Source: Antarcticibacterium sp. 1MA-6-2
Lineage (GTDB): Bacteria > Bacteroidota > Bacteroidia > Flavobacteriales > Flavobacteriaceae
Assembly (NCBI RefSeq): GCF_021535135.1
Contig: NZ_CP091036.1
Coordinates: 3,844,001 to 3,908,000, forward strand
DNA: 64,000 nt
Reading direction: 5' to 3'
Shown here: in pieces, positions 1-64,000 of the stretch
Position numbering within the stretch: position 1 is the first letter of the stretch
How the letters are laid out: every line of letters starts with the position of its first letter
Notes under the pieces: generated by a model
What the model saw: the letters and a program-made list of their open reading frames with translations, nothing else
What the model was told of the DNA's origin: nothing
The model's database searches: none
Program-made: the position numbers and the translations under genes

Positions 1-1
1 A

Positions 2-361
2 ATTGCTAACGCGTTATTAAGAAGGGTACGTGATTTTGCACAAATTAAAGGAAATGGCAAAATTGATATTGAAATTGCCAGGTTTGGACTTAAAGCTTTA
101 AATGTAGATGCTCATGGTCTTGACGAAATGGACAACAAAATATTGACTACCATAATAGATAAATTCAAAGGCGGTCCCGTGGGCATTACAACACTTGCTA
201 TGGCTGTAAGTGAAAATGCCGAAACGATAGAAGAGGTTTACGAGCCATTTCTCATTCAGCAGGGGTTTATTTACAGGACTCCCCGCGGCAGGGAAGTAAC
301 AGAACTGGCATACAAACATCTGGGCCGGATACGAAATAATATCCAGGGAGGCCTGTTTTAA
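2..361 (+). CDS. ruvB: Holliday junction branch-migration helicase RuvB, C-terminal part
   Basis: The frame is open from base 2, so the gene begins before the window; about 119 C-terminal residues are present. They match the lid and winged-helix end of RuvB: an [14 protein letters not shown] segment, then [21 protein letters not shown], and the closing TPRGRE and YKHLG motif of the DNA-binding wing. RuvB is the hexameric AAA+ motor that, with RuvA, drives migration of Holliday junctions. The ATPase core lies outside the window. ruvA sits 4.8 kb downstream, so the two are not in one compact operon here. Confidence 0.95.
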
Positions 362-396
362 ATTTGCTCACCAATCTGGGCAGGAAAAGAGAGAAA

Positions 397-1735
397 ATGA
401 CGAATGATAATATACCTGGATTGTTCCTTCGTGGGAATTCTATCGAAATTCACTAAAGATCCTTGAAAATCCGCTGATTTTTCACCATAAGAAATTCGGA
501 AAACTGGGCAGTATTTTTCGGTTGAAGATTGGACCGGGAAAATCTGTTATCTTTTCCCGCAATGCTGGTTTTGCCCAGTATGCACTTCAGAAGAATCAAA
601 AAAACTATATAAAGACTACCATCCAGACCGAGGATATGGCAAAATACCTCGGCAAAGGCCTTCTTACTGCGGAAGGAGAGCACTGGAAAAAACAGCGACG
701 CCTTATCCAGCCGGGGTTTCATAAAAAACAACTGGTGCATTTGCTCGGGAGTATCAAATCTGCCATAGATGTTGAATTAGAGAAGATAGCCACGGATAAA
801 GACACGGATATTTTTCCTGTTTTTAACGATCTCGCTTTTCAAACGGTCGTAAAAGCTTTGTTCAGCAGTGCGGTTAACCAGGAAGAAATTAACAGGCTAC
901 AATACATTACCGAGGCAGCACAAAAAATGCTGGTGCGGGAATTGCGCCAGCCATATCTGGGCTGGTATTTTTCCCTTAGCGGGAAAATTAAGGCGCACAT
1001 GGATCTTACTGATGAAGCCAGGGATATCCTTCAGCGCATTATCAACGAGAGGAGAAAGAGCGGAAAGAGAGAAAATGATCTTCTCGATATGCTTCTTGAG
1101 GCAAAGTACGAGGACGGCAGCAGCATGGAAAACAAGCAGTTATTGGATGAAATTCTCATCCTGTTCACTGCAGGCCACGAAACCACTTCCAATGCTTTAA
1201 CTTTTACTGCTCAGCTTCTTGCGAGGCATCCTAAAGATCAGGAAAAGATTTTTCAGGAAGTGAAAACAGCAGCTGATACTGCCTCCAATCACATGGAATT
1301 CCTTCAGCAATTGGAATACACAAAAATGGTTATTGAGGAAGCAATGAGGTTATATCCTCCTGCTTATTTTATAGATCGGGTGAACCTTGAAGATGATGAA
1401 TTTGAAGGAATTAAGGTGCCTAAGCGAACTCTTCCCTTCTTTTTTCTATGTACGAAATCCACAGGAGTGAAGAATACTGGGAAGACCCTGAAGCTTTTCT
1501 TCCCGCACGATTTGAAGACCCAAAAAAGCATTCTTCTTATTATTTTCCTTTTGGAGCCGGACCGCGGATGTGCATTGGCAATAATTTTGCTATGTATGAA
1601 ATGATAATGGCAGTGGCAGAACTGGTTAGGAAATATAAGATATCTTCAGATTCTACTCCAATACAAATCCTCCCCCTTATTACTTTAAAACCGAAACAGG
1701 CAATCCTCAAATTTGATTTGCGCAACCGTGAATAG
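397..1735 (+). CDS. Cytochrome P450 (interrupted by two frameshifts)
   Basis: The reading frames together give a full-length P450 of about 445 residues. Visible motifs are the I-helix AGHETTSN, the K-helix ExxR in [11 protein letters not shown], and the heme-binding loop [12 protein letters not shown] with its cysteine ligand. The family are heme monooxygenases using O2 and reductant; the substrate cannot be told. The ATG at 397 is followed by a frame break near 409-414, and the frame changes again near 1446-1450, where removing a TA joins ...FFFL to [10 protein letters not shown]. Both breaks look like sequence errors, because the protein on each side is well conserved. The gene lies between ruvB and queG and overlaps queG by 8 bases. 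Confidence 0.88.
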
Positions 1736-2654
1736 CACAGCTGCAAAATATACTGCAATGATTAAGGCTGAAGCTAAACGTCTCGGTTTCATGTCCTGTG
1801 GGATATCCCATGCTGAATTTCTTGAGCAGGAGGCTCCGCGGCTGGAGTCCTGGCTCAACACGAATATGCACGGGGAAATGAGGTATATGGAAAATCATTT
1901 TGATAAGCGGCTGGATCCCACAAAATTGGTGGAAGGTTCCAAAAGTGTTATTTCGCTTTTGCTGAATTATTATCCGAAGGAGGCTCAAAATATTCAATCT
2001 TACAAGATTAGCAAGTATGCCTATGGGACTGACTATCATTTTGTCATTAAAGATAAGCTGAAGGATCTTCTGAAATTTATACAGGCTGAAATTGGAGAAG
2101 TAGATGGCCGCGCTTTTGTAGATTCGGCTCCTGTTTTGGACAAAGCATGGGCAGCAAAAAGTGGCCTTGGCTGGATTGGTAAAAATTCAAATCTGTTGAC
2201 AAGGCAGGTTGGCTCTTTTTATTTTATAGCTGAATTAATTGTAGACCTGGAACTGGAATATGATACTCCTGTAACCGATCATTGCGGTACCTGTACTGCC
2301 TGTATTGATGCCTGTCCTACACAAGCTATAGTAGAGCCTTATAAAGTTGACGGGAGCAAGTGCATCTCCTATTTTACAATAGAGCTTAAAGAAGAACTGC
2401 CTACCCATGTAAAAGGACAATTTGATGACTGGATGTTTGGTTGTGATGTTTGCCAGGATGTGTGTCCCTGGAACCTATTTTCAAAATCTCATAACGAACC
2501 TTTGTTTGATCCACATCCGGAGTTACTTCAAATGGAAAAAGAACAATGGGATGACATAACGCAGGAGACATTCAGTGAGATCTTCAAAAAATCAGCTGTA
2601 AAGAGAACAAAATATTCTGGTCTCCGAAGGAATATTCAGTTTTTAAAGCACTAG
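1728..2654 (+). CDS. queG: Epoxyqueuosine reductase
   Basis: About 308 residues. The enzyme is a cobalamin-dependent Fe-S protein that reduces epoxyqueuosine to queuosine in tRNA, the last step of queuosine synthesis, in the cytoplasm. Two ferredoxin-like cysteine clusters are visible, [12 protein letters not shown] and [10 protein letters not shown] with a distal KCISY cysteine, and upstream the [21 protein letters not shown] stretch typical of the family. I chose the GTG at 1728 ([11 protein letters not shown]) over the TTG at 1713 because it fits the family's N-terminus and gives only a short overlap with the P450 gene, suggesting co-transcription. Confidence 0.95.
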
Positions 2655-2671
2655 TTTTTTGCTTCCGAAGT

Positions 2672-2696
2672 AATTGTATTCATTACAATTTTTTAA
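2672..2696 (+). terminator. Possible terminator after queG
   Basis: A 7-bp AT-only inverted repeat (AATTGTA / TACAATT) with a 5-base loop is followed by a run of T. The stem is weak, so this may be no more than AT-rich spacer. Confidence 0.4.
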
Positions 2697-2771
2697 AAAA
2701 TTTTAAACTTCATTTTTGCTGCATTCTCAAAATGTAGGTTGTTTGGATATAATACTTTAAATATTTTATTA

Positions 2772-2799
2772 TTGTTTCCAATCCTGCTTGCTACCTTTG
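2772..2799 (+). promoter_or_regulatory. Bacteroidota-type promoter for maeB
   Basis: TTG at 2772, then 17 bases, then TACCTTTG at 2792-2799, ending 23 bases before the maeB ATG. This matches the -33 TTG / -7 TAnnTTTG pattern known for primary sigma factor promoters of Bacteroidota. Confidence 0.6.
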
Positions 2800-2822
2800 C
2801 AATATAGTCAAACACCTAAGAA

Positions 2823-5115
2823 ATGAGTAAGGACAGTAAGAGACGGGAAGCCCTGGTATATCACGCCAAGCCCAAACCCGGTAAAATTGAGGTTGTACCA
2901 ACTAAAAAATATGCGACGCAAAGAGATCTTTCTTTAGCATATTCCCCCGGAGTTGCAATTCCCTGTCTCGAAATACATAAGGACAAAGAGAATGCTTATA
3001 AATATACAGCCAAAGGTAATCTTGTTGCCGTAATTTCTAATGGAACCGCAGTTTTAGGGCTGGGAGATATTGGGCCGGAAGCGTCTAAGCCTGTAATGGA
3101 AGGAAAAGGTTTACTGTTCAAGATATTTGCTGATATTAATGTTTTTGATATAGAAGTAGATACTAAAGATGTAGATGCTTTTGTAAATACTGTGAAAAAT
3201 ATTGCGCCAACTTTTGGAGGCATTAATCTCGAAGACATTGCGGCACCGGAAGCTTTTGAAATTGAGAGGCGCTTAAAAGAAGAACTGGATATTCCTGTGA
3301 TGCACGATGACCAGCATGGGACGGCGATAATATCTTCTGCAGCCTTGCTTAATGCTCTTGAACTTGCGAAGAAAAAAATTCAGAATGTAAGAGTGGTTAT
3401 CTCGGGAGCAGGATCGGCAGCTATAGCTTGTGCAAATTTATATTTGCTTTTAGGTGTAAAAGTTCAAAACATCGTTATGTTCGATGTGAAGGGGGTACTG
3501 AATGAAAGCAGAACAGATCTTTCTGAGCTTCAGAAAAAATTCGTCACTACCAAAAAATATAAAAACCTTGCAGAGGCAATGGACGGGGCCGATGTTTTCC
3601 TGGGACTTTCAGTAGGAAACATTGTTACTCCGCAAATGCTTAAGAGTATGGAAAAGCGGCCCATCGTTTTTGCCATGGCCAATCCCGATCCTGAAATTGA
3701 TTACGATCTTGCTGTTTCGACCAGAAAAGATCTTATCATGGCTACCGGGAGAAGTGATCATCCTAACCAGGTAAACAATGTGCTTGGATTCCCGTTTATT
3801 TTTAGAGGTGCCTTAGATGTAAGGGCAACTAAGATCAATGAAGAGATGAAAATGGCAGCGGTAAAATCCCTTGCACAACTGGCAAAAGAAGCGGTTCCTG
3901 AGCAGGTGAATATTGCGTATGGAGAGACGAAACTGCATTTTGGACCGGATTATATAATTCCAAAACCTTTTGATCCCCGACTTATTTCGCAGGTTCCTCC
4001 TGCTGTCGCGAGGGCAGCAATGGAAAGTGGAGTAGCGAGACAGCCCATACAGGATTGGGAAAAATATGAAGAAGAGCTCCTGGAAAGAATGGGTAGTGAT
4101 AATAAGGTTTCACGTCTCCTAATGAGCAGGGCTAAAACAAACCCAAAACGTATTGTTTTTGCTGAAGCAGATCATCTGGACGTTTTAAAAGCAGCCCAGA
4201 TCGTACAGGAGGAAGGGATTGGAATTCCAGTTCTTTTAGGAAAAAAGGAGATTGTGATGGAGCTTATGAACGAAATTGATTTTGATCCTTCCAAAGTAAC
4301 GCTCATTGATCCCCAATCTAATGAGGAAGCTGTAAACAGGAATATTTACGTGAATGAATATTGGAAGACCCGTTCCCGAAATGGAGTTACAAAATATGAC
4401 GCGCAAAAGCTCATGCAACAGCGGGATTATTTTGGTGCCATGATGGTGAACCAGGGAGATGCAGATGCTCTGCTCTCCGGTTATTCCCGGGCTTACCCCA
4501 CCGTGGTAAAACCTATGCTGGAATTAATAGGAATGGCTAAAGGAATAGACAGGGTTGCTGCTACCAATTTAATGAATACATCCAGAGGTCCTTTATTTAT
4601 AAGCGATACCTCTATTAATATTGATCCTTCGGCAAAGGATTTGGCGAAGATCGCTCTTATGACAGCACGTACCGTGAGGCTTTTTGGTATGGAACCGTAT
4701 AATCGCTATGATTTCCTACGCAAACTTTGGGTCTTCCAAACATGCAAATGCCAGGAAAGTAAAAGAAGCGGTAGGCTTAATTCATAAGGCTGCTCCCGAT
4801 CTTAAAGTTGACGGAGAGCTGCAAATTGATTTTGCTCTTAATCGGGAAATGCTGGAAGGTAAGTTTCCATTTTCAAGGCTTGTCGGGAAGAAAGTAAATA
4901 CATTGATCTACCCTAACCTTGAAGCGGCAAACAGTACTTATAAGCTGTTGAAGGAGCTGAATAAATCTGATTCTATTGGGCCTATTATGATGGGAATGAA
5001 AAAGCTTAGACATATTTTTCAATTAGGCGCAAGTGTGGAGGAAATGGTTAATATGGCTGCTGTTGCAGTAATTGACGCACAGGAGAAAGAGAAGCGCATG
5101 AATTTAACCCGATAA
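2823..5115 (+). CDS. maeB: NADP-dependent malic enzyme with phosphotransacetylase-like domain (one frameshift)
   Basis: About 764 residues once repaired. Residues 1-430 hold the malic enzyme core: YSPGVA, the catalytic [10 protein letters not shown], the NAD(P)-binding [12 protein letters not shown] and the FAMANPDPE motif. The rest resembles phosphate acetyl/butyryltransferase ([11 protein letters not shown] near residue 437, then [10 protein letters not shown] and TVRLFGMEP). This fused layout is normal for MaeB, which decarboxylates malate to pyruvate with NADPH production. The frame changes near 4697-4702, after GMEP, and continues as [20 protein letters not shown]. Both halves are conserved, so the break is probably an error. 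It stands alone, with its own promoter and terminator. Confidence 0.93.
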
Positions 5116-5128
5116 AATATTTATGAAT

Positions 5129-5160
5129 AAAGGAGAGATTTGTGTCTCTCCTTTATTTTA
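5129..5160 (+). terminator. Rho-independent terminator after maeB
   Basis: Perfect 10-bp stem AAAGGAGAGA / TCTCTCCTTT with a 6-base loop, followed by ATTTTA. It lies 14 bases past the maeB stop and separates maeB from ruvA. Confidence 0.85.
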
Positions 5161-5190
5161 GTACATTTGAGCATTAACCACTTTCCATAA

Positions 5191-5776
5191 ATGATCCATC
5201 ATCTAAAGGGGCAGCTTGTTGAAAAAAATCCCACCTATGTTGTTATTGACTGTAATGGAGTAGGATACTTCGTTCATATTTCGCTTCACACTTTTTCCCT
5301 GGTAGGAAATGATTCTGAAGTGATAAAATTGTTTACTCATCTGCAGGTAAAGGAGGATTCCCATACTCTCTTTGGGTTTGTAGAAAAATCAGAAAGAGAA
5401 TTATTCCGGTTGTTGATCTCCGTTTCAGGGGTTGGTGCGAGTACAGCGCGCACGATGTTATCTTCCCTGGAACCAAAGCATATTATGGAAGCAATTGCTT
5501 CTGGAGACGCTGCAACTGTTCAAAGCATAAAAGGGATAGGTGCAAAAACAGCGCAACGGGTGATCCTGGATCTCAAGGACAAGGTTTTAAAAGTTTTTGG
5601 AGAAGGCGAAGTTTTTATTTCACAAAGCAATACTAATAAGGAAGAAGCGTTATCAGCTTTAGAAACCCTTGGTTTTGCGCGAAAACCCTAAAGAGAAAGT
5701 TGTTGATAGAATCATGAAGCAAACCACAGACCCTACAGTGGAGACTATTATCAAGCTGGCTTTGAAGAATTTATAA
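5191..5776 (+). CDS. ruvA: Holliday junction branch-migration protein RuvA (one frameshift)
   Basis: About 195 residues after repair. RuvA binds the four-way junction as a tetramer and loads RuvB. The N-terminal OB-fold starts MIHHLKGQLVEKNPTYVVIDCNGVGY; the helix-hairpin-helix motifs are ISVSGVGASTARTML and SIKGIGAKTAQRVILDLKDK. The frame stops at 5691 (GFARKP then TAA), but the next frame continues with EKVVDRIMKQTTDPTVETIIKLALKNL, the C-terminal domain III that contacts RuvB, ending at 5776. The break sits in CCCTAAAGAG at 5686-5691. An essential part of domain III would be lost if it were real. Confidence 0.93.
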
Positions 5777-5793
5777 TTTTCATTATCACCACA

Positions 5794-8700
5794 TTGAGGA
5801 ATAAGTACTTGAAATTGTATCGGTTTTATTTGTTTGGCATTTTCTGGCTTTTTGCAACTTCTCAATCTTTATTTGCACAGGATCCAACAACTGCCCAGGA
5901 TACTACCCGCACCGGATATGCTACGGGTACTATTTCATTGCCTAATCCCAACAGTATTGTTTCAGCCTACGAATATGATCCTATCCTTGACCGCTATGTT
6001 TATACCGAAAGATTAGGTAGCTATAACCTTTCAATACCCCTCATTTTAACTCCGGAAGAGTACCAGGAGCTTGTTATCAGGGAACAAATAAGGGATTACT
6101 TTAGAGAGAAAAACAACGCTATAGCCGGAAATCGTGAAGCTGATCCCGAAGCTCAACAGGACCTTTTGCCCAGTTATTATGTGAACTCGAATTTCTTCTC
6201 CAGTATTTTTGGGGGTCAGGAAATTGAGGTGGTGCCACAGGGAAGTGTGGCAATGGATTTGGGATTATTATACACTAAACAAGATAATCCTGCATTTTCT
6301 CCCAGAAACAGAAGTAACCTCACTTTTGATTTTGATCAACGCATTCAGCTTAGTTTATTAGGGAGAGTAGGGACGCGTTTACAGGTGCTCGCCAACTATG
6401 ATACCGAGTCAACTTTTGATTTTCAGAATCAGTTAAAGCTGGAATATACGCCTACAGAGGATGATATAATTCAGAAAATAGAAGTGGGTAATATTAATAT
6501 GCCACTTAATAGTGCCCTCATCCAGGGTGCGCAAAGTCTCTTCGGATTTAAAACTGAATTACAGTTCGGGAAAACCAGGATCACGGGAGTTTTTTCTGAA
6601 CAAAAATCTGAAAGGCGAACGGTTAATGTTGAGGGAGGAGCGACCATTGAAGAGTTTGAACGCTTTGCTATAGATTATGATCAGGACAGGCATTTCTTTT
6701 TAGCGCATTATTTTCGGGATCATTATAACGAAGCACTTGAGAATTATCCCTTTATCAACAGTAATATTCAAATCCAGAGAATTCAGGTTTGGGTAACGAA
6801 CCGTACCAATAATATTCAAAATCTCAATGATACCCGAAACATAGTAGGTATCCAGGATCTTGGGGAAACAAATGTGGAAGGTAATATTGGCTTGAACACT
6901 GTTCCGGCAGGATTTTTTAATCGGCCGCCACTCGCATTTCCCGATAACGCCAATAATGATTTAAATCCGTTTGGAATTACTTACCCGGGGAATCTATTCT
7001 AACACCTGCCATAAGAGACATTTCCAGGGTGCAAAGTGGCTTTGGAGGATTGACGGTATCAGAAGGAACAGATTATGCCGTGCTTCCAAAATGCGAGGCA
7101 ACTTAGGCCTAATGAGTATACTCTAAATACCAGGTTGGGATATATCTCACTTAATCAAAGACTTTCCAATGACGAAATTCTAGCTGTTGCATTCCAGTAC
7201 ACTATCAACGGTCGCGTGTATCAGGTAGGCGAATTCGCTAATGACGGTGTGGATGCCAATATTACTTATGCAGAAGATGGAGTGAGAGTAAATCAAAACC
7301 TGATAGTAAAATTATTGAAGAGCACGGTCACAAATGTTAATGAGCCAATTTGGGATCTTATGATGAAAAACATTTACAGCCTTGGCGCTTTTCAGTTGGA
7401 GAGAGATGATTTCAGATTGAATATTTTATATACAGATCCTCAGCCCCTCAATTATATCATTCCTGCTGAAGGTGCTAACGTGCCTTTACCTGAAGATGTT
7501 GCCGAAACGACTTTGCTGCGGGTCTTTAATCTGGACAGGCTGAACTTTACCAATGATCCTGTGGTAGGAGGGGACGGATTCTTTGATTATGTTCCCGGTA
7601 TTACCATAGACCCGCAAAACGGCCTGGTGATATTTACAACAGTAGAACCCTTTGGAAAGTATTTGTTTGAAAAACTTGATGTTACTCCCAATTCGGGACC
7701 GGAAGAATATGATCTTCCACAAACTTATAATGCCAACCAGGAAAAATACGTTTTCCGCTCTCTCTACAGGACGACGAAAATTCAGGCGGAACAGGAAGAT
7801 GCTGACAAGAATAAATTTCAGTTAAAAGGAAGATATAAATCTGCCCAGGTTGAAGGAATTCCTATTGGTTTTAACCTTCCGCAGGGTTCTGTAACAGTGA
7901 CTGCAGGAGGAAGGATATTGCAGGAAGGTGTGGATTATGTAGTGAATTACCAAATGGGAAGGGTACAGATCATTGATGACGCATTACTCGCTTCCAATAT
8001 TCCTATCCAGGTAAATACTGAGAATAATTCGCTTTTTGGACAGCAGTCTAAACGCTTTATGGGTGTAAATGTTGAGCACCAGTTCAATGAAAATTTTATA
8101 GTTGGTGGTACTTTCCTAAATATGCGGGAGCGCCCATTGACACAAAAATCTAATTACAACTATGAACCTATAAATAATTCTATTTACGGTCTTAATGCTA
8201 TTTATAGTACCGAAGTTCCTTTTCTTACCCGTCTTGCCAATAAGCTGCCAAATATAGATACCGATGTTCCCTCTAATTTTTCGATACGCGGGGAATTTGC
8301 GTATCTACAGCCGGGTGCTCCAAATGTGAATAATTTTGACCAGAAGGCTACTACCTATATAGACGATTTCGAAGCTTCGCAAACCAACATTTCGGTTAAT
8401 AATCCTCTTAGTTGGGAATTATCCAGTGTTCCTCTGGGATTTGGAGGAGAACTCGCTAATGGTGATCTCGCTTCTAATTATAAGAGGGCGAGATTGTCAT
8501 GGTATACAGTAGATCCAATTTTTTACAGTAGCAGGAGACCGGATGGAATTTCAGATTCAGATCTTTCGAGCTATGCTTCCAGAAGAGTTTTCTTAAGCGA
8601 AATATTTCCCAATACCGATGTGATACAGGGGCAGCCACAGGTGATCTATACGATGGATCTAACTTATTGTCCGCAGGAGCGTGGGCCTTACAACTATAAT

Positions 8701-11700
8701 CCTATCGCTGCTGGTGGCAACACCTTGCCAAATCCTTCAGAGAATTTCGGAGGGATTTCAAGAGCCATAAATTCTACCAATTTTGAACAATCCAATGTGG
8801 AGTTCATTCAATTCTGGGTGATGGATCCATATATTTATCCTGAAAACGCAGGGAATGAAGGAGGAACACTAACCTTTAACCTCGGGAATATTTCTGAAGA
8901 TGTCTTAAAAGATGGAAGGAAACAATATGAAAATGGTTTGCCTCCCGACGGTACAGTTTTAAATACAGTGAGTACTGCTTTTGGAAGAGTACCTGCAGAC
9001 CAGTCTTTAATATATGCTTTTGATACCGAAGGCGAAGCGCGCAGGCAGCAGGATGTGGGGTTTGATGGGCTTAATGATGCCATGGAGAGGACGCAATTTC
9101 CAAACTTCGGCAACCTGGCAGATCCTTCGGCCGATAACTACGAATATTTCCTGAATACTACCGGAAGTATAATTGAACGCTATAGAAAATATAACGGAAT
9201 TGAAGGTAACTCGCCTCCGGAAGTTGGAGATACCAATCGTGGAAATAGTACTCTTCCTACTACCGAAGATCTCAACAGGGACAATACGGTGAATACCATC
9301 AACAGCTATTTCGAATATAAAGTACAAGTATTTCCCGGAATGAACATCGACAATAACCAGTATATTACAGATGTTAAAGAAACCACTGCTCCTCTTCCTA
9401 ACGGGGAACAAATCGCAGTGAGATGGGTGCAATTCAAGGTGCCGATCTTTGAACCTACCAATGCTGTAGGAGGAATAGCCGATTTTCGCTCTATAAGGTT
9501 TATGCGGCTTTTCTTAACCGATTTTGAGGAGCGAACTATCCTTAGGTTTGGAACCATGGACCTGGTGCGCGGTGATTATCGACGCTACACGAGAAGTCTT
9601 GATCCCGATACTCCGCGGCAGCCTGTAAACAACGATGAAACTTTGTTTGAAGTTACAGCTGTAAATATTGAAGAAAATGAAAACCGGGAGCCCGTGCCTT
9701 ATATTTTGCCCCCAGGTGTTATAAGGGAAGAGTTGTTTAATAATAATACTAATATCAGGCAAAATGAACAATCCCTGGCATTAAGGGTATGTGGTTTGGA
9801 ACCTCAGGATGCAAGGGCAGTTTATAAGAATTTCCAGGTAGATATGCGGCAGTACAAAAATCTGGAGATGTTTGTACATGCGGAATCTCTCATAAATGAA
9901 GTTCCTTTAAAAGAAGGACAAATGGTTGCCTTCATAAGAATGGGGACCGATTTTACTGAAAATTATTATCAGATAGAAATTCCATTAACTCCAACCATCT
10001 TTGGTGCAACTTCAGCTGAGGAAATATGGCTTAGCTTCAAACCGATTACTTCTGCCTTTGGAGCTCCTTCAGCAGGTAAAAACTAAAGTGCTGGGCGACC
10101 CCTCATTAATTTCTACTGAAATCAATTACTTTGATGAAGCTCTTAATTTAACCGATCCTGAAGATCCTTATGAAATTGGAGGTTTAAGAGTGGGTATAAA
10201 AGGAAACCCCAGTTTTGGGAATATTCGCCTGTTGATGCTGGGTGTGAAGAATGGAACTCCGGAATCGGCTGCTGCCGAGATTTGCGGAGAAGTGTGGTTT
10301 AATGAACTAAGATTGTCTGAACTTGATAATGAAGGCGGCTGGGCTGCAATTGTGAACATGGATGCCAATATTGCCGATTTTGCAGATGTTTCAGCCACCG
10401 GAAGAAGAAGTACCGTGGGATTTGGTAATCTTGAGCAGGGGCCAAATCAAAGGAGTCGGGAAAATCTTCAGCAGTATGATGTAGTGACAAATTTAAATAT
10501 GGGGCAGCTCCTTCCGCAGAGATGGGGAATAAGAGTGCCTTTTAACTACAGCAGGGGAGAAGAGCTCATTACTCCAAAATACGATCAGGAATTTTTAGAT
10601 CTTGAACTTGAGAATCGTCTTGACGCAATAACCGATGCTGATGAACGGGAAAGAGTAGAAGAGCAGTCGCAGATCTATACCAAGAGACAAAGTATTAACG
10701 TAATTGGATTGCGTAAGGAACGTGTAGAGGAGGATGATAAGCCTATGCCTTACGATATAGAAAATTTTGCGGTGACAGCTTCTTATAACCAGATCGACCA
10801 TAGAGATTTTGAAATTGCAGATGCCTTAAGCCAGGATGTAAGGCTGGGGGCTACCTATGATTACAGTTTCGTTCCTTTAAATATAGTGCCATTAAAAAAT
10901 GTTACTGCTTTAGATAGCAGCGACTACTATGCCATTATAAGGGATTTCAACTTTAATCCTTTACCTACAAATATTACTCTTAATTCAAACATCTTCAGGC
11001 AGTACAACGAGCAAAAATTCCGGGAGATCAATTTGAGTGAGAATGATATAGGTATTCCTACACTTTATCAACGAAACTTCATCTTTGACTGGCAGTACAG
11101 GATCAATTACAATCTAACCAAATCTTTGCAGTTTAGTTTTAATGCTTCGAATAACCGGATCGTTAGAAATTATATAGACGAAGGAAATATTGCTGATAAT
11201 ACTATAGGTCTCTGGGATGATTTCTTCCAGATAGGAGATCCCAATCAACATTTCCAGACTTTGCAGCTTAATTATGAACTGCCTTTGAGTAAGATCCCTA
11301 TTCTTCAGTTCGTAAAGGCTACCTATTCCTATACTGGAGATTTTCAGTGGCAGCGGGGTTCAGAAGTTTTTAGAACTATTGAAGGAGTGCCAGATCTTGG
11401 AAATTCTGTTCAAAATGCCAGTATCCACCAGGTCAATGCGAATATGGATATGACCAGTCTCTATAAATACCTCAAGTTAACCCCCAGAAGAGGAACACCT
11501 GCAACAGTGAGGGAAAGGAGTGCGGCAGTTCCCACTCTTAATCAAACTCAAAAACCAAGACCTGCTGCGGAATCCTCCTTAAGCTCCGGAGACAGAACTT
11601 ATAATACTTTAATAGGTTTTGCGACGGCCATACAAAGATTGCAGGTTACCTACAGGAGAAATGAAGGTATATTTTTACCTGGGTACACTCCCGATATAGG

Positions 11701-12943
11701 TTTTATGGGAACTTTAAAACCTACCACAGGATTTACCTTTGGGAGGCAGGAAGATGTGAGGGAAATCGCAGCCCGCAGAGGTTGGTTAACCCTATTCCAG
11801 GAGTTTAATCAGCAATATACATCGGTTCAAAATGAGCAGTTGGATATGCAGGCTTCTTTGACTCTTATTCCTGAACTTACTATAGACCTGAGCGCAAACA
11901 AAATCTTTTCAGAAACCTATTCTGAAAATTACCGGGTGCTTCCGGGGGAAATGCAATACCAGTCGCTTAACCCTTACACATACGGGAATTTTACGATCTC
12001 GACCATTCTTATTAAAACTGCCTTTAGCCAAAACAATTCTGCTTTTTCTGAAACTTTCCAGGAGTTTAGGGAGAATAGGCTTGAAGTGGCGCGAAGACTG
12101 GCGGCTGAAAATGGTTTTGATCCCAATGTTACCGATGAGGAAGGTTATCCTATAGGATATGGAAAATCCAGCCAGGCAGTTCTTTTACCTGCTTTTATTG
12201 CCGCTTATACTGGTGGCGATGCAGGATCAGTGAAAACAATTGCCTTTAGAAGCTTCCCTATACCTAACTGGGATATAAAATATACCGGATTTATGAGGAT
12301 GGAATTCTTTAAAAAGAATTTCAGAAGATTTTCGCTTAATCACGGCTACAGGGCTGGTTATACAATAAATCAGTTCCAGTCCAATCTTGATTATGATGCA
12401 CAGGATCCTTACCAATTTAACCAGGCTAACAATTTCAAAACAAGGCTGCTTTTCTCTAATATAAACCTTACCGAAGTTTTCAGCCCCTTAATAAGAATTG
12501 ATCTCGAGACTAATGAGGCTATAAGAGTACTGGCTGAAATAAGAAAGGATCGCGCCCTGTCTTTAAGTTTTGACAATAATTTATTGACTGAAATTAAAGG
12601 AAATGAATATATTGTTGGTTTGGGTTACAGGATTAAGGATCTGCGAATAGGAACTAATCTCGGAGGTCGCCAAAGGATCTTAAGCAGTGACCTCAATTTT
12701 AAAGCAGATGTGGCTTACAGGAAGAACATAAACATTATTAGATATCTTGATCTTGAAAGCAGCCAGGTAATTGCGGGACAGGATCTTTGGTCCATCAATT
12801 TTACTGCAGATTATGCTCTTTCCAAGAACCTTACGGCACTCATTTATTATGACCATACTTTTTCAGAATATGCAGTATCCACAGCCTTCCCGCAAACTAC
12901 CATCAGGTCCGGAGTTACTCTTCGATATAATTTTGGAAATTAG
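5794..12943 (+). CDS. sprA: T9SS outer-membrane translocon protein SprA (three frameshifts)
   Basis: About 2,380 residues, the usual size for SprA, the giant 36-strand outer-membrane barrel through which type IX secretion substrates leave the cell; it is also needed for gliding. A signal peptide ([19 protein letters not shown]) follows a TTG start 17 bases after ruvA; no ATG is available, so the start is uncertain. Family segments include [20 protein letters not shown], and [19 protein letters not shown]; the end ([15 protein letters not shown]) looks like a last barrel strand. Frame changes occur near 6982, 7083-7090 and 10032; at each the conserved protein resumes at once in another frame. 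Confidence 0.95.
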
Positions 12944-13005
12944 TTAAATGCTGCTTGACTAAAGCAAAGAAAAAATTAACTTTGTCACTTTCAAAAACCA
13001 ATCTT

Positions 13006-13386
13006 ATGAATATTCCACAAGAATTAAAGTATACCAAAGACCATGAATGGGTGAAAATAGAAGGTGACATTGCTACTGTAGGCGTTACCCATTTCGCTCA
13101 AAGTGAATTAGGGGATATAGTATATGTTGAAGTAGAAACTGTAGGCGAAACTCTGGACAGGGAGGAAGTATTTGGAACTGTAGAGGCCGTAAAAACAGTT
13201 TCTGATCTTTTCTTACCTCTTTCAGGAGAAATCCTGGAATTTAATGATTCTCTTGAAGGCACGCCTGAAAAAGTAAATTCTGATCCTTATGGTGAAGGCT
13301 GGATGGTGAAAATTAGAATTTCTGATGAGAATGAGATTTCAGATCTATTAAGTGCAGAAGAATATAAAGAAGTTATTGGCGGCTAG
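13006..13386 (+). CDS. gcvH: Glycine cleavage system H protein
   Basis: 126 residues. The H protein carries the methylamine of glycine on a lipoyl arm between the P, T and L proteins. The lipoylation site is Lys63 in [11 protein letters not shown]; the N-terminus [11 protein letters not shown] and the C-terminal [15 protein letters not shown] are typical. I chose the ATG at 13006; an upstream start at 12955 would add 17 residues with no family match. It is embedded between sprA and vanZ, with no other gcv gene in the window. Confidence 0.95.
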
Positions 13387-13778
13387 AATAATCCTTGTTC
13401 TCGCTGTAGTTTACACAATTTTCATAACCACCTTATCTCTGGTGCAGCTGGGAGACCTTTCTGTAGGTAATTTTAGTCCTACAGATAAGATGTTGCATAC
13501 TTGTTGCCTATTTTGGTTTGGCTTTTCTTTGGTTTTTTTACTACATTTTTGTGAAAAGTGAACAGCACTATAAAAGAGGATTTCTTAAACTAGCAGGAAT
13601 AATAGTGCTTTTTGGTATGTTTATTGAGGTTTTACAAGGAACACTCACAGATTATCGTCAACCCGATTGGGCTGATATTCTGGCAAATACTATTGGTGTT
13701 TTAATGGCATGGCTCTTATTTCTAATTTTTCAGAAATATCTTGTACGTGTTAAACATCAGATTACTTCATTTTTATGA
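13352..13778 (+). CDS. VanZ-family membrane protein (one frameshift)
   Basis: About 141 residues with four predicted membrane segments ([64 protein letters not shown]). The DKMLH, EVLQ and [13 protein letters not shown] motifs mark the VanZ-like family, named after a teicoplanin resistance protein; the function in Bacteroidota is unknown. The GTG at 13352 overlaps gcvH by 35 bases; a TTG at 13376 is an alternative. The frame changes near 13498 at CATACTT, between DKMLH and AYFGLAFLW. Confidence 0.8.
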
Positions 13779-13822
13779 AAAAAAATTTTACATTAGCAAC
13801 CTTTATTAATCTTTAACGAATT

Positions 13823-14543
13823 ATGGTACCCAAGAAAAATCCAAAAGCCGATTTAACCAGACGAAGCGTTCTTTTTCTTCAGTTGGGTCTGATCCTTGTA
13901 TTATTAATTACTTACGGAGCCATTGAATGGAAGACGTACGATCGTGACGCCACAGATATTGGAACTCTTGACCTGGGAGATCTTGATGATGAAGAAATCC
14001 CGATCACAGAAATTCAAAATACACCACCACCTCCGCCACCACCACCACCAGCTCCCGAAATTATCGAAGTTGTAGAGGATGAGGAAGAAGTTGAGGAAGA
14101 CGTTATTGAGTCTACTGAAACTACACAGGAAGAGATCGTGGAAGTAAGAGAAGTAGTTGAAGCCCCGGTAGAGGAAGAGATTGCTGATGTTCCTTTCGCT
14201 GTTATTGAAAACGTGCCAATCTTTCCAGGTTGTGAAGGGATGAGCAACAACGAGCAGCGTAAAAAATGTATGAGTGAAAAGGTTCAGGAATTCGTACAAA
14301 GAAGATTTAATACAGATCTTGGAAGTCAATTAGGATTAACCGGAATGAACAGGGTAATCGTGGTTTTCAAAATTGATAAAACAGGAAATATTACTGATGT
14401 TCGTTCCCGTGCACCACACCCAAGACTGGAGCAGGAAGCGGCAAGAGTAGTTAACCAGTTGCCTAAGATGCAACCGGGAAAACAACGAGGTAAGCTTAGG
14501 GGTGAGTTACTCACTGCCTATTGTTTTCCAGGTACAGGATTAA
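13823..14543 (+). CDS. tonB: Energy transducer TonB (frameshift near the C-terminus)
   Basis: About 240 residues. TonB links the proton-driven ExbBD motor of the inner membrane to outer-membrane receptors. It has a single N-terminal anchor (VLFLQLGLILVLLITYGAIEW), a run of nine prolines near residue 70, an acidic EEVEEDVIE spacer, and a C-terminal domain beginning FPGCE with a second cysteine 13 residues later. The frame runs past the expected end, but a change at CTTAG (14495-14499) gives LGVSYSLPIVFQVQD, the usual final strand, and a stop at 14543. No exbB or exbD is nearby; the position between sprA and remB suggests a dedicated paralogue. Confidence 0.92.
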
Positions 14544-14560
14544 TAATAAAGCTAGTTTAT

Positions 14561-14600
14561 ATAAATTCCCGAATTGCACTGCAGTTCGGGATTTTTCTTT
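14561..14600 (+). terminator. Terminator after tonB
   Basis: Inverted repeat AAATTCCCGAATTGCA / TGCAGTTCGGGATTT with one bulge and one mismatch, followed by TTTTCTTTT. It lies 18 bases past the repaired tonB stop, which supports that stop. Confidence 0.75.
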
Positions 14601-14635
14601 TATAGCCCCTCTGGCAGTGAGTACAAAAAAATTGG

Positions 14636-14643
14636 TATCTTTC
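14636..14643 (+). promoter_or_regulatory. Possible -7 element for remB
   Basis: TATCTTTC lies 33 bases before the chosen remB ATG and differs from TAnnTTTG only in the last base. No clear TTG lies at the -33 spacing. Confidence 0.35.
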
Positions 14644-14676
14644 GCCCAATTCAACCACAAACTTTCTGCTCCAAAT

Positions 14677-16824
14677 ATGAAATATACTGATTGCCTGTTT
14701 CTGTTTTTCCTTCCGTGGATGCTTTTGGCCCAAACAAGTATTACAGAACTGGAGACTTATCCCTCGTTTCCTGAATGTGAGAATGAAGATTTCCCTTCAG
14801 AAGAAGCTTGCTTTAAAAATACCCTTAGAACTTATATCCTGGAAAACTTTGAACTTCCACCCAAAGTGACCGCGGAAAATTATACAGGAGAAATTTCCAT
14901 TCTTTTTGAAACCACCAGAGAAGGTAAATTTAAAGTGCTGTATGTAGATGCCATTTATTCTGAATTAAAAGATGAAGTTAACCGGGTATTTGCAAGTTTG
15001 CCAGAGGTGCAACCCGCAACTTATAATGGCAGGCCCACTTATGCCCAGTTTAGAATGCCTTTGAAAATTCCCCTGAACTTTCAGGTGCTTACTACGCAGG
15101 AAACAACTATTGTTCAGCCGCAAAAAACTGTTGATAAACCAAAAGAACCTACAAAAAAGCCTGTTGCAGAACCGGAAGTTGCAGTTATTTCCTCGAACGA
15201 ATATGACTCTATTGTTTCTCTTCCATTTAGATCGAGGGAGCCGGAGAGTAATCTCAACATCCCTTTTTCTCACGAACGCTATTCCCGCTTTGACGCAGAA
15301 ATGAACAGAATTGGGACAAATAGTCACACTGCTTCCAAACCATTTATATATAAAGACGTTTCAAAGTATTACGATTTTGAGCAGGAATGGGCACAGATGC
15401 AGAAGAATACTTCGAGTTGGTTAGGCCGTAAAATCTGGAATGAACATCTGGTGACTTTTCAGAGGGAGAATTATTGGTTTACCGGAGATATTGTGTTGGA
15501 CCTTCAACTGGGTAGAGACTTTCAAAGCGAATTCGATTTTACTTATAATAACACCAGGGGAGCAGTTTTCCAGGGTGGTTTGGGAAAAAATCTAAATTTC
15601 TATACTGTGGTTTTTGAGAGCCAGGGAAGATTTGCAGATTATTTTAATCAATATGCTGAAAGTATCGCACCTTTTATGGGCAGCGGGGTGGCGATTATTC
15701 CGGGAAGGGGTATAGCTAAAGATTTTATGGACCAGGGTTACGATTATCCTGTAGCTGAAGGATATTTATCCTATAGTCCTTCAGAATTTTTTGATATACA
15801 ATTTGGTCACGGAAATAATTTTATAGGAGATGGTTACAGGTCTTTATTGATGAGCGATAATCCAGGTCCTCATCCTTACCTCAAGTTAAATACCAGTTTC
15901 TGGAAGTTGAAATACACCAATACATGGATGTCATTGAGGGATGTAAGAGAAGAAGTAGCCACTGAGGGTTCTTACCGAACCAAATATATGGCGAACCATT
16001 ATTTAAGCCTTAACCTTACAAAAAGGTTTAATCTGGGATTATTTGAATCTGTAATCTGGCAAAATGACAATGGGCGTGGTTTTGATATCAATTATCTCAA
16101 TCCCGTGATCTTTTACAGGTCTATTGAATTTTCAACAGGAGCCAGGGGAGGTAATGCGATCATAGGAATTACCGGGAAATATAAGTGGAGCAATAAAGTG
16201 AATATGTACGGGCAATGGCTCATAGATGAGTTCTCCTCGGGTGAGGTATTTGGTGGAGAAGGAAGCTGGAAAAATAAGCTGGGCTTCCAGCTGGGAGTGA
16301 AATATTTTAATGCTTTCAATGTAGATAACTTGTATTTGCAGGCAGAGTATAACCAGGTGAGGCCCTATACCTATTCCCATAATTCGGTCGTACTCAACTA
16401 TGGGCATAATAATCAGTCTATGGCACATCTATGGGGCGCAAATTTTAGAGAATTTGTTGCTATAGGACGTTACAGGAACAACAGGTGGTACGGTAGTGCC
16501 AAATTGATATTTGGAAAACGAGGCTTTGATTTTAATAATGAAAAAGACGGGGCTTATTACGGCGGAGATATTTACAGAAGTGAGAGAGAGCGGGCTTTTG
16601 ATACAGGTGTAAAGATTGGCCAGGGAAACACCACAACCTCCTTTTTTTCTGAACTGGAAGCAGGTTACATTGTTAATCCCGTAACTAACCTGAAATTCTT
16701 TGGCAGTGTCATCTTCCGGAATTTTGATCCCCTGGTTAACACTACAGAAACCTTCAGTAGTAACACGGTATGGCTAAACATTGGGCTTAGAACCGATATC
16801 TTTAACTGGTACTTTGATTATTAA
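14677..16824 (+). CDS. remB: Gliding motility protein RemB: outer-membrane barrel with TonB-like N-terminus
   Basis: 715 residues from the ATG at 14677, which is followed by a signal peptide (CLFLFFLPWMLLAQ). Residues 20-130 resemble the C-terminal domain of TonB: FPECE, a second cysteine 11 residues later, LPEVQPATYNGRP and a final PLKIPL strand. Next comes a Lys/Pro/Glu-rich linker (about 145-175), then a large Wzi-like beta-barrel ending in WLNIGLRTDIFNWYFDY. Its position four genes after sprA matches remB of Flavobacterium johnsoniae, where loss causes a partial gliding defect. The barrel family also includes capsule assembly protein Wzi, so a surface-polysaccharide role is possible. Confidence 0.82.
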   Translation: MKYTDCLFLFFLPWMLLAQTSITELETYPSFPECENEDFPSEEACFKNTLRTYILENFELPPKVTAENYTGEISILFETTREGKFKVLYVDAIYSELKDEVNRVFASLPEVQPATYNGRPTYAQFRMPLKIPLNFQVLTTQETTIVQPQKTVDKPKEPTKKPVAEPEVAVISSNEYDSIVSLPFRSREPESNLNIPFSHERYSRFDAEMNRIGTNSHTASKPFIYKDVSKYYDFEQEWAQMQKNTSSWLGRKIWNEHLVTFQRENYWFTGDIVLDLQLGRDFQSEFDFTYNNTRGAVFQGGLGKNLNFYTVVFESQGRFADYFNQYAESIAPFMGSGVAIIPGRGIAKDFMDQGYDYPVAEGYLSYSPSEFFDIQFGHGNNFIGDGYRSLLMSDNPGPHPYLKLNTSFWKLKYTNTWMSLRDVREEVATEGSYRTKYMANHYLSLNLTKRFNLGLFESVIWQNDNGRGFDINYLNPVIFYRSIEFSTGARGGNAIIGITGKYKWSNKVNMYGQWLIDEFSSGEVFGGEGSWKNKLGFQLGVKYFNAFNVDNLYLQAEYNQVRPYTYSHNSVVLNYGHNNQSMAHLWGANFREFVAIGRYRNNRWYGSAKLIFGKRGFDFNNEKDGAYYGGDIYRSERERAFDTGVKIGQGNTTTSFFSELEAGYIVNPVTNLKFFGSVIFRNFDPLVNTTETFSSNTVWLNIGLRTDIFNWYFDY

Positions 16825-17030
16825 ACCCCAGCAAAAAAATTCCGAAGAGAGATAAATACAGGTTCACGAAAATTTATATTCAGGTTTAAAATTTTAAAAT
16901 GTTCTTCACATCTTAGGTTTTTAATTGAAAGGTGAGCCGGGGATTAACAGCTTCTTTGCGAAAGAAAGTAGTTGGTGGAACCGCTGTGAAGTGGTGCTGC
17001 AATACCTTGAAAATTAACTATTTTCCGCTC

Positions 17031-17060
17031 TTGCCAAAACCCAATTAAGAAGTATCTTTG
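17031..17060 (+). promoter_or_regulatory. Bacteroidota-type promoter for the oxidase operon
   Basis: TTG at 17031-17033, 19 bases, then TATCTTTG at 17053-17060, 13 bases before the ATG of the heme O synthase gene. It matches the TTG / TAnnTTTG consensus exactly. The 200 bases before it, back to remB, hold nothing else I can identify. Confidence 0.7.
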
Positions 17061-17073
17061 CAACCAAATTAAA

Positions 17074-17985
17074 ATGGCCTTTTTGAGTAATACCCGTGTA
17101 CATACTCCTGCAGTATCTGTACTTTCAGATTTTAGGGAGATCACTAAAATGCGACTGGCAATAAGCGTGGTTTTTTCCTCGGTAGCTCATTATTTTCTTG
17201 GTGCTGAGGTAATAGATTTCGTTACAGTCTTACTTTTAGCAATTGGCGGCTATTTAATGGTGGGGGCCTCCAATGCTTACAACCAGATCATCGAGAAAGA
17301 TCTGGACGCTTTGATGGATCGTACCAGGAACCGTCCTCTCCCTGCAGAGCGAATGTCAGTAAATTCGGCATTTATAATAGCCAGTTCCTTTACCATTCTT
17401 GGATTAATTGTACTGTACATTATAAACCCCAAAACGGCAATGTTTGGGGCAATAAGCATATTTCTTTATGTAAGTGTTTATACACCTTTGAAGACCAGGA
17501 CACCACTTTCTGTATTTGTAGGAGCTTTTCCCGGTGCTATTCCTTTTATGTTGGGTTGGGTTGCGGCCACAAACGATTTTAGTATTGAACCCGGGACTTT
17601 GTTCATGATCCAGTTCTTTTGGCAATTTCCGCATTTTTGGGCTATCGGGTGGTGGTTATATGACGACTATCAAAAAGGAGGATTTTTTATGCTGCCCACA
17701 GGAAAAAGAGATAAAGGAACAGCAGTACAAATTGTGCTATACACCATCTGGACCATTCTGGTTTCGATAGTACCGGTTTTTGGGGTTACAGGTAAACTGT
17801 TTCTTACCCCGCTGGCAGGAGTACTTGTTTTTGCTTTAGGGCTTGGAATGCTCTATTACGCAGTTAATCTTTATCGCAAGAGGGATGCAGCATCAGCAAA
17901 AAAATTAATGTTCGCAAGTGTTTCTTATATCACTCTGCTTCAAATAATATACGTTTTAGATAAATTTTTGAGACCATGGATTTAA
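17074..17985 (+). CDS. ctaB: Protoheme IX farnesyltransferase (heme O synthase)
   Basis: 303 residues. The enzyme adds a farnesyl chain to heme B to make heme O, the precursor of heme A for the terminal oxidase, in the inner membrane. It is a UbiA-type prenyltransferase: the first polyprenyl-binding motif is NAYNQIIEKDLDALMDRTRN followed by RPLP, and the second conserved region is DDYQKGGFFMLPTGK. Eight or nine hydrophobic segments are visible. It leads an oxidase operon and overlaps the next gene by 10 bases. The synonym cyoE is also used. Confidence 0.94.
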   Translation: MAFLSNTRVHTPAVSVLSDFREITKMRLAISVVFSSVAHYFLGAEVIDFVTVLLLAIGGYLMVGASNAYNQIIEKDLDALMDRTRNRPLPAERMSVNSAFIIASSFTILGLIVLYIINPKTAMFGAISIFLYVSVYTPLKTRTPLSVFVGAFPGAIPFMLGWVAATNDFSIEPGTLFMIQFFWQFPHFWAIGWWLYDDYQKGGFFMLPTGKRDKGTAVQIVLYTIWTILVSIVPVFGVTGKLFLTPLAGVLVFALGLGMLYYAVNLYRKRDAASAKKLMFASVSYITLLQIIYVLDKFLRPWI

Positions 17986-18557
17986 CCGAAGGAAGTATAG
18001 ACCACAAGGTAGGTAGGGCAAAAAAAATGATGCTGTGGTTTGGTATCATAAGTATGGTCATGATGTTTGCAGGTCTTACGAGTGCTTATGTAGTAAGTAA
18101 AAGCTTACCAGATTGGGTTGAAGGTTTTGAAATTCCCGGCTCTCTATATTGGAGTACTCTAGTGATCATTGTTAGCAGTATTACGATCATTCTGGCAAAG
18201 AGAAGTATAGCTTCAAATAACCGGAAGGCAGGAACAGCCTGGTTAATGGCTACACTTGGCCTTGGGATCGCCTTCGTGGTTTTACAGTTTCAAAGTTTTT
18301 CTGAAATTATATCTGCAGGATACTACTTTACCGGAAGTGAAAGTAATATTACCACCTCGTTCATTTACATAGTGGTTTTAGCCCATCTTGCCCACCTTAC
18401 AGCAGGCCTTATAGTGCTTTTAGTGGTAATTTATAACCATTTTAAACAAAGGTATTATCCGGGTCAAATGCTTGGATTCGAGCTTGGTGCGACCTTTTGG
18501 CACTTCCTTGATGCCCTGTGGGTCTACCTGTTTCTGTTTTTATATTTCTTCAGATAA
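17976..18557 (+). CDS. Cytochrome c oxidase subunit III, short form
   Basis: 193 residues with five membrane segments. Subunit III family features include the first-helix KMMLWFGIISMVMMFAGLTSAYVV, the HLAHLTAGLIVL segment and the final FWHFLDALWVYLFLFLYFF helix. Subunit III stabilises the heme-copper oxidase core and may shape proton uptake. The ATG at 17976 overlaps the end of ctaB, so translation is probably coupled. It is the first of two tandem subunit III genes, a common arrangement in Bacteroidota. Confidence 0.9.
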   Translation: MDLTEGSIDHKVGRAKKMMLWFGIISMVMMFAGLTSAYVVSKSLPDWVEGFEIPGSLYWSTLVIIVSSITIILAKRSIASNNRKAGTAWLMATLGLGIAFVVLQFQSFSEIISAGYYFTGSESNITTSFIYIVVLAHLAHLTAGLIVLLVVIYNHFKQRYYPGQMLGFELGATFWHFLDALWVYLFLFLYFFR

Positions 18558-18567
18558 GAAATTTGCG

Positions 18568-18575
18568 TATTTTTG
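18568..18575 (+). promoter_or_regulatory. Possible internal -7 element before the second subunit III gene
   Basis: TATTTTTG matches TAnnTTTG, 27 bases before the ATG at 18603. I see no TTG at the expected upstream spacing, so it may act only as a weak internal start. Confidence 0.35.
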
Positions 18576-18602
18576 CCCATAACTTAAATTCAATATCTCC
18601 AT

Positions 18603-19583
18603 ATGGAAGCTACTGTTACCAGAACAGGCACCGAGGGTAAGACCTGGGGTGGTGGAAACGAACCCCTGAGAGCAAGCTACGGTAAAATGATGATGTGGTT
18701 TTTCATCCTTTCTGATGCTCTTACTTTTTCCGGATTCCTCGCAGCTTATGGTTTCTCCAGGTTTAAATTCATTGATTCCTGGCCAATTGCCGATGAGGTT
18801 TTTAATCACTTCCCCTTTCTGCATGGCGTAGATGCTCCTATGTATTATGTTGCATTAATGACATTCATTCTTATTTTCTCCTCTGTAACTATGGTTTTAG
18901 CGGTAGATGCAGGACACCAGATGAAAAAAGGGAAGGTGGTTTTTTATATGTTCCTTACTATTATTGGAGGGGTCATATTTCTTGGTTCACAGGCCTGGGA
19001 ATGGAAAAACTTTATTAAAGGTGAGTATGGTGCAGTGACTACAAACGGTGGTAATATCCTTCAGTTCGTAGACCAGGATGGTCATCGTGTAGCACTTGAT
19101 GAATTTGTTGTGGCTGCACCTACAGAGAGAGTTCAGCGTACCAGAGATAATGCCTTATGGTTTACAGATGAACCAACTTTACCTGCATATACAATTCAGG
19201 ATGTACAGGCAGGTTTCCAGGCGCACCCCGATTTACTGATCCGGACTCAGTCGTTAAATGAAGACGGGGAGAAAACTGTGCTTACCCGTGCAGAATCTGA
19301 ATTAAAGCTTGAAAAAGAAGGTGCAGGAATCGTGCAGGGTGCGAATCTTTCTCAAAATGAATATGGAGTTCCTTTGTTTGCAGATTTCTTTTTCTTCATT
19401 ACAGGATTCCATGGTTTCCACGTATTTACAGGAGTACTTATAAATATTATTATTTTCTTCAACGTGCTTCTTGGAACTTATGAGCGCAGGGGAAGTTACG
19501 AGATGGTTGAAAAAGTGGGACTATACTGGCACTTTGTTGACCTTGTTTGGGTATTCGTCTTTACCTTCTTCTATTTGGTATAA
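18603..19583 (+). CDS. Cytochrome c oxidase subunit III, long form with hydrophilic insert
   Basis: 326 residues, much longer than the tandem short copy. Hydrophobic helices at about 22-45, 80-105 and 112-132 are followed by a hydrophilic segment of roughly 105 residues (about 140-250), then three more helices ending in GLYWHFVDLVWVFVFTFFYLV, the typical subunit III C-terminus. The ADAGHQ and HGFHVFTG motifs fit the family. Start at the ATG preceded by ATATCTCCAT. It continues the oxidase operon, 45 bases after the short copy. The insert seems usual among Flavobacteriia as far as I recall, but its role is unknown. Confidence 0.9.
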   Translation: MEATVTRTGTEGKTWGGGNEPLRASYGKMMMWFFILSDALTFSGFLAAYGFSRFKFIDSWPIADEVFNHFPFLHGVDAPMYYVALMTFILIFSSVTMVLAVDAGHQMKKGKVVFYMFLTIIGGVIFLGSQAWEWKNFIKGEYGAVTTNGGNILQFVDQDGHRVALDEFVVAAPTERVQRTRDNALWFTDEPTLPAYTIQDVQAGFQAHPDLLIRTQSLNEDGEKTVLTRAESELKLEKEGAGIVQGANLSQNEYGVPLFADFFFFITGFHGFHVFTGVLINIIIFFNVLLGTYERRGSYEMVEKVGLYWHFVDLVWVFVFTFFYLV

Positions 19584-19601
19584 TTCTGAAATTTAAAAAA
19601 A

Positions 19602-19964
19602 ATGGCACATAGCTCTACACATCATCATGAATCTAATACCGGGCGAATCTGGAAAGTATTTATTATACTTTCTGTAGTTACTCTTGTTGAAGTAGTACTT
19701 GGTATTATTAAACCTGATTTCCTTGTTGATACCACCTTTTTAAGTATGAAATTACTTAACTGGATATTCATAATTCTTACAATATACAAAGCATATTACA
19801 TTGCCTGGGCATTCATGCACCTGGAAGGGGAGTCAAAAGGTTTAAGACGATCCATCGTCTGGACTTCTCTATTTCTAGTAGGATATTTAATTTTTATTCT
19901 TTTAATAGAGGGGGATTATATTTATGAAGTCTACAGGACCAATAAAGTAGCCTGGGACTTTTAA
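19602..19964 (+). CDS. caa3-type cytochrome c oxidase subunit IV
   Basis: 120 residues with three membrane helices. The N-terminus is His-rich (HSSTHHHESN), followed by RIWKVFIILSVVTLVEVVLG and then IYKAYYIAWAFMHLEGE, the signature of the prokaryotic subunit IV family. It is a small accessory subunit of the terminal oxidase. It follows the long subunit III by 18 bases and ends the first half of the operon at a strong terminator. Confidence 0.9.
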   Translation: MAHSSTHHHESNTGRIWKVFIILSVVTLVEVVLGIIKPDFLVDTTFLSMKLLNWIFIILTIYKAYYIAWAFMHLEGESKGLRRSIVWTSLFLVGYLIFILLIEGDYIYEVYRTNKVAWDF

Positions 19965-19989
19965 GTGATCTTAAGTTAAAAAAGCAATT

Positions 19990-20017
19990 AAAGACGGTTT
20001 ATTAAAACCGTCTTTTT
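19990..20017 (+). terminator. Rho-independent terminator after oxidase subunit IV
   Basis: Stem AAGACGGTTTTA-like: AAGACGGTTT / AAACCGTCTT around a short AT-rich loop, followed by TTTATTTTTG. The T-run also supplies a TATTTTTG element for the next gene. Confidence 0.85.
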
Positions 20018-20024
20018 ATTTTTG
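20017..20024 (+). promoter_or_regulatory. Possible -7 element for the second oxidase-assembly unit
   Basis: TATTTTTG fits TAnnTTTG and lies 24 bases before the ATG at 20049, overlapping the T-run of the terminator. No TTG is seen at -33. Confidence 0.4.
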
Positions 20025-20048
20025 TACTCCCTAAGAAAGGTTGTTTTC

Positions 20049-20693
20049 ATGAAGAAGTTTTTTGTTCTTGCAGTCCTGTTCCTGTTGCCAATAACGGCCT
20101 ACCTTTTCTTTGCTTCGGGGGTAAATAACTTTGCTAAGCTTCCCGTATTAACCAGTGGGGTTAAAAACATTGAAAACCTTACTACCTATGCAGATTCTAC
20201 AGTTTCGCTGGAAGGTAATATTAGTGTTGTAGCATTTTTTGGTACAGATCCTGAAGATCTACAGGGAAATACTTTTAATCTTGACCAAAAGATCCTGAGG
20301 AACTTTTACGGGTTTCACGATTTTCAGTTTTTAATAATTCTTCCTGAAGAAGCCAAAGAGGAAGCTGCAAAATTTGTTGATGAGTTTGATGAAATTACAG
20401 ATCCTTCTCATTGGAAATTTGCCTTTGGAACCAGAGAGGAAGTAAAAACAATTTTTGAAAGCTTTGATACAAATCTTGAGCTGGATGATAATCTCCAGAC
20501 ACCTTATGTTTTTATAATTGATAAGGATTTGAATCTTAGAGGAAGACTGGAAGATGAAGATGTTGGCAAAATGTTTGGCTACGATTCGCGTTCAGTGTTT
20601 ATATTGAACAGTAAAATGAAGGATGATATGAAGATAATCCTTGCTGAATACAGGCTGGCCTTAAAGAAAAATAATACCAGATCAACAAACTAA
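20049..20693 (+). CDS. Membrane-anchored thioredoxin-fold-like protein without cysteines
   Basis: 214 residues. I do not recognise a named family. An N-terminal hydrophobic segment (FFVLAVLFLLPITAYLFFAS) is followed by an extracytoplasmic domain with strands such as ISVVAFFGTDPEDLQGNTFN, FQFLIILPEEAKEEA and TPYVFIIDKDLNLRGR. The last resembles the SCO/thioredoxin segment after the active site, but no cysteine is present anywhere, so it cannot be redox-active. The stop is followed one base later by the SCO gene, so the two are surely co-transcribed; I infer a structural or copper-delivery partner of SCO. Start chosen at the ATG at 20049 rather than 20022 because it opens the hydrophobic segment. 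Confidence 0.75.
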   Translation: MKKFFVLAVLFLLPITAYLFFASGVNNFAKLPVLTSGVKNIENLTTYADSTVSLEGNISVVAFFGTDPEDLQGNTFNLDQKILRNFYGFHDFQFLIILPEEAKEEAAKFVDEFDEITDPSHWKFAFGTREEVKTIFESFDTNLELDDNLQTPYVFIIDKDLNLRGRLEDEDVGKMFGYDSRSVFILNSKMKDDMKIILAEYRLALKKNNTRSTN

Positions 20694-20694
20694 T

Positions 20695-21422
20695 ATGAAA
20701 AACGGCTCCTACATAGGCATCTCTTTTATTATCCTGATTTTTGGAATCATTTTTATTCCGAAGATAATCGACAGGGTTAGTGATAAGGAAGTAGTAAAGT
20801 CTGACAGACTAAGTGTTCAAAAAAAGACAAAAGAACCCGGTAAGATGGCTTATATTGAACAGTACGGAAAAAAGAAAAAGGTTCCCGCTTTTTCATTTGT
20901 AAATCAGGACGGCGATACTATCACAAATGAAGATTACCTGGGTAAAGTTTATGTAATTGAATTTTTCTTTACAACCTGCCCTTCTATTTGTCCTATTATG
21001 AATAAAAATCTTGTAGAAGTGCAGGACGAGTTTAAAGGTGAAGGAGATTTTGGGATAGCATCCTTTACAATAGATCCCGTCCACGATACGCCACAAGTGC
21101 TGAAGGAATATGCTAAAAATTATGGAATAAATAATCCAAACTGGAACTTTTTAACCTAGGTGATAGAAATGAAATATATGAGGTAGCGAACACAGGTTTT
21201 GGGATTTATGCCAATGAAGATGAAACCGTTCCGGGAGGTTTCGCCCATTCAGGATTGTTTGCACTGGTTGATAAAGAAGGGTACGTACGTTCCCGAACCG
21301 ATGAATTTGGAAACCCCATTATCTATTACCGTGGATATATTGAACGGGCTCAGTCAATCGTAGAGGAAGGTGAGGAACCACAAATTGATATTTTAATTGA
21401 AGATATAAATAATCTGTTGTAG
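20695..21422 (+). CDS. SCO family copper chaperone (one frameshift)
   Basis: About 242 residues. SCO proteins deliver copper to the CuA site of cytochrome oxidase from the outer face of the inner membrane. An N-terminal anchor (YIGISFIILIFGIIFIPKII) precedes a thioredoxin fold with the copper-binding FFTTCPSICPIMN (CxxxC), FTIDPVHDTP and, after the break, the histidine ligand in GGFAHSGLFALVD. The frame stops at 21159 (ACC TAG); the protein resumes as GDRNEIYEVANTGFGIY in another frame, so removal of TA at 21157-21158 restores it. The stop at 21422 is two bases before the next gene. Confidence 0.9.
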
Positions 21423-21424
21423 AA

Positions 21425-21958
21425 ATGGCCATAGCTGTAAAAGATAGAGTTGTAGTACCAACAATTATAGCATTGTCGGTAATTGTGCCCGTAGTTGTGT
21501 TAATCCTTATGTACCTGCCGGAGAGGTATAATTTATTTGGTGCCAGTTCGGGATCATTTCCATTGTTTCACGCGGTTCTTAACGGCTGTACGGCGTTATT
21601 TCTCTTGACGGGTTACTTCTTCATGTCGGTTAAAGAATATAAATGGCACCGCAATTTTATGATTGCTGCCTTTGCGCTTTCCTGTGTTTTTTTGGTGAGT
21701 TATGTAATATCAAAAATAAGTAATGATCCTGTTCCTTATGGAGGTGAAGGAACTTTGAGGTACATCTATTTCTTTGTTCTTATTACGCATATTGTTTTAT
21801 CTGCGATTATTATTCCGTTGGTATTATTCACCATGTATCGGGGCTTAACAGGAGAATATAGCCGTCATGCAAAAGTTGCACGGTGGACATTTCCAATATG
21901 GTTCTATGTTGCAATAACAGGAGTATTAGTGTATATTTTTATGGCTCCGTACTATTAG
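21425..21958 (+). CDS. DUF420 domain membrane protein
   Basis: 177 residues with five hydrophobic segments. The conserved histidines of DUF420 are visible in SFPLFHAVLNG, KEYKWHRNFMIAA, FVLITHIVLSA and YSRHAKVARWTFPIW. The family is found next to cytochrome oxidase and SCO genes and resembles CtaM, which is needed for oxidase maturation in Bacillus and Staphylococcus; a heme or copper role is therefore likely, but this is inference. It follows the SCO gene by two bases. Confidence 0.85.
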   Translation: MAIAVKDRVVVPTIIALSVIVPVVVLILMYLPERYNLFGASSGSFPLFHAVLNGCTALFLLTGYFFMSVKEYKWHRNFMIAAFALSCVFLVSYVISKISNDPVPYGGEGTLRYIYFFVLITHIVLSAIIIPLVLFTMYRGLTGEYSRHAKVARWTFPIWFYVAITGVLVYIFMAPYY

Positions 21959-22013
21959 GCTAGGTGCAAATTATCCTTTTAAAATGATACGAATGACTGG
22001 AAGAGGAATTTTA

Positions 22014-22244
22014 ATGAAGAATAAATTTTGGATTGTTTTAATGGTATTGATGCTCATTCCTTCTTTCTCTGAAGCCCAATGTGCTATGTGCCGGGCAGTT
22101 CTTGAAAGCGAGGATTCACAGGCTGCGGCTAAAGGGATCAATAATGGGATACTATATCTAATGATCTTTCCCTATATCTTAATAGGAGGAATTGCTTATT
22201 TTATCTATCGCAGCCTTAGAGGTAAAAAACAGGCTACTTCTTAA
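22014..22244 (+). CDS. Small CxxC membrane protein of the oxidase assembly operon
   Basis: 76 residues. I know no functional name. A signal-like N-terminus (FWIVLMVLMLIPSFSEAQ) is followed at once by CAMCRAVLE, a CxxC motif placed just after the probable cleavage site, then a second membrane segment (ILYLMIFPYILIGGIAYFIY) and a basic tail. The mature protein would show the two cysteines on the outer face. The start at 22014 is preferred over 21984 because it opens the signal. It sits 55 bases after the DUF420 gene at the end of the SCO unit; a metal- or heme-handling role is my inference. Confidence 0.75.
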   Translation: MKNKFWIVLMVLMLIPSFSEAQCAMCRAVLESEDSQAAAKGINNGILYLMIFPYILIGGIAYFIYRSLRGKKQATS

Positions 22245-22357
22245 CTTTCCGTTAAATTTAACATTTTTCTAACATTTTAGGTTGTAACATATTTTTCCAT
22301 TAGTGGTCTTATGTGTAGCTTCTGTGTCAACACATGGGATGCACATTTATTTATGTT

Positions 22358-23059
22358 ATGATTGAGATCAAGAATTTACACAAGTCTTATGTGATGGGGA
22401 AAAATTCCCTTCACGTATTAAAGGGGATCGATTTTAATGTAGCTGAAGGCGAATTGGTCTCGATCATGGGATCATCGGGATCAGGAAAATCTACCTTGTT
22501 AAATATTCTTGGAATGCTGGATGAAGCTGATGAAGGGAGTTATACTTTGGATGGAGTCCCTATTAAAAACCTTAATGAAAAAATTGCAGCGAGGTACAGA
22601 AATAAATTCCTCGGATTCATTTTTCAGTCCTTTAATCTTATAAATTATAAAAGTGCATTAGATAATGTTGCACTTCCTTTATACTACCAGGGAATCAGCC
22701 GAAAAGAAAGAATTGACACGGCTATGAGTTACCTGGAAAAGGTGGGTCTTGCTAATTGGGCGTCTCATTTACCTAATGAACTTTCCGGAGGACAAAAACA
22801 AAGAGTGGCTATTGCCCGTGCTCTTGCGTCCAATCCAAAAGTCTTACTTGCCGATGAACCTACGGGTGCACTGGACTCACAAACTTCCTACGAAGTAATG
22901 GACCTGATACAGGGAATAAATGATGAAGGTCGTACTATTCTCATTGTTACTCATGAACCTGACATTGCTCAAATGACTAAACGGATAGTGAATTTGAAGG
23001 ACGGGCTTATAATAGATGATACCAAAGTCAACCAGGTAAGGGCCCTAAGTCATGTTTGA
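22358..23059 (+). CDS. ABC transporter ATP-binding protein, MacB/LolD type
   Basis: 233 residues. Walker A is GSSGSGKST, the Q-loop lies in [10 protein letters not shown], the signature is [15 protein letters not shown], and Walker B is [14 protein letters not shown] followed by the switch histidine in VTHEPDIA. The ALDSQT sequence after Walker B is typical of the MacB/LolD/FtsE branch, whose permeases transmit force rather than carry substrate across the membrane. The ATG at 22358 ([14 protein letters not shown]) is preferred over 22334. It overlaps the first permease gene by 8 bases. Confidence 0.93.
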
Positions 23060-24299
23060 TATAGAGAGATGGCAGGAGATCTTTGAGACCATCAGCAAAA
23101 ACAAATTGCGTACTTTTTTAACGGGGCTTTCTGTGGCCTCGGGAATTTTTATTTTGGTGATCCTTCTGGGGATTGGACAGGGTATGCGAAATGGGATCTC
23201 TAAGGAATTTCAACAGGATGCTGCCAATATTCTCTACGTTTGGACCGGGATTACTTCTAAAGAATACAAAGGCATGAACCCGGGCCGCATGATCACCCTT
23301 AAGAATGACGATTATAATTATGCGACTTCAAAATTTGAAGATGAGCTCGAGTATCGTTCTTCTATTTACAGGATTTGGAATGGCATAGTGAACTTCGGAA
23401 ATGAATCTGGTTCTTATAGGGTAGAAGGTGTTTGGCCGGACTATCAATTTCTTGAGAATGCCTCTATGACCGAAGGCAGGTATATCAACTACAAAGACAA
23501 TGACAATTTTGAAAAGGTAGTGGTCATAGGTAATAAAGTTAAGAACGATCTTTTTAAAGATGCTGAAAATGCGGTGGGGGAGTATGTTCAGATCTCTGAT
23601 ATAAATTTCAAGGTAATCGGAGTTTTTACAGATCCGGGAGGAGAAAGGGAAGAGTCAAGGGTCTTTTTGCCTATTTCAACTTCTCAAAGAGTATTTAATG
23701 GAGCTAATACCATTCGGAATATGGCATTTACCCTTCAGCCGGAGGAAAGTTTTGAAGAGGCACTCGCAGCTTCTGAAAAGTTTTCCGCAGATCTCGAAAG
23801 CACCATAAAAGAGCGGCATAGTATCGCGCCAGATGATACCAGTGCCATGACAATAAATAACTCCCTTGAGAACGCCAAAAGATTCTACGATCTTATGGAT
23901 ATGATAAAGTACTTCTTTTGGGGAGTGGGAATATGTACAATTATTGCCGGAGTTGTAGGTGTAAGCAATATAATGCTGATAATCGTTAAAGAAAGAACGC
24001 GGGAAATAGGGGTGAGAAAAGCATTGGGCGCGCAACCCCTTTCTATTATTGTAATGGTGCTACAGGAATCAATCTTTGTGACTACCATTGCAGGTTTTAT
24101 AGGTTTAATTACCAGTCTCGCATTGCTGGAATTTGCCGGACCCTTTATAGAAACACAATATATTTCTAATCCTTCAATAGATTTTGGAATTGCCATTTCT
24201 ACAGTTTTTATCCTGATTATAGCGGGTGCAATAGCTGGTTTTTTCCCTGCCTACAGAGCCGCCAGTATTAAACCGATAATTGCTTTAAGAGACGAATAA
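23052..24299 (+). CDS. ABC transporter permease, MacB/FtsX type, first copy
   Basis: 415 residues: an N-terminal helix (NKLRTFLTGLSVASGIFILVILLGIGQG), a periplasmic domain of about 220 residues, and three C-terminal helices of the FtsX domain, including NIMLIIVKERTREIGVRKALGA and the final PAYRAASIKPIIALRDE. These are the MacB permease signatures. It pairs with the second permease, one base downstream, most likely as a heterodimer driven by the upstream ATPase. Exporters of this type move peptides, macrolides or lipoproteins from the periplasm out through a TolC channel; the substrate here is not known. Confidence 0.92.
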   Translation: MFDIERWQEIFETISKNKLRTFLTGLSVASGIFILVILLGIGQGMRNGISKEFQQDAANILYVWTGITSKEYKGMNPGRMITLKNDDYNYATSKFEDELEYRSSIYRIWNGIVNFGNESGSYRVEGVWPDYQFLENASMTEGRYINYKDNDNFEKVVVIGNKVKNDLFKDAENAVGEYVQISDINFKVIGVFTDPGGEREESRVFLPISTSQRVFNGANTIRNMAFTLQPEESFEEALAASEKFSADLESTIKERHSIAPDDTSAMTINNSLENAKRFYDLMDMIKYFFWGVGICTIIAGVVGVSNIMLIIVKERTREIGVRKALGAQPLSIIVMVLQESIFVTTIAGFIGLITSLALLEFAGPFIETQYISNPSIDFGIAISTVFILIIAGAIAGFFPAYRAASIKPIIALRDE

Positions 24300-24300
24300 T

Positions 24301-25566
24301 ATGTTTAGCAGAGACAATTGGAGCGAAATTATCGAAGCTTTGACTTCAAATTGGTTTAGGACCTTACTTACTGCCTTTGGGGTATTATGGGGGATATTTA
24401 TTCTGGTAATTCTTCTTGCAGCAGGAAAGGGATTGGAAAATGGGGTAATGCAGGGTTTTGGGGGTACCGCCACAAATACTATGTTTATGTGGACGCAAAC
24501 TCCGTCTAAACCTTATAAAGGTTTACCTAAAGGGAGAAGATATAATTTCAAAACCGGAGACGTGCTGGCAATTAAACAAAATGTGCCAGATCTAAGATTT
24601 GTTTCTCCCAGAAATCAACTGGGTGGATTTGGAGGAGCCAACAATGTGGTGAGGGGTTTAAAAACTAGTGCTTTTAATGTTTATGGTGATTATCCCGAGG
24701 TCATCCTGCAAATGCCAATGGACATCACCTCAGGGCGGTTCATTAATTATTCTGATATTAATGATAATCGCAAGGTGGCAATCATTGGGGAAGGAGTTAG
24801 AAAAGAAATGTATGAACCCGGCGAGGAAGTAGTGGGAAGTTACATAAAGATAAACGGCGTTAACTTCATGGTTATAGGTACATATAAGAAAAAAGGAGGT
24901 AACGGTGGAAATTCTGAAGAAGATCAAAAGGAGATTTATGTTCCCTTTACAGCATTCTCCCAGGCCTTTAATATGGGAGAAACAGTAGGATGGATGGCTA
25001 TTACCGCTGTAGATGATGCGTCTATAACCAATCTTAAATCCCAGGTTTTTGATATAATAAAATCAAGACACTCTATTCATCCAGAAGATGACCGGGCTAT
25101 AGGGAATTTTGACCTTTATGAGGAATTTAGTAAGGTTAATGGATTATTTGTGGCTCTTAAAGCAGTTGCTTATTTCGTGGGCACCTTAGTATTGCTGTCG
25201 GGTATTATTGGGATAAGTAATATTATGCTTATTGTAGTTAAGGAACGTACAAATGAGATAGGAATTCGACGGGCCCTTGGTGCCACTCCCTGGTCTATAA
25301 GAGGTCAAATACTTCTGGAATCAATTTTTTTAACTATAATTTCAGGTATGGCAGGTATAGTATTGGCAATAGGTGTGATTGCGCTGGTGAACCTTCAGCT
25401 AAAAGGGGTGGACACTACAGATATGATGTTCCTCAATCCCAGTGTGGACCTTGGGGTAGTCTTTATAGCTCTGTCTATTTTAATTATTTCAGGTTTGCTT
25501 GCAGGATTGATCCCGGCACAAAATGCCATTAGGATCAAACCGGTAGATGCCCTAAGAACAGAATAA
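24301..25566 (+). CDS. ABC transporter permease, MacB/FtsX type, second copy
   Basis: 421 residues with the same layout as the preceding copy: N-terminal helix (WFRTLLTAFGVLWGIFILVILLAAGKG), a periplasmic domain, and a C-terminal FtsX region with NIMLIVVKERTNEIGIRRALGATPWSI and the ending PVDALRTE. Sequence similarity at both ends shows an old duplication, while the periplasmic domains have diverged (for example the Gly/Asn-rich KKGGNGGNSEEDQKE). Start follows the previous stop by one base. Confidence 0.92.
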   Translation: MFSRDNWSEIIEALTSNWFRTLLTAFGVLWGIFILVILLAAGKGLENGVMQGFGGTATNTMFMWTQTPSKPYKGLPKGRRYNFKTGDVLAIKQNVPDLRFVSPRNQLGGFGGANNVVRGLKTSAFNVYGDYPEVILQMPMDITSGRFINYSDINDNRKVAIIGEGVRKEMYEPGEEVVGSYIKINGVNFMVIGTYKKKGGNGGNSEEDQKEIYVPFTAFSQAFNMGETVGWMAITAVDDASITNLKSQVFDIIKSRHSIHPEDDRAIGNFDLYEEFSKVNGLFVALKAVAYFVGTLVLLSGIIGISNIMLIVVKERTNEIGIRRALGATPWSIRGQILLESIFLTIISGMAGIVLAIGVIALVNLQLKGVDTTDMMFLNPSVDLGVVFIALSILIISGLLAGLIPAQNAIRIKPVDALRTE

Positions 25567-25592
25567 AAAAATCAATTTATCAATAATCAAAA

Positions 25593-26708
25593 ATGAAAAG
25601 AATATTCACCATCATCATCCTCGTACTTATAGCTGTGACTTTTGTTGGCGCGTTATATTACCTGTACCAAAAGAATCAGGAAGATCCTGTAGTTTATGAA
25701 ACCGAAAGTCCTTCAAAACAAACTATTATTAAGAGAACAGTAGCTACGGGAAGTATTGTGCCCCGGGAAGAAGTTCTTATTAAACCAAATATTTCAGGGA
25801 TTATTGATGAAATCTATATAGAGGCAGGCGAACGAGTAAAGGCCGGAGATCTTATAGCAAGAATACGGGTAATCCCGAATGTCTCTTCTTTACAAAGTGC
25901 TAAAGACGCAGTCACAACTGCGAAAATTAATCTGGATACAGAGCAAAAATTATATGACAGGCAAAAGTCCTTATTTGATAAGGGAGTAATTTCTGCAAAT
26001 GATTTTGATAATGCCGAAGTATCATTTAAGCGCGCTCAACAAACTTATCGATCGGCTCAGCAAAACTTCGAAATTGTAAGAACAGGAACAACCAGTGGAA
26101 TAGGAAGTGCCGCTAATACTTTAATTAGATCTACAATTGACGGTATGGTCCTGGACGTTCCTGTTAAAGCAGGAAACCAGGTGATTGAAAGTAACAACTT
26201 TAACGACGGGACCACAATTGCTACTCTTGCCGATGTAAATAAGATGATCTTTGAAGGAAAAGTAGACGAGAGTGAAGTTGGTAAAATAAAAGAAAATCTT
26301 CCACTTGAAATTACCGTAGGTGCCATTGAGAACAAAACATTTGATGCAGTACTGGATTATATAGCCCCAAAAGGTGTGAGTGAAAATGGAGCAATACAAT
26401 TTGACATCAAAGGAACCCTGAATAAAGCAGACACAACTTTTATTAGGGCCGGATTAAGTGCAAATGCCTCTATTATCCTTGCCAGGGTAGACAGTACTCT
26501 TGCAGTAAAAGAGGCGCTGGTGCAATTTGATCCAAAAACTCAACAACCTTATGTGGAGGTGGAAACAGGAGATCAGCAATTTAAAAGGAAGGATATTCAG
26601 CTTGGGGTGAGTGACGGGATCTATGTTCAGGTGGTAAGCGGGCTTGAGAATAATGATAAAATAAAGATCTGGAACCAGGTTAAACCCGCACAGGCACTGT
26701 CTAATTAA
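25593..26708 (+). CDS. Periplasmic adaptor (membrane fusion protein), first copy
   Basis: 371 residues. One N-terminal anchor (IFTIIILVLIAVTFVGALYYLY), a lipoyl-like half-motif (VLIKPNISGIIDEIYIEAGERVKAGDLIARI), a short helical hairpin (about 100-155), the second half-motif (RSTIDGMVLDVPVKAGNQV), and beta-barrel and membrane-proximal domains. Adaptors of this HlyD/MacA type link the inner-membrane pump to the TolC channel. It lies 26 bases after the second permease gene, in the exporter operon. Confidence 0.9.
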   Translation: MKRIFTIIILVLIAVTFVGALYYLYQKNQEDPVVYETESPSKQTIIKRTVATGSIVPREEVLIKPNISGIIDEIYIEAGERVKAGDLIARIRVIPNVSSLQSAKDAVTTAKINLDTEQKLYDRQKSLFDKGVISANDFDNAEVSFKRAQQTYRSAQQNFEIVRTGTTSGIGSAANTLIRSTIDGMVLDVPVKAGNQVIESNNFNDGTTIATLADVNKMIFEGKVDESEVGKIKENLPLEITVGAIENKTFDAVLDYIAPKGVSENGAIQFDIKGTLNKADTTFIRAGLSANASIILARVDSTLAVKEALVQFDPKTQQPYVEVETGDQQFKRKDIQLGVSDGIYVQVVSGLENNDKIKIWNQVKPAQALSN

Positions 26709-26772
26709 CTAGTTTTAAAATTATTTGTAACATCTCAAAGTTTTGGTAGACTTATCTTTTACAACCTCATCT

Positions 26773-28210
26773 ATGAAAAAATCAATCTTAGTTGTTTTTG
26801 CACTTTTTGCAATCACTAATATTTATTCTCAGGAAAAAGAATGGACCCTTCAGGAGTGTATTGCTTATGCCCTGGAAAACAATATTTCTATTAAGCAGTC
26901 ACAGCTGGATTTAGAATCTTCAGATATAGACAGGCTTGACGCTATTGGAAATTTTATACCCAGCATTAATTTAAATGCGACGAATGCCTGGAATACCAGG
27001 TCTTACTCAAAATGTAACAACAGGAATTCTCCAAACCCAAACTACCAGGAACTTTTCTGCGGGTGCTTCGGCCAGTTTATTATTGTTTGATGGCCTGCGC
27101 AACTTCCGCCAGTTACAAAGAGCAAAATTGTCTCAACTGGCAAGCCAGTATTCCCTGGATCTTATGCGGGACGATATAGCTCTCTTTGTAGCAAACTCCT
27201 ATTTACAGGTGCTTTTTAACAAGCAAAGCCTGGAGATCCTGGAATCACAACTGGAAGTCACAAAAGCTCAACTGGAGAGGACAGAGGATCTGGTTGAAGC
27301 AGGAGTTCTTCCCGAAGGAGATCTTCTGGAGATACAGGCAACCTATGCTGATGAGATGCAGCGAATAATTGTTGCTCAAAATAATATTCGAATTTCCCTT
27401 ATTAGCCTTGCACAAACATTGCTGATAAAAGATTATGAGAATTTTGATATAGCCGATAGAGAATACGACGTATTAGGAAGTGAGATCCTCGCCCGCACGC
27501 CGGAAGAATTAGTGGCAAACGCCAAGGAGGAAAGAAATGAAATTAAAGTTGCCGAAGCGAACCTCGAATTGGCAGAAGCTGATGTTGAATTAGCTAAAGG
27601 TGCTTACTATCCATCCCTTGGGGCATTTTTTAACTACAATACCAGGGAATCCGGAGCGGGAAGAATAGTTGGTGCTATCCAGGATCCTGATCAGCCAAAC
27701 AGGCCCATAGGATTTGTTGAATCTTCAGGAGATGTGGTTGTTGCTCCCAATACTATTGCACAACTTGGAAACCCCCTCCCGTTCTTCAGGCAATTATATT
27801 TAAATGACGGTATAACTTATGGAGTGCAGTTAAGCATTCCAGTATTGAATGGATTTTCTACCAGGAATCAGGTTAAACGAAATAAAATAAACGTTGAAAG
27901 AGCGACCTTTCAATTGGAGCAGGCCGAATTAGACCTGGAAGCAGATGTGTACCAGGCTTATGTTGATGCACAGGGGGCTTATGAAGCTTATGAAGCAGCC
28001 CTGGTTGCGCTAAATGCACAGGAACGTGCAAATACGTATGCAACTGAAAGATTTGATGTGGGATTAACCAATGCATTTGATTTCAGCCAGTCTAAATTAA
28101 GGCTTGAAAATGCTCAAACCGAAGTGATCCGGGCAAAATATGATTATATATTCAAATTAAAAGTGATCGAGTTATATTTTGGTATTCCAGTAACCGATCT
28201 TAAATTCTAG
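26773..28210 (+). CDS. TolC family outer-membrane efflux protein (one frameshift)
   Basis: About 479 residues. Signal peptide SILVVFALFAITNIYS, then WTLQECIAYALENN, which opens almost all TolC-like proteins of Bacteroidota. Two long coiled-coil repeats follow, each with the structure of a TolC half (about 150-215 and 370-440), and the C-terminus reads KVIELYFGIPVTDLKF. The frame changes near 26994 in GGAATACCAGG: the next frame continues as GLTQNVTTGILQTQTTRNFSAG. It forms the outer channel of the exporter. The ATG at 26773 starts the signal peptide. Confidence 0.92.
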
Positions 28211-28213
28211 AAA

Positions 28214-29479
28214 ATGAAGAAAAAAACGCTCATCATAATTAGTGTTGTTGTAGTACTGCTTATAGTGGTTCTGGTTGTCGGGAAAAAAGCGGGATGGTTC
28301 GGTAATTCCGGAAACCTGAAAGAAGTAGAAATTACCCAGATCCAGCCAATGGAAATAGTAGAAACCGTAGCTGCCACAGGTAAGATACAACCTACCATTG
28401 AGGTTAAGTTGTCTTCGGAAGTTTCCGGGGAAATAATTGAACTTCCTATTGTAGAAGGTCAACTGGTGGAAAAAGGAGATTTACTCGTGCGTATTAATCC
28501 TGATTTATATCAATCCAGTTTACAAAGGTCGCAGGCGGGATTACAAAATGTGCGCGCAAACTTTGCACAATCTGAAGCCAGCTTAAAAGAGGCTAAAGCA
28601 AATTATGACAGGAATAAGATCCTTTTTGAAAGAGGAGTGATTTCTAAAGCAGAATGGGATAAGATCGTTGCCTCTTATGAAATGGCTGAAGCTTCCAAGA
28701 ATGCTGCATACTATAGCATGCAAAGCGCCGCAGCTACAGTGACTGAAGCTACAGATAACCTTTCCAGAACCAGCATTTTTGCTCCTATGCGGGGTACTAT
28801 CTCACGGCTTGATGTAGAACTTGGAGAAAGAGTAGTGGGAACACAACAAATGGCAGGTACCGAGATCGTGCGAGTAGCAGACTTGTCAAATATGGAAGTG
28901 GTGGTAGATGTAAATGAAAATGATATTGTAAAAGTAAGTGTTGGAGATTCCACGATTGTTGAGGTAGATGCCTATCTTAAGAGAGAGTTTAAAGGTGTGG
29001 TTACTGAAATTTCCAATTCTGCCATAGAAGGATTAACAGCCGATCAGGTTACTAACTTTAAGGTTAAGGTCCAGATCCTGGAAAGTTCCTATAAAGATCT
29101 TCTGGAAGGCAAACCAGAGAATTATTCTCCTTTCAGGCCGGGAATGACTGCTACAGTAGATATCATTACCAGAAGAAAAGTAGATGTGTTGGGAGTGCCA
29201 ATTAGCGCCATTGTTATTAAAAACGATACTACATCAAAAGGTGGAGCGGCAGCAGCTACCCCGGGATCTCAAAAATTTGAAACTGTTTTTGTGAAAGATG
29301 GAAATCATGCTAAATTGCGGGTTGTAAAAACAGGGATCCAGGACGATAGAAATATTGAAATTGTTTCAGGACTGGAAGAAGGTGAAACTGTGATCATTGG
29401 TCCTTATAATTTAGTTACCCGAACTTTAAAGGACGGCGATGAAGTAACAGTTCCAAATCAACCTATCGCTTCGGAATAA
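28214..29479 (+). CDS. Periplasmic adaptor (membrane fusion protein), second copy
   Basis: 421 residues. Anchor TLIIISVVVVLLIVVLVVG, lipoyl half-motifs VKLSSEVSGEIIELPIVEGQLVEKGD and RTSIFAPMRGTISRLDVELGERVVG, and a coiled-coil hairpin about residues 100-170. It is closer to the MacA family than the first adaptor and carries the C-terminal GLEEGETVIIGPYN. It follows the TolC stop by three bases. Two different adaptors flanking a single TolC suggest a mixed adaptor ring or two alternative pumps sharing the channel. Confidence 0.9.
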   Translation: MKKKTLIIISVVVVLLIVVLVVGKKAGWFGNSGNLKEVEITQIQPMEIVETVAATGKIQPTIEVKLSSEVSGEIIELPIVEGQLVEKGDLLVRINPDLYQSSLQRSQAGLQNVRANFAQSEASLKEAKANYDRNKILFERGVISKAEWDKIVASYEMAEASKNAAYYSMQSAAATVTEATDNLSRTSIFAPMRGTISRLDVELGERVVGTQQMAGTEIVRVADLSNMEVVVDVNENDIVKVSVGDSTIVEVDAYLKREFKGVVTEISNSAIEGLTADQVTNFKVKVQILESSYKDLLEGKPENYSPFRPGMTATVDIITRRKVDVLGVPISAIVIKNDTTSKGGAAAATPGSQKFETVFVKDGNHAKLRVVKTGIQDDRNIEIVSGLEEGETVIIGPYNLVTRTLKDGDEVTVPNQPIASE

Positions 29480-29490
29480 AAAATACTTAC

Positions 29491-30148
29491 GTGCAAAAAA
29501 TTTTGTGTATTGAAACGGCTTCTACTAATTGCTCTGTAGCATTAAGCAATGGGGAAGGGGTTGTTGCAGTCAAAGAAGACTACAGCCTGAATTTTTCGCA
29601 TGCCGAGCGATTACACATTTTTATTCAGGAGATCCTCAGGGAAAATAATCTCGCTCTTTCAAATTTGGATGCTATTGCAATAAGTGAAGGCCCCGGTTCT
29701 TATACAGGACTCAGGATTGGAGTTTCTGCAGCAAAAGGTCTTTGTTTCTCTTTAGATATTCCACTTATTGCAGTTCCTACCCTGGCTTCTTTATCCCACC
29801 AGGTGAAAGAAAAGGTAGTCGTTGTACCTATGATGGATGCCCGTAGAATGGAAGTCTATACTGCTGTTTTTAATGAACAGCAGGAACAGGTAGAGAAAAC
29901 TTCAGCAAAAATTCTTGAAGCCGATTCTTATAGTCATCTTCTTGAAAAAGGGAAAGTGTATTTTATTGGTAGTGGAGTTGAAAAATTCAGAAACATTTGC
30001 TTAGCACGAAAATGCTGTTTATATAGAAGGTAAACTCCCTTCAGCACGAGAAATGGTAAAGGTTGCCATTAGTAAGTACAAAAAAAGCGACTTTGAAGAT
30101 GTCGCTTATTTTGAACCTTTTTACCTTAAAGATTTTATTGCAGGTTAA
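29491..30148 (+). CDS. tsaB: tRNA threonylcarbamoyladenosine modification protein TsaB (one frameshift)
   Basis: About 219 residues. TsaB is the partner of TsaD in forming t6A37 in ANN-decoding tRNAs, an essential modification. Motifs are ILCIETASTNCSVAL, NFSHAERLH, ISEGPGSYTGLRIG and VVVPMMDARRMEVY. The frame runs off after EKFRNIC; replacing TA in GCTTAGC (30002-30003) by G gives WHENAVYIEGKLPSAREMV and the usual YFEPFYLKDF end at 30148. It overlaps the convergent channel gene by four bases. Because tsaB is essential, the break is almost surely an error. Confidence 0.9.
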
Positions 30149-31026
30149 TTCCTTTGGTCCTGTATCTCATTTTTAGATTTCTTCCCATTTTTTGATCCTT
30201 CGGAATGGTCGAAGAAATGAACATCTCTTTGTGGGAAGGGAATACTTATCCCGGCCGCTTCAAGTCTCATTTTTGCTTCTTCTATAGTATACCAGTGGCA
30301 ATTCCAGAAATTATCATTTAAAGCAAAAAACCTCAGGGATAGGTTTACTGAGCTATCTGCAAGATCGGTTACCATTACAACAGGTTCGGGATCTTTAAGT
30401 ATTCCCTCCTGTTCCATCATAAGGTTAAGCAATATCTCTTTGGCAAGTTTGATATTGCTTTCATACGAGATTCCTATAGTAATGGCATCTCTTCTTTTTC
30501 CTTCAACAGTATAATTTATAATATTGTCATTCGTTAACTGCCCGTTGGGAATGATGGCCAACTGGTTTCCAAAAGTTACAAGCTTAGTATAAAAAAGGGA
30601 AGTTTCTTTCACACTTCCCGAAACACCTTTGGCCTCGATCCAGTCACCCACTCTAAAGGGTTTAAGAATAAGAATAAGAACCCCACCTGCAAAGTTTGAT
30701 AAAGATCCCTGTAGTGCTAAACCAATTGCCAAACTGGCAGCACCAATAACAGCTACAAGTGAGGTCGTTTCAAACCCCAGCTGGGTGATTACAAGAATAA
30801 CAAGAAGGATCTTCAGGCCTACACCTACAAGGCTAATAACAAAATTCTCTATAGTTTTATCATAGCCTTTCTTATGTATAAGTTTACGAATATATCCGGT
30901 GAGGATCTTAATAAACCAGATTCCAAATACAAGTAGAAAAATTGCAGCCAGGAAATTTGGCAGGTAATCAATTAGTTGTGATGTAAATTCTTTGACATAG
31001 TACTCTATGTCCTGAAAATATTCCAT
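30145..31026 (-). CDS. Small-conductance mechanosensitive channel (MscS family)
   Basis: 293 residues from the ATG at 31026; an in-frame upstream start would add 12 residues. Three membrane helices; the pore helix reads AASLAIGLALQGSLSNFAGGVLIL, followed by KPFRVGDWIEAKGVSGSV and NQLAIIPNGQLTNDNIINYT, all conserved in MscS. It opens on membrane stretch to release solutes after osmotic downshock. The C-terminus ends in a basic tail (KNGKKSKNEIQ). It faces tsaB, with stops overlapping by four bases. Confidence 0.93.
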   Translation of the reverse strand: MEYFQDIEYYVKEFTSQLIDYLPNFLAAIFLLVFGIWFIKILTGYIRKLIHKKGYDKTIENFVISLVGVGLKILLVILVITQLGFETTSLVAVIGAASLAIGLALQGSLSNFAGGVLILILKPFRVGDWIEAKGVSGSVKETSLFYTKLVTFGNQLAIIPNGQLTNDNIINYTVEGKRRDAITIGISYESNIKLAKEILLNLMMEQEGILKDPEPVVMVTDLADSSVNLSLRFFALNDNFWNCHWYTIEEAKMRLEAAGISIPFPQRDVHFFDHSEGSKNGKKSKNEIQDQRN

Positions 31027-31195
31027 TCTAATAATTTTTGCAAAGGGAAGGAATTTTGCCAAGAATTATTGATTCTCAATTGTTTAAATTTTGTTAAAAC
31101 CTTGGTTTTATTACAGAAGATCAGGGGCTATTCATGCCGTGAAGATTTATCATTTTTAAGGTGCTGAAGAAAAATTCTTCATATAGGAAAGAAAC

Positions 31196-31222
31196 TTGAA
31201 GCTTAAAGTTTTAGTAACCTTG
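31196..31222 (+). promoter_or_regulatory. Possible promoter for the phosphate permease gene
   Basis: TTG at 31196-31198, 16 bases, then TAACCTTG, one mismatch from TAnnTTTG. It is about 58 bases before the ATG at 31280. The rest of the 31027-31270 gap, between the divergent channel and permease genes, is AT-rich with nothing else I can name. Confidence 0.4.
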
Positions 31223-31279
31223 GAATAGTTTTTTTTAATTAAAAATACCGGAATTTTGTAGGTCAAGAAATTGTCCTGT

Positions 31280-33552
31280 ATGGAAGATGTTTATCTTGTG
31301 ATGCTGGTGGCTCTCTTTGCACTGGCCATTACAGACCTGGTGGTGGGAGTAAGTAACGATGCCGTTAATTTTTTAAATTCGGCCATTGGTTCAAAAGCAG
31401 TTCCTTTACGTACAATTTTAATCGTTGCAAGTATTGGGGTGGCAGTGGGAGCAGTATTTTCCAGTGGCCTAATGGAAGTTGCAAGGGAAGGAATTTTTGT
31501 TCCTGGTAAATTTTATTTTGAAGAGATCATGGTCATATTTATGGCTGTTATGATAGCAGATATTCTTCTGCTGGATTTCTTTAATTCTTTGGGCCTTCCA
31601 ACTTCTACAACTGTTTCCATTGTTTTTGAATTACTGGGAGCAGCAGTATGTGTATCTCTTTTAAAGATCTATCATTCTTCAGGTGATTACTCCAGCCTGT
31701 ACACTTATATAAATACTACCAAAGCGACTGAAATTGTTATAGGAATTCTGCTTTCTGTGGTTATTGCTTTTACTGTTGGTGCCATTATCCAATATTTATC
31801 CCGGCTCGTCTTTTCCTTTCAGTATGAGAGAAAATTAAAATACGTGGGAGCAGTTTTTGGTGGATTGTCCTTTACTGCCATTCTCTATTTTATCCTGATG
31901 AAAGGTTTAAAGAGTATAGCAATTGTTCCTGAGGAAATGCTGAATTATGTGAACGAGCATTCTTTACTTATTGTGGTAATTAGTTTTATCGTTTTTTCTG
32001 CGATTTCACAGGCAATAATTACCTTTTTTAAGATCAATATTCTAAAAATTATTATCCTCGTTGGCACCTTTGCGCTGGCGTTGGCCTTTGCAGGAAATGA
32101 CCTGGTGAACTTTATAGGGGTGCCTATAGCAGCCTGGCAATCTTTTGTAATCTGGCAAACTGCTCACGAAGCCACTATGTTTTGCCTAATGAACTTCTTA
32201 TGGATGGTTTATCCCAGGAAGTGCCAACCCCTGTTTTTTTACTTCTCCTGGCAGGTCTTGTAATGGTGGTAACTCTTTGGTTCTCTAAAAAAGCAATGAA
32301 GGTTACTGATACCGAAATAAACCTGAGCAGGCAAACAGACGGTGCTGAAAGATTTTCACCTAATTTCATTTCCAGGGCTCTTGTAAGATATTTTATACTT
32401 GTTGGAAATACAATTGAGAGAATTATTCCCGGAAGGATTTCTGAAAAACTCAGCTCAAAATTTGAAACAAAAGAAACTCCCGATAAAGGCAAAAATTTAG
32501 ATGCACCTTCTTTTGATCTTGTGAGGGCATCAGTAAATCTTGTAGTAGCGAGTATTCTTATTTCTATAGCCACTAATCTTAAATTGCCGCTTTCTACTAC
32601 TTATGTAACCTTTATGGTAGCGATGGGAACTTCCTTAGCCGACAGGGCGTGGGACCGCGATAGTGCTGTATATAGAGTAGCAGGAGTAATAAATGTTATA
32701 GGAGGCTGGTTTGTAACTGCATTGGTAGCATTTTTAGGTGCAGCCCTCTTTGCAGCCATTATTTATTTTGGAGGTATAATAGCCATAGCAATATTAGTGT
32801 TGATGGCAGTTGTTCTTATAGTGAAAAGTGCCGTCCTCCACTCCAGGCAGGTTAAAGAAGAGAAAAAGCTTAAGCGCTATAATCGTAGTGATATTGTTAC
32901 GATCAATGAAATTACCGTTGAAACTTCAGAAAATATTTCCAGTGTTATTAAAGGAATTAATAAGATGTTCTCTAAAACGGTAGAGAACCTTGGATACCAT
33001 GACCTAGCAAAGCTGAAGAAGAATTCCAAAGCAATAGATAAACTGGAGGAAGAAATTGATGAACTTAAAGGAAACATTTTTTATTTTATAAAATCCCTTG
33101 ATGACGATTCTGTAGAGGCCAGTAAGTTTTATATTCTTATCCTGGATTACCTGCAGGATATGGTCCAGTCAATTGGCTATATTACCCGTAACAGCTATAA
33201 CCACGTCCACAATAATCATAAGAATCTAAAGTTTAATCAAATAAGGGATCTAAAAGGTATAGACGATAAGATGCAGAAACTGTTTGACGATATTCAGCTC
33301 ATTTTTGACACGCACAGCTTCAGCAACATTGATGAGGTAATTTCTGAAAAACAGCAATTGCTGGATCACGTGTCCGATTTAATTCAGAAACAGATAAACC
33401 GCATCAGAACTTCAGAAACAAGTCCTAAAAATACAAAGCTTTACTTTGGATTACTTCTGGAAACAAAAGATCTTATAACTTCTACAATGGCTCTCCTGCA
33501 GTTGTTTCAGGAATTTAATCAGGAAGCCCGGCAAACAATTACCTACAGGTAA
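31280..33552 (+). CDS. PiT-type inorganic phosphate transporter with PhoU-like C-terminal domain (one frameshift)
   Basis: About 757 residues. The PiT signature is present twice: VGVSNDAVNFLNSAIGSKA near the start and AFAGNDLVNFIGVPIAAWQS in the middle, with LGLPTSTTVSIVFELLGAA and the later LPLSTTYVTFMVAMGTSLAD. After the membrane part, about 230 residues form a helical, cytoplasmic PhoU/DUF47-like region (LEEEIDELKGNIFYFIKSLDDD). It moves phosphate with a cation. The frame changes at C-TA-TG (32176-32177) between QTAHEA and LPNELLMDG. A TTG at 31271 is an alternative start. Confidence 0.9.
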
Positions 33553-33618
33553 GAAGACTGCGCGTTCAATTTTGAGGTTATTGATCTACTGTTAACCTTG
33601 ATAACTATAAGTAAGTAA

Positions 33619-34447
33619 TTACTGACTATTTCTCATCTTTTTAATACGCTCTACTTCATTTAAAAGTAAAGGATAAGCTGGTTCGGCCATATTGTGACCA
33701 TAACCATCAAGTTCCAGGAGCTGGGTATCTTTGTGTCCTGCAACTCTCATCATTCGCATCATGTAAGCATTTTCCTCATAGCGCCCCAGCATCTCCAGTT
33801 CGCGGTCACCTGTAATAAGGAGTAGGGGTGGAGCATCTGCTCTTACGTGATATAAAGGTGCAAGTTCGTCAACAACAGGTATTTTTCCATCTATTCCCCT
33901 TTCCTCTCTAATTGTAAAATGGGTAATTGTGTGGCCACTAAAAGGAATTAATCCTGCAATTTTATTTGCATCAATACCAAAAGCTTTAAGATATTGTTTA
34001 TCCAAACCTACCATACTGGCCAGATATCCACTAAGCCGAGTGTCCGGAAACAAATATTAAATCAGGATTTCCACCAAAACTTTTTATGTTTTTAAAAACC
34101 CAGGCCACTGCGGCTGCCGCGTCTTCTATGTATGAGGGAGATTTTGCCCTGGGGCTTAACCTGTAATTAACGCTTACAACAGCAATACCTTTTTCCTTAA
34201 GCTCCTGTGGTACAAATTTGCTTCCAGATGTCAATCCCCCTCCATGAAACCAAACCACGGTTGGAAAACCTTTTTCTTCTTTTGGATAATAAATATCAAG
34301 TAAAGCTCGCTCGTTAATGTATTCATTGGCTCTGTTAACGGAGTCGTGGTAATATTTGATATTTTCCTTTAGAACATAATCTGTTTTTTGTGCAGTTACA
34401 TTCAGACTTAACAGAAACAGGATGAGGGCAACGGTGGTTTTATTCAT
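33619..34447 (-). CDS. Secreted alpha/beta-hydrolase, esterase/lipase type (one frameshift)
   Basis: About 276 residues. Signal peptide TVALILFLLSLNVTAQ, then the oxyanion-hole motif VVWFHGGGLTSG, the nucleophile elbow GHSAGG split by the break, an acid region (PLLLITGDRE) and the catalytic histidine in DGYGHNM. This is the HSL-like carboxylesterase group; the substrate is unknown. The break is at CTAAGC on the plus strand (34031-34036): reading GCTGGTGGC for GCTTAGTGGC restores the elbow exactly. This repair is convincing because the family motif itself is rebuilt. Confidence 0.85.
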
Positions 34448-34556
34448 TCTTATTTGGTTTTTAAGCCTGCTACCTTTAACTGGCTGTGGGCTTTTTTCTA
34501 TTTGTAAGTATAGACTGCAAATAAAATGCAGGGCTCTAATTTAGTTTTTAAAGATA

Positions 34557-34585
34557 AAAAAGATCGCACAATGGCGATCTTTTCT
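34557..34585 (-). terminator. Rho-independent terminator between the NifU-like gene and the esterase gene
   Basis: Stem AAAGATCGC / GCGATCTTT with a 6-base loop, flanked by A-runs on one side and T-runs on the other, so it can work on both strands. It lies 37 bases past the end of the minus-strand NifU-like gene. Confidence 0.75.
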
Positions 34586-34621
34586 CTTTTATTAGAATTT
34601 ATTTTTTTCTACACCAGTAAA

Positions 34622-35527
34622 CTATCCATTTACGGCCTCTACATAATTTACGTGTCCTTGCAGCATATCGCGTAACATGGTTTCAATACCATTCTTAAGA
34701 GTGGCGGTTGAGGAAGGACAGCCGCTACAGGCACCCTGTAAAATCACTTTCACTGTTTTAGTATCAGCATTATAGGAGTCAAAAACAATGTTTCCGCCGT
34801 CACTTGCCACTGCAGGTTTAATGTATTCATCAAGAATACTTACTACCTCCCGGGATACATCATCCAGTTCCCTTGGCTGTTGTTCTTCAGCCGGAACAGA
34901 TTCCTCTTTTTGTTGTGTGTGCTCCTTTAATAATACTTCGTTACCTTCCTGAAGGTAGTTTCTTATGAACTCTCTTAGCTCAAGAGTAATGTCATCCCAC
35001 TCTGCTATGTCATATTTATGTACCGAAATATAATTTTCATCTATATAAACTTCCTTCACAAAAGGGAAATGGAACAGCTGTCTTGCTAATGGGGCATCTT
35101 TTGTAGCATCGATATTTTTAAATTCCGCTCCTGAAAGTACAAGCTTTTTATTGGCAACGAATTTCATTACTCCGGGGTTGGGTGTACTTTCAGCATATAC
35201 TGTTACAGGAACTTTTTTAGCTGAATTATCTTCAATTTCAACAATAGTTGCACCGCTGTTAAGATAATCCCGAAGCTGTACTGCAACTTCTTCCTGTACA
35301 TCTGCCCATTCCACAATATTGTATTTTTCAATAGCTATAAAATTTTGTGCTATAAAAACCGTTTTAACAAAGGGCAGGTAAAACAATTGTTTGGCCAAAG
35401 GAGATTTAGAGGCTTCCTCAATATTTCCAAATTCAAAACTTTCATGCCTGGTGAGGAATTGATTAGTTTCAAATTTTACTATTGAAGAATTAGTAGTGGG
35501 TTGTATATTAATTGTGTAAGAATTCAT
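34622..35527 (-). CDS. NifU family Fe-S cluster scaffold with two tandem N-terminal domains
   Basis: 301 residues. Two copies of the Nfu N-terminal domain lie in tandem (about 1-95 and 105-195), each with an SPLAKQLF- or APLARQLF-type helix, an FPFVK / LPFVK strand and an EWDD / EWAD segment. The C-terminal NifU domain (about 225-301) carries the cluster-binding CSGCPSS. The protein builds and passes on [4Fe-4S] clusters in the cytoplasm. A Gln/Glu-rich linker joins the domains. Most bacteria have one N-terminal domain. A TAAATTTG element at 35545-35552 on this strand could be its -7 region. Confidence 0.9.
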   Translation of the reverse strand: MNSYTINIQPTTNSSIVKFETNQFLTRHESFEFGNIEEASKSPLAKQLFYLPFVKTVFIAQNFIAIEKYNIVEWADVQEEVAVQLRDYLNSGATIVEIEDNSAKKVPVTVYAESTPNPGVMKFVANKKLVLSGAEFKNIDATKDAPLARQLFHFPFVKEVYIDENYISVHKYDIAEWDDITLELREFIRNYLQEGNEVLLKEHTQQKEESVPAEEQQPRELDDVSREVVSILDEYIKPAVASDGGNIVFDSYNADTKTVKVILQGACSGCPSSTATLKNGIETMLRDMLQGHVNYVEAVNG

Positions 35528-35674
35528 TTTTTGAATATTTTAAGCAAATTTACTAAAACAAACACGGTAATCTATATATTTACAATTGATATTGGGGCAG
35601 TTTCTATAAGCATTCCTTATTTCTGCAGAAGTTTCTTTTGCAGGCCATCTGCCTTTAACCTTTTCACAAGTTAA

Positions 35675-36688
35675 ATGAAACCTGGATTTTTTCTTACAAT
35701 TTTTTTATACCTATTCCTGAATATTTCCAAAATCAGCGCGCAGGAAGTAATCCCGGTTTACTCCGATTACCTTACAGATAATCTTTATCTCCTGCATCCG
35801 TCTATGGCTGGAGCTTCAAATCTTAATAAGATAAGGCTTACGGCGAGACAGCAATGGTTTGACGTCAAAGATGCACCTGCCTTACAAACCTTAAGTGCTC
35901 ACGCCAAGGTGTGGGAGAAGGTGGGATTAGGTGCTATTGCTTTTAATGATCAAAACGGGAATTATTCCAGAAGAGGCCTTTATGGTTCCTTTGCTTATCA
36001 TTTATTATTTTCCAGAAGTGAACTCGATCTTAATCAACTCTCCTTTGGAATAAGCGGCGGAATAATACAGCACAGTCTTGACCAGAGTAGTTTCACCCAG
36101 CCCGATCCTTTATTAGGAGATGGAAACCCTTCAGAATTCTACGCAAATATGGATGTAGGGATGTCTTATTATCTCTTCAATTTCTTTGCGCACGTTACGG
36201 CTAAAAATTTACTATCGGTTAAAAGGGATTTATTTTTTTCTGATGCTGTTCCAAGTAACCAGCGTAAATATCTTTTTTCAACAGGATATGTGATAAATCC
36301 GGGGAATAGTGACTGGAGCTACGAACCTTCCATACTATTCCAGTGGAGGGAACAAACTGCAGAACGTACAATAGATGCCAATTTTAAAGTCTACCATAAT
36401 CTGGAATCGGGATTATTGTTTGGAGGACTCTCTTTCCGAAGAAGTTTTGAGGGAGCAGAATATACAACCGATGGCGAAGAAATAAAAAGTCAAAATTTAC
36501 AATACCTCACTCCATTCCTGGGGATGGAATATAAACGCTTTCTCTTTGCATATACTCACACTCATCAAATGAACTCTGTAGTTTTAAGTAATCAGGGATT
36601 TCATCAAATCACCCTGGGTTACAATTTTGGAGAGAACCGGGGCAGGTATAGTTGTAAATGTCCTGCAGTGAATCAAAATTCCAGGTAG
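35675..36688 (+). CDS. PorP/SprF family outer-membrane protein
   Basis: 337 residues. Signal peptide TIFLYLFLNISKISAQ, then YSDYLTDNLYLLHPSMAGASN, which opens the PorP/SprF family, and a barrel of about 14 strands ending in HQITLGYNFGENRGRYSCKCPAVN. Members work in type IX secretion, usually paired with a large surface adhesin gene, as sprF is with sprB; none is adjacent here. It starts 147 bases from the divergent NifU-like gene and overlaps the convergent murI reading frame by 80 bases. Confidence 0.9.
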   Translation: MKPGFFLTIFLYLFLNISKISAQEVIPVYSDYLTDNLYLLHPSMAGASNLNKIRLTARQQWFDVKDAPALQTLSAHAKVWEKVGLGAIAFNDQNGNYSRRGLYGSFAYHLLFSRSELDLNQLSFGISGGIIQHSLDQSSFTQPDPLLGDGNPSEFYANMDVGMSYYLFNFFAHVTAKNLLSVKRDLFFSDAVPSNQRKYLFSTGYVINPGNSDWSYEPSILFQWREQTAERTIDANFKVYHNLESGLLFGGLSFRRSFEGAEYTTDGEEIKSQNLQYLTPFLGMEYKRFLFAYTHTHQMNSVVLSNQGFHQITLGYNFGENRGRYSCKCPAVNQNSR

Positions 36689-37464
36689 GAGACCTGGTAT
36701 TTATTCTTACTGCTTCAACTAAAGAGCCCAGAACTGCAGGATTAATATTGCTGAATAATTTATGGCTTCCTTTTGCTTCTGAAATATTTAGAAGCTCTCT
36801 TTCTTCCAGGATCTTTTTTGTTTGCCGGGCAACAGCTTCTCCGGAATCTATAATTTGTACATTTTTAGGGAAAATCTTTCTAAGGGCGGGCATAAGGTAA
36901 GGGTAATGGCTACATCCCAGCACAAGATAATCTATTTGTGCTACCAGCATTGGTTTTAAAAGGTTCCTAAGCAGCATTTCCATTTCGGGAGTATTGTGCT
37001 GTCCCTGTTCAATAAGATCTACCAGGCCCTGTCCTACGACTTCTATAACTGTAATGTTCTTGGAATATAATTCTGAAGTTCTGGAAAAAAGCTCGCTGGA
37101 TAGAGTACCTTTTGTAGCCAGGATGCCTATAAATTTTGTTTTAGATTTTAAAGCGGCAGGTTTAATTGCGGGTTCAATACCTATAAATGGAACCGGATAA
37201 TTTTCTCTAAGGATTTTTATAGCATTGGTGGTCGCAGTGTTACATGCTACTACTATGAGTTTACAGCCCATTTCAAGAAGGGCTTCGGTGTTTTTTTTGC
37301 TTAGAGCTACTATTTGTTCTACAGGTTTTTCACCATAGGGAGCATTTATACTGTCTGCCAGATAAATACTGCTCTCAGCTAAGCAGAAGTTGGATCACTT
37401 CCTTCCAGATAGATGTTCCCCCCACACCCGAATCAAAAAAACCAATAGGATTTGAATTACTCAT
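36609..37464 (-). CDS. murI: Glutamate racemase (one frameshift)
   Basis: About 285 residues. MurI makes D-glutamate for peptidoglycan in the cytoplasm. The start MSNSNPIGFFDSGVGGTSIWKEV holds the catalytic region; the two catalytic cysteines are in VVACNTATTNAI and LVLGCSHYPYL. The frame breaks at CTAAGC on the plus strand (37379-37384); reading CTGG for CTTAG on the gene strand gives QLLLAESSIYLADSINAPYG, a perfect family match. The last 27 or so residues lie opposite the conserved end of the PorP-like gene and do not match the family, so the true stop may be earlier. Confidence 0.88.
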
Positions 37465-37477
37465 AGGTACAAAAGTA

Positions 37478-37508
37478 AAAACTGCGCCCTAAGTAGAGCG
37501 CAGTTTGC
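37478..37508 (-). terminator. Rho-independent terminator of the bamA-ompH unit
   Basis: Stem AAACTGCGC / GCGCAGTTT with an 11-base loop, followed on the minus strand by TTTACTTTTG. It lies just past the end of the first ompH gene and before murI. Confidence 0.75.
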
Positions 37509-37529
37509 TATTTATTCTTCAGGGAAATA

Positions 37530-38039
37530 TTAGATTCCCAATTCTTTTTTAACTGCAGGCATAAGATCTGTCCCGTCTGCCATAATTACTCCCGATCCAT
37601 TGGTAGAATCAAGAACATAATCAAAACCTTGAGCTCTTGCAACTTTTTGGATAGCAACACGTGCTTTCTCGTATACAGGCTTTAAAAGATCAAGTTCTTT
37701 CTTTTGAAGGTCCTGTTGAGCATTTTGACCGTGTTCACGAATTCTTTGCTGAGTGCTTTGTAACTCTGCAGCTCTTTTTTGGTTTTCCTCTTCAGTCTTT
37801 GTAGGAGCTTCAGATTCGTAACGCTGCATAGTTTTTTGAGCTTCAGTCATCATATCTCTGATCTCAGTATCATAAGTCTTCTGTAATTTTTCTAACTGGG
37901 CCATCGCATCTTTAAAAGCAGGCATAGTTTCTACCAGTTCCTGAGAGGCGATATGTGCAACTTTAGACTGTGCATTCGTAAAAGCTGTTGCTCCAACTGT
38001 TAAAGCTACTGCTATAAGAAATGTTCTGAATTGTTTCAT
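37530..38039 (-). CDS. OmpH/Skp family periplasmic chaperone, short copy
   Basis: 169 residues. Signal peptide TFLIAVALTVGATAFTNAQ, then KVAHIASQELVETMP and a long charged coiled coil (about 40-120) with a final strand (GFDYVLDSTNGSGVIMADG). Skp/OmpH trimers hold unfolded outer-membrane proteins in a tentacle cavity between the Sec and Bam machines. It is the last gene of a unit starting at porG and lies 36 bases after the longer ompH copy. Confidence 0.9.
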   Translation of the reverse strand: MKQFRTFLIAVALTVGATAFTNAQSKVAHIASQELVETMPAFKDAMAQLEKLQKTYDTEIRDMMTEAQKTMQRYESEAPTKTEEENQKRAAELQSTQQRIREHGQNAQQDLQKKELDLLKPVYEKARVAIQKVARAQGFDYVLDSTNGSGVIMADGTDLMPAVKKELGI

Positions 38040-38075
38040 TGTAAAATTAAATTTAGTGTTTAGTGTTAATAGTTA

Positions 38076-38888
38076 TTAATCTTCGTTATTTTCTTTCTTC
38101 TGTTTTCTTGCAGCTTCTATTGAATCTCTTTTTCGCTTGCGTTCTTCCAAAATTTTCGCCCTTCTCTCTTCAAATTCCTGTTGCTTCACAGCTCTTATCG
38201 AATCTCTTTCCTTCTTTCGTTGCTCCAGTAATACTTCCCGTTCGTTCTTGGCACTTTCCGCTGCCTCCTGCTTTTCTGCTATAACGGCATCTTCTTCAAC
38301 ACTGCGGTTTTCTTCTTTCTCCATCTGGGCTATCTCTTCTTTAGAGCTTAGTTGCTCCCTTCCGGCTGCCCTGGTGATCGTTCTAAGAACCTGATCACTT
38401 ATATTATGTTTTTCTGCTATAAAAACTATACCAACATTAGAAGTCCTGTCAAAAATAATATCGTAATTCCTTTGTTCCCCTATTTCCTGGATCGCATTAA
38501 AGACCTGATCCTGTATAGGCTGTATTAACCTTTTCTTCTGAAGGATAAAGTCTCCGTTTGAGCCGAATCTCTTTTGCTGATATTCTGCAATCTTTGATTC
38601 TTCAAAACCTATAGTAGCTTCTCTTTCCTCTATTAATTCTTTTGTAAGTAAAGGTCTTTCCTGTTCCAGGGCAATCTTCATTTGATCTACTTTACGCTGA
38701 TCTTTTTCCAACTCTGCTTTCCATTGCTGAACCCTTTCCTCCAGCTGTGCCGAAGCCTGCTGATATTCGGGTACATTTGCCAGGATATATTCCATATCAA
38801 TATATGCCAGGCGGTTTGGTTTTTGAGCCATCAACTGAGGCCCAATGCCCGCCATAATCAATATTAAAAACAGAAGTTGGCGTTTCAT
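38076..38888 (-). CDS. OmpH/Skp family periplasmic chaperone, long copy with charged tail
   Basis: 270 residues. Signal peptide LLFLILIMAGIGPQLMAQ, the strand RLAYIDMEYILANVPEY, a coiled-coil region (about 42-120), the strand NYDIIFDRTSNVGIVFIAE, then a further 95 residues made almost only of Glu, Lys, Arg, Gln and Ala. In that tail the motif RDSI(R/E)A occurs twice, with an ERxKILEERKRKR stretch. The tail is absent from the shorter copy and from classical Skp. It is located between bamA and the short copy, as in other Bacteroidota. Confidence 0.9.
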   Translation of the reverse strand: MKRQLLFLILIMAGIGPQLMAQKPNRLAYIDMEYILANVPEYQQASAQLEERVQQWKAELEKDQRKVDQMKIALEQERPLLTKELIEEREATIGFEESKIAEYQQKRFGSNGDFILQKKRLIQPIQDQVFNAIQEIGEQRNYDIIFDRTSNVGIVFIAEKHNISDQVLRTITRAAGREQLSSKEEIAQMEKEENRSVEEDAVIAEKQEAAESAKNEREVLLEQRKKERDSIRAVKQQEFEERRAKILEERKRKRDSIEAARKQKKENNED

Positions 38889-38918
38889 ATATATGGTGTT
38901 AGAAATAATCGTGCCAAA

Positions 38919-41576
38919 TTAAAATTGTTGCCCTATGATGAAATGGGTTTCCCATCCATTAGGTCCAACGCTTCCGGGAACCGGATCAAATCCGTACCCA
39001 AAATCTATCCCCAGTAATCCAAATTGTGGCATAAATATCCTCAATCCCGCACCTGCAGATCTATTCAACAGGAAGGGGTTATAATCTCTGAAGTTGTCAA
39101 AAGTTGCACCACCTTCAACAAATGCCAGTGCATAAATAGAGGCCATAGGTTTTAGAGTAATCGGGAACCTCAATTCCAGGGAGTACTTATTGTAAATAGT
39201 TGCCCCGTCATCTCTGGTTGCCTGGCTCAAATCAGGTCTGTCCAATGGTTTAACTGACTGGTTTGGATAACCTCTTAATGCAATTACTTCCCGGCCGTCA
39301 AGGCTAAAAGCACCTAAGCCATCTCCTCCAAGGAAGAACCTTTCAAAAGGTGGAATTCCCCTGTCATTGTTATATGCTCCCAAAAAGCCATATTCCGCAT
39401 GGGTTCTTAGAACAAGATTACTATTTCCTCCAAAGTTGTAAAGTGTATTAAACCAGGAACCTTTAAATTTTACTTTATAGAACTCCAGCCACTTAAATTT
39501 TTCCTGATCGATCTTTCCCTGATCTGCCACCGGGGTCTGGCCTTCGCGTAACCTCGTACCATCAAGATTAATTAAGTTTCCGTTTGCATCTTTTAACTGG
39601 TATTCATCCTGATTCTTTAGGTCAGCATAATCAACTCCATTAATTAAAGAATATGGAGGAGTAAGTTTTGCTGTAATGCTAAAGTTAGATCCTGTGGTTG
39701 GGAAAATTGGGTTAATACCTTCACTGTTTCTGGAAATACCTAATGTATATGACAGGTTATTTGAATACCCATCTCCAAAAGTAAAGAGCCCGGTATTATA
39801 ATTATTTAAATCATATCTCTGGAACCCTACAGCCTGTGAAAGTGTAAAGAAATCATCTGGCCATCGTAACCTTTTTGCCAATCCCACATTTACTCCAAGA
39901 ATATCAAAGCTTCGTGACTTATCTGCCCTTCTTGCGGCATAATCATAAGAGAACTGCCTTGTATAGGAGAAAGAGGTTGATAAACTTACTGGACGCCTGC
40001 CTCCAAGCCATGGCTCAACGAAGCTAAGGCTGTAGGTTTGATAAAAAATACTCGCCTGTGCCCGTAGCGATAGCGTTTGACCGTCTCCCATTGGAAGAGG
40101 TTTATAGGCTTCTTTGTCAAAAATTCCTGAAAGAGAGAAATTGTTAAATGATAAACCCAGTGTACCAATAAAGCCACCTCCACCATATCCACCCTGTAGT
40201 TCAATCTGGCTCGCTCCTGCTTCTACTACTGAATATTCCATATCCAAAGTTCCGCTGTCAGGATTAACATTCTGGAAATTTGGTTTTATTTGTTCTGCAT
40301 CAAAGAATCCAAGTTGTCCAAGTTCCCTAATGGTTCTTATCACGTTTTGCTGACTGTATTTTTGTCCCGGCTTGGTTCTTAGTTCCCGGTAAATTACATG
40401 GTCCTTGGTCTTATCATTACCAACAACACTTATGTTGTTGAAATAAGCTTCCTTTCCTTCAATTATCCTAATTTCAAAATCAATAGTGTCATTGTAGACC
40501 CTCGTTTCAACCGGATTGATTTGAGAAAATAGATAACCGCTGTTCTTGTACAGGTTAGCAAGATCCTGAGCATCTGGATCGGCAGGATCTGCAATTCTTT
40601 CTTTTAGAAGAACTCCATTATAGATGTCACCTTTGCTTATCCCCATTACACGTCTTAGATAGTCATCTGTATAGACAGTATTACCAATAAATTCTATATC
40701 TCCAATATAATGTTTTCTGCCTTCTTCAATTTGCATTTTTAAGGCCACGGTTTCAGGTCCCGTTTTTATTAGAGTGTCAGAAACAATTCGGGCATCCCTG
40801 AAGCCTTTCTCCTTATACTTATCAACAAGGTTTGTCTTGTCCTCTTCATAGGTATTTTCTACAAATTTAGAACGCTTCCAAAATCTGAAAAAACTTCGCT
40901 CTTTAGTTTTCTTTAATGCTCTTTTTAGTTTAGCATCACTAAATTCCTCATTCCCTTCAAATTCAATATCGGTAATTTTTACTTTTTCGCCACGGTCAAC
41001 ATTTACTACCATGTTCACTTTGTTGATACTAGTAGTGTCTTCCACGGGCGTAGTATTAATTGCAACTTTGGTGTTGAGAAAACCGTCTTTTTTATACTTA
41101 TTCTCAATATAATTCTTTGTAGTCGTAATAAGGTTCTCTGTTACTTTAGCACCGGGAGTAAGATTGTTTTCCTTGATCAATTCCTCTCTTGGAGATTTTT
41201 TTATTCCCTGGATCCTTATTTCATCCAGTTCAGGAACTTCAGTAATTTCTAATTCCAGGTCGGCTACATTTCCTTCAACATTTGTTATGTAGAAATTAAT
41301 ATCGCTAAAAAGGTTAAGGTCCCATAATTTCTTAAGCACCTTACTTAAACGATCGCCGGGAATGAAAAGTTCATCTCCCTTTTTTAAGCCTGTAAAAGCT
41401 ATTACTGTTTGGTCGTTATAGCTATCGGCCCCGGTAACTTTAATCTCTCCAATAGTATATTTTATTCCCTGCCCTAATGGGAGATCCTGTGCCTGGAATG
41501 AGAGGGTATATAAAAAACAAAACGCTAAAAGGAAAAATATCCTCTTAGGCAAATGTGCACTAACTAATCTGTTCAC
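38919..41576 (-). CDS. bamA: Outer-membrane protein assembly factor BamA (Omp85)
   Basis: 885 residues from a GTG at 41576, which overlaps uppS by 17 bases and puts the signal peptide (RIFFLLAFCFLYTLSFQAQ) at the N-terminus; the longer upstream extension is only antisense-free shadow of uppS. Five POTRA domains follow (for example YTIGEIKVTGADSYND and VKITDIEFEGNEEFSD), then the surface-antigen barrel with the hallmark RGYP loop and a terminal FIIGQQF strand. BamA folds and inserts outer-membrane barrels. It is in the porG-uppS-bamA-ompH-ompH unit. Confidence 0.95.
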   Translation of the reverse strand: MNRLVSAHLPKRIFFLLAFCFLYTLSFQAQDLPLGQGIKYTIGEIKVTGADSYNDQTVIAFTGLKKGDELFIPGDRLSKVLKKLWDLNLFSDINFYITNVEGNVADLELEITEVPELDEIRIQGIKKSPREELIKENNLTPGAKVTENLITTTKNYIENKYKKDGFLNTKVAINTTPVEDTTSINKVNMVVNVDRGEKVKITDIEFEGNEEFSDAKLKRALKKTKERSFFRFWKRSKFVENTYEEDKTNLVDKYKEKGFRDARIVSDTLIKTGPETVALKMQIEEGRKHYIGDIEFIGNTVYTDDYLRRVMGISKGDIYNGVLLKERIADPADPDAQDLANLYKNSGYLFSQINPVETRVYNDTIDFEIRIIEGKEAYFNNISVVGNDKTKDHVIYRELRTKPGQKYSQQNVIRTIRELGQLGFFDAEQIKPNFQNVNPDSGTLDMEYSVVEAGASQIELQGGYGGGGFIGTLGLSFNNFSLSGIFDKEAYKPLPMGDGQTLSLRAQASIFYQTYSLSFVEPWLGGRRPVSLSTSFSYTRQFSYDYAARRADKSRSFDILGVNVGLAKRLRWPDDFFTLSQAVGFQRYDLNNYNTGLFTFGDGYSNNLSYTLGISRNSEGINPIFPTTGSNFSITAKLTPPYSLINGVDYADLKNQDEYQLKDANGNLINLDGTRLREGQTPVADQGKIDQEKFKWLEFYKVKFKGSWFNTLYNFGGNSNLVLRTHAEYGFLGAYNNDRGIPPFERFFLGGDGLGAFSLDGREVIALRGYPNQSVKPLDRPDLSQATRDDGATIYNKYSLELRFPITLKPMASIYALAFVEGGATFDNFRDYNPFLLNRSAGAGLRIFMPQFGLLGIDFGYGFDPVPGSVGPNGWETHFIIGQQF

Positions 41577-42297
41577 TGGTTTTTCCAAATCTTCGTTCTC
41601 TGGTTTGATAATTATAAATGGCCTCGTAGAGATTTTCCCTTCGGAAATCCGGCCATAAGATGTTTGTAAAATATAACTCGGCATAAGCTATTTGCCACAA
41701 TAAAAAATTGCTTATTCGTTGCTCTCCACTGGTGCGGATCAATAGATCTACGTCGGGTAAATTTTGGGTGTAAAGATGCTGATTTATAATTGATTCATCA
41801 ATAGCATCAAGGGATAATTCCTCATTTTTTACTTTTTCACATAAATCCTTTACGACGTGGATTAGTTCTTCCCGGGATCCATAACTTAAAGCCAGGGTAA
41901 GAACCATTCGTTCGTTACCCGCAGTTTTATCGATTACCTCCTTCAGCTCTTTTTGGGCTTTTTTGGGAAGGCTATCTATATTGCCAATTGCATTCAGCTT
42001 AATGTTGTTTTCTGTTAAGGTCTTAATTTCCTTTTTCAGGGAGTTCACCAGGAGACGCATCAAAGTATCGACCTCTCTTTTTGGCCTATTCCAGTTTTCA
42101 GTAGAAAAAGCATAAAGGGTTAGGAATTTTACACCTAACTCGGCACATCCTTCTACTACATCGCGTACAGCTTTTGTGCCTTCTTCATGTCCAAACGCCC
42201 GCAGGAGGCCTTTTTGTTTTGCCCATCGCCCGTTCCCGTCCATTATAACGGAAACATGTTGTGGCAGGCGCTGGATGTCGATTTTTTCTTTGAACAT
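41560..42297 (-). CDS. uppS: Undecaprenyl diphosphate synthase
   Basis: 245 residues. The enzyme condenses eight isopentenyl units onto farnesyl diphosphate to make the lipid carrier for peptidoglycan and surface polysaccharides. The catalytic Asp is in VIMDGNGRWAKQKG; other motifs are TLYAFSTENWNRP and DLLIRTSGEQRISNFLLWQIAYAEL. I chose the ATG at 42297 (MFKEKIDIQRLPQHVS) over an upstream one at 42336. It lies 7 bases after porG and overlaps bamA. Confidence 0.96.
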   Translation of the reverse strand: MFKEKIDIQRLPQHVSVIMDGNGRWAKQKGLLRAFGHEEGTKAVRDVVEGCAELGVKFLTLYAFSTENWNRPKREVDTLMRLLVNSLKKEIKTLTENNIKLNAIGNIDSLPKKAQKELKEVIDKTAGNERMVLTLALSYGSREELIHVVKDLCEKVKNEELSLDAIDESIINQHLYTQNLPDVDLLIRTSGEQRISNFLLWQIAYAELYFTNILWPDFRRENLYEAIYNYQTRERRFGKTSEQIS

Positions 42298-42304
42298 TAT
42301 TTTT

Positions 42305-43012
42305 TTAAAAATGAGAGTAGCAGGGTTTTCTTCCAAAGGTAAAGGTAAGGCTCACGCCTGAGAACACATACCAATCTGTAGTATTTGTGTTTCCAAATTC
42401 CCTTGGAGGATTCCGGCGGCCCAGTACCTCTTGTGGATTGCTCCCGTCCATATTGTCGGTAAAGGTATATCTCGCACCCACTTCTACTGCAGCAATTATT
42501 CTTCGGGTAATTGTTTGTTTATATCCAAAAACCATAGGTATTGAAAATTCCCAGTTATCACCCTGGGGTTCCAGGATTCCTTTTGCTGGCCTATCCCGGT
42601 CCAGTAAGTGATGCTTGGAATTAAAGTAAGTAATACCAGTGTACAAATAGGGGGTACTCTGTTCTTCAGCTTCGCTTAGATCAAAAGACCAAAAATTAAA
42701 TTCCAGCCCCAGTGAAGCTTCAGCAACGTGGTTGCTAAAAGAATAACCTCTTTGTTGTCTTCTCACCTGGTTCGAACTTGCGTCATTAGCCTGTATATCA
42801 GCATATAATAAACTAAATCTAAAACTGTGCCTGTCACTGCGGTTCCATTTTACCAATCCACCTGCCACCAGGCTATTGGGATTGATATAGGTTGTACTAC
42901 CCACATCTCCTATATAATTTGCACCTCCAATAAAACCTCCTATTTCAAACATCTGGGCAGAGGCTACTTGAGTGCAGGCAAACAAGAAAATTAGAAAAAA
43001 GGTATGCCTCAT
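42305..43012 (-). CDS. porG: T9SS protein PorG (DUF6089)
   Basis: 235 residues. Signal peptide TFFLIFLFACTQVASAQ, then MFEIGGFIGGANYIGDVG, the start of the DUF6089 domain, an eight-strand-type barrel with a final FGRKPC motif. PorG is an outer-membrane part of the type IX secretion system, first defined in Porphyromonas gingivalis, where porG, uppS, bamA and two ompH genes follow in the same order. That shared order and the sequence support the name, although the family is variable. Confidence 0.8.
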   Translation of the reverse strand: MRHTFFLIFLFACTQVASAQMFEIGGFIGGANYIGDVGSTTYINPNSLVAGGLVKWNRSDRHSFRFSLLYADIQANDASSNQVRRQQRGYSFSNHVAEASLGLEFNFWSFDLSEAEEQSTPYLYTGITYFNSKHHLLDRDRPAKGILEPQGDNWEFSIPMVFGYKQTITRRIIAAVEVGARYTFTDNMDGSNPQEVLGRRNPPREFGNTNTTDWYVFSGVSLTFTFGRKPCYSHF

Positions 43013-43029
43013 AGGTCTTCAAAAGTTTG

Positions 43030-43058
43030 CAAATATAACAATTATGTTTGCCCTGCAA
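43030..43058 (-). promoter_or_regulatory. Bacteroidota-type promoter for porG-uppS-bamA-ompH
   Basis: On the minus strand: TTG at 43058-43056, 18 bases, then TATATTTG at 43037-43030, 18 bases before the porG ATG. The match to TTG / TAnnTTTG is exact. Confidence 0.65.
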
Positions 43059-43111
43059 TAATTTGAGCAAATTAGTATATGTCTATAAACAAATATTGAA
43101 TGGATTTATTG

Positions 43112-43996
43112 TTAGTTCCTGCGGTCTTCCCCCCATAATAATTTTTTCCGGAGGGTTTGTAGGAAACTGTCTGTATGTAGTTCTACCATACTTATTTTAA
43201 ATGGCGCGGTCTTAATAGTAATTGTAGTTTCATTACTAAGCGTTGCAATACGTGAATCCATGGAAACAAGATAATTGTTTTCACGACCCGATACCTTTAA
43301 GGTAATCTTTGTGTTATCTTTTATTACCAGGGGACGTGCATTAAGGTTGTGCGGTGCAATAGGGGTAATAACAAGTGCATCGGTATTAGGTACAATAATA
43401 AGTCCGCCACAGCTAAGAGAATATCCTGTTGAACTAGTAGGAGTGGAAATTATAAGTCCGTCAGCCCAATAGGAGGTAAGGCACTTATCGTCCAGCCAGG
43501 TTTCAACTGTAATCATAGACGTGGTATTTTTACGGCTAACTGCTATTTCGTTTAGAGCAAAATTATTTTCCCCAATCTCTTCACTTGGAGGATCGGTTTC
43601 AATACTTAACACGGTCCTTTCAGAAATAGAATATTTTTTTTGAAGCAAGGTTGAGATGGATCTGGCAATTTCTTCCTTTTGTATCGTGGCCAAAAATCCC
43701 AGGCGGCCTGTATTAATTCCAAGAATAGGAATATTAAGGTCTCTTATAAAATTGATGGATTTTAAAATAGTCCCGTCTCCTCCAATACTAAAGAAAAGGT
43801 CAAAAGATGGGTCCAGTTCTTCAAATGTGCTGAAGTGGTTATATTCTTTGGTAACCGTTTTGTTATTTTGAATGAGGTGCAGGAATTCTTTCTCTATTAC
43901 GATCTGGATATTATCTCTTTCCAGAGCATTCAGCAATTCCTGGATATACTTACCCGAGTCCTGATGATAGAATTGACCATAAATCCCTACTTTCAT
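43112..43996 (-). CDS. nadK: NAD kinase
   Basis: 294 residues. It phosphorylates NAD to NADP in the cytoplasm. Key motifs are FFSIGGDGTILKS (ATP/NAD-binding GGDG), ILGINTGRLGFLA, LNEIAVSRK and the region STPTSSTGYSLSCGGLIIVP. The start MKVGIYGQFYHQDSG matches the family. It lies 37 bases after the repaired stop of the CBS protein gene, so the two likely share a transcript; the porG promoter follows. Confidence 0.95.
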   Translation of the reverse strand: MKVGIYGQFYHQDSGKYIQELLNALERDNIQIVIEKEFLHLIQNNKTVTKEYNHFSTFEELDPSFDLFFSIGGDGTILKSINFIRDLNIPILGINTGRLGFLATIQKEEIARSISTLLQKKYSISERTVLSIETDPPSEEIGENNFALNEIAVSRKNTTSMITVETWLDDKCLTSYWADGLIISTPTSSTGYSLSCGGLIIVPNTDALVITPIAPHNLNARPLVIKDNTKITLKVSGRENNYLVSMDSRIATLSNETTITIKTAPFKISMVELHTDSFLQTLRKKLLWGEDRRN

Positions 43997-44033
43997 TTAT
44001 CTGTTTTTAATGCTGATTTTTTGCAGCTTTGAA

Positions 44034-44691
44034 TTACATGTTCAGGTACCTGTCCAAATATTCTGAACGATCTTTGAGGTTTTCTCTAAAACTGTCTTCC
44101 TGATGATCAGATATTATAGTGTAACCATATCTGCGGAAGGTTTGGAAGGATTTCATTTAATGCAGTTGTACTAAGTTTTATGGTTACTTGCGTAAGACCC
44201 TCTTCTTTCGATGAAACGAACATTCCCAATAAAGCAGCATTGTGGGATTCTACGATCTGGCCTATTTCACTGAAGGAATAATCCCTCACTCCTTTTTCCA
44301 GGACAAGGATCCCGCCCCGCTCGTTAAGAAAAGGGGTCTCGTTAAAAGAATTTATGATATCGTGCAACTCAAGGTAACCCAGGTATTTATTTTCTGTATT
44401 TAAAACAGGAAGAATATTTGTTTGGTTGAGGGCAAAGACCTGAAGAGTTTCAAGCCAATGATCATCCTGCCTTGCAAAAAATCCATCGAGCGTATATTGA
44501 TAATCGGCAATAGTTTTATCTCCATCGAGGCAGCGAATGTCAGTTTCAGAAATACAACCCAAATATACTCCGTCATTTTCAACGGGAAGGTGAGAATAAG
44601 TGAGTTCATTAAAAACCACCTGTAGGTCTTTAATGCTTTCCTCAAGGTGACAAATTTCAATGTCGTTTAAAATAAAAGAATCAATACTCAT
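44034..44691 (-). CDS. CBS domain protein (one frameshift)
   Basis: About 219 residues with two CBS domains (about 1-60 and 75-135), followed by a ACT-like region (GMFVSSKEEGLTQVTIKLS). CBS pairs bind adenine nucleotides and act as energy sensors. The frame ends at 44107 with unrelated residues; deleting one base in the CTTCCAAA stretch (44141-44146) instead gives TFRRYGYTIISDHQEDSFRENL, the family C-terminus, with a stop at 44036. It is next to nadK and divergent from pdxJ. The function is unknown. Confidence 0.82.
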
Positions 44692-44734
44692 ACTTCCATG
44701 CCGTTTGAGTGCAAATTAATTAAAATAATATTCA

Positions 44735-44762
44735 TTGAGGCATCCTCAACTTCGTATTTTTG
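44735..44762 (+). promoter_or_regulatory. Bacteroidota-type promoter for pdxJ
   Basis: TTG at 44735-44737, 17 bases, then TATTTTTG at 44755-44762, 21 bases before the pdxJ ATG. Exact consensus match. Confidence 0.65.
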
Positions 44763-44783
44763 TTAATTCAAACCCAAAAGAGA

Positions 44784-45500
44784 ATGACGAAATTAAGTGT
44801 TAATATCAATAAAATTGCGACCCTTAGAAATGCCCGTGGAGGTAATGTACCTAATCTAGTAGAGTTTACAAAAAACATTGAGCGTTTTGGTGCGCAGGGA
44901 ATAACAGTTCATCCAAGACCTGATGAGAGGCATATCAGGTACGCTGATGTTTTTGAGTTAAAACCCGTTGTTACTACGGAATTCAACATCGAAGGAAACC
45001 CGGTGCCAAAATTCATAGATCTTGTACTTCAGGTAAAGCCGGAGCAGGTGACCCTGGTGCCAGATGCTGAAGATGCCATTACTTCCAATGCAGGCTGGGA
45101 TACAAAAAAACATAAAGATTTTCTAAAAGAGGTAATTTCAGAATTCAATAACAACGGCATAAGAACTTCCATTTTCCTTGATCCCGATGCAGCCCAGGTA
45201 GAACATGCAGCAGCAACAGGGACTAACAGGATTGAACTTTATACTGAAGATTATGCGACACAATATGCGGCCGGAAATAAAGAAGCAGTACTAAAATATG
45301 CCGAATGCTCCAGGGCTGCAGCCGCTGCGGGATTAGGAGTTAATGCTTACTACGATCTTTCCCTGGATAACATAAAATACTTTATAGAGCAGGTGCCGGA
45401 AATACAGGAGGTTTCTATAGGCCACGCTTTGATTACTGAAGCTCTTTATTTTGGTCTTGAGGCAACAATTGAAAAATACTTAAATCAATTGCAATCATGA
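44784..45500 (+). CDS. pdxJ: Pyridoxine 5'-phosphate synthase
   Basis: 238 residues. PdxJ joins aminoacetone phosphate and deoxyxylulose 5-phosphate to form pyridoxine 5'-phosphate, in the cytoplasm. Motifs: KLSVNINKIATLRNARGG, GITVHPRPDERHI, TLVPDAE, FLDPD, NRIELYTE and SIGHALITEALYFG. The ATG at 44784 (MTKLSVNINKIA) is chosen over a start 24 bases upstream, because that one lies too close to the promoter. Stop overlaps the next ATG (ATGA). Confidence 0.96.
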   Translation: MTKLSVNINKIATLRNARGGNVPNLVEFTKNIERFGAQGITVHPRPDERHIRYADVFELKPVVTTEFNIEGNPVPKFIDLVLQVKPEQVTLVPDAEDAITSNAGWDTKKHKDFLKEVISEFNNNGIRTSIFLDPDAAQVEHAAATGTNRIELYTEDYATQYAAGNKEAVLKYAECSRAAAAAGLGVNAYYDLSLDNIKYFIEQVPEIQEVSIGHALITEALYFGLEATIEKYLNQLQS

Positions 45501-46261
45501 TAGAACTACATTCAACAATTGTGGGAGAAGGAAAACCGCTGGTAGTACTTCACGGGTTTTTAGGAATGAGTGATAATTGGAAAACTATAGGCAGTAAATT
45601 TGGCGGGGAAGGTTATGAGGTACATTTACTGGACCAGCGAAACCACGGAAGAAGCCCGCATACAGAAGAGATGAATTACAGTGTAATGGCAGAGGATGTG
45701 GTGCAGTACTGTAAAACCCGAAATCTTGAAAATATTATACTTCTGGGTCATTCTATGGGGGGCAAAGTAGCTATGCAGGTTGCAGGAGAAAACCCTTCAC
45801 TGGTGGAAAAACTTATAGTGGTGGATATTAGTCCCAAATATTACTCCCCTCACCACCAAACAATTCTGGAAGGCTTAACTGCCCTGGATAATGAAACTAT
45901 TACATCCCGGGGGGATGCAGAGGATTTTCTTTCAGATTATATAAAAGATAAAGGAACCCGACTATTTCTTCTGAAGAACCTTTACTGGAAAACAAAGGAA
46001 AAACTGGCCTTGAGGCTGAACTTAAAAGTCCTTAAAGAAAAGATAGAAGAAGTGGGAAAAGCTTTGCAATCGGGTGTAAAATATGATAAGCCAAGCCTGT
46101 TTATAAAAGGAGCTAAATCTGATTATATAACCGCTGAAGATGAGGATCTTATCCGCCTTCATTTTCCTAACGCCAAAATAGTTACAGTAGCAGGTGCAGG
46201 ACATTGGGTACATGCAGAAAATATGGAAGAATTTTATAGTAAGGTTATGAGTTTCATTTAG
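45497..46261 (+). CDS. Alpha/beta-hydrolase, YbfF/acyl-CoA esterase type
   Basis: 254 residues. VVLHGFLGMSDNW carries the oxyanion region, DQRNHGRSPH is typical of the YbfF-like group, the nucleophile is in LLGHSMGGKVAM, and the catalytic His is in GAGHWVHAE. No signal peptide, so cytoplasmic. The substrate is unknown. The start overlaps the pdxJ stop by four bases, showing co-transcription; this pairing with pdxJ is frequent in the family as far as I recall. Confidence 0.88.
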   Translation: MIELHSTIVGEGKPLVVLHGFLGMSDNWKTIGSKFGGEGYEVHLLDQRNHGRSPHTEEMNYSVMAEDVVQYCKTRNLENIILLGHSMGGKVAMQVAGENPSLVEKLIVVDISPKYYSPHHQTILEGLTALDNETITSRGDAEDFLSDYIKDKGTRLFLLKNLYWKTKEKLALRLNLKVLKEKIEEVGKALQSGVKYDKPSLFIKGAKSDYITAEDEDLIRLHFPNAKIVTVAGAGHWVHAENMEEFYSKVMSFI

Positions 46262-46381
46262 TTAACTTTAAACTTATTATGTATGCATAATAAATAGGGC
46301 GACTTTCTTGCGAAATATTTATTTTATCTTAATTTTGATGAGGTGAAATCATTCGCATTTTAATTAAATCCTAAATTTATT

Positions 46382-47633
46382 ATGAAAAAATTATTTTTCC
46401 TTACGGCTTTCGCCTTAGCTACGGCTGTGGGTTATGCCGGGGGATACCGTGTGAGTTTGCAGGGACAACGAGCCCTGGCAATGGGACACACAGGGGTGGC
46501 AGTTGTTAACAGTGCCGAGCTTGGATTTTTTAACCCCGCAGGTCTTGTTTACCTTGAAAACAAATTAAATGTTTCTGCCGGAGTAAGTGCCGTATTTTCT
46601 GATGTGGTATGGCAAAATGAGGAGTTCGGGCAAACTTCACGTACAGACAGCCCGGTGGGAACACCATTCTACCTGTATGCATCCTATAAAGTTAATGACT
46701 GGATGGCATTAGGATTAAGTGTCTATACTCCATATGGAAGTGCTGTATCCTGGGAGGATGATTGGGCTTAGTTCTCACCTGGTAAATAACATTGACCTTC
46801 AGGCAATATACGTGCAATCAGTAGTTTCTCTAAAGTTTAATGAATACTTAAGTTTTGGTGGTGGTCCCATTTATGTAACCGGGGGCGTTAACTTTAACAG
46901 GAATCTAAACCGAACACTAAGTGATCTTGAGGGAAACAGGAGCAATGTCACTGTAGATGCCAGCGGAGTTAGTGCCTGGGGATGGTCTGCCAGTGCACTG
47001 TTTTCACCAACAGAAGATTTTAGGATAGGATTTAATTACAGGTCAGAAATTATTCTTGAGGCTGAAGGCGGGGAAGCAACTTTTTCCAATATTCCCAATT
47101 CTCCTTTAACTCCCTTTGCAAACACTACTTTTGATGCGTCCTTACCTATGCCTGCTGAATTGAGTTTAGGTCTTTCCTACGAATTCCAGGACAAATGGCT
47201 GTTTGCTTTTGATTACAATCAAACCCTGTGGAGCGTATATGAATCCCTGGATCTCAACTTTGCCAATCCAGGTATCCCTGATTCTCAGAATGCAAGAAAT
47301 TATAAAGATTCTTCAATATACAGGTTCGGTTTACAGTATGAAGCCAGCCAGTTATTCACTTTACGGGCCGGATATTATTTTGATGAATCTCCCGTACAGG
47401 AAGGTTATTTCGCCCCGGAAACTCCAAGAAATGACTCTCACGGATTTACAGGTGGATTATCTCTTAATTTAAGTGACAAATTTTCTATTGATGGATCATT
47501 CCTCTACATCCGTTTTGCTGAAGTAGATGCTTCATATGACTATTATCTTGAAAACGGGCAGGCAGTGCCTTTTGGAGGAACTTACAAATCCTCTGCTTTT
47601 GTCCCTGGAATTGGGGTGACTTATAAATTATAA
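46382..47633 (+). CDS. OmpP1/FadL/TodX family outer-membrane transporter (one frameshift)
   Basis: About 416 residues. Signal peptide LFFLTAFALATAVGYAGGYRV, then the FadL family opening RVSLQGQRALAMGHTGVAVV and NPAGLVYLENKLNVSAG, and a barrel ending in FVPGIGVTYKL. FadL-type channels take up hydrophobic compounds such as long-chain fatty acids. The frame stops at 46771 in GGGCTTAGTTC; reading GGGCTGGTTC gives WEDDWAGSHLVNNIDL, a continuous match. It lies 120 bases after the hydrolase gene and 19 bases before the SGNH gene. Confidence 0.9.
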
Positions 47634-47652
47634 TTTCAATCAAGATCAAACA

Positions 47653-49216
47653 ATGAAAAACTATATAAAATATTTACCTATCCTGGCTCTGGGTTTTACA
47701 GCCTGTGAACCGGAACTGGAAAATCCAATTGACGAACCGGGTTTTTACAGCAATGGAGAAGCAGATTTTTCTAACTACGTGGCCCTGGGTAATTCGCTTA
47801 CTGCAGGCTACGCAGATGGTGCTCTTTACATAACGGGTCAGGAAAACAGCTATCCAAATATCCTTGCCGGGCAATTTGCTTTGGTGCAGGAAACAGGAGA
47901 ATTTCTACAACCTTTAGTGGCAGACAATACCGGAGGCCTACTTGCTGCCGGAACACAAATAACTTCCAACAGGCGTGTATTGGCCGTAGGTAGCGGTGGA
48001 AATCCTTCTCCTGTAGTTTTAAGCGGTACACCCACAACAGACATCGTAAATACACTTTCGGGTCCTTTTAATAACATGGGAACACCCGGAGCAAAAAGTT
48101 ATCACCTCCTTGCTCCCGGTTATGGAAATCTTTCCGGAGTATCTACAGGAATGGCAAACCCTTATTTTGTTCGCTTTGCATCCTCACCGGAAACTTCGGT
48201 ACTTGCAGATGCTATTGCTCAAAATCCTACTTTTTTCTCCCTGTGGATAGGAAACAATGATGTACTTAGTTATGCAACTTCTGGTGGAGTGGGAGTAGAT
48301 CAATCAGGGAATCCCGATCCTTCTACTTATGGTAGCAATGATATTACAGATCCTAACGTTTTTGCAGCTGTATATTCCCAAATGGTAACCGCCTTAACAG
48401 GAACCGGGGCAGAGGGAGTACTTATTAATATCCCCGATGTTACTACAGTTCCGTTCTTTACTACGGTTCCAAATAATGCACTTGCTCTTGATGCAGAGAC
48501 AGCGGCCAGTTTAACAGGATATTTCCAGGCGGTTGCAGGAATCCTTACCCAGGGTTTAATGCAGCAGGGACTACCTGCGGCGCAGGCTCAGGCTTTGGCT
48601 TCCCAATATGCCATCACTTTTAATGCCAGTCCTAACTTAGTTTTTAATAGATGTGCTTATTACGTCAACAAACCCTTTGGGCTTCCGTCAAATGACTGAG
48701 GAAGAAATGCTTGTGCTTACGATAAATCAGTCTGCTTTGGCAGAAGGTTATGGATCAGTAAGGATCACTCCGGAAGTAATGCAGGTACTTGGAATCCTTC
48801 AACAGGGAGGGCAGCCTACCCAGGAACAGGCACAACTGGTACTTAATGGGGTAGACGCTATAGATGATAAGGATGCCTTAGATACAGAGGAGCTGGGTAA
48901 TATTAAAGCTGCTACTACTGCTTACAACGCTACTATAAAAGCTCTTGCAGAGGCAAATGGTCTTGCATATGTTAATTCTAACGCGCTGCTCACGCAGGTA
49001 GCCACAGGAGGGATAGCCTTTGATGCAGGTACTTTGACATCAACCTTTGTAACGGGAGGCGCTTTTTCTCTTGATGGGGTTCACCCAACTCCACGAGGAC
49101 AGGCTTTAATTGCTAATGAAATTATTGAGCAAATAAATACAGTCTATAATTCAACCGTTCCCAAAGTTAATATCGGGAATTACGGTACTGTTACTTTAAG
49201 CAACAACCTGCAGTAG
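47653..49216 (+). CDS. Secreted SGNH/GDSL hydrolase, lipoprotein (one frameshift)
   Basis: About 521 residues. Signal and lipobox ILALGFTAC suggest a lipoprotein. SGNH blocks: block I GNSLTAGYAD (Gly-Asn-Ser in place of the usual GDS), block III WIGNNDVL, and block V DGVHPT with the Asp/His pair. Frame changes in CTTAG (48636-48640); reading CTGG gives PNWFLIDVLITSTNPLG and the protein continues to 49216. The gene sits directly after the FadL-like porin gene, which suggests joint handling of lipid substrates: hydrolysis at the surface, then uptake. Confidence 0.85.
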
Positions 49217-49253
49217 TTTGCAGTAGTTCTATTAATAAAATCATAAAATGAGG

Positions 49254-49283
49254 GCGCCGGGAACATTTCCGGCGCTTTTTTTT
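49254..49283 (+). terminator. Rho-independent terminator after the SGNH hydrolase gene
   Basis: GC-rich stem GCGCCGG / CCGGCGC with an 8-base loop, followed by TTTTTTTT. One of the strongest terminators in the window. Confidence 0.9.
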
Positions 49284-49312
49284 GCAATTTTGTGAAACTT
49301 TAAAAGTTTACT

Positions 49313-49654
49313 ATGAAGTTTTTAATTCGCATTCTCCTTACTGCTATTGTAGTTTTTTTGTTGGCCAGGTTCCTTCCGGGAGTCGGTGTAACAGGATATT
49401 TAACTGCAATAATTGTAGCGGTTGTGCTGGCAATACTTAACCTGATTGTAAAACCAATTCTCGTGCTGTTCACTTTGCCCGTCACCATCGTTACCTTTGG
49501 ATTATTCCTGCTTGTAATTAATGCCGTAATTATTCTTCTGGCAGATGCCTTTATAACAGGTTTTAATGTAGATGGGTTTTGGGTGGCACTAATTTTCAGT
49601 CTGTTACTGTCAATCGTCCAGTCAATCCTGTTCTCGGTTCTTCCTGAAGATTAG
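49313..49654 (+). CDS. Small four-helix membrane protein, phage holin 4-2 family (DUF)
   Basis: 113 residues, four membrane helices (FLIRILLTAIVVFLLARFL; LTAIIVAVVLAILNLIV; PVTIVTFGLFLLVINAVIILLAD; WVALIFSLLLSIVQSIL) with the conserved NLIVKPIL and TFGLFLLVINA. Despite the phage holin family name, it is a common chromosomal membrane protein in Bacteroidota and no phage genes are nearby. Function unknown. Confidence 0.85.
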   Translation: MKFLIRILLTAIVVFLLARFLPGVGVTGYLTAIIVAVVLAILNLIVKPILVLFTLPVTIVTFGLFLLVINAVIILLADAFITGFNVDGFWVALIFSLLLSIVQSILFSVLPED

Positions 49655-49684
49655 AAGACTGCTGAAATCCAGCAATTTGAAACT

Positions 49685-49714
49685 TTGTACGCAACTAAAA
49701 AATACGTACTTTTG
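49685..49714 (+). promoter_or_regulatory. Bacteroidota-type promoter for the trigger factor gene
   Basis: TTG at 49685-49687, 19 bases, then TACTTTTG at 49707-49714, 26 bases before the ATG. Exact consensus match. Confidence 0.65.
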
Positions 49715-49740
49715 CACTCCAATTTTTATAACAAGTTAAA

Positions 49741-51063
49741 ATGAATATTACCAGAGAGAATATAGATGATTTAAATGCGATAGTTAAAGTTGATATCGCG
49801 AAAGAGGACTATAGCGGCAAGGTTGAAAAGATCTTAAAAGATTATCGTAAAAATGCCAATATACCTGGGTTCAGGAAAGGCCATGTTCCTATGGGAATGG
49901 TTAAGAAACAATACGGTAAAGCCGTTTTGGTAGATGAGGTAAACAAATTATTACAGGACGCTCTCAATAAATATTTAATCGAGGAAAAGTTGGATGTACT
50001 TGGGAATCCGCTTCCAAAGGAACAGGAAAATTTTGACTGGGATCAGGAAACATACAGCTTTGAATTTGAATTGGGACTCTCTCCACAGTTTGATGTTACA
50101 TTAGAAACAAAGGAGCCTATCACCCATTATAAGATCGTTGCTTATGAGGAAATGATCGATAACCAGATCAAGCATATTCAAAAGCAATATGGAAAATTGG
50201 TTTCTAAGGATGTAGTTGAAGAAGGAGATGTGGTAGCAGGTACTTTCACTAATGAAGAAGAAGGAATTGACAGTCAAACTTCACTTCCTTTAGATTCTCT
50301 GAATGGTAAAGAAAATCAGGATAAGTTTATAGGGGCGAAGGTTGGTGATACTATAACTCTTAATACTAACGGCTTGTTTGAAGATGATCACAAGTTGATG
50401 GATTTTCTTAAGGTAGAGCACGATAAAGCCCATGGCCTTAGTGTAGATGTTACCTTCACTATTTCAGAAGTAAACAGGCAGGAACTTGCAGATCTTGATC
50501 AGGAGTTGTTTGATAAGCTCTTCGGAAAAGATGAAGTAAAAAGCGTAGACGAGTTGAAGGAGAAGATCAAGGAGGATGCTGCAAAACAATTCCGCCAGCA
50601 AAGCGATCAGCAATTATTAAATGATGTGACTGAAGCGCTTATAGAAAACAACAAATTTGATCTTCCTAAAGAATTCCTTCAGAAGTGGATACAAACAGTA
50701 GGGGAAAAACCTTTGACCGAGGAAGAAGCAAAGGAAGAATATGAAAAGAGTGAACAGGGGCTTCGTTTCCAGTTGATTGAAGGAAAAATGATTAGGGAGA
50801 ACAACCTGGAAGTGAAATTTGAAGATCTTAAATCTTTTACTACCGACAGGATAAAAGAGCAAATGGCCCAGTTTGGTCAAACAGATCCTGAGCAAAAGGA
50901 ACTGGATGATATTGCTGCCCGCGTTCTTTCAAATCAGGATGAGGTTAAGAGATTATCAGAGCAGTTAATGAATGAAAAACTTCTTGGTTTTTACAAGGAG
51001 AATATTAAACTGGAAGAGAAGGAAGTAACTTATGAAGAGTTCGTTAAAGAGATCTATAAGTAG
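49741..51063 (+). CDS. tig: Trigger factor, ribosome-associated chaperone
   Basis: 440 residues. The ribosome-binding N-terminal domain has NIPGFRKGHVPMGMVKKQYG (the GFRxGxxP signature binds ribosomal protein L23). The PPIase-like middle domain (about 150-245) is degenerate, as usual in Bacteroidota, and the C-terminal arm-forming helices follow (about 260-440). It catches nascent chains at the tunnel exit. clpP and clpX follow, the standard tig-clpP-clpX order of many bacteria; a terminator after tig suggests separate or partial read-through transcription. Confidence 0.95.
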   Translation: MNITRENIDDLNAIVKVDIAKEDYSGKVEKILKDYRKNANIPGFRKGHVPMGMVKKQYGKAVLVDEVNKLLQDALNKYLIEEKLDVLGNPLPKEQENFDWDQETYSFEFELGLSPQFDVTLETKEPITHYKIVAYEEMIDNQIKHIQKQYGKLVSKDVVEEGDVVAGTFTNEEEGIDSQTSLPLDSLNGKENQDKFIGAKVGDTITLNTNGLFEDDHKLMDFLKVEHDKAHGLSVDVTFTISEVNRQELADLDQELFDKLFGKDEVKSVDELKEKIKEDAAKQFRQQSDQQLLNDVTEALIENNKFDLPKEFLQKWIQTVGEKPLTEEEAKEEYEKSEQGLRFQLIEGKMIRENNLEVKFEDLKSFTTDRIKEQMAQFGQTDPEQKELDDIAARVLSNQDEVKRLSEQLMNEKLLGFYKENIKLEEKEVTYEEFVKEIYK

Positions 51064-51089
51064 ACTTTCTTAAATTTTATACATACCTT

Positions 51090-51127
51090 TAAGGGCGTTA
51101 AACCAACAGGTGTAACGCCTTATTTTA
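51090..51127 (+). terminator. Terminator after tig
   Basis: Inverted repeat AAGGGCGTTA / TAACGCCTT with a 10-base loop and one bulged G, followed by ATTTTA. It lies between tig and clpP, so it may only weaken transcription into clpP. Confidence 0.7.
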
Positions 51128-51151
51128 CTTAAAAACAGAGATAGGAACGCT

Positions 51152-51834
51152 ATGGATTACGGAAAAGAATTCGAAAAATATGCCACCAAACATCAGGGCA
51201 TAAATAGCAATTATTACGATAAGATAATTACAAGCATGATGCTTAGTGGGAATGACTCCCAATATTATTGAGGAACGCCAGATGAATGCAGTTGCGATGG
51301 ACGTTTTCTCGAGATTGATGATGGACAGGATCATATTTCTTGGAACACAGGTTAATGACCAGGTTGCAAATATTATACAGGCTCAAATGTTGTTCCTCGA
51401 AAGTACCGATGCTTCCAAGGACATCCAGATATACATCAACTCCCCCGGAGGCAGTGTATATGCTTAGTTTGGGAATATATGATACCATGCAGTTTATAAA
51501 GCCTGATGTTGCTACTATTTGCACAGGAATGGCAGCTTCTATGGGAGCGGTATTGCTTTGCGCAGGAGCCAAAGGAAAACGAAGTGGACTTCCACATTCA
51601 CGAGTTATGATACACCAACCTATGGGAGGTGCTCAGGGACAGGCCAGCGATATTGAAATTACCGCCAGGGAGATCATATCTCTTAAAAAGGAGTTATACA
51701 ATATTATAGCAAACCATTCCGGCCAGCCTTACAATAAAATTGAAGAGGACAGTGACAGGGATTTCTGGATGAAGGCAGACAGGGCTAAGGAATACGGAAT
51801 GATTGATGAAGTTCTTTCAAGAGATAATAAATAG
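51152..51834 (+). CDS. clpP: ATP-dependent Clp protease proteolytic subunit (two frameshifts)
   Basis: About 227 residues. The start [16 protein letters not shown] is the typical N-terminus of the family in Flavobacteriia. The catalytic Ser is in [11 protein letters not shown], the His in SRVMIHQP, and the Asp in the region [15 protein letters not shown] onward. Two breaks, at GCTTAG 51241-51246 and GCTTAG 51462-51467, interrupt it; replacing TA by G at each restores [12 protein letters not shown] and [16 protein letters not shown]. It works with ClpX in the cytoplasm. Two hits in one essential gene show these are errors rather than mutations. Confidence 0.93.
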
Positions 51835-51994
51835 GTGAGAAGCTTTCCGGGTGTAAGCCTGGATAGAATATACGACAAATATGGGGATGAGGGAAGAAAG
51901 ACCCAGGGTTATTGTAACTAAAGAGTGAGTCTTTCTACTTATAGAAGAAGCTGAAAATTTTTTCTGTTTTCCCGCATCCTGTAACAAAGTGATT

Positions 51995-53224
51995 ATGGCG
52001 AAAGATGATTTAGAATGTTCCTTTTGTGGACGAAAAAAACCTGAAACCAATTTATTGATTGCAGGGCTTGACGCGCACATTTGTGATAAATGTATTGAGC
52101 AGGCTCATGGAATTGTTTTGGAAGAATCCAAGCAGGGAGAGGCGAAAGAACTTTCTGCAGATCTTATGCTTAGTAAACCTAAGGCAATTAAAGCATTTTT
52201 AGATGAATATATTATAGGGCAGGAACCTACCAAAAAGGTAATGTCCGTTGCAGTATACAACCACTACAAGCGTCTTCTTCAACCAAAAAGTGAGGACGAT
52301 ATTGAAATCCAGAAGAGTAATATTATAATGGTAGGGGAGACTATAAGTAAAACTTTAATGGCCAAGACTATCTCCAGAATGCTCAATGTACCACTGGCAA
52401 TAGTTGATGCCACTGTTCTTACGGAAGCGGGTTATGTTGGAGAAGATGTGGAAGGTATCCTTACCAAACTTCTTCAGGCAGCCGATTATAATGTAGAAAA
52501 AGCACAACACGGAATAGTTTTTATTGACGAAATAGATAAAATCGCTCGTAAGAGTGACAATCCATCTATTACCCGTGATGTTTCAGGGGAAGGAGTGCAA
52601 CAGGCGCTACTGAAACTATTGGAAGGAACCACAGTGAATGTTCCGCCAAAAGGAGGGAGAAAACACCCAGATCAAAAATTTATTGAAGTAGATACTGAAA
52701 ATATTCTTTTTATTGCTTATGGTGCCTTTGACGGTATTGAACGCAACATCAGCAAAAGGTTGAATATGCAGGCGGTAGGTTTTAGTGCATCGAAGGGCGA
52801 TGATAAAGTAGAAAGAACAAATCTATTACAGTATATTATTCCGAAGGATTTAAAAGATTACGGTCTAATTCCTGAAATTATCGGGCGTTTACCAGCTCTT
52901 ACTTATATGAATCCGTTGGATAGGGATACCCTTCGCGCTATTCTTACTGAACCTAAAAATGCCATAATAAAACAGTACCAGAAACTGTTTGAAATGGATG
53001 ATATTGATTTTGATATTACCGATGATGCCCTGGATTATATAGTAGACCAGGCTATCGAATACAAACTGGGAGCACGAGGTTTACGTTCTCTATGTGAGGC
53101 CATCCTTACCGATGCTATGTTTGAAATGCCGGAGGGCGATGAGAATAAACTCGTTGTAGACCGGGAATATGCTGAAGATAAATTGAACAGGTCTACGCTA
53201 AAAAAGTTAAAGGCAGTTTCTTAA
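51995..53224 (+). CDS. clpX: ATP-dependent Clp protease ATPase subunit ClpX (abnormal Walker A)
   Basis: 409 residues from the ATG at 51995. The zinc-binding domain has C8, C11, C30 and C33 (CSFC, CDKC). The AAA+ core has Walker [12 protein letters not shown], sensor and pore-loop segments ([16 protein letters not shown]), a [21 protein letters not shown] region, and the ClpP-contact region, here [12 protein letters not shown]. Walker A, normally GPTGTGKT, reads GETISKT (52331-52354), one residue short. The rest is intact, so this may be a sequence error like those in clpP. ClpX unfolds substrates for ClpP. Confidence 0.93.
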
Positions 53225-53248
53225 GCCAGGACATAAATAATTTTTAAT

Positions 53249-53283
53249 TTAAACCATCCGGCTTTTCCGGATGGTTTTTTTGT
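53249..53283 (+). terminator. Rho-independent terminator after clpX
   Basis: Stem AAACCATCCGG / CCGGATGGTTT with a 4-base loop and a long T-run (TTTTTTTG). Strong. The rest of the gap to katG (53284-53428) is AT-rich with no site I can name. Confidence 0.9.
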
Positions 53284-53416
53284 TTCGTAAATTGAAGAAA
53301 ACAGGATTAAGGAGCCACGGCAATAGAAATTCCTCCGAGTTGAATAAATAAATTTGATTGCTTTTAAAATTATATAGATAAAAATTATTATATTTTTAGT
53401 AAGTTATATAAATTAA

Positions 53417-55672
<2,256 letters not shown>

Positions 55673-55722
55673 GTACGATCTTAAGAAAGATAAAAGCTAA
55701 ATAGCAATCATATTTAAATTGT

Positions 55723-55756
55723 AAAAGGTGGTCCCAGGAGGGCCACCTTTTTTATA
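55723..55756 (+). terminator. Rho-independent terminator after katG
   Basis: Stem AAAGGTGG / CCACCTTT with an 11-base loop and T-run (TTTTTT). Confidence 0.8.
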
Positions 55757-55851
55757 AGAAGTTTCCGGTTTTCCCAGCCAGGCTTTAATTGATTATTCCT
55801 GAACTTTGTATCTTTTGGAGATTTGCCTTACTTTAAATAGAAAAGCTCGAA

Positions 55852-56395
55852 ATGGAAGAAGAAGCATTAAAGTTTGCAACAGAAGCTCATAGCGGGCAGT
55901 ACCGCAAGTATTCCTCTCAACCGTATATTGAACATCCCAAAAGAGTGGCAGAAATTGTACGTTCTGTTCCTCATACAGCCGAGATGATTTGTGCCGCTTA
56001 CTTACATGATGTTGTAGAGGATACTCCGGTGACCCTCGAAGAGATCCGTGAAAAATTTGGAGACAAGGTGGCACATCTGGTTGGGGAACTTACTGATGTT
56101 TTCGTCAAAGAAGACTACTAAGCACCTTAACCGCAAGGAACGGAAAAAAAGAGAAGTGGAGCGGCAGGCAAAAATAACTATAGATGCCAAAACAATTAAG
56201 CTCGCAGACGTTATTGACAATACTGCCGATATTCTTCGAAACGACCGCAATTTTGCCCGGCGGTATATTCCTGAAATGCAATCGCTGGTGGAGTCATTAC
56301 AGGGAGGGAATTTCAAATTGTTGATGAGAGCCTGTTATGAGGTGCAGCGGGGGAAATTTGAACTTAATCTGGAAGAGAAGAAAATTTCAGTTTAA
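55852..56395 (+). CDS. HD domain hydrolase of the SpoT/MESH1 type (one frameshift)
   Basis: About 181 residues. HSGQYRK and HPKRVAEI, then [12 protein letters not shown] (HD motif) and [19 protein letters not shown] are the residues of the ppGpp-hydrolase fold seen in SpoT and MESH1. It is a stand-alone, small domain, with no synthetase region. The frame stops at 56121 in TACTAAGCAC; reading TACCAGCAC gives [16 protein letters not shown] and restores it. A hydrolase for (p)ppGpp or another nucleotide is likely by family, not proven. Confidence 0.8.
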
Positions 56396-56519
56396 GGGAT
56401 TACCTCTAAAATTGTCAATTTTCTGCTTCTTTATGTGTTTAAAATAGATGGTAGGCGAGTAACGGGATTGATCCTTTCTCTATATTAATTACCTCTAATT
56501 AGCTATAATACTTATTTTT

Positions 56520-57151
56520 TCATTTTTTCCTAGCGACAACAATAGTATGCACATCCTTCTGGTTGCCCGATTTCTTATAGGAAATTTTAAGAACTTTAAT
56601 GTCTTCAAAATCATTGTTTGATAGTTGCGACGTAATTTTCTCAAGGGAATGAAAGTAAAAATATACCCGGTTATTATCAGCACTTAGGTTTTGAATCCGC
56701 TGTCCGCGGGATTGCCTTCTGCAAAACTAAGGTAGAGAAGGCCATTCTTCAGTAGTAGGTTATGAGCGTCTGTTATAAATTTTTCGGTATCTGTTTCTGA
56801 AAGGAAAGGAAGGAAAAAACCACAGATAATTCCGTGATATCTTTCTTTTAGATCGGCAATTCTTCTCCCGTCCATCACTTTAAAGCTCGCGGAGGGATTA
56901 TTGATCCTTGCTAATTCCACCATCTTTGGAGCCACATCCACTCCCATAATTTCAAAATCGGGGCTTTTAGATAATAGGTATTTTGTAATATTTCCCGGTC
57001 CACATCCAATTTCTAAGATTTTTGCGTTGGAAGGTATAGAATTACAAAAAAGACCATAGCTCTCATTGTACAAATCCATATCCATAAATTTATCCTGATA
57101 CAAATCTGCAATTTTATTCCAGGTCTCAAAAGTCTCCTGATATTTATCCAT
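56520..57151 (-). CDS. SAM-dependent methyltransferase (one frameshift)
   Basis: About 210 residues. The SAM-binding motif I is ILEIGCGPGNITKYLL, with IMGVDVAPKMVELAR (acidic post I) and the GFFLPFLSETDTEKF segment. The frame stops at 56684; deleting TA at 56685-56686 (reading ACCAGT for ACCTAAGT) gives GFKTSADNNRVYFYFHSLEK and ends at a TGA at 56520. Substrate unknown. Start MDKYQETFETWNKIADLYQDKF is typical of the group. It opens the minus-strand cluster in which the lipoprotein gene is upstream by 24 bases. Confidence 0.82.
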
Positions 57152-57175
57152 AATTAGGTGTTATTCTACAAAATT

Positions 57176-58145
57176 CTAAAAATTCTTCTGAAGATATTTC
57201 TCTACTTCACTTTTTTCTAAAAATTCTGAATAATCCTTAATACTCAGAATATCCTTTACAGCCTTTTCTTTATCTCCAACCTTGTGGTAGTAAGCCCTAC
57301 AAATTGTGTAACCCATCCAATATCCTGCATTTCGCGGCCTTAAATCGCTCTCTTGTTGCCAGGATTTCCAGATCTTTTTATTTTTATCTTTTTGAAACTC
57401 TTTCCAGATTTTCAATTCCATACCTTCAAATTCTTCATAATTTGCATCAGTTTCTCCGCTTATTAATTCGGCAATAAATTCTGCTGAGCCTTCTCTTATA
57501 CTTTTCCAAAGTAGTGTATTCCCCTTTTTCATGTTATCCTGATTAAAATGCACAAGTTCATGACTTACAGTTACCGGGATATGATTTCTCCTCATACTTA
57601 TTTTAAGAATATCCCGATTCCAGGCAGCAGTATCTGAATGAGGAGTTCTTGCAAGAATTTCGGTCCCAATTAGTAATCCGTTTCCTGAGATCGTACCATT
57701 TGACTAAGTACTTTCCTATTAAGAAGTAGACATCGGGAAATTTGGCGGGAGGATAAAGATCTTCAAATTTCTGAAAGCCCAAATTTATCTCATTCTCCAG
57801 ATCCTTTAAGTTGGAAACATCATTTCTGATTGATTGGTAGTAATCTTTAAAAGCTAATACAAACTCTGAAAATTCTTCTACAGACTGAATTTTTGTTTTG
57901 AAGAAATCATTTAATCCTTTAGAACCTCTTTCGAAGTAAAATTTTTTAAAAATTTGCCCGGCTTTGGAAGTATCCTGAATTGCTAAATCAAAGGCCTCAT
58001 AAAAATGATCAATATCAGAAGTTATAAGTTTTGCATTTGCAGGGTTCTCTTCTGTTCTAGAACCAAAATTAATTACGGCACAGGAATTCTGGAAAATTAC
58101 TATCAGGAACAGGGCAATCGATATGGGAGCTTTAATTTTTTTCAA
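57176..58145 (-). CDS. GldB-like lipoprotein with HELVH metalloprotease motif (DUF2268 type; one frameshift)
   Basis: About 323 residues. A signal peptide with lipobox (IFQNSCA) indicates a lipoprotein. The C-terminal part carries the zinc-site motif VTVSHELVHFNQ, then WKSIREGSAEFIAELISG and NAGYWMGYTICRAYY, as in the DUF2268 zincin family to which the gliding lipoprotein GldB also belongs. The frame breaks at CTAAG on the plus strand (57704-57708); reading TACTGG for TACTTAG gives YWSNGTISGNGLLIGTEIL. The start is a TTG at 58145. A role as protease or gliding lipoprotein is not shown. Confidence 0.7.
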
Positions 58146-58415
58146 AAATTTTTCTTCAGCGCGAATGTTATCTTTATATTTTTCCGCATTATTACAATGT
58201 AAGTGTGAAAGCTATATAAATTTATTTTGAAACCAGCCAACCAGGTTGAATGGCGATAAAATGAGTAATAAAAGAGTCTCCCAAATCTTTGAATCCCATA
58301 TCCCGCTTTAAGGTTTAGATTCAGTTTAAAATTACTTTTATCGGTTCACTGTAAACCCCAATGCAGGTCCAATAAATCCTGAATAATTATAATTCAAATC
58401 ATAATTTCTTAGGTT
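58146..58415 (-). pseudogene. Remnant of an outer-membrane beta-barrel protein
   Basis: Two frames of the minus strand together read as the last strands of a barrel: NLRNYDLNYNYSGFIGPALGFTVNR, then, one frame over, KLNLNLKAGYGIQRFGRLFYYSFYRHSTWL. No start or long frame is left, and further frame changes or stops lie just upstream. The 58416-58549 stretch beyond it, up to the large surface protein gene, holds nothing I can identify. It may be a decayed gene or a heavily misread one. Confidence 0.4.
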
Positions 58416-58549
58416 AAAAATTTACCCGTGCCTGAACCTGTCGTTAATTATTATATACCATAGCTATCTAATTTCAATAGGAGACTAAATTAAGTTTTTT
58501 GTTTCCAGAGATTAGATTTGCTTCATTTTCATCTTCTATAAGTTGGGGA

Positions 58550-61500
58550 TCATTCGCGTATCAGGGAAAAATGCCCTTTAAATGATCTTCCATCACTTAA
58601 ATAAACTATAAACCAATAATCATCTGCGGGCATTTGATTTCCATTAAAAGTACCATCCCATTTCTCAGAAATGGCGGATAATTGTTTTAAAAGTTTTCCA
58701 TAACGGTCATAAATAAATATATCGCTATTTGTCTGGAATTGACTGTTAACTCCTTCTATTTGCCAAAAATCATTAATTCCGTCTCCGTTAGGAGTAAAAA
58801 ACTTTAAGTAACCTATAACTGATACTTTAATAGAGCTGGTGCCACAGCCTTTTTTATCTCGCACATACAATGTATGGATACCCGGACTCACATTTACAAA
58901 AATTGGACTATTTTGAAAGTTTGAATATTCATTATTTAAAGAAAACTCATAATCTCCCAGCCCCAGAGATGAAGTATTAACTGTGATAGTATTATTATTA
59001 GAATTATCAACTACTGAGATGTCATCTGGTGTAATAGTCGGCAATTCTGATGCATTCACAAAGATCTCTTTTGTTCTTGAACAACCTGTTCCATCTGATT
59101 TGGTTAGAGTTACCAGGTAAGTTCCCGGGGTAGAAACTGTTAAAGTTGATCCATTAGATAAAAAGGTACCATCTTTTTTGACCCATTCATAGTCAAAAAT
59201 TTCTGAATCATTTGTTTCAACTGGATCTAAAACTACTGTAAACGTTGGATCAGAAGAACACACCATCTGTGGTGTATCTATTGAAAAATCTGGTAATGAG
59301 TTGACAATAAATGCTATTTCTGTTGTTGCAATACAAGTTGAGTTTATTGGGTTTATAACTTCAACTGTGATAGTTTGTGTTCCGGAGACAAATGGATTTG
59401 GCAATGGACTGGGTAAATTAAAGCCGGACTCGTCATAGTACTGTACTTCCAAACCTGTTTGCCCATTTAATACGAGGTTCTGAATTTGTGAAGTATCAAA
59501 ATCGTGAAGTCCATCAGTATCATCACTATCTTTATCACATGAAATTTGATTTGGGACAGGATTGGCTATGGGGCGTTTTTCAACTATAAACTCTAAAGCA
59601 GTTTCACTAAAGCAACTTCCATCCAATATTTTATTATTTGTTACTCTTGCAGTTACAATTTGACTCTTAGTCCAAAATGGATTGGGTAAAGGGCTTAATA
59701 AAGGATTATTATTTTCATCAAAATAGGTTACAGTAACGTTTGACTGCCTTCCAACTAACGTGGATTCTACCTGGGATATATTAAAAGGATATTCTCCATC
59801 CTGGTCGGCATCACATTGTCGCTCAATAGTAACTGGATTTGCTACAGGTAATGACTCAACATATAGATTAATATGTGCTCCTAACCCAACACAATCATTG
59901 GTAAGTTTATCTTCTACTCTTATAAAGATCTGCTGGGTATTTGGATAGTTAATATTCCTGTAATTTGAGATATCTATAATTGGATTTTCTTCGGCTAAAG
60001 CATCAGCTTCATTTTTGTAATATTTGATTATTAATTGTTGTCCTGCAGGAAACATGGCTTCTATTGAAGCTTGTATCTTACTTAAATCAAAAAGTGAAAT
60101 CCCGTCATCATCACAAACGTATAAATTATGGGAAAAAGTGTCAGGTATTTGGGTAGTGTTTACTATTAAGTTCACCTGACTTGTTCTATAACAACCATTA
60201 AAATTTTCTACTCTTGCCCAAACCAGATCTCTACTTACAGTTTTATTAATGTAAACCTCCCCCATATTAATAGGATTAACGTTGCTTTCTGCATCTATTT
60301 GAGATTCAAAAAATGAAACAGTTTCATTTTCTGCATTTGTTGTTATTTTTGAAATAACTTCATCCAGATTAAAAGAGCTAAACCCATCTAAATCATCATC
60401 ACATTGGATAAGATCCACTGCTGCTTCAACTATTGGAGAATCATAAATAATAACCGTCGTGGTTTTAGTTGCAGATTCTGTACCTACGGTTACACTAAGG
60501 CTAATTTCATAAGTTCCTGGATTTGAAAAGACATGAATGGGTTCTAAATCTGTCGATATATTATTGACTCCGGAAGCAGGGTCACCAAAATTCCAGATTA
60601 CAGAATCTACAGCATCTGAAAGTTTAAATTTTGTATTATCTCCAAAACAGGTATTTTCAAATGAAATTTCATCAAATTGAAAATATGAGGAAATAAATGT
60701 AGGCAACCCTAAGCCGCTACTTCTTCCATCGAGATATATTTCATTATACCTGTAATTACAGCCAGGTCCTAAAACATTAGGATTTTCTATAACATCTAAG
60801 TATAGCCTATCAGATTTTGCAACGTATATTTTTCCATCAGGCCCCAGCTGTAAAGAAGAAAACGGCTCTCGTGTTGAAGCTTGTATTACTACTCCTGAAT
60901 TCGCAATATCAACTGCTGAACTTAGCCAACAAATTATACTGGCTCACCCCAGGATAGTAGGAAGCGTATAGCAAATTACTATTGGGAGAAAATTCAATTC
61001 CATAAGGATTTCCAGGCGGATACAAATCTGTTATAAGACTAACAACTTTTCCTGTATTAATATTAAAGTTAAAAACTTCCACCCCTATACCTGTCCAGGC
61101 AACAGCCAATTTGGAACCGTTTGGAGATATTTTAATTTGTCCTGTTGTTCTTGTGCTACGGATTGCTCCAACTGAACTGACTATTGGTGTTGTAGTTATT
61201 CCTGAAGCTGTTATATCAAAGGTGATGAATTCATAACTATCATATTTGTGAGCAACCACCCAATATTCATCTGAATCTGGTTTTTTTACTGCTGTAACTT
61301 TTTCGTTGAGCCGGGAATGTAATCTTTGATTCTTAATTATTACTGCTCCAATTCCTCCATTTAAGGTCATGTCTACCTCTGAATATTGTAGACCATTAGA
61401 ACCTGCGCCTCCGAGGGAAAGGGCATCAAGCGTGAAAATATAATAGTTATTTGTTGTTCCTGGTTTTGGTACTATAATGGCAGAGTGAGTACTGGAAGGA

Positions 61501-61769
61501 TCTCCTCTTAATCCTGTACCATTTTGCATAACAGCATGATTTTTATTGTAAACTGTAATTCCGTCCGTGTAAAATAGCAGGTTTCCCCCACTGTCAGAAA
61601 TAGAAGCACAACCTTCATTAGTTGATAATTCCCCATCTAATAAAACCACAGCAGTACCACTATTAAAATCTAAACCTGCATTAAATCCAAAATACCAGAT
61701 ATTGGCTTCATTTTGAGCAAAATTTGAAATTGCAAAAAAAAATAGAAGTGTTAGCAGAAAATTCTTCAT
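58550..61769 (-). CDS. T9SS type B sorting-domain surface protein with PKD domain and repeats (one frameshift)
   Basis: About 1,073 residues. Signal peptide NFLLTLLFFFAISNFAQ, then a beta-propeller-like region (WYFGFNAGLDF to LLYASYYPGVSQYNL), LQLGPDGKIYVAKSD, a PKD domain (FGDPASG to PGTYEISLSV), four repeats of about 95 residues each starting with a C(D)xDxDG motif, an Ig-like part, and a C-terminal type B sorting domain (FFTPNGDGINDFW, IYDRYGKLLKQL, WDGTFNGNQMPADDYWF). It is exported by the T9SS and held at the cell surface. The break is at CTTAG 60921-60925; reading CTGG gives NLLASSAVDIANSG. Ligand or partner unknown. Confidence 0.85.
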
Positions 61770-61902
61770 AAAATTGCGGTTGGGGGAATTGAATCGTATA
61801 AAAACATTTTTAAATATTTTGCTTGATGCTAGCTTAAAACAGAATACAGTATATAGAATTTTCCACAGGTGTCTGTCGAAGGACCAGCGCAACACAAGCC
61901 AT

Positions 61903-63123
61903 CTACCTGCCAGCCTTTGCGGCTATCTTCTTTTCCACATTATCCAAATCTGTCTTATAAAATTCCCATTCCGGATCTTCCGTTTTAAGGACGAGTCTTA
62001 AGACTTTCTCGTAATTGGTTTTCGCTTTTTGTAAATCACCGAGTTCCTCGTAAGCCATTCCTAGATTAGAGTAGGCATCGAAAGATTCCGGATGTGCTTC
62101 AACATTTGCTTTAAAGGCATTTACGGAATATTCCTTTAGATCCTCTAATCTTAAAAAGGCATAACCAAGGTCTGTTAAAGCGTACTCATTGGTCACTTCA
62201 AATCTATACTTCGTTGATAAATCTTCAAAATAAGTCACCGCCTTGCTAATGGCAGCATCAGGACCTCCCTGCGCCAATATTTCCTCTTTTGTCCTGGGAA
62301 TTTCATATTGTATAGGCTCAAAAATATAGCGCAAACCAAAATAGATGGAAGGCAGGCCAATAGAGCCGTGGGATTCTTCGGGCATTGGTTCATATTTAAA
62401 GCTAAGGTCGGCCTCTTTATGAGCATTTATATAATTGTTAAATTCTCCACTTAGTTTAAGAACGTTCCCGCGCATGTTTCCTTTATTTTCATTTGCCAGG
62501 GTCATATAGAAGGTTCCGCTTAATTTGGAAGGAGTAGTGAAAACATCTTCAAAATTTGTTGAAATCAATTCATTCGGGAACCATAAACTTGGGCTTATGG
62601 TGAGATAAGCATCAAATAATTGCGGATTTTTAAAAAAGGTATACACATTGAAAAGTCCTCCCAAAGAATGTCCAACGATGATCCGGTGTGTTGCGGCTTT
62701 ATAATTATTTTCTACGTGAGGAATTAATTCTTTTTCGAGAAAAGCCATAAAGTTAAGAGCTCCCCCGGTTGTTCCCATTCTTTTCCGCTCTTCCGCACTC
62801 AATTCAGGAGATTCAGGGGTAAGGTCACGGGTACGACGGGTATTTCTTATCCCTACAATAATCCTTTCAGGGATAAGCCTGTTTAATTGCAGATATTCCA
62901 CACTTCCTACAGCATGAGAGAAATTATAATAGCTGTCGAGTAAATAAAGAACTGGATAAGTTTTGTCTGAATCCCCATAATTTTTAGGTAGGTGAATTTC
63001 CAGGATCCGGTCTTCTTTTAATAATTCTGAATAAATGGTTTCGGTTTTACCTATTTTAATGTCCTTTTGAGAATAGCTTGAAAAACTGAATAAAATAAAC
63101 GTGAACAGAAGGCTGAATTTCAT
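61903..63123 (-). CDS. Esterase D-type hydrolase with TPR-like C-terminus
   Basis: 406 residues. Signal peptide SLLFTFILFSFSSYSQ. The N-terminal part is a putative esterase fold: YPVLYLLD, the nucleophile elbow HRIIVGHSLGGLFN and a catalytic His in EESHGSIGLP. The C-terminal 120 residues form TPR-like helices (NVEAHPESFDAYSNLGMAYEELGDLQKAKTNYEKVL). Such secreted esterases often act on siderophores or acylated sugars; here the substrate is unknown. It lies 133 bases before the surface protein gene on the same strand. Confidence 0.85.
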   Translation of the reverse strand: MKFSLLFTFILFSFSSYSQKDIKIGKTETIYSELLKEDRILEIHLPKNYGDSDKTYPVLYLLDSYYNFSHAVGSVEYLQLNRLIPERIIVGIRNTRRTRDLTPESPELSAEERKRMGTTGGALNFMAFLEKELIPHVENNYKAATHRIIVGHSLGGLFNVYTFFKNPQLFDAYLTISPSLWFPNELISTNFEDVFTTPSKLSGTFYMTLANENKGNMRGNVLKLSGEFNNYINAHKEADLSFKYEPMPEESHGSIGLPSIYFGLRYIFEPIQYEIPRTKEEILAQGGPDAAISKAVTYFEDLSTKYRFEVTNEYALTDLGYAFLRLEDLKEYSVNAFKANVEAHPESFDAYSNLGMAYEELGDLQKAKTNYEKVLRLVLKTEDPEWEFYKTDLDNVEKKIAAKAGR

Positions 63124-63223
63124 GGATGGTTTTTAAATTTATTTCACTTGCCGAAATGTTCCGGATAGCTCGAACTTTTAAAATATATAGATGTTAATAG
63201 AGAGAAGGAAGTTTTAACTTTCT

Positions 63224-63439
63224 TTAATTCAAAAGTTCCTCCTGATAGGTTTTATGATCAAGATGCTCGTGGATCGTTTCTCGAAAAGTTCCATCCGGTT
63301 TAAATGAATATGTAATTCCAATATCAGCAACAGCCATTTGGATATCCTCGACCTGATAGTTTCCTTCAATTGTCTGGGCGTTCATGCAAATCGAAATTGC
63401 AAGAAAGCTAGTAAAAAGGATAAAATTTGAGCTTTTCAT
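63224..63439 (-). CDS. Small secreted protein, perhaps truncated
   Basis: 71 residues. I do not recognise it with certainty. A signal peptide (FILFTSFLAISICMNAQ) leads into IEGNYQVEDIQ and ITYSFKPDGTFRETI, which resemble the first two strands of a lipocalin-like domain that would normally run 100 residues or more. It ends at a TAA in GAATTAAAG, where the protein may be cut short by an error like the others. The gap 63124-63223 holds no other gene. Confidence 0.45.
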   Translation of the reverse strand: MKSSNFILFTSFLAISICMNAQTIEGNYQVEDIQMAVADIGITYSFKPDGTFRETIHEHLDHKTYQEELLN

Positions 63440-63621
63440 ATTTGAATTATTTCAGTGTTTAATGTTTTAATTCTCGTATAAAAACAGTTCGATCTGGCAG
63501 CGTGATTATCCTCAACTTTTGACCGTAGGGAGCAGCAAACATCATTCAGGCGTTGCACGTAAGAAATTAATCATGGCTTAAAGATTATTTAATATAACAT
63601 AATTATTTGGGGTGCTCACAA

Positions 63622-64000
63622 TTAATTATCAGGTGTCAGCTTAAATTCAGTTCGTTTGTTTCCACTAATTCCCATAGGTGAGAAATTTGTTTCTGTTTCC
63701 ATAGCTCCATCATATAAAATCCATTGCCCATTTTCTATGTCAAATTCCCCAATTGCTTTATAAGACATTTTCATATATCTTTTTTTGCCTGCCTGTTCTT
63801 TTGAAAACATTGCCATCATTCTGTTTTCAAAATCACCTGACACAAACTCTTCAAGGTCATATTCAATTACTGCAATTTTATTCCCGTTTACGGTTTTTAG
63901 GTCTTTTAGTTGAACACTATTTTTCCTGTAAAGAGAATCAGCTTTAAAGTTTGGGTCCAGGGAGATCATATTGACATTTAATTTCCAATTATCTCCTACT
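63622..64000 (-). CDS. Conserved hypothetical protein, 5' end beyond the window
   Basis: About 125 C-terminal residues are visible; the frame is open to the window edge, so the gene continues to the right. No signal, motif or named family can be given. Visible segments such as NKIAVIEYDLEEFVSGDF, YKAIGEFDIENGQWILYDG and MGISGNKRTEFKLTPDN look like an antiparallel beta-sandwich, suggesting a secreted or lipoprotein domain. The 63440-63621 gap between it and the small secreted protein has no other feature I can support. Confidence 0.5.
   Translation of the reverse strand, partial: VGDNWKLNVNMISLDPNFKADSLYRKNSVQLKDLKTVNGNKIAVIEYDLEEFVSGDFENRMMAMFSKEQAGKKRYMKMSYKAIGEFDIENGQWILYDGAMETETNFSPMGISGNKRTEFKLTPDN

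Follow-up and report, generated by a model that had tools for sequence, protein, structure and literature searches.

Loss of RCCGGY and recurrent CTTAG scars suggest modification-linked consensus errors in the Antarcticibacterium sp. 1MA-6-2 assembly

Results

Most of the broken genes in the genome of Antarcticibacterium sp. 1MA-6-2 are probably false and arose from misreading of one short palindrome, RCCGGY. We consider it very likely that a long-read consensus, probably built from nanopore data, misread m5C at RCCGGY; here we infer the methylation of the sites, the identity of the mark as m5C and the nanopore platform from the distribution of words, frameshifts and genes described below. The analysis began from a window of 64,000 nucleotides (positions 3,844,001 to 3,908,000 of contig NZ_CP091036.1) and was extended to 1.764 Mb of the genome (positions 1–1600000 and 3744001–3908000).

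Using the proteins of relatives as references, we retained 58 frameshifts across the 1.764 Mb, 33 in the first segment and 25 in the second, after discarding 89 alignment-end artefacts, 11 cases with poor flanks and 9 duplicates or antisense shadows. Net shifts were predominantly +1 (37), with +2 (7), −1 (9) and −2 (5) making up the rest, and only two breaks were located in homopolymers. A TA dinucleotide lay in the nine bases at the break in 45 frameshifts, compared with 50% of random positions, and CTTAG or CTAAG occurred within 20 bases of 25 breaks against a background of 2.0%. The frameshift signature of TA and CTTAG described in the first-pass annotation of the window is therefore real and genome-wide, although the word that it placed beneath the signature, GCTGG or CTGG, is not the one that we recover. 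When purine and pyrimidine flanks were required, R-CTTAG-Y or R-CTAAG-Y marked 23 breaks (background 0.5%), and any of eight R-word-Y scars marked 35 (control 0.8%). The relative's residues at the break were compatible with RCCGGY in 33 frameshifts, compared with 1434 of 23200 control positions (6.2%). Either a scar word or RCCGGY-type residues were found at 43 of the 58 breaks, indicating that the errors are concentrated on one short motif, while 15 breaks had neither; because both criteria, residue pattern and scar words alike, were drawn up with these breaks already in view, there is some circularity in these counts. This applies less to the flank scan and genome-wide word counts presented below. 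Breaks supported by at least three references numbered four in 30.6 kb of this genome (24.3 kb plus 6.2 kb, all four in the 24.3 kb), and none in 38.6 kb of the genus relative G007, in which three weaker breaks had one or two references.

Within the window, 14 breaks were recovered against relatives' proteins, 11 of them with TA at the break; one of them, at 24299, is weak and was based on a minus-strand open reading frame (ORF) of a few relatives. Frame hand-overs coincided with the eight words at 11 places when these were flanked by R and Y (64 matches), and at 1 when flanked by Y and R (69 matches; the match totals include each place on both strands). On the plus strand, sprA is split by the scar GCTTAGC (10029–10035, break at 10029) where the relative has Trp-Pro; at this site the open frame is longer in all 15 genus relatives (1615–2391 codons, compared with 1010 here). 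A malic enzyme gene is broken at a Pro-Val of the relative (4690–4705, plus strand), and a murI-like gene on the minus strand has a scar containing CTTAG where the relative has Leu-Leu-Pro (37377–37390, break at 37383). The plus-strand clpP gene has two GCTTAGT scars, the first where the relative has Pro (51236–51248, break at 51241) and the second at a Tyr-Ala-Gly supported by relatives' proteins (51459–51472, break at 51464). Conserved Thr-Gly pairs coincide with three further plus-strand sites: the scar ACCTAGGT, with a net shift of +2 (21154–21161; 67 relatives' proteins), a break in a TolC-like gene (26990–27005; 90 proteins) and a net −1 break (32170–32182; 28 proteins). Also on the plus strand, GCTTAGC lies at an Ile-Cys break (29994–30008; 25 relatives' proteins), GCTTAGT lies at the Trp-Ala-Gly of a DDWAGSH site (46766–46772, break at 46768), where relatives' proteins and a frame hand-over agree, and ACTTAGT lies at an Asn-Arg of the relative with a frame hand-over (48635–48641). 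Frame hand-overs by themselves mark the scars ACTAAGC (56117–56123, plus), GCTTAGT (34030–34036, minus), ACTTAGT (57703–57709, minus) and GCTAAGT (60920–60926, minus), and the possible scars GCTAGGT (21959–21965, plus) and ACCTAAGT (56682–56689, minus). Another possible scar with a frame hand-over, GCTTAGT at 38346–38352 (plus), is weak because it lies under a longer minus-strand ORF. Only two intact RCCGGY sites are left in the window, both ACCGGT on the plus strand, at 17772–17777 (genome position 3861772) and 25539–25544 (genome position 3869539).

We compared all inner words of two to six letters between R and Y with the same words in the other flank classes over the 1.764 Mb. The most depleted four-letter word between R and Y was CCGG (29 seen, 1273 expected), and the most enriched five-letter word was CTTAG/CTAAG (614 seen, 361 expected), with further excesses of CTTAGG/CCTAAG (127 versus 61) and CCTAGG (35 versus 6). 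The same scan of G007 found no such depletion of CCGG and no such excess of scar words; when G007's own odds are taken as the baseline, the CTTAG excess here becomes less significant (614 versus 383, z 3.6). Across the whole genome, ACCGGC and GCCGGT together occur 19 times and CCCGGA and TCCGGG 1844 times, a ratio of 0.010, whereas the ratio is 0.77–1.56 in 11 other, hand-picked genomes. Within long ORFs, codon usage predicts 500 RCCGGY and 24 are seen, compared with 298 predicted and 252 seen in G007. RCCGGY has thus been nearly lost from the consensus and is retained in relatives. The excess of the named scar words (~350) falls short of the ~1240 lost sites, and the remainder must have taken diverse or in-frame forms; a search for substitute four-letter cores between R and Y showed no clear excess. 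The count of GCTTAG by itself was also tried as a signature (1373, against 760 for the reversed word) and proved weak, since several genus relatives, G005, G007 and G015 among them, reach similar densities.

These data distinguish RCCGGY from GCTGG or CTGG as the misread word. GCTGG, read as GCTTAG, would likewise yield Ala-Gly at phase-0 sites, and nanopore errors at this motif have been reported for a Listeria lineage (PMC10687267); as GCT GG. and GCC GG. both encode Ala-Gly, such sites cannot separate the two words. Discrimination comes from Pro-Val and Pro-Ala sites and from the near-absence of RCCGGY. The relative has Pro at 11 breaks, where CTGG would give Leu, and Leu at three; these three have neither a scar word nor the RCCGGY residue pattern; CTGG remains common between R and Y (2691 occurrences) while CCGG between them is nearly gone. 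We therefore regard GCTGG or CTGG as a highly improbable target, and intact GCTGG in this genome is to be expected.

In-frame forms of the error are visible in protein comparisons as misreads of the GCTTAT/GCTTAC type. A Gly that follows Ala or Thr in the relative is replaced by Tyr here in 8 of 395 cases, compared with 2 of 2720 elsewhere (Fisher P = 2 × 10−6, with Tyr picked after inspection of the data), and a Pro that precedes Val or Ala is replaced by Leu in 6 of 226 cases, compared with 8 of 1493 elsewhere (P = 0.006). Ala-Gly, Thr-Gly, Pro-Val and Pro-Ala pairs are retained nearly as often (454 of 714) as the reversed pairs (430 of 651), so in-frame losses are modest.

The first-pass annotation also raised the question of a methyltransferase whose target overlaps the scars, and a fitting candidate lies ~37 kb beyond the end of the window. 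It is the single PF00145 C5-cytosine methyltransferase found in the genome by profile search (164.4 bits), has the catalytic PC motif (PPCPDFS, common to six aligned sequences) and adjoins a type II restriction enzyme and a Vsr protein (TIGR00632, 156.7 bits), with one small ORF between Vsr and the methyltransferase; PF01555 had no match in the genome. The restriction enzyme matched PADLOC REase_II (437.8 bits) and has a precomputed PF27126 annotation, but a Pfam search gave no match. The PF07832 model of the Cfr10I/Bse634I family recognises the enzymes of Moraxella and Nostoc but had no match in this genome (a search without a positive control genome), so we do not place the restriction enzyme in that family. 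The annotation of the methyltransferase's relatives predicts a specificity that fits RCCGGY: a 65%-identical relative bears the name NmeDIP, and methyltransferases 55% and 53% identical adjoin Cfr10I/Bse634I-family enzymes on Moraxella and Nostoc plasmids. Two other genomes carry a related restriction enzyme (76% and 68%) with an adjacent methyltransferase (63% and 62%) and show no such loss of RCCGGY (word ratios 1.41 and 0.91); no Vsr was found within their ~4.1-kb loci, although the locus described here, cut to 4.1 kb, misses Vsr too.

Discussion

Restriction avoidance is known in bacteria, and a restriction-modification system with RCCGGY-linked relatives is present in this strain, so RCCGGY might be rare through selection against restriction sites, with the frameshifts being real mutations or programmed shifts; the roughly two thirds of lost sites that the named scar words leave unexplained are compatible with this. 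Avoidance is nevertheless a poor explanation of the loss, because the other genomes, including the two that carry related enzymes, have ratios of 0.77–1.56. Moreover, the broken genes include sprA, clpP, murI and malic enzyme, the relatives' residues at the break fit RCCGGY, and scar words are over-represented throughout the 1.764 Mb. We give this explanation very little credence. It is also very unlikely that a basecaller or polisher failed at the letters RCCGGY themselves, with no modification involved. Our evidence is sequence, with which such a failure would be compatible, but the single-contig genus genomes G001, G002, G010 and G015, which may come from other platforms, retain the word, and RCCGGY has the form of a type II target, a degenerate palindrome, for which a fitting C5-methyltransferase is present.

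Instead, we propose that the C5-cytosine methyltransferase of a type II restriction-modification system modifies RCCGGY nearly everywhere, and that the assembly derives from native DNA sequenced as single molecules, most likely by nanopore, with a basecaller and polisher blind to the modification. The consensus would then be wrong at nearly every RCCGGY, most commonly as R-CTTAG-Y or its complement R-CTAAG-Y (+1), and less commonly as forms whose net shift is +2, −1, −2 or zero; length-changing forms inside genes would mimic frameshifts and the others amino-acid changes. Homopolymer lengths speak against a nanopore origin, since a test for the shortening expected of an old nanopore assembly showed none overall. 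Since the misread word is probably methylated by the cell's own system, the errors point to methylation, and the earlier suggestion that a modified base was systematically misread, and that the strain's methylation is thereby exposed, has good support by inference, with RCCGGY as its motif.

By extrapolation, very roughly a thousand frame breaks in this assembly may be false, including those in sprA and clpP, making pseudogene counts, gene content and claims of frameshifting drawn from it unsafe. The pattern also names the likely methylated motif and restriction-modification system of the strain. On balance we think that a finished assembly can retain a trace of the methylome, in which a missing palindrome, R..Y scars and a cognate methyltransferase disclose motif, activity and near-complete occupancy without raw data; in this case the trace would be that of an NmeDI-like system active at RCCGGY in a member of the Bacteroidota. 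Comparison of words between R..Y and other flanks requires only an assembly and could flag further affected public genomes.

Related errors and enzymes have been described. Passages of PMC10687267 report modification-mediated nanopore consensus errors in Listeria at GCAGC and GCTGG that, like those described here, have a strain-specific motif and outlast polishing; GCAGC is linked there to a methyltransferase-carrying defence system, recalling the methyltransferase locus of this strain. The Listeria errors differ in motif and are mostly mismatches, whereas +1 insertions predominate among the errors seen here and genes break. R/Y ambiguities induced by methylation, described for Klebsiella and other species in PMC11610573, similarly show preserved motifs around wrong positions and strain dependence, but they are substitution ambiguities with RA/TY as the minimal motif, whereas here a CCGG core is rewritten with a change in length. 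No passage of PMC12506013 matched CCGG, motif, insertion or deletion. NmeDI of Neisseria, a different phylum, has the recognition sequence RCCGGY and a Vsr (PMC7973814; PMC4081073), with RCCGGB also given, citing Kwiatek et al. (PMC7973814). It shares with our locus the set of methyltransferase, restriction enzyme and Vsr, the link being through the 65% relative named NmeDIP and not through the NmeDI sequence; a system of the NmeDI type would be expected to cleave on both sides outside RCCGGY. VchM of Vibrio cholerae, described in PMC8559950 as an orphan methyltransferase that converts the first C of RCCGGY to m5C, resembles our enzyme in the probable target, and the methyltransferase here lies beside a restriction enzyme. 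The RCCGGY errors are thus a new instance of an already known type of artefact.

Frameshifts and their error signature

The genome of Antarcticibacterium sp. 1MA-6-2 is assembled as one contig (G000:C1) of 4,383,004 bases (completeness 97.25%, contamination 3.7%), in which the window occupies 3844001–3908000. Because a frameshift list made by eye may favour TA, which is contained in the stops TAA and TAG, we remade the list from homology. Translated open reading frames from G007 (a genome in the same genus, of which 1.2 Mb was fetched), from named relatives and from genus loci were searched against a 1.764 Mb portion of this genome and then aligned with a frameshift-aware script. Among the closest named relatives, Gillisia shared 85–88% amino-acid identity with one window protein, and other Flavobacteriaceae at most 84%. 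Removal of 89 alignment-end artefacts, 11 poorly flanked candidates and 9 that were duplicates or antisense shadows left 58 breaks; homology recovered 14 in the window, 11 of them with TA. In a control comparison whose references were the named relatives and the genus loci, breaks supported by at least three references numbered four in 30.6 kb of this genome versus none in 38.6 kb of G007, where three weaker breaks had one or two references each.

The commonest shift was +1 (37/58). TA was present at 45 of the 58 breaks, compared with 50% of random positions, while CTTAG or CTAAG lay near 25 (2.0% at random positions) and the same words flanked by a purine (R) and a pyrimidine (Y) occurred at 23 (0.5%). 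Frame hand-overs in the window numbered 11 at eight R..Y-flanked words of this type (scars) and one at their reverse-flanked (Y..R) counterparts. The TA and CTTAG signature reported by the first-pass annotation thus holds in homology-based counts and reaches beyond the window. Two adjoining similar genes (contig positions 246641 and 247463) carried an identical scar at an identical residue, as expected if the motif is common to both copies.

The misread word

Residues of relatives and flanking bases point to RCCGGY as the true word, in place of the GCTGG proposed earlier. At 11 breaks the relative had Pro (e.g., sprA Trp-Pro, murI Leu-Leu-Pro, and clpP), which fits CCG but not CTG; the three breaks with Leu all lacked both scar word and residue pattern. 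Ala-Gly and Thr-Gly sites matched RCC GGY, and Asn-Arg and similar sites matched xRC CGG Y. One of three such patterns fitted 33/58 breaks (6.2% of random places), although these patterns were devised after the breaks were seen, so other tests weigh more. In a scan of all inner words of two to six letters, with R..Y flanks set against the remaining flank classes, the strongest 4-mer depletion was that of CCGG and the strongest 5-mer enrichment that of CTTAG/CTAAG; by the odds of G007 the latter excess was 614 versus 383 (z 3.6), and no other 5-mer was listed as enriched. RCCGGY occurred 29 times in 1.764 Mb, against 1419–1649 for other CCGG flank classes, and codon usage in long open reading frames predicted 500 where 24 were seen (G007, 298 and 252). 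The residual sites were ACCGGT in 21/29 and preceded by A or T in 27/29, as if misreading depended on neighbouring bases. Of the lost sites, which number roughly 1240, about 350 are covered by named scar words.

CCGG was 2.4 times as dense as in G007 (2594 versus 1079 per Mb) and CTAG was strongly depleted (929 versus about 3400 expected from G007) in the fetched 1.764 Mb, where no link between scars and either feature was seen.

Fifteen of the 58 breaks had neither scar word nor RCCGGY residues, two of these 15 lying in homopolymers. These two, at contig positions 838896 and 895765, fell within runs of A or T, an ordinary long-read error. At window positions 1424 and 44145 and contig position 3839998 the relative's residues did not fit RCCGGY; CCTAAG stood beside the first, the others had no scar word, and such breaks may be true pseudogenes or stem from a second error motif.

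Lost sites need not all yield frameshifts, and some amino-acid differences in the assembly are probably false too. The relative's Gly after Ala or Thr became Tyr at 8/395 well-aligned places (other Gly, 2/2720), and Pro before Val or Ala became Leu at 6/226 (other Pro, 8/1493); several in-frame misreadings were written GCTTAT or GCTTAC, and in one case a Walker-A-like GAGKST read GASKST. The effect was modest, the four dipeptides Ala-Gly, Thr-Gly, Pro-Val and Pro-Ala being retained at 454/714 places and their reversals at 430/651. Extrapolation from scar-like or RCCGGY-like breaks (22/25 and 21/33, over aligned 84.6 and 93.3 kb) suggests that false frameshifts in the whole genome number very roughly a thousand.

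A candidate methyltransferase

Profile searches with PF00145 and PF01555 found a single C5-methyltransferase (PF00145; 3945020–3946102), about 37 kb past the window, and no PF01555 match in the genome. Adjoining it is a type II restriction enzyme of 359 residues (PADLOC REase_II, 437.8 bits; precomputed label PF27126). A Vsr mismatch endonuclease also lies there, as does a phage-type integrase, whose position next to this restriction-modification locus (about 3943.5–3947.6 kb) suggests a mobile island. One methyltransferase with 65% identity to it bears the annotation modification methylase NmeDIP, and NmeDI is described as a Vsr-containing system recognising RCCGGY, with RCCGGB also reported (PMC7973814, PMC4081073). 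Independently of that annotation, the methyltransferase of this genome was 55% and 53% identical to methyltransferases adjoining Cfr10I/Bse634I-family enzymes in a Moraxella and a Nostoc plasmid, with the region preceding the last conserved motifs strongly shared; Cfr10I and Bse634I are described as cleaving RCCGGY (PMC4081073). The restriction enzyme itself had no match in Pfam; by that measure it lies outside the Cfr10I/Bse634I family. The neighbouring Vsr fits 5-methylcytosine, since such enzymes are described as repairing the mismatch left by its deamination (PMC7973814).

Restriction avoidance was considered as a cause of the RCCGGY loss. Across the whole genome ACCGGC/GCCGGT occurred 19 times and CCCGGA/TCCGGG 1844 times, a ratio that was 0.77 to 1.56 in 11 other, hand-picked genomes. 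Relatives of the restriction enzyme were found in 3/395 genomes searched in the class, this one included; the two other carriers (enzyme 76% and 68% identical, adjoining methyltransferase 63% and 62%) keep the word, at ratios of 1.41 and 0.91. The loss is therefore not general among carriers, and avoidance was rejected, although the carriers' enzymes may be inactive or of other specificity.

Comparison with known assembly artefacts

The best account is that RCCGGY would be methylated in native DNA and misread by a single-molecule basecaller, the error becoming fixed in the consensus; platform, modification and occupancy are what we infer. The systematic nature of the signature and the link to methylation suggested by the first-pass annotation are retained, but its word was wrong. 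A homopolymer test gave no support for old nanopore chemistry. The motif and likely enzyme could be named from the assembly alone, which makes the case useful. Errors of this type known from nanopore assemblies are described as mismatches or base ambiguities (PMC10687267, PMC11610573), whereas the errors seen here are mostly length changes; the case is a well-supported further instance of this known kind of artefact.
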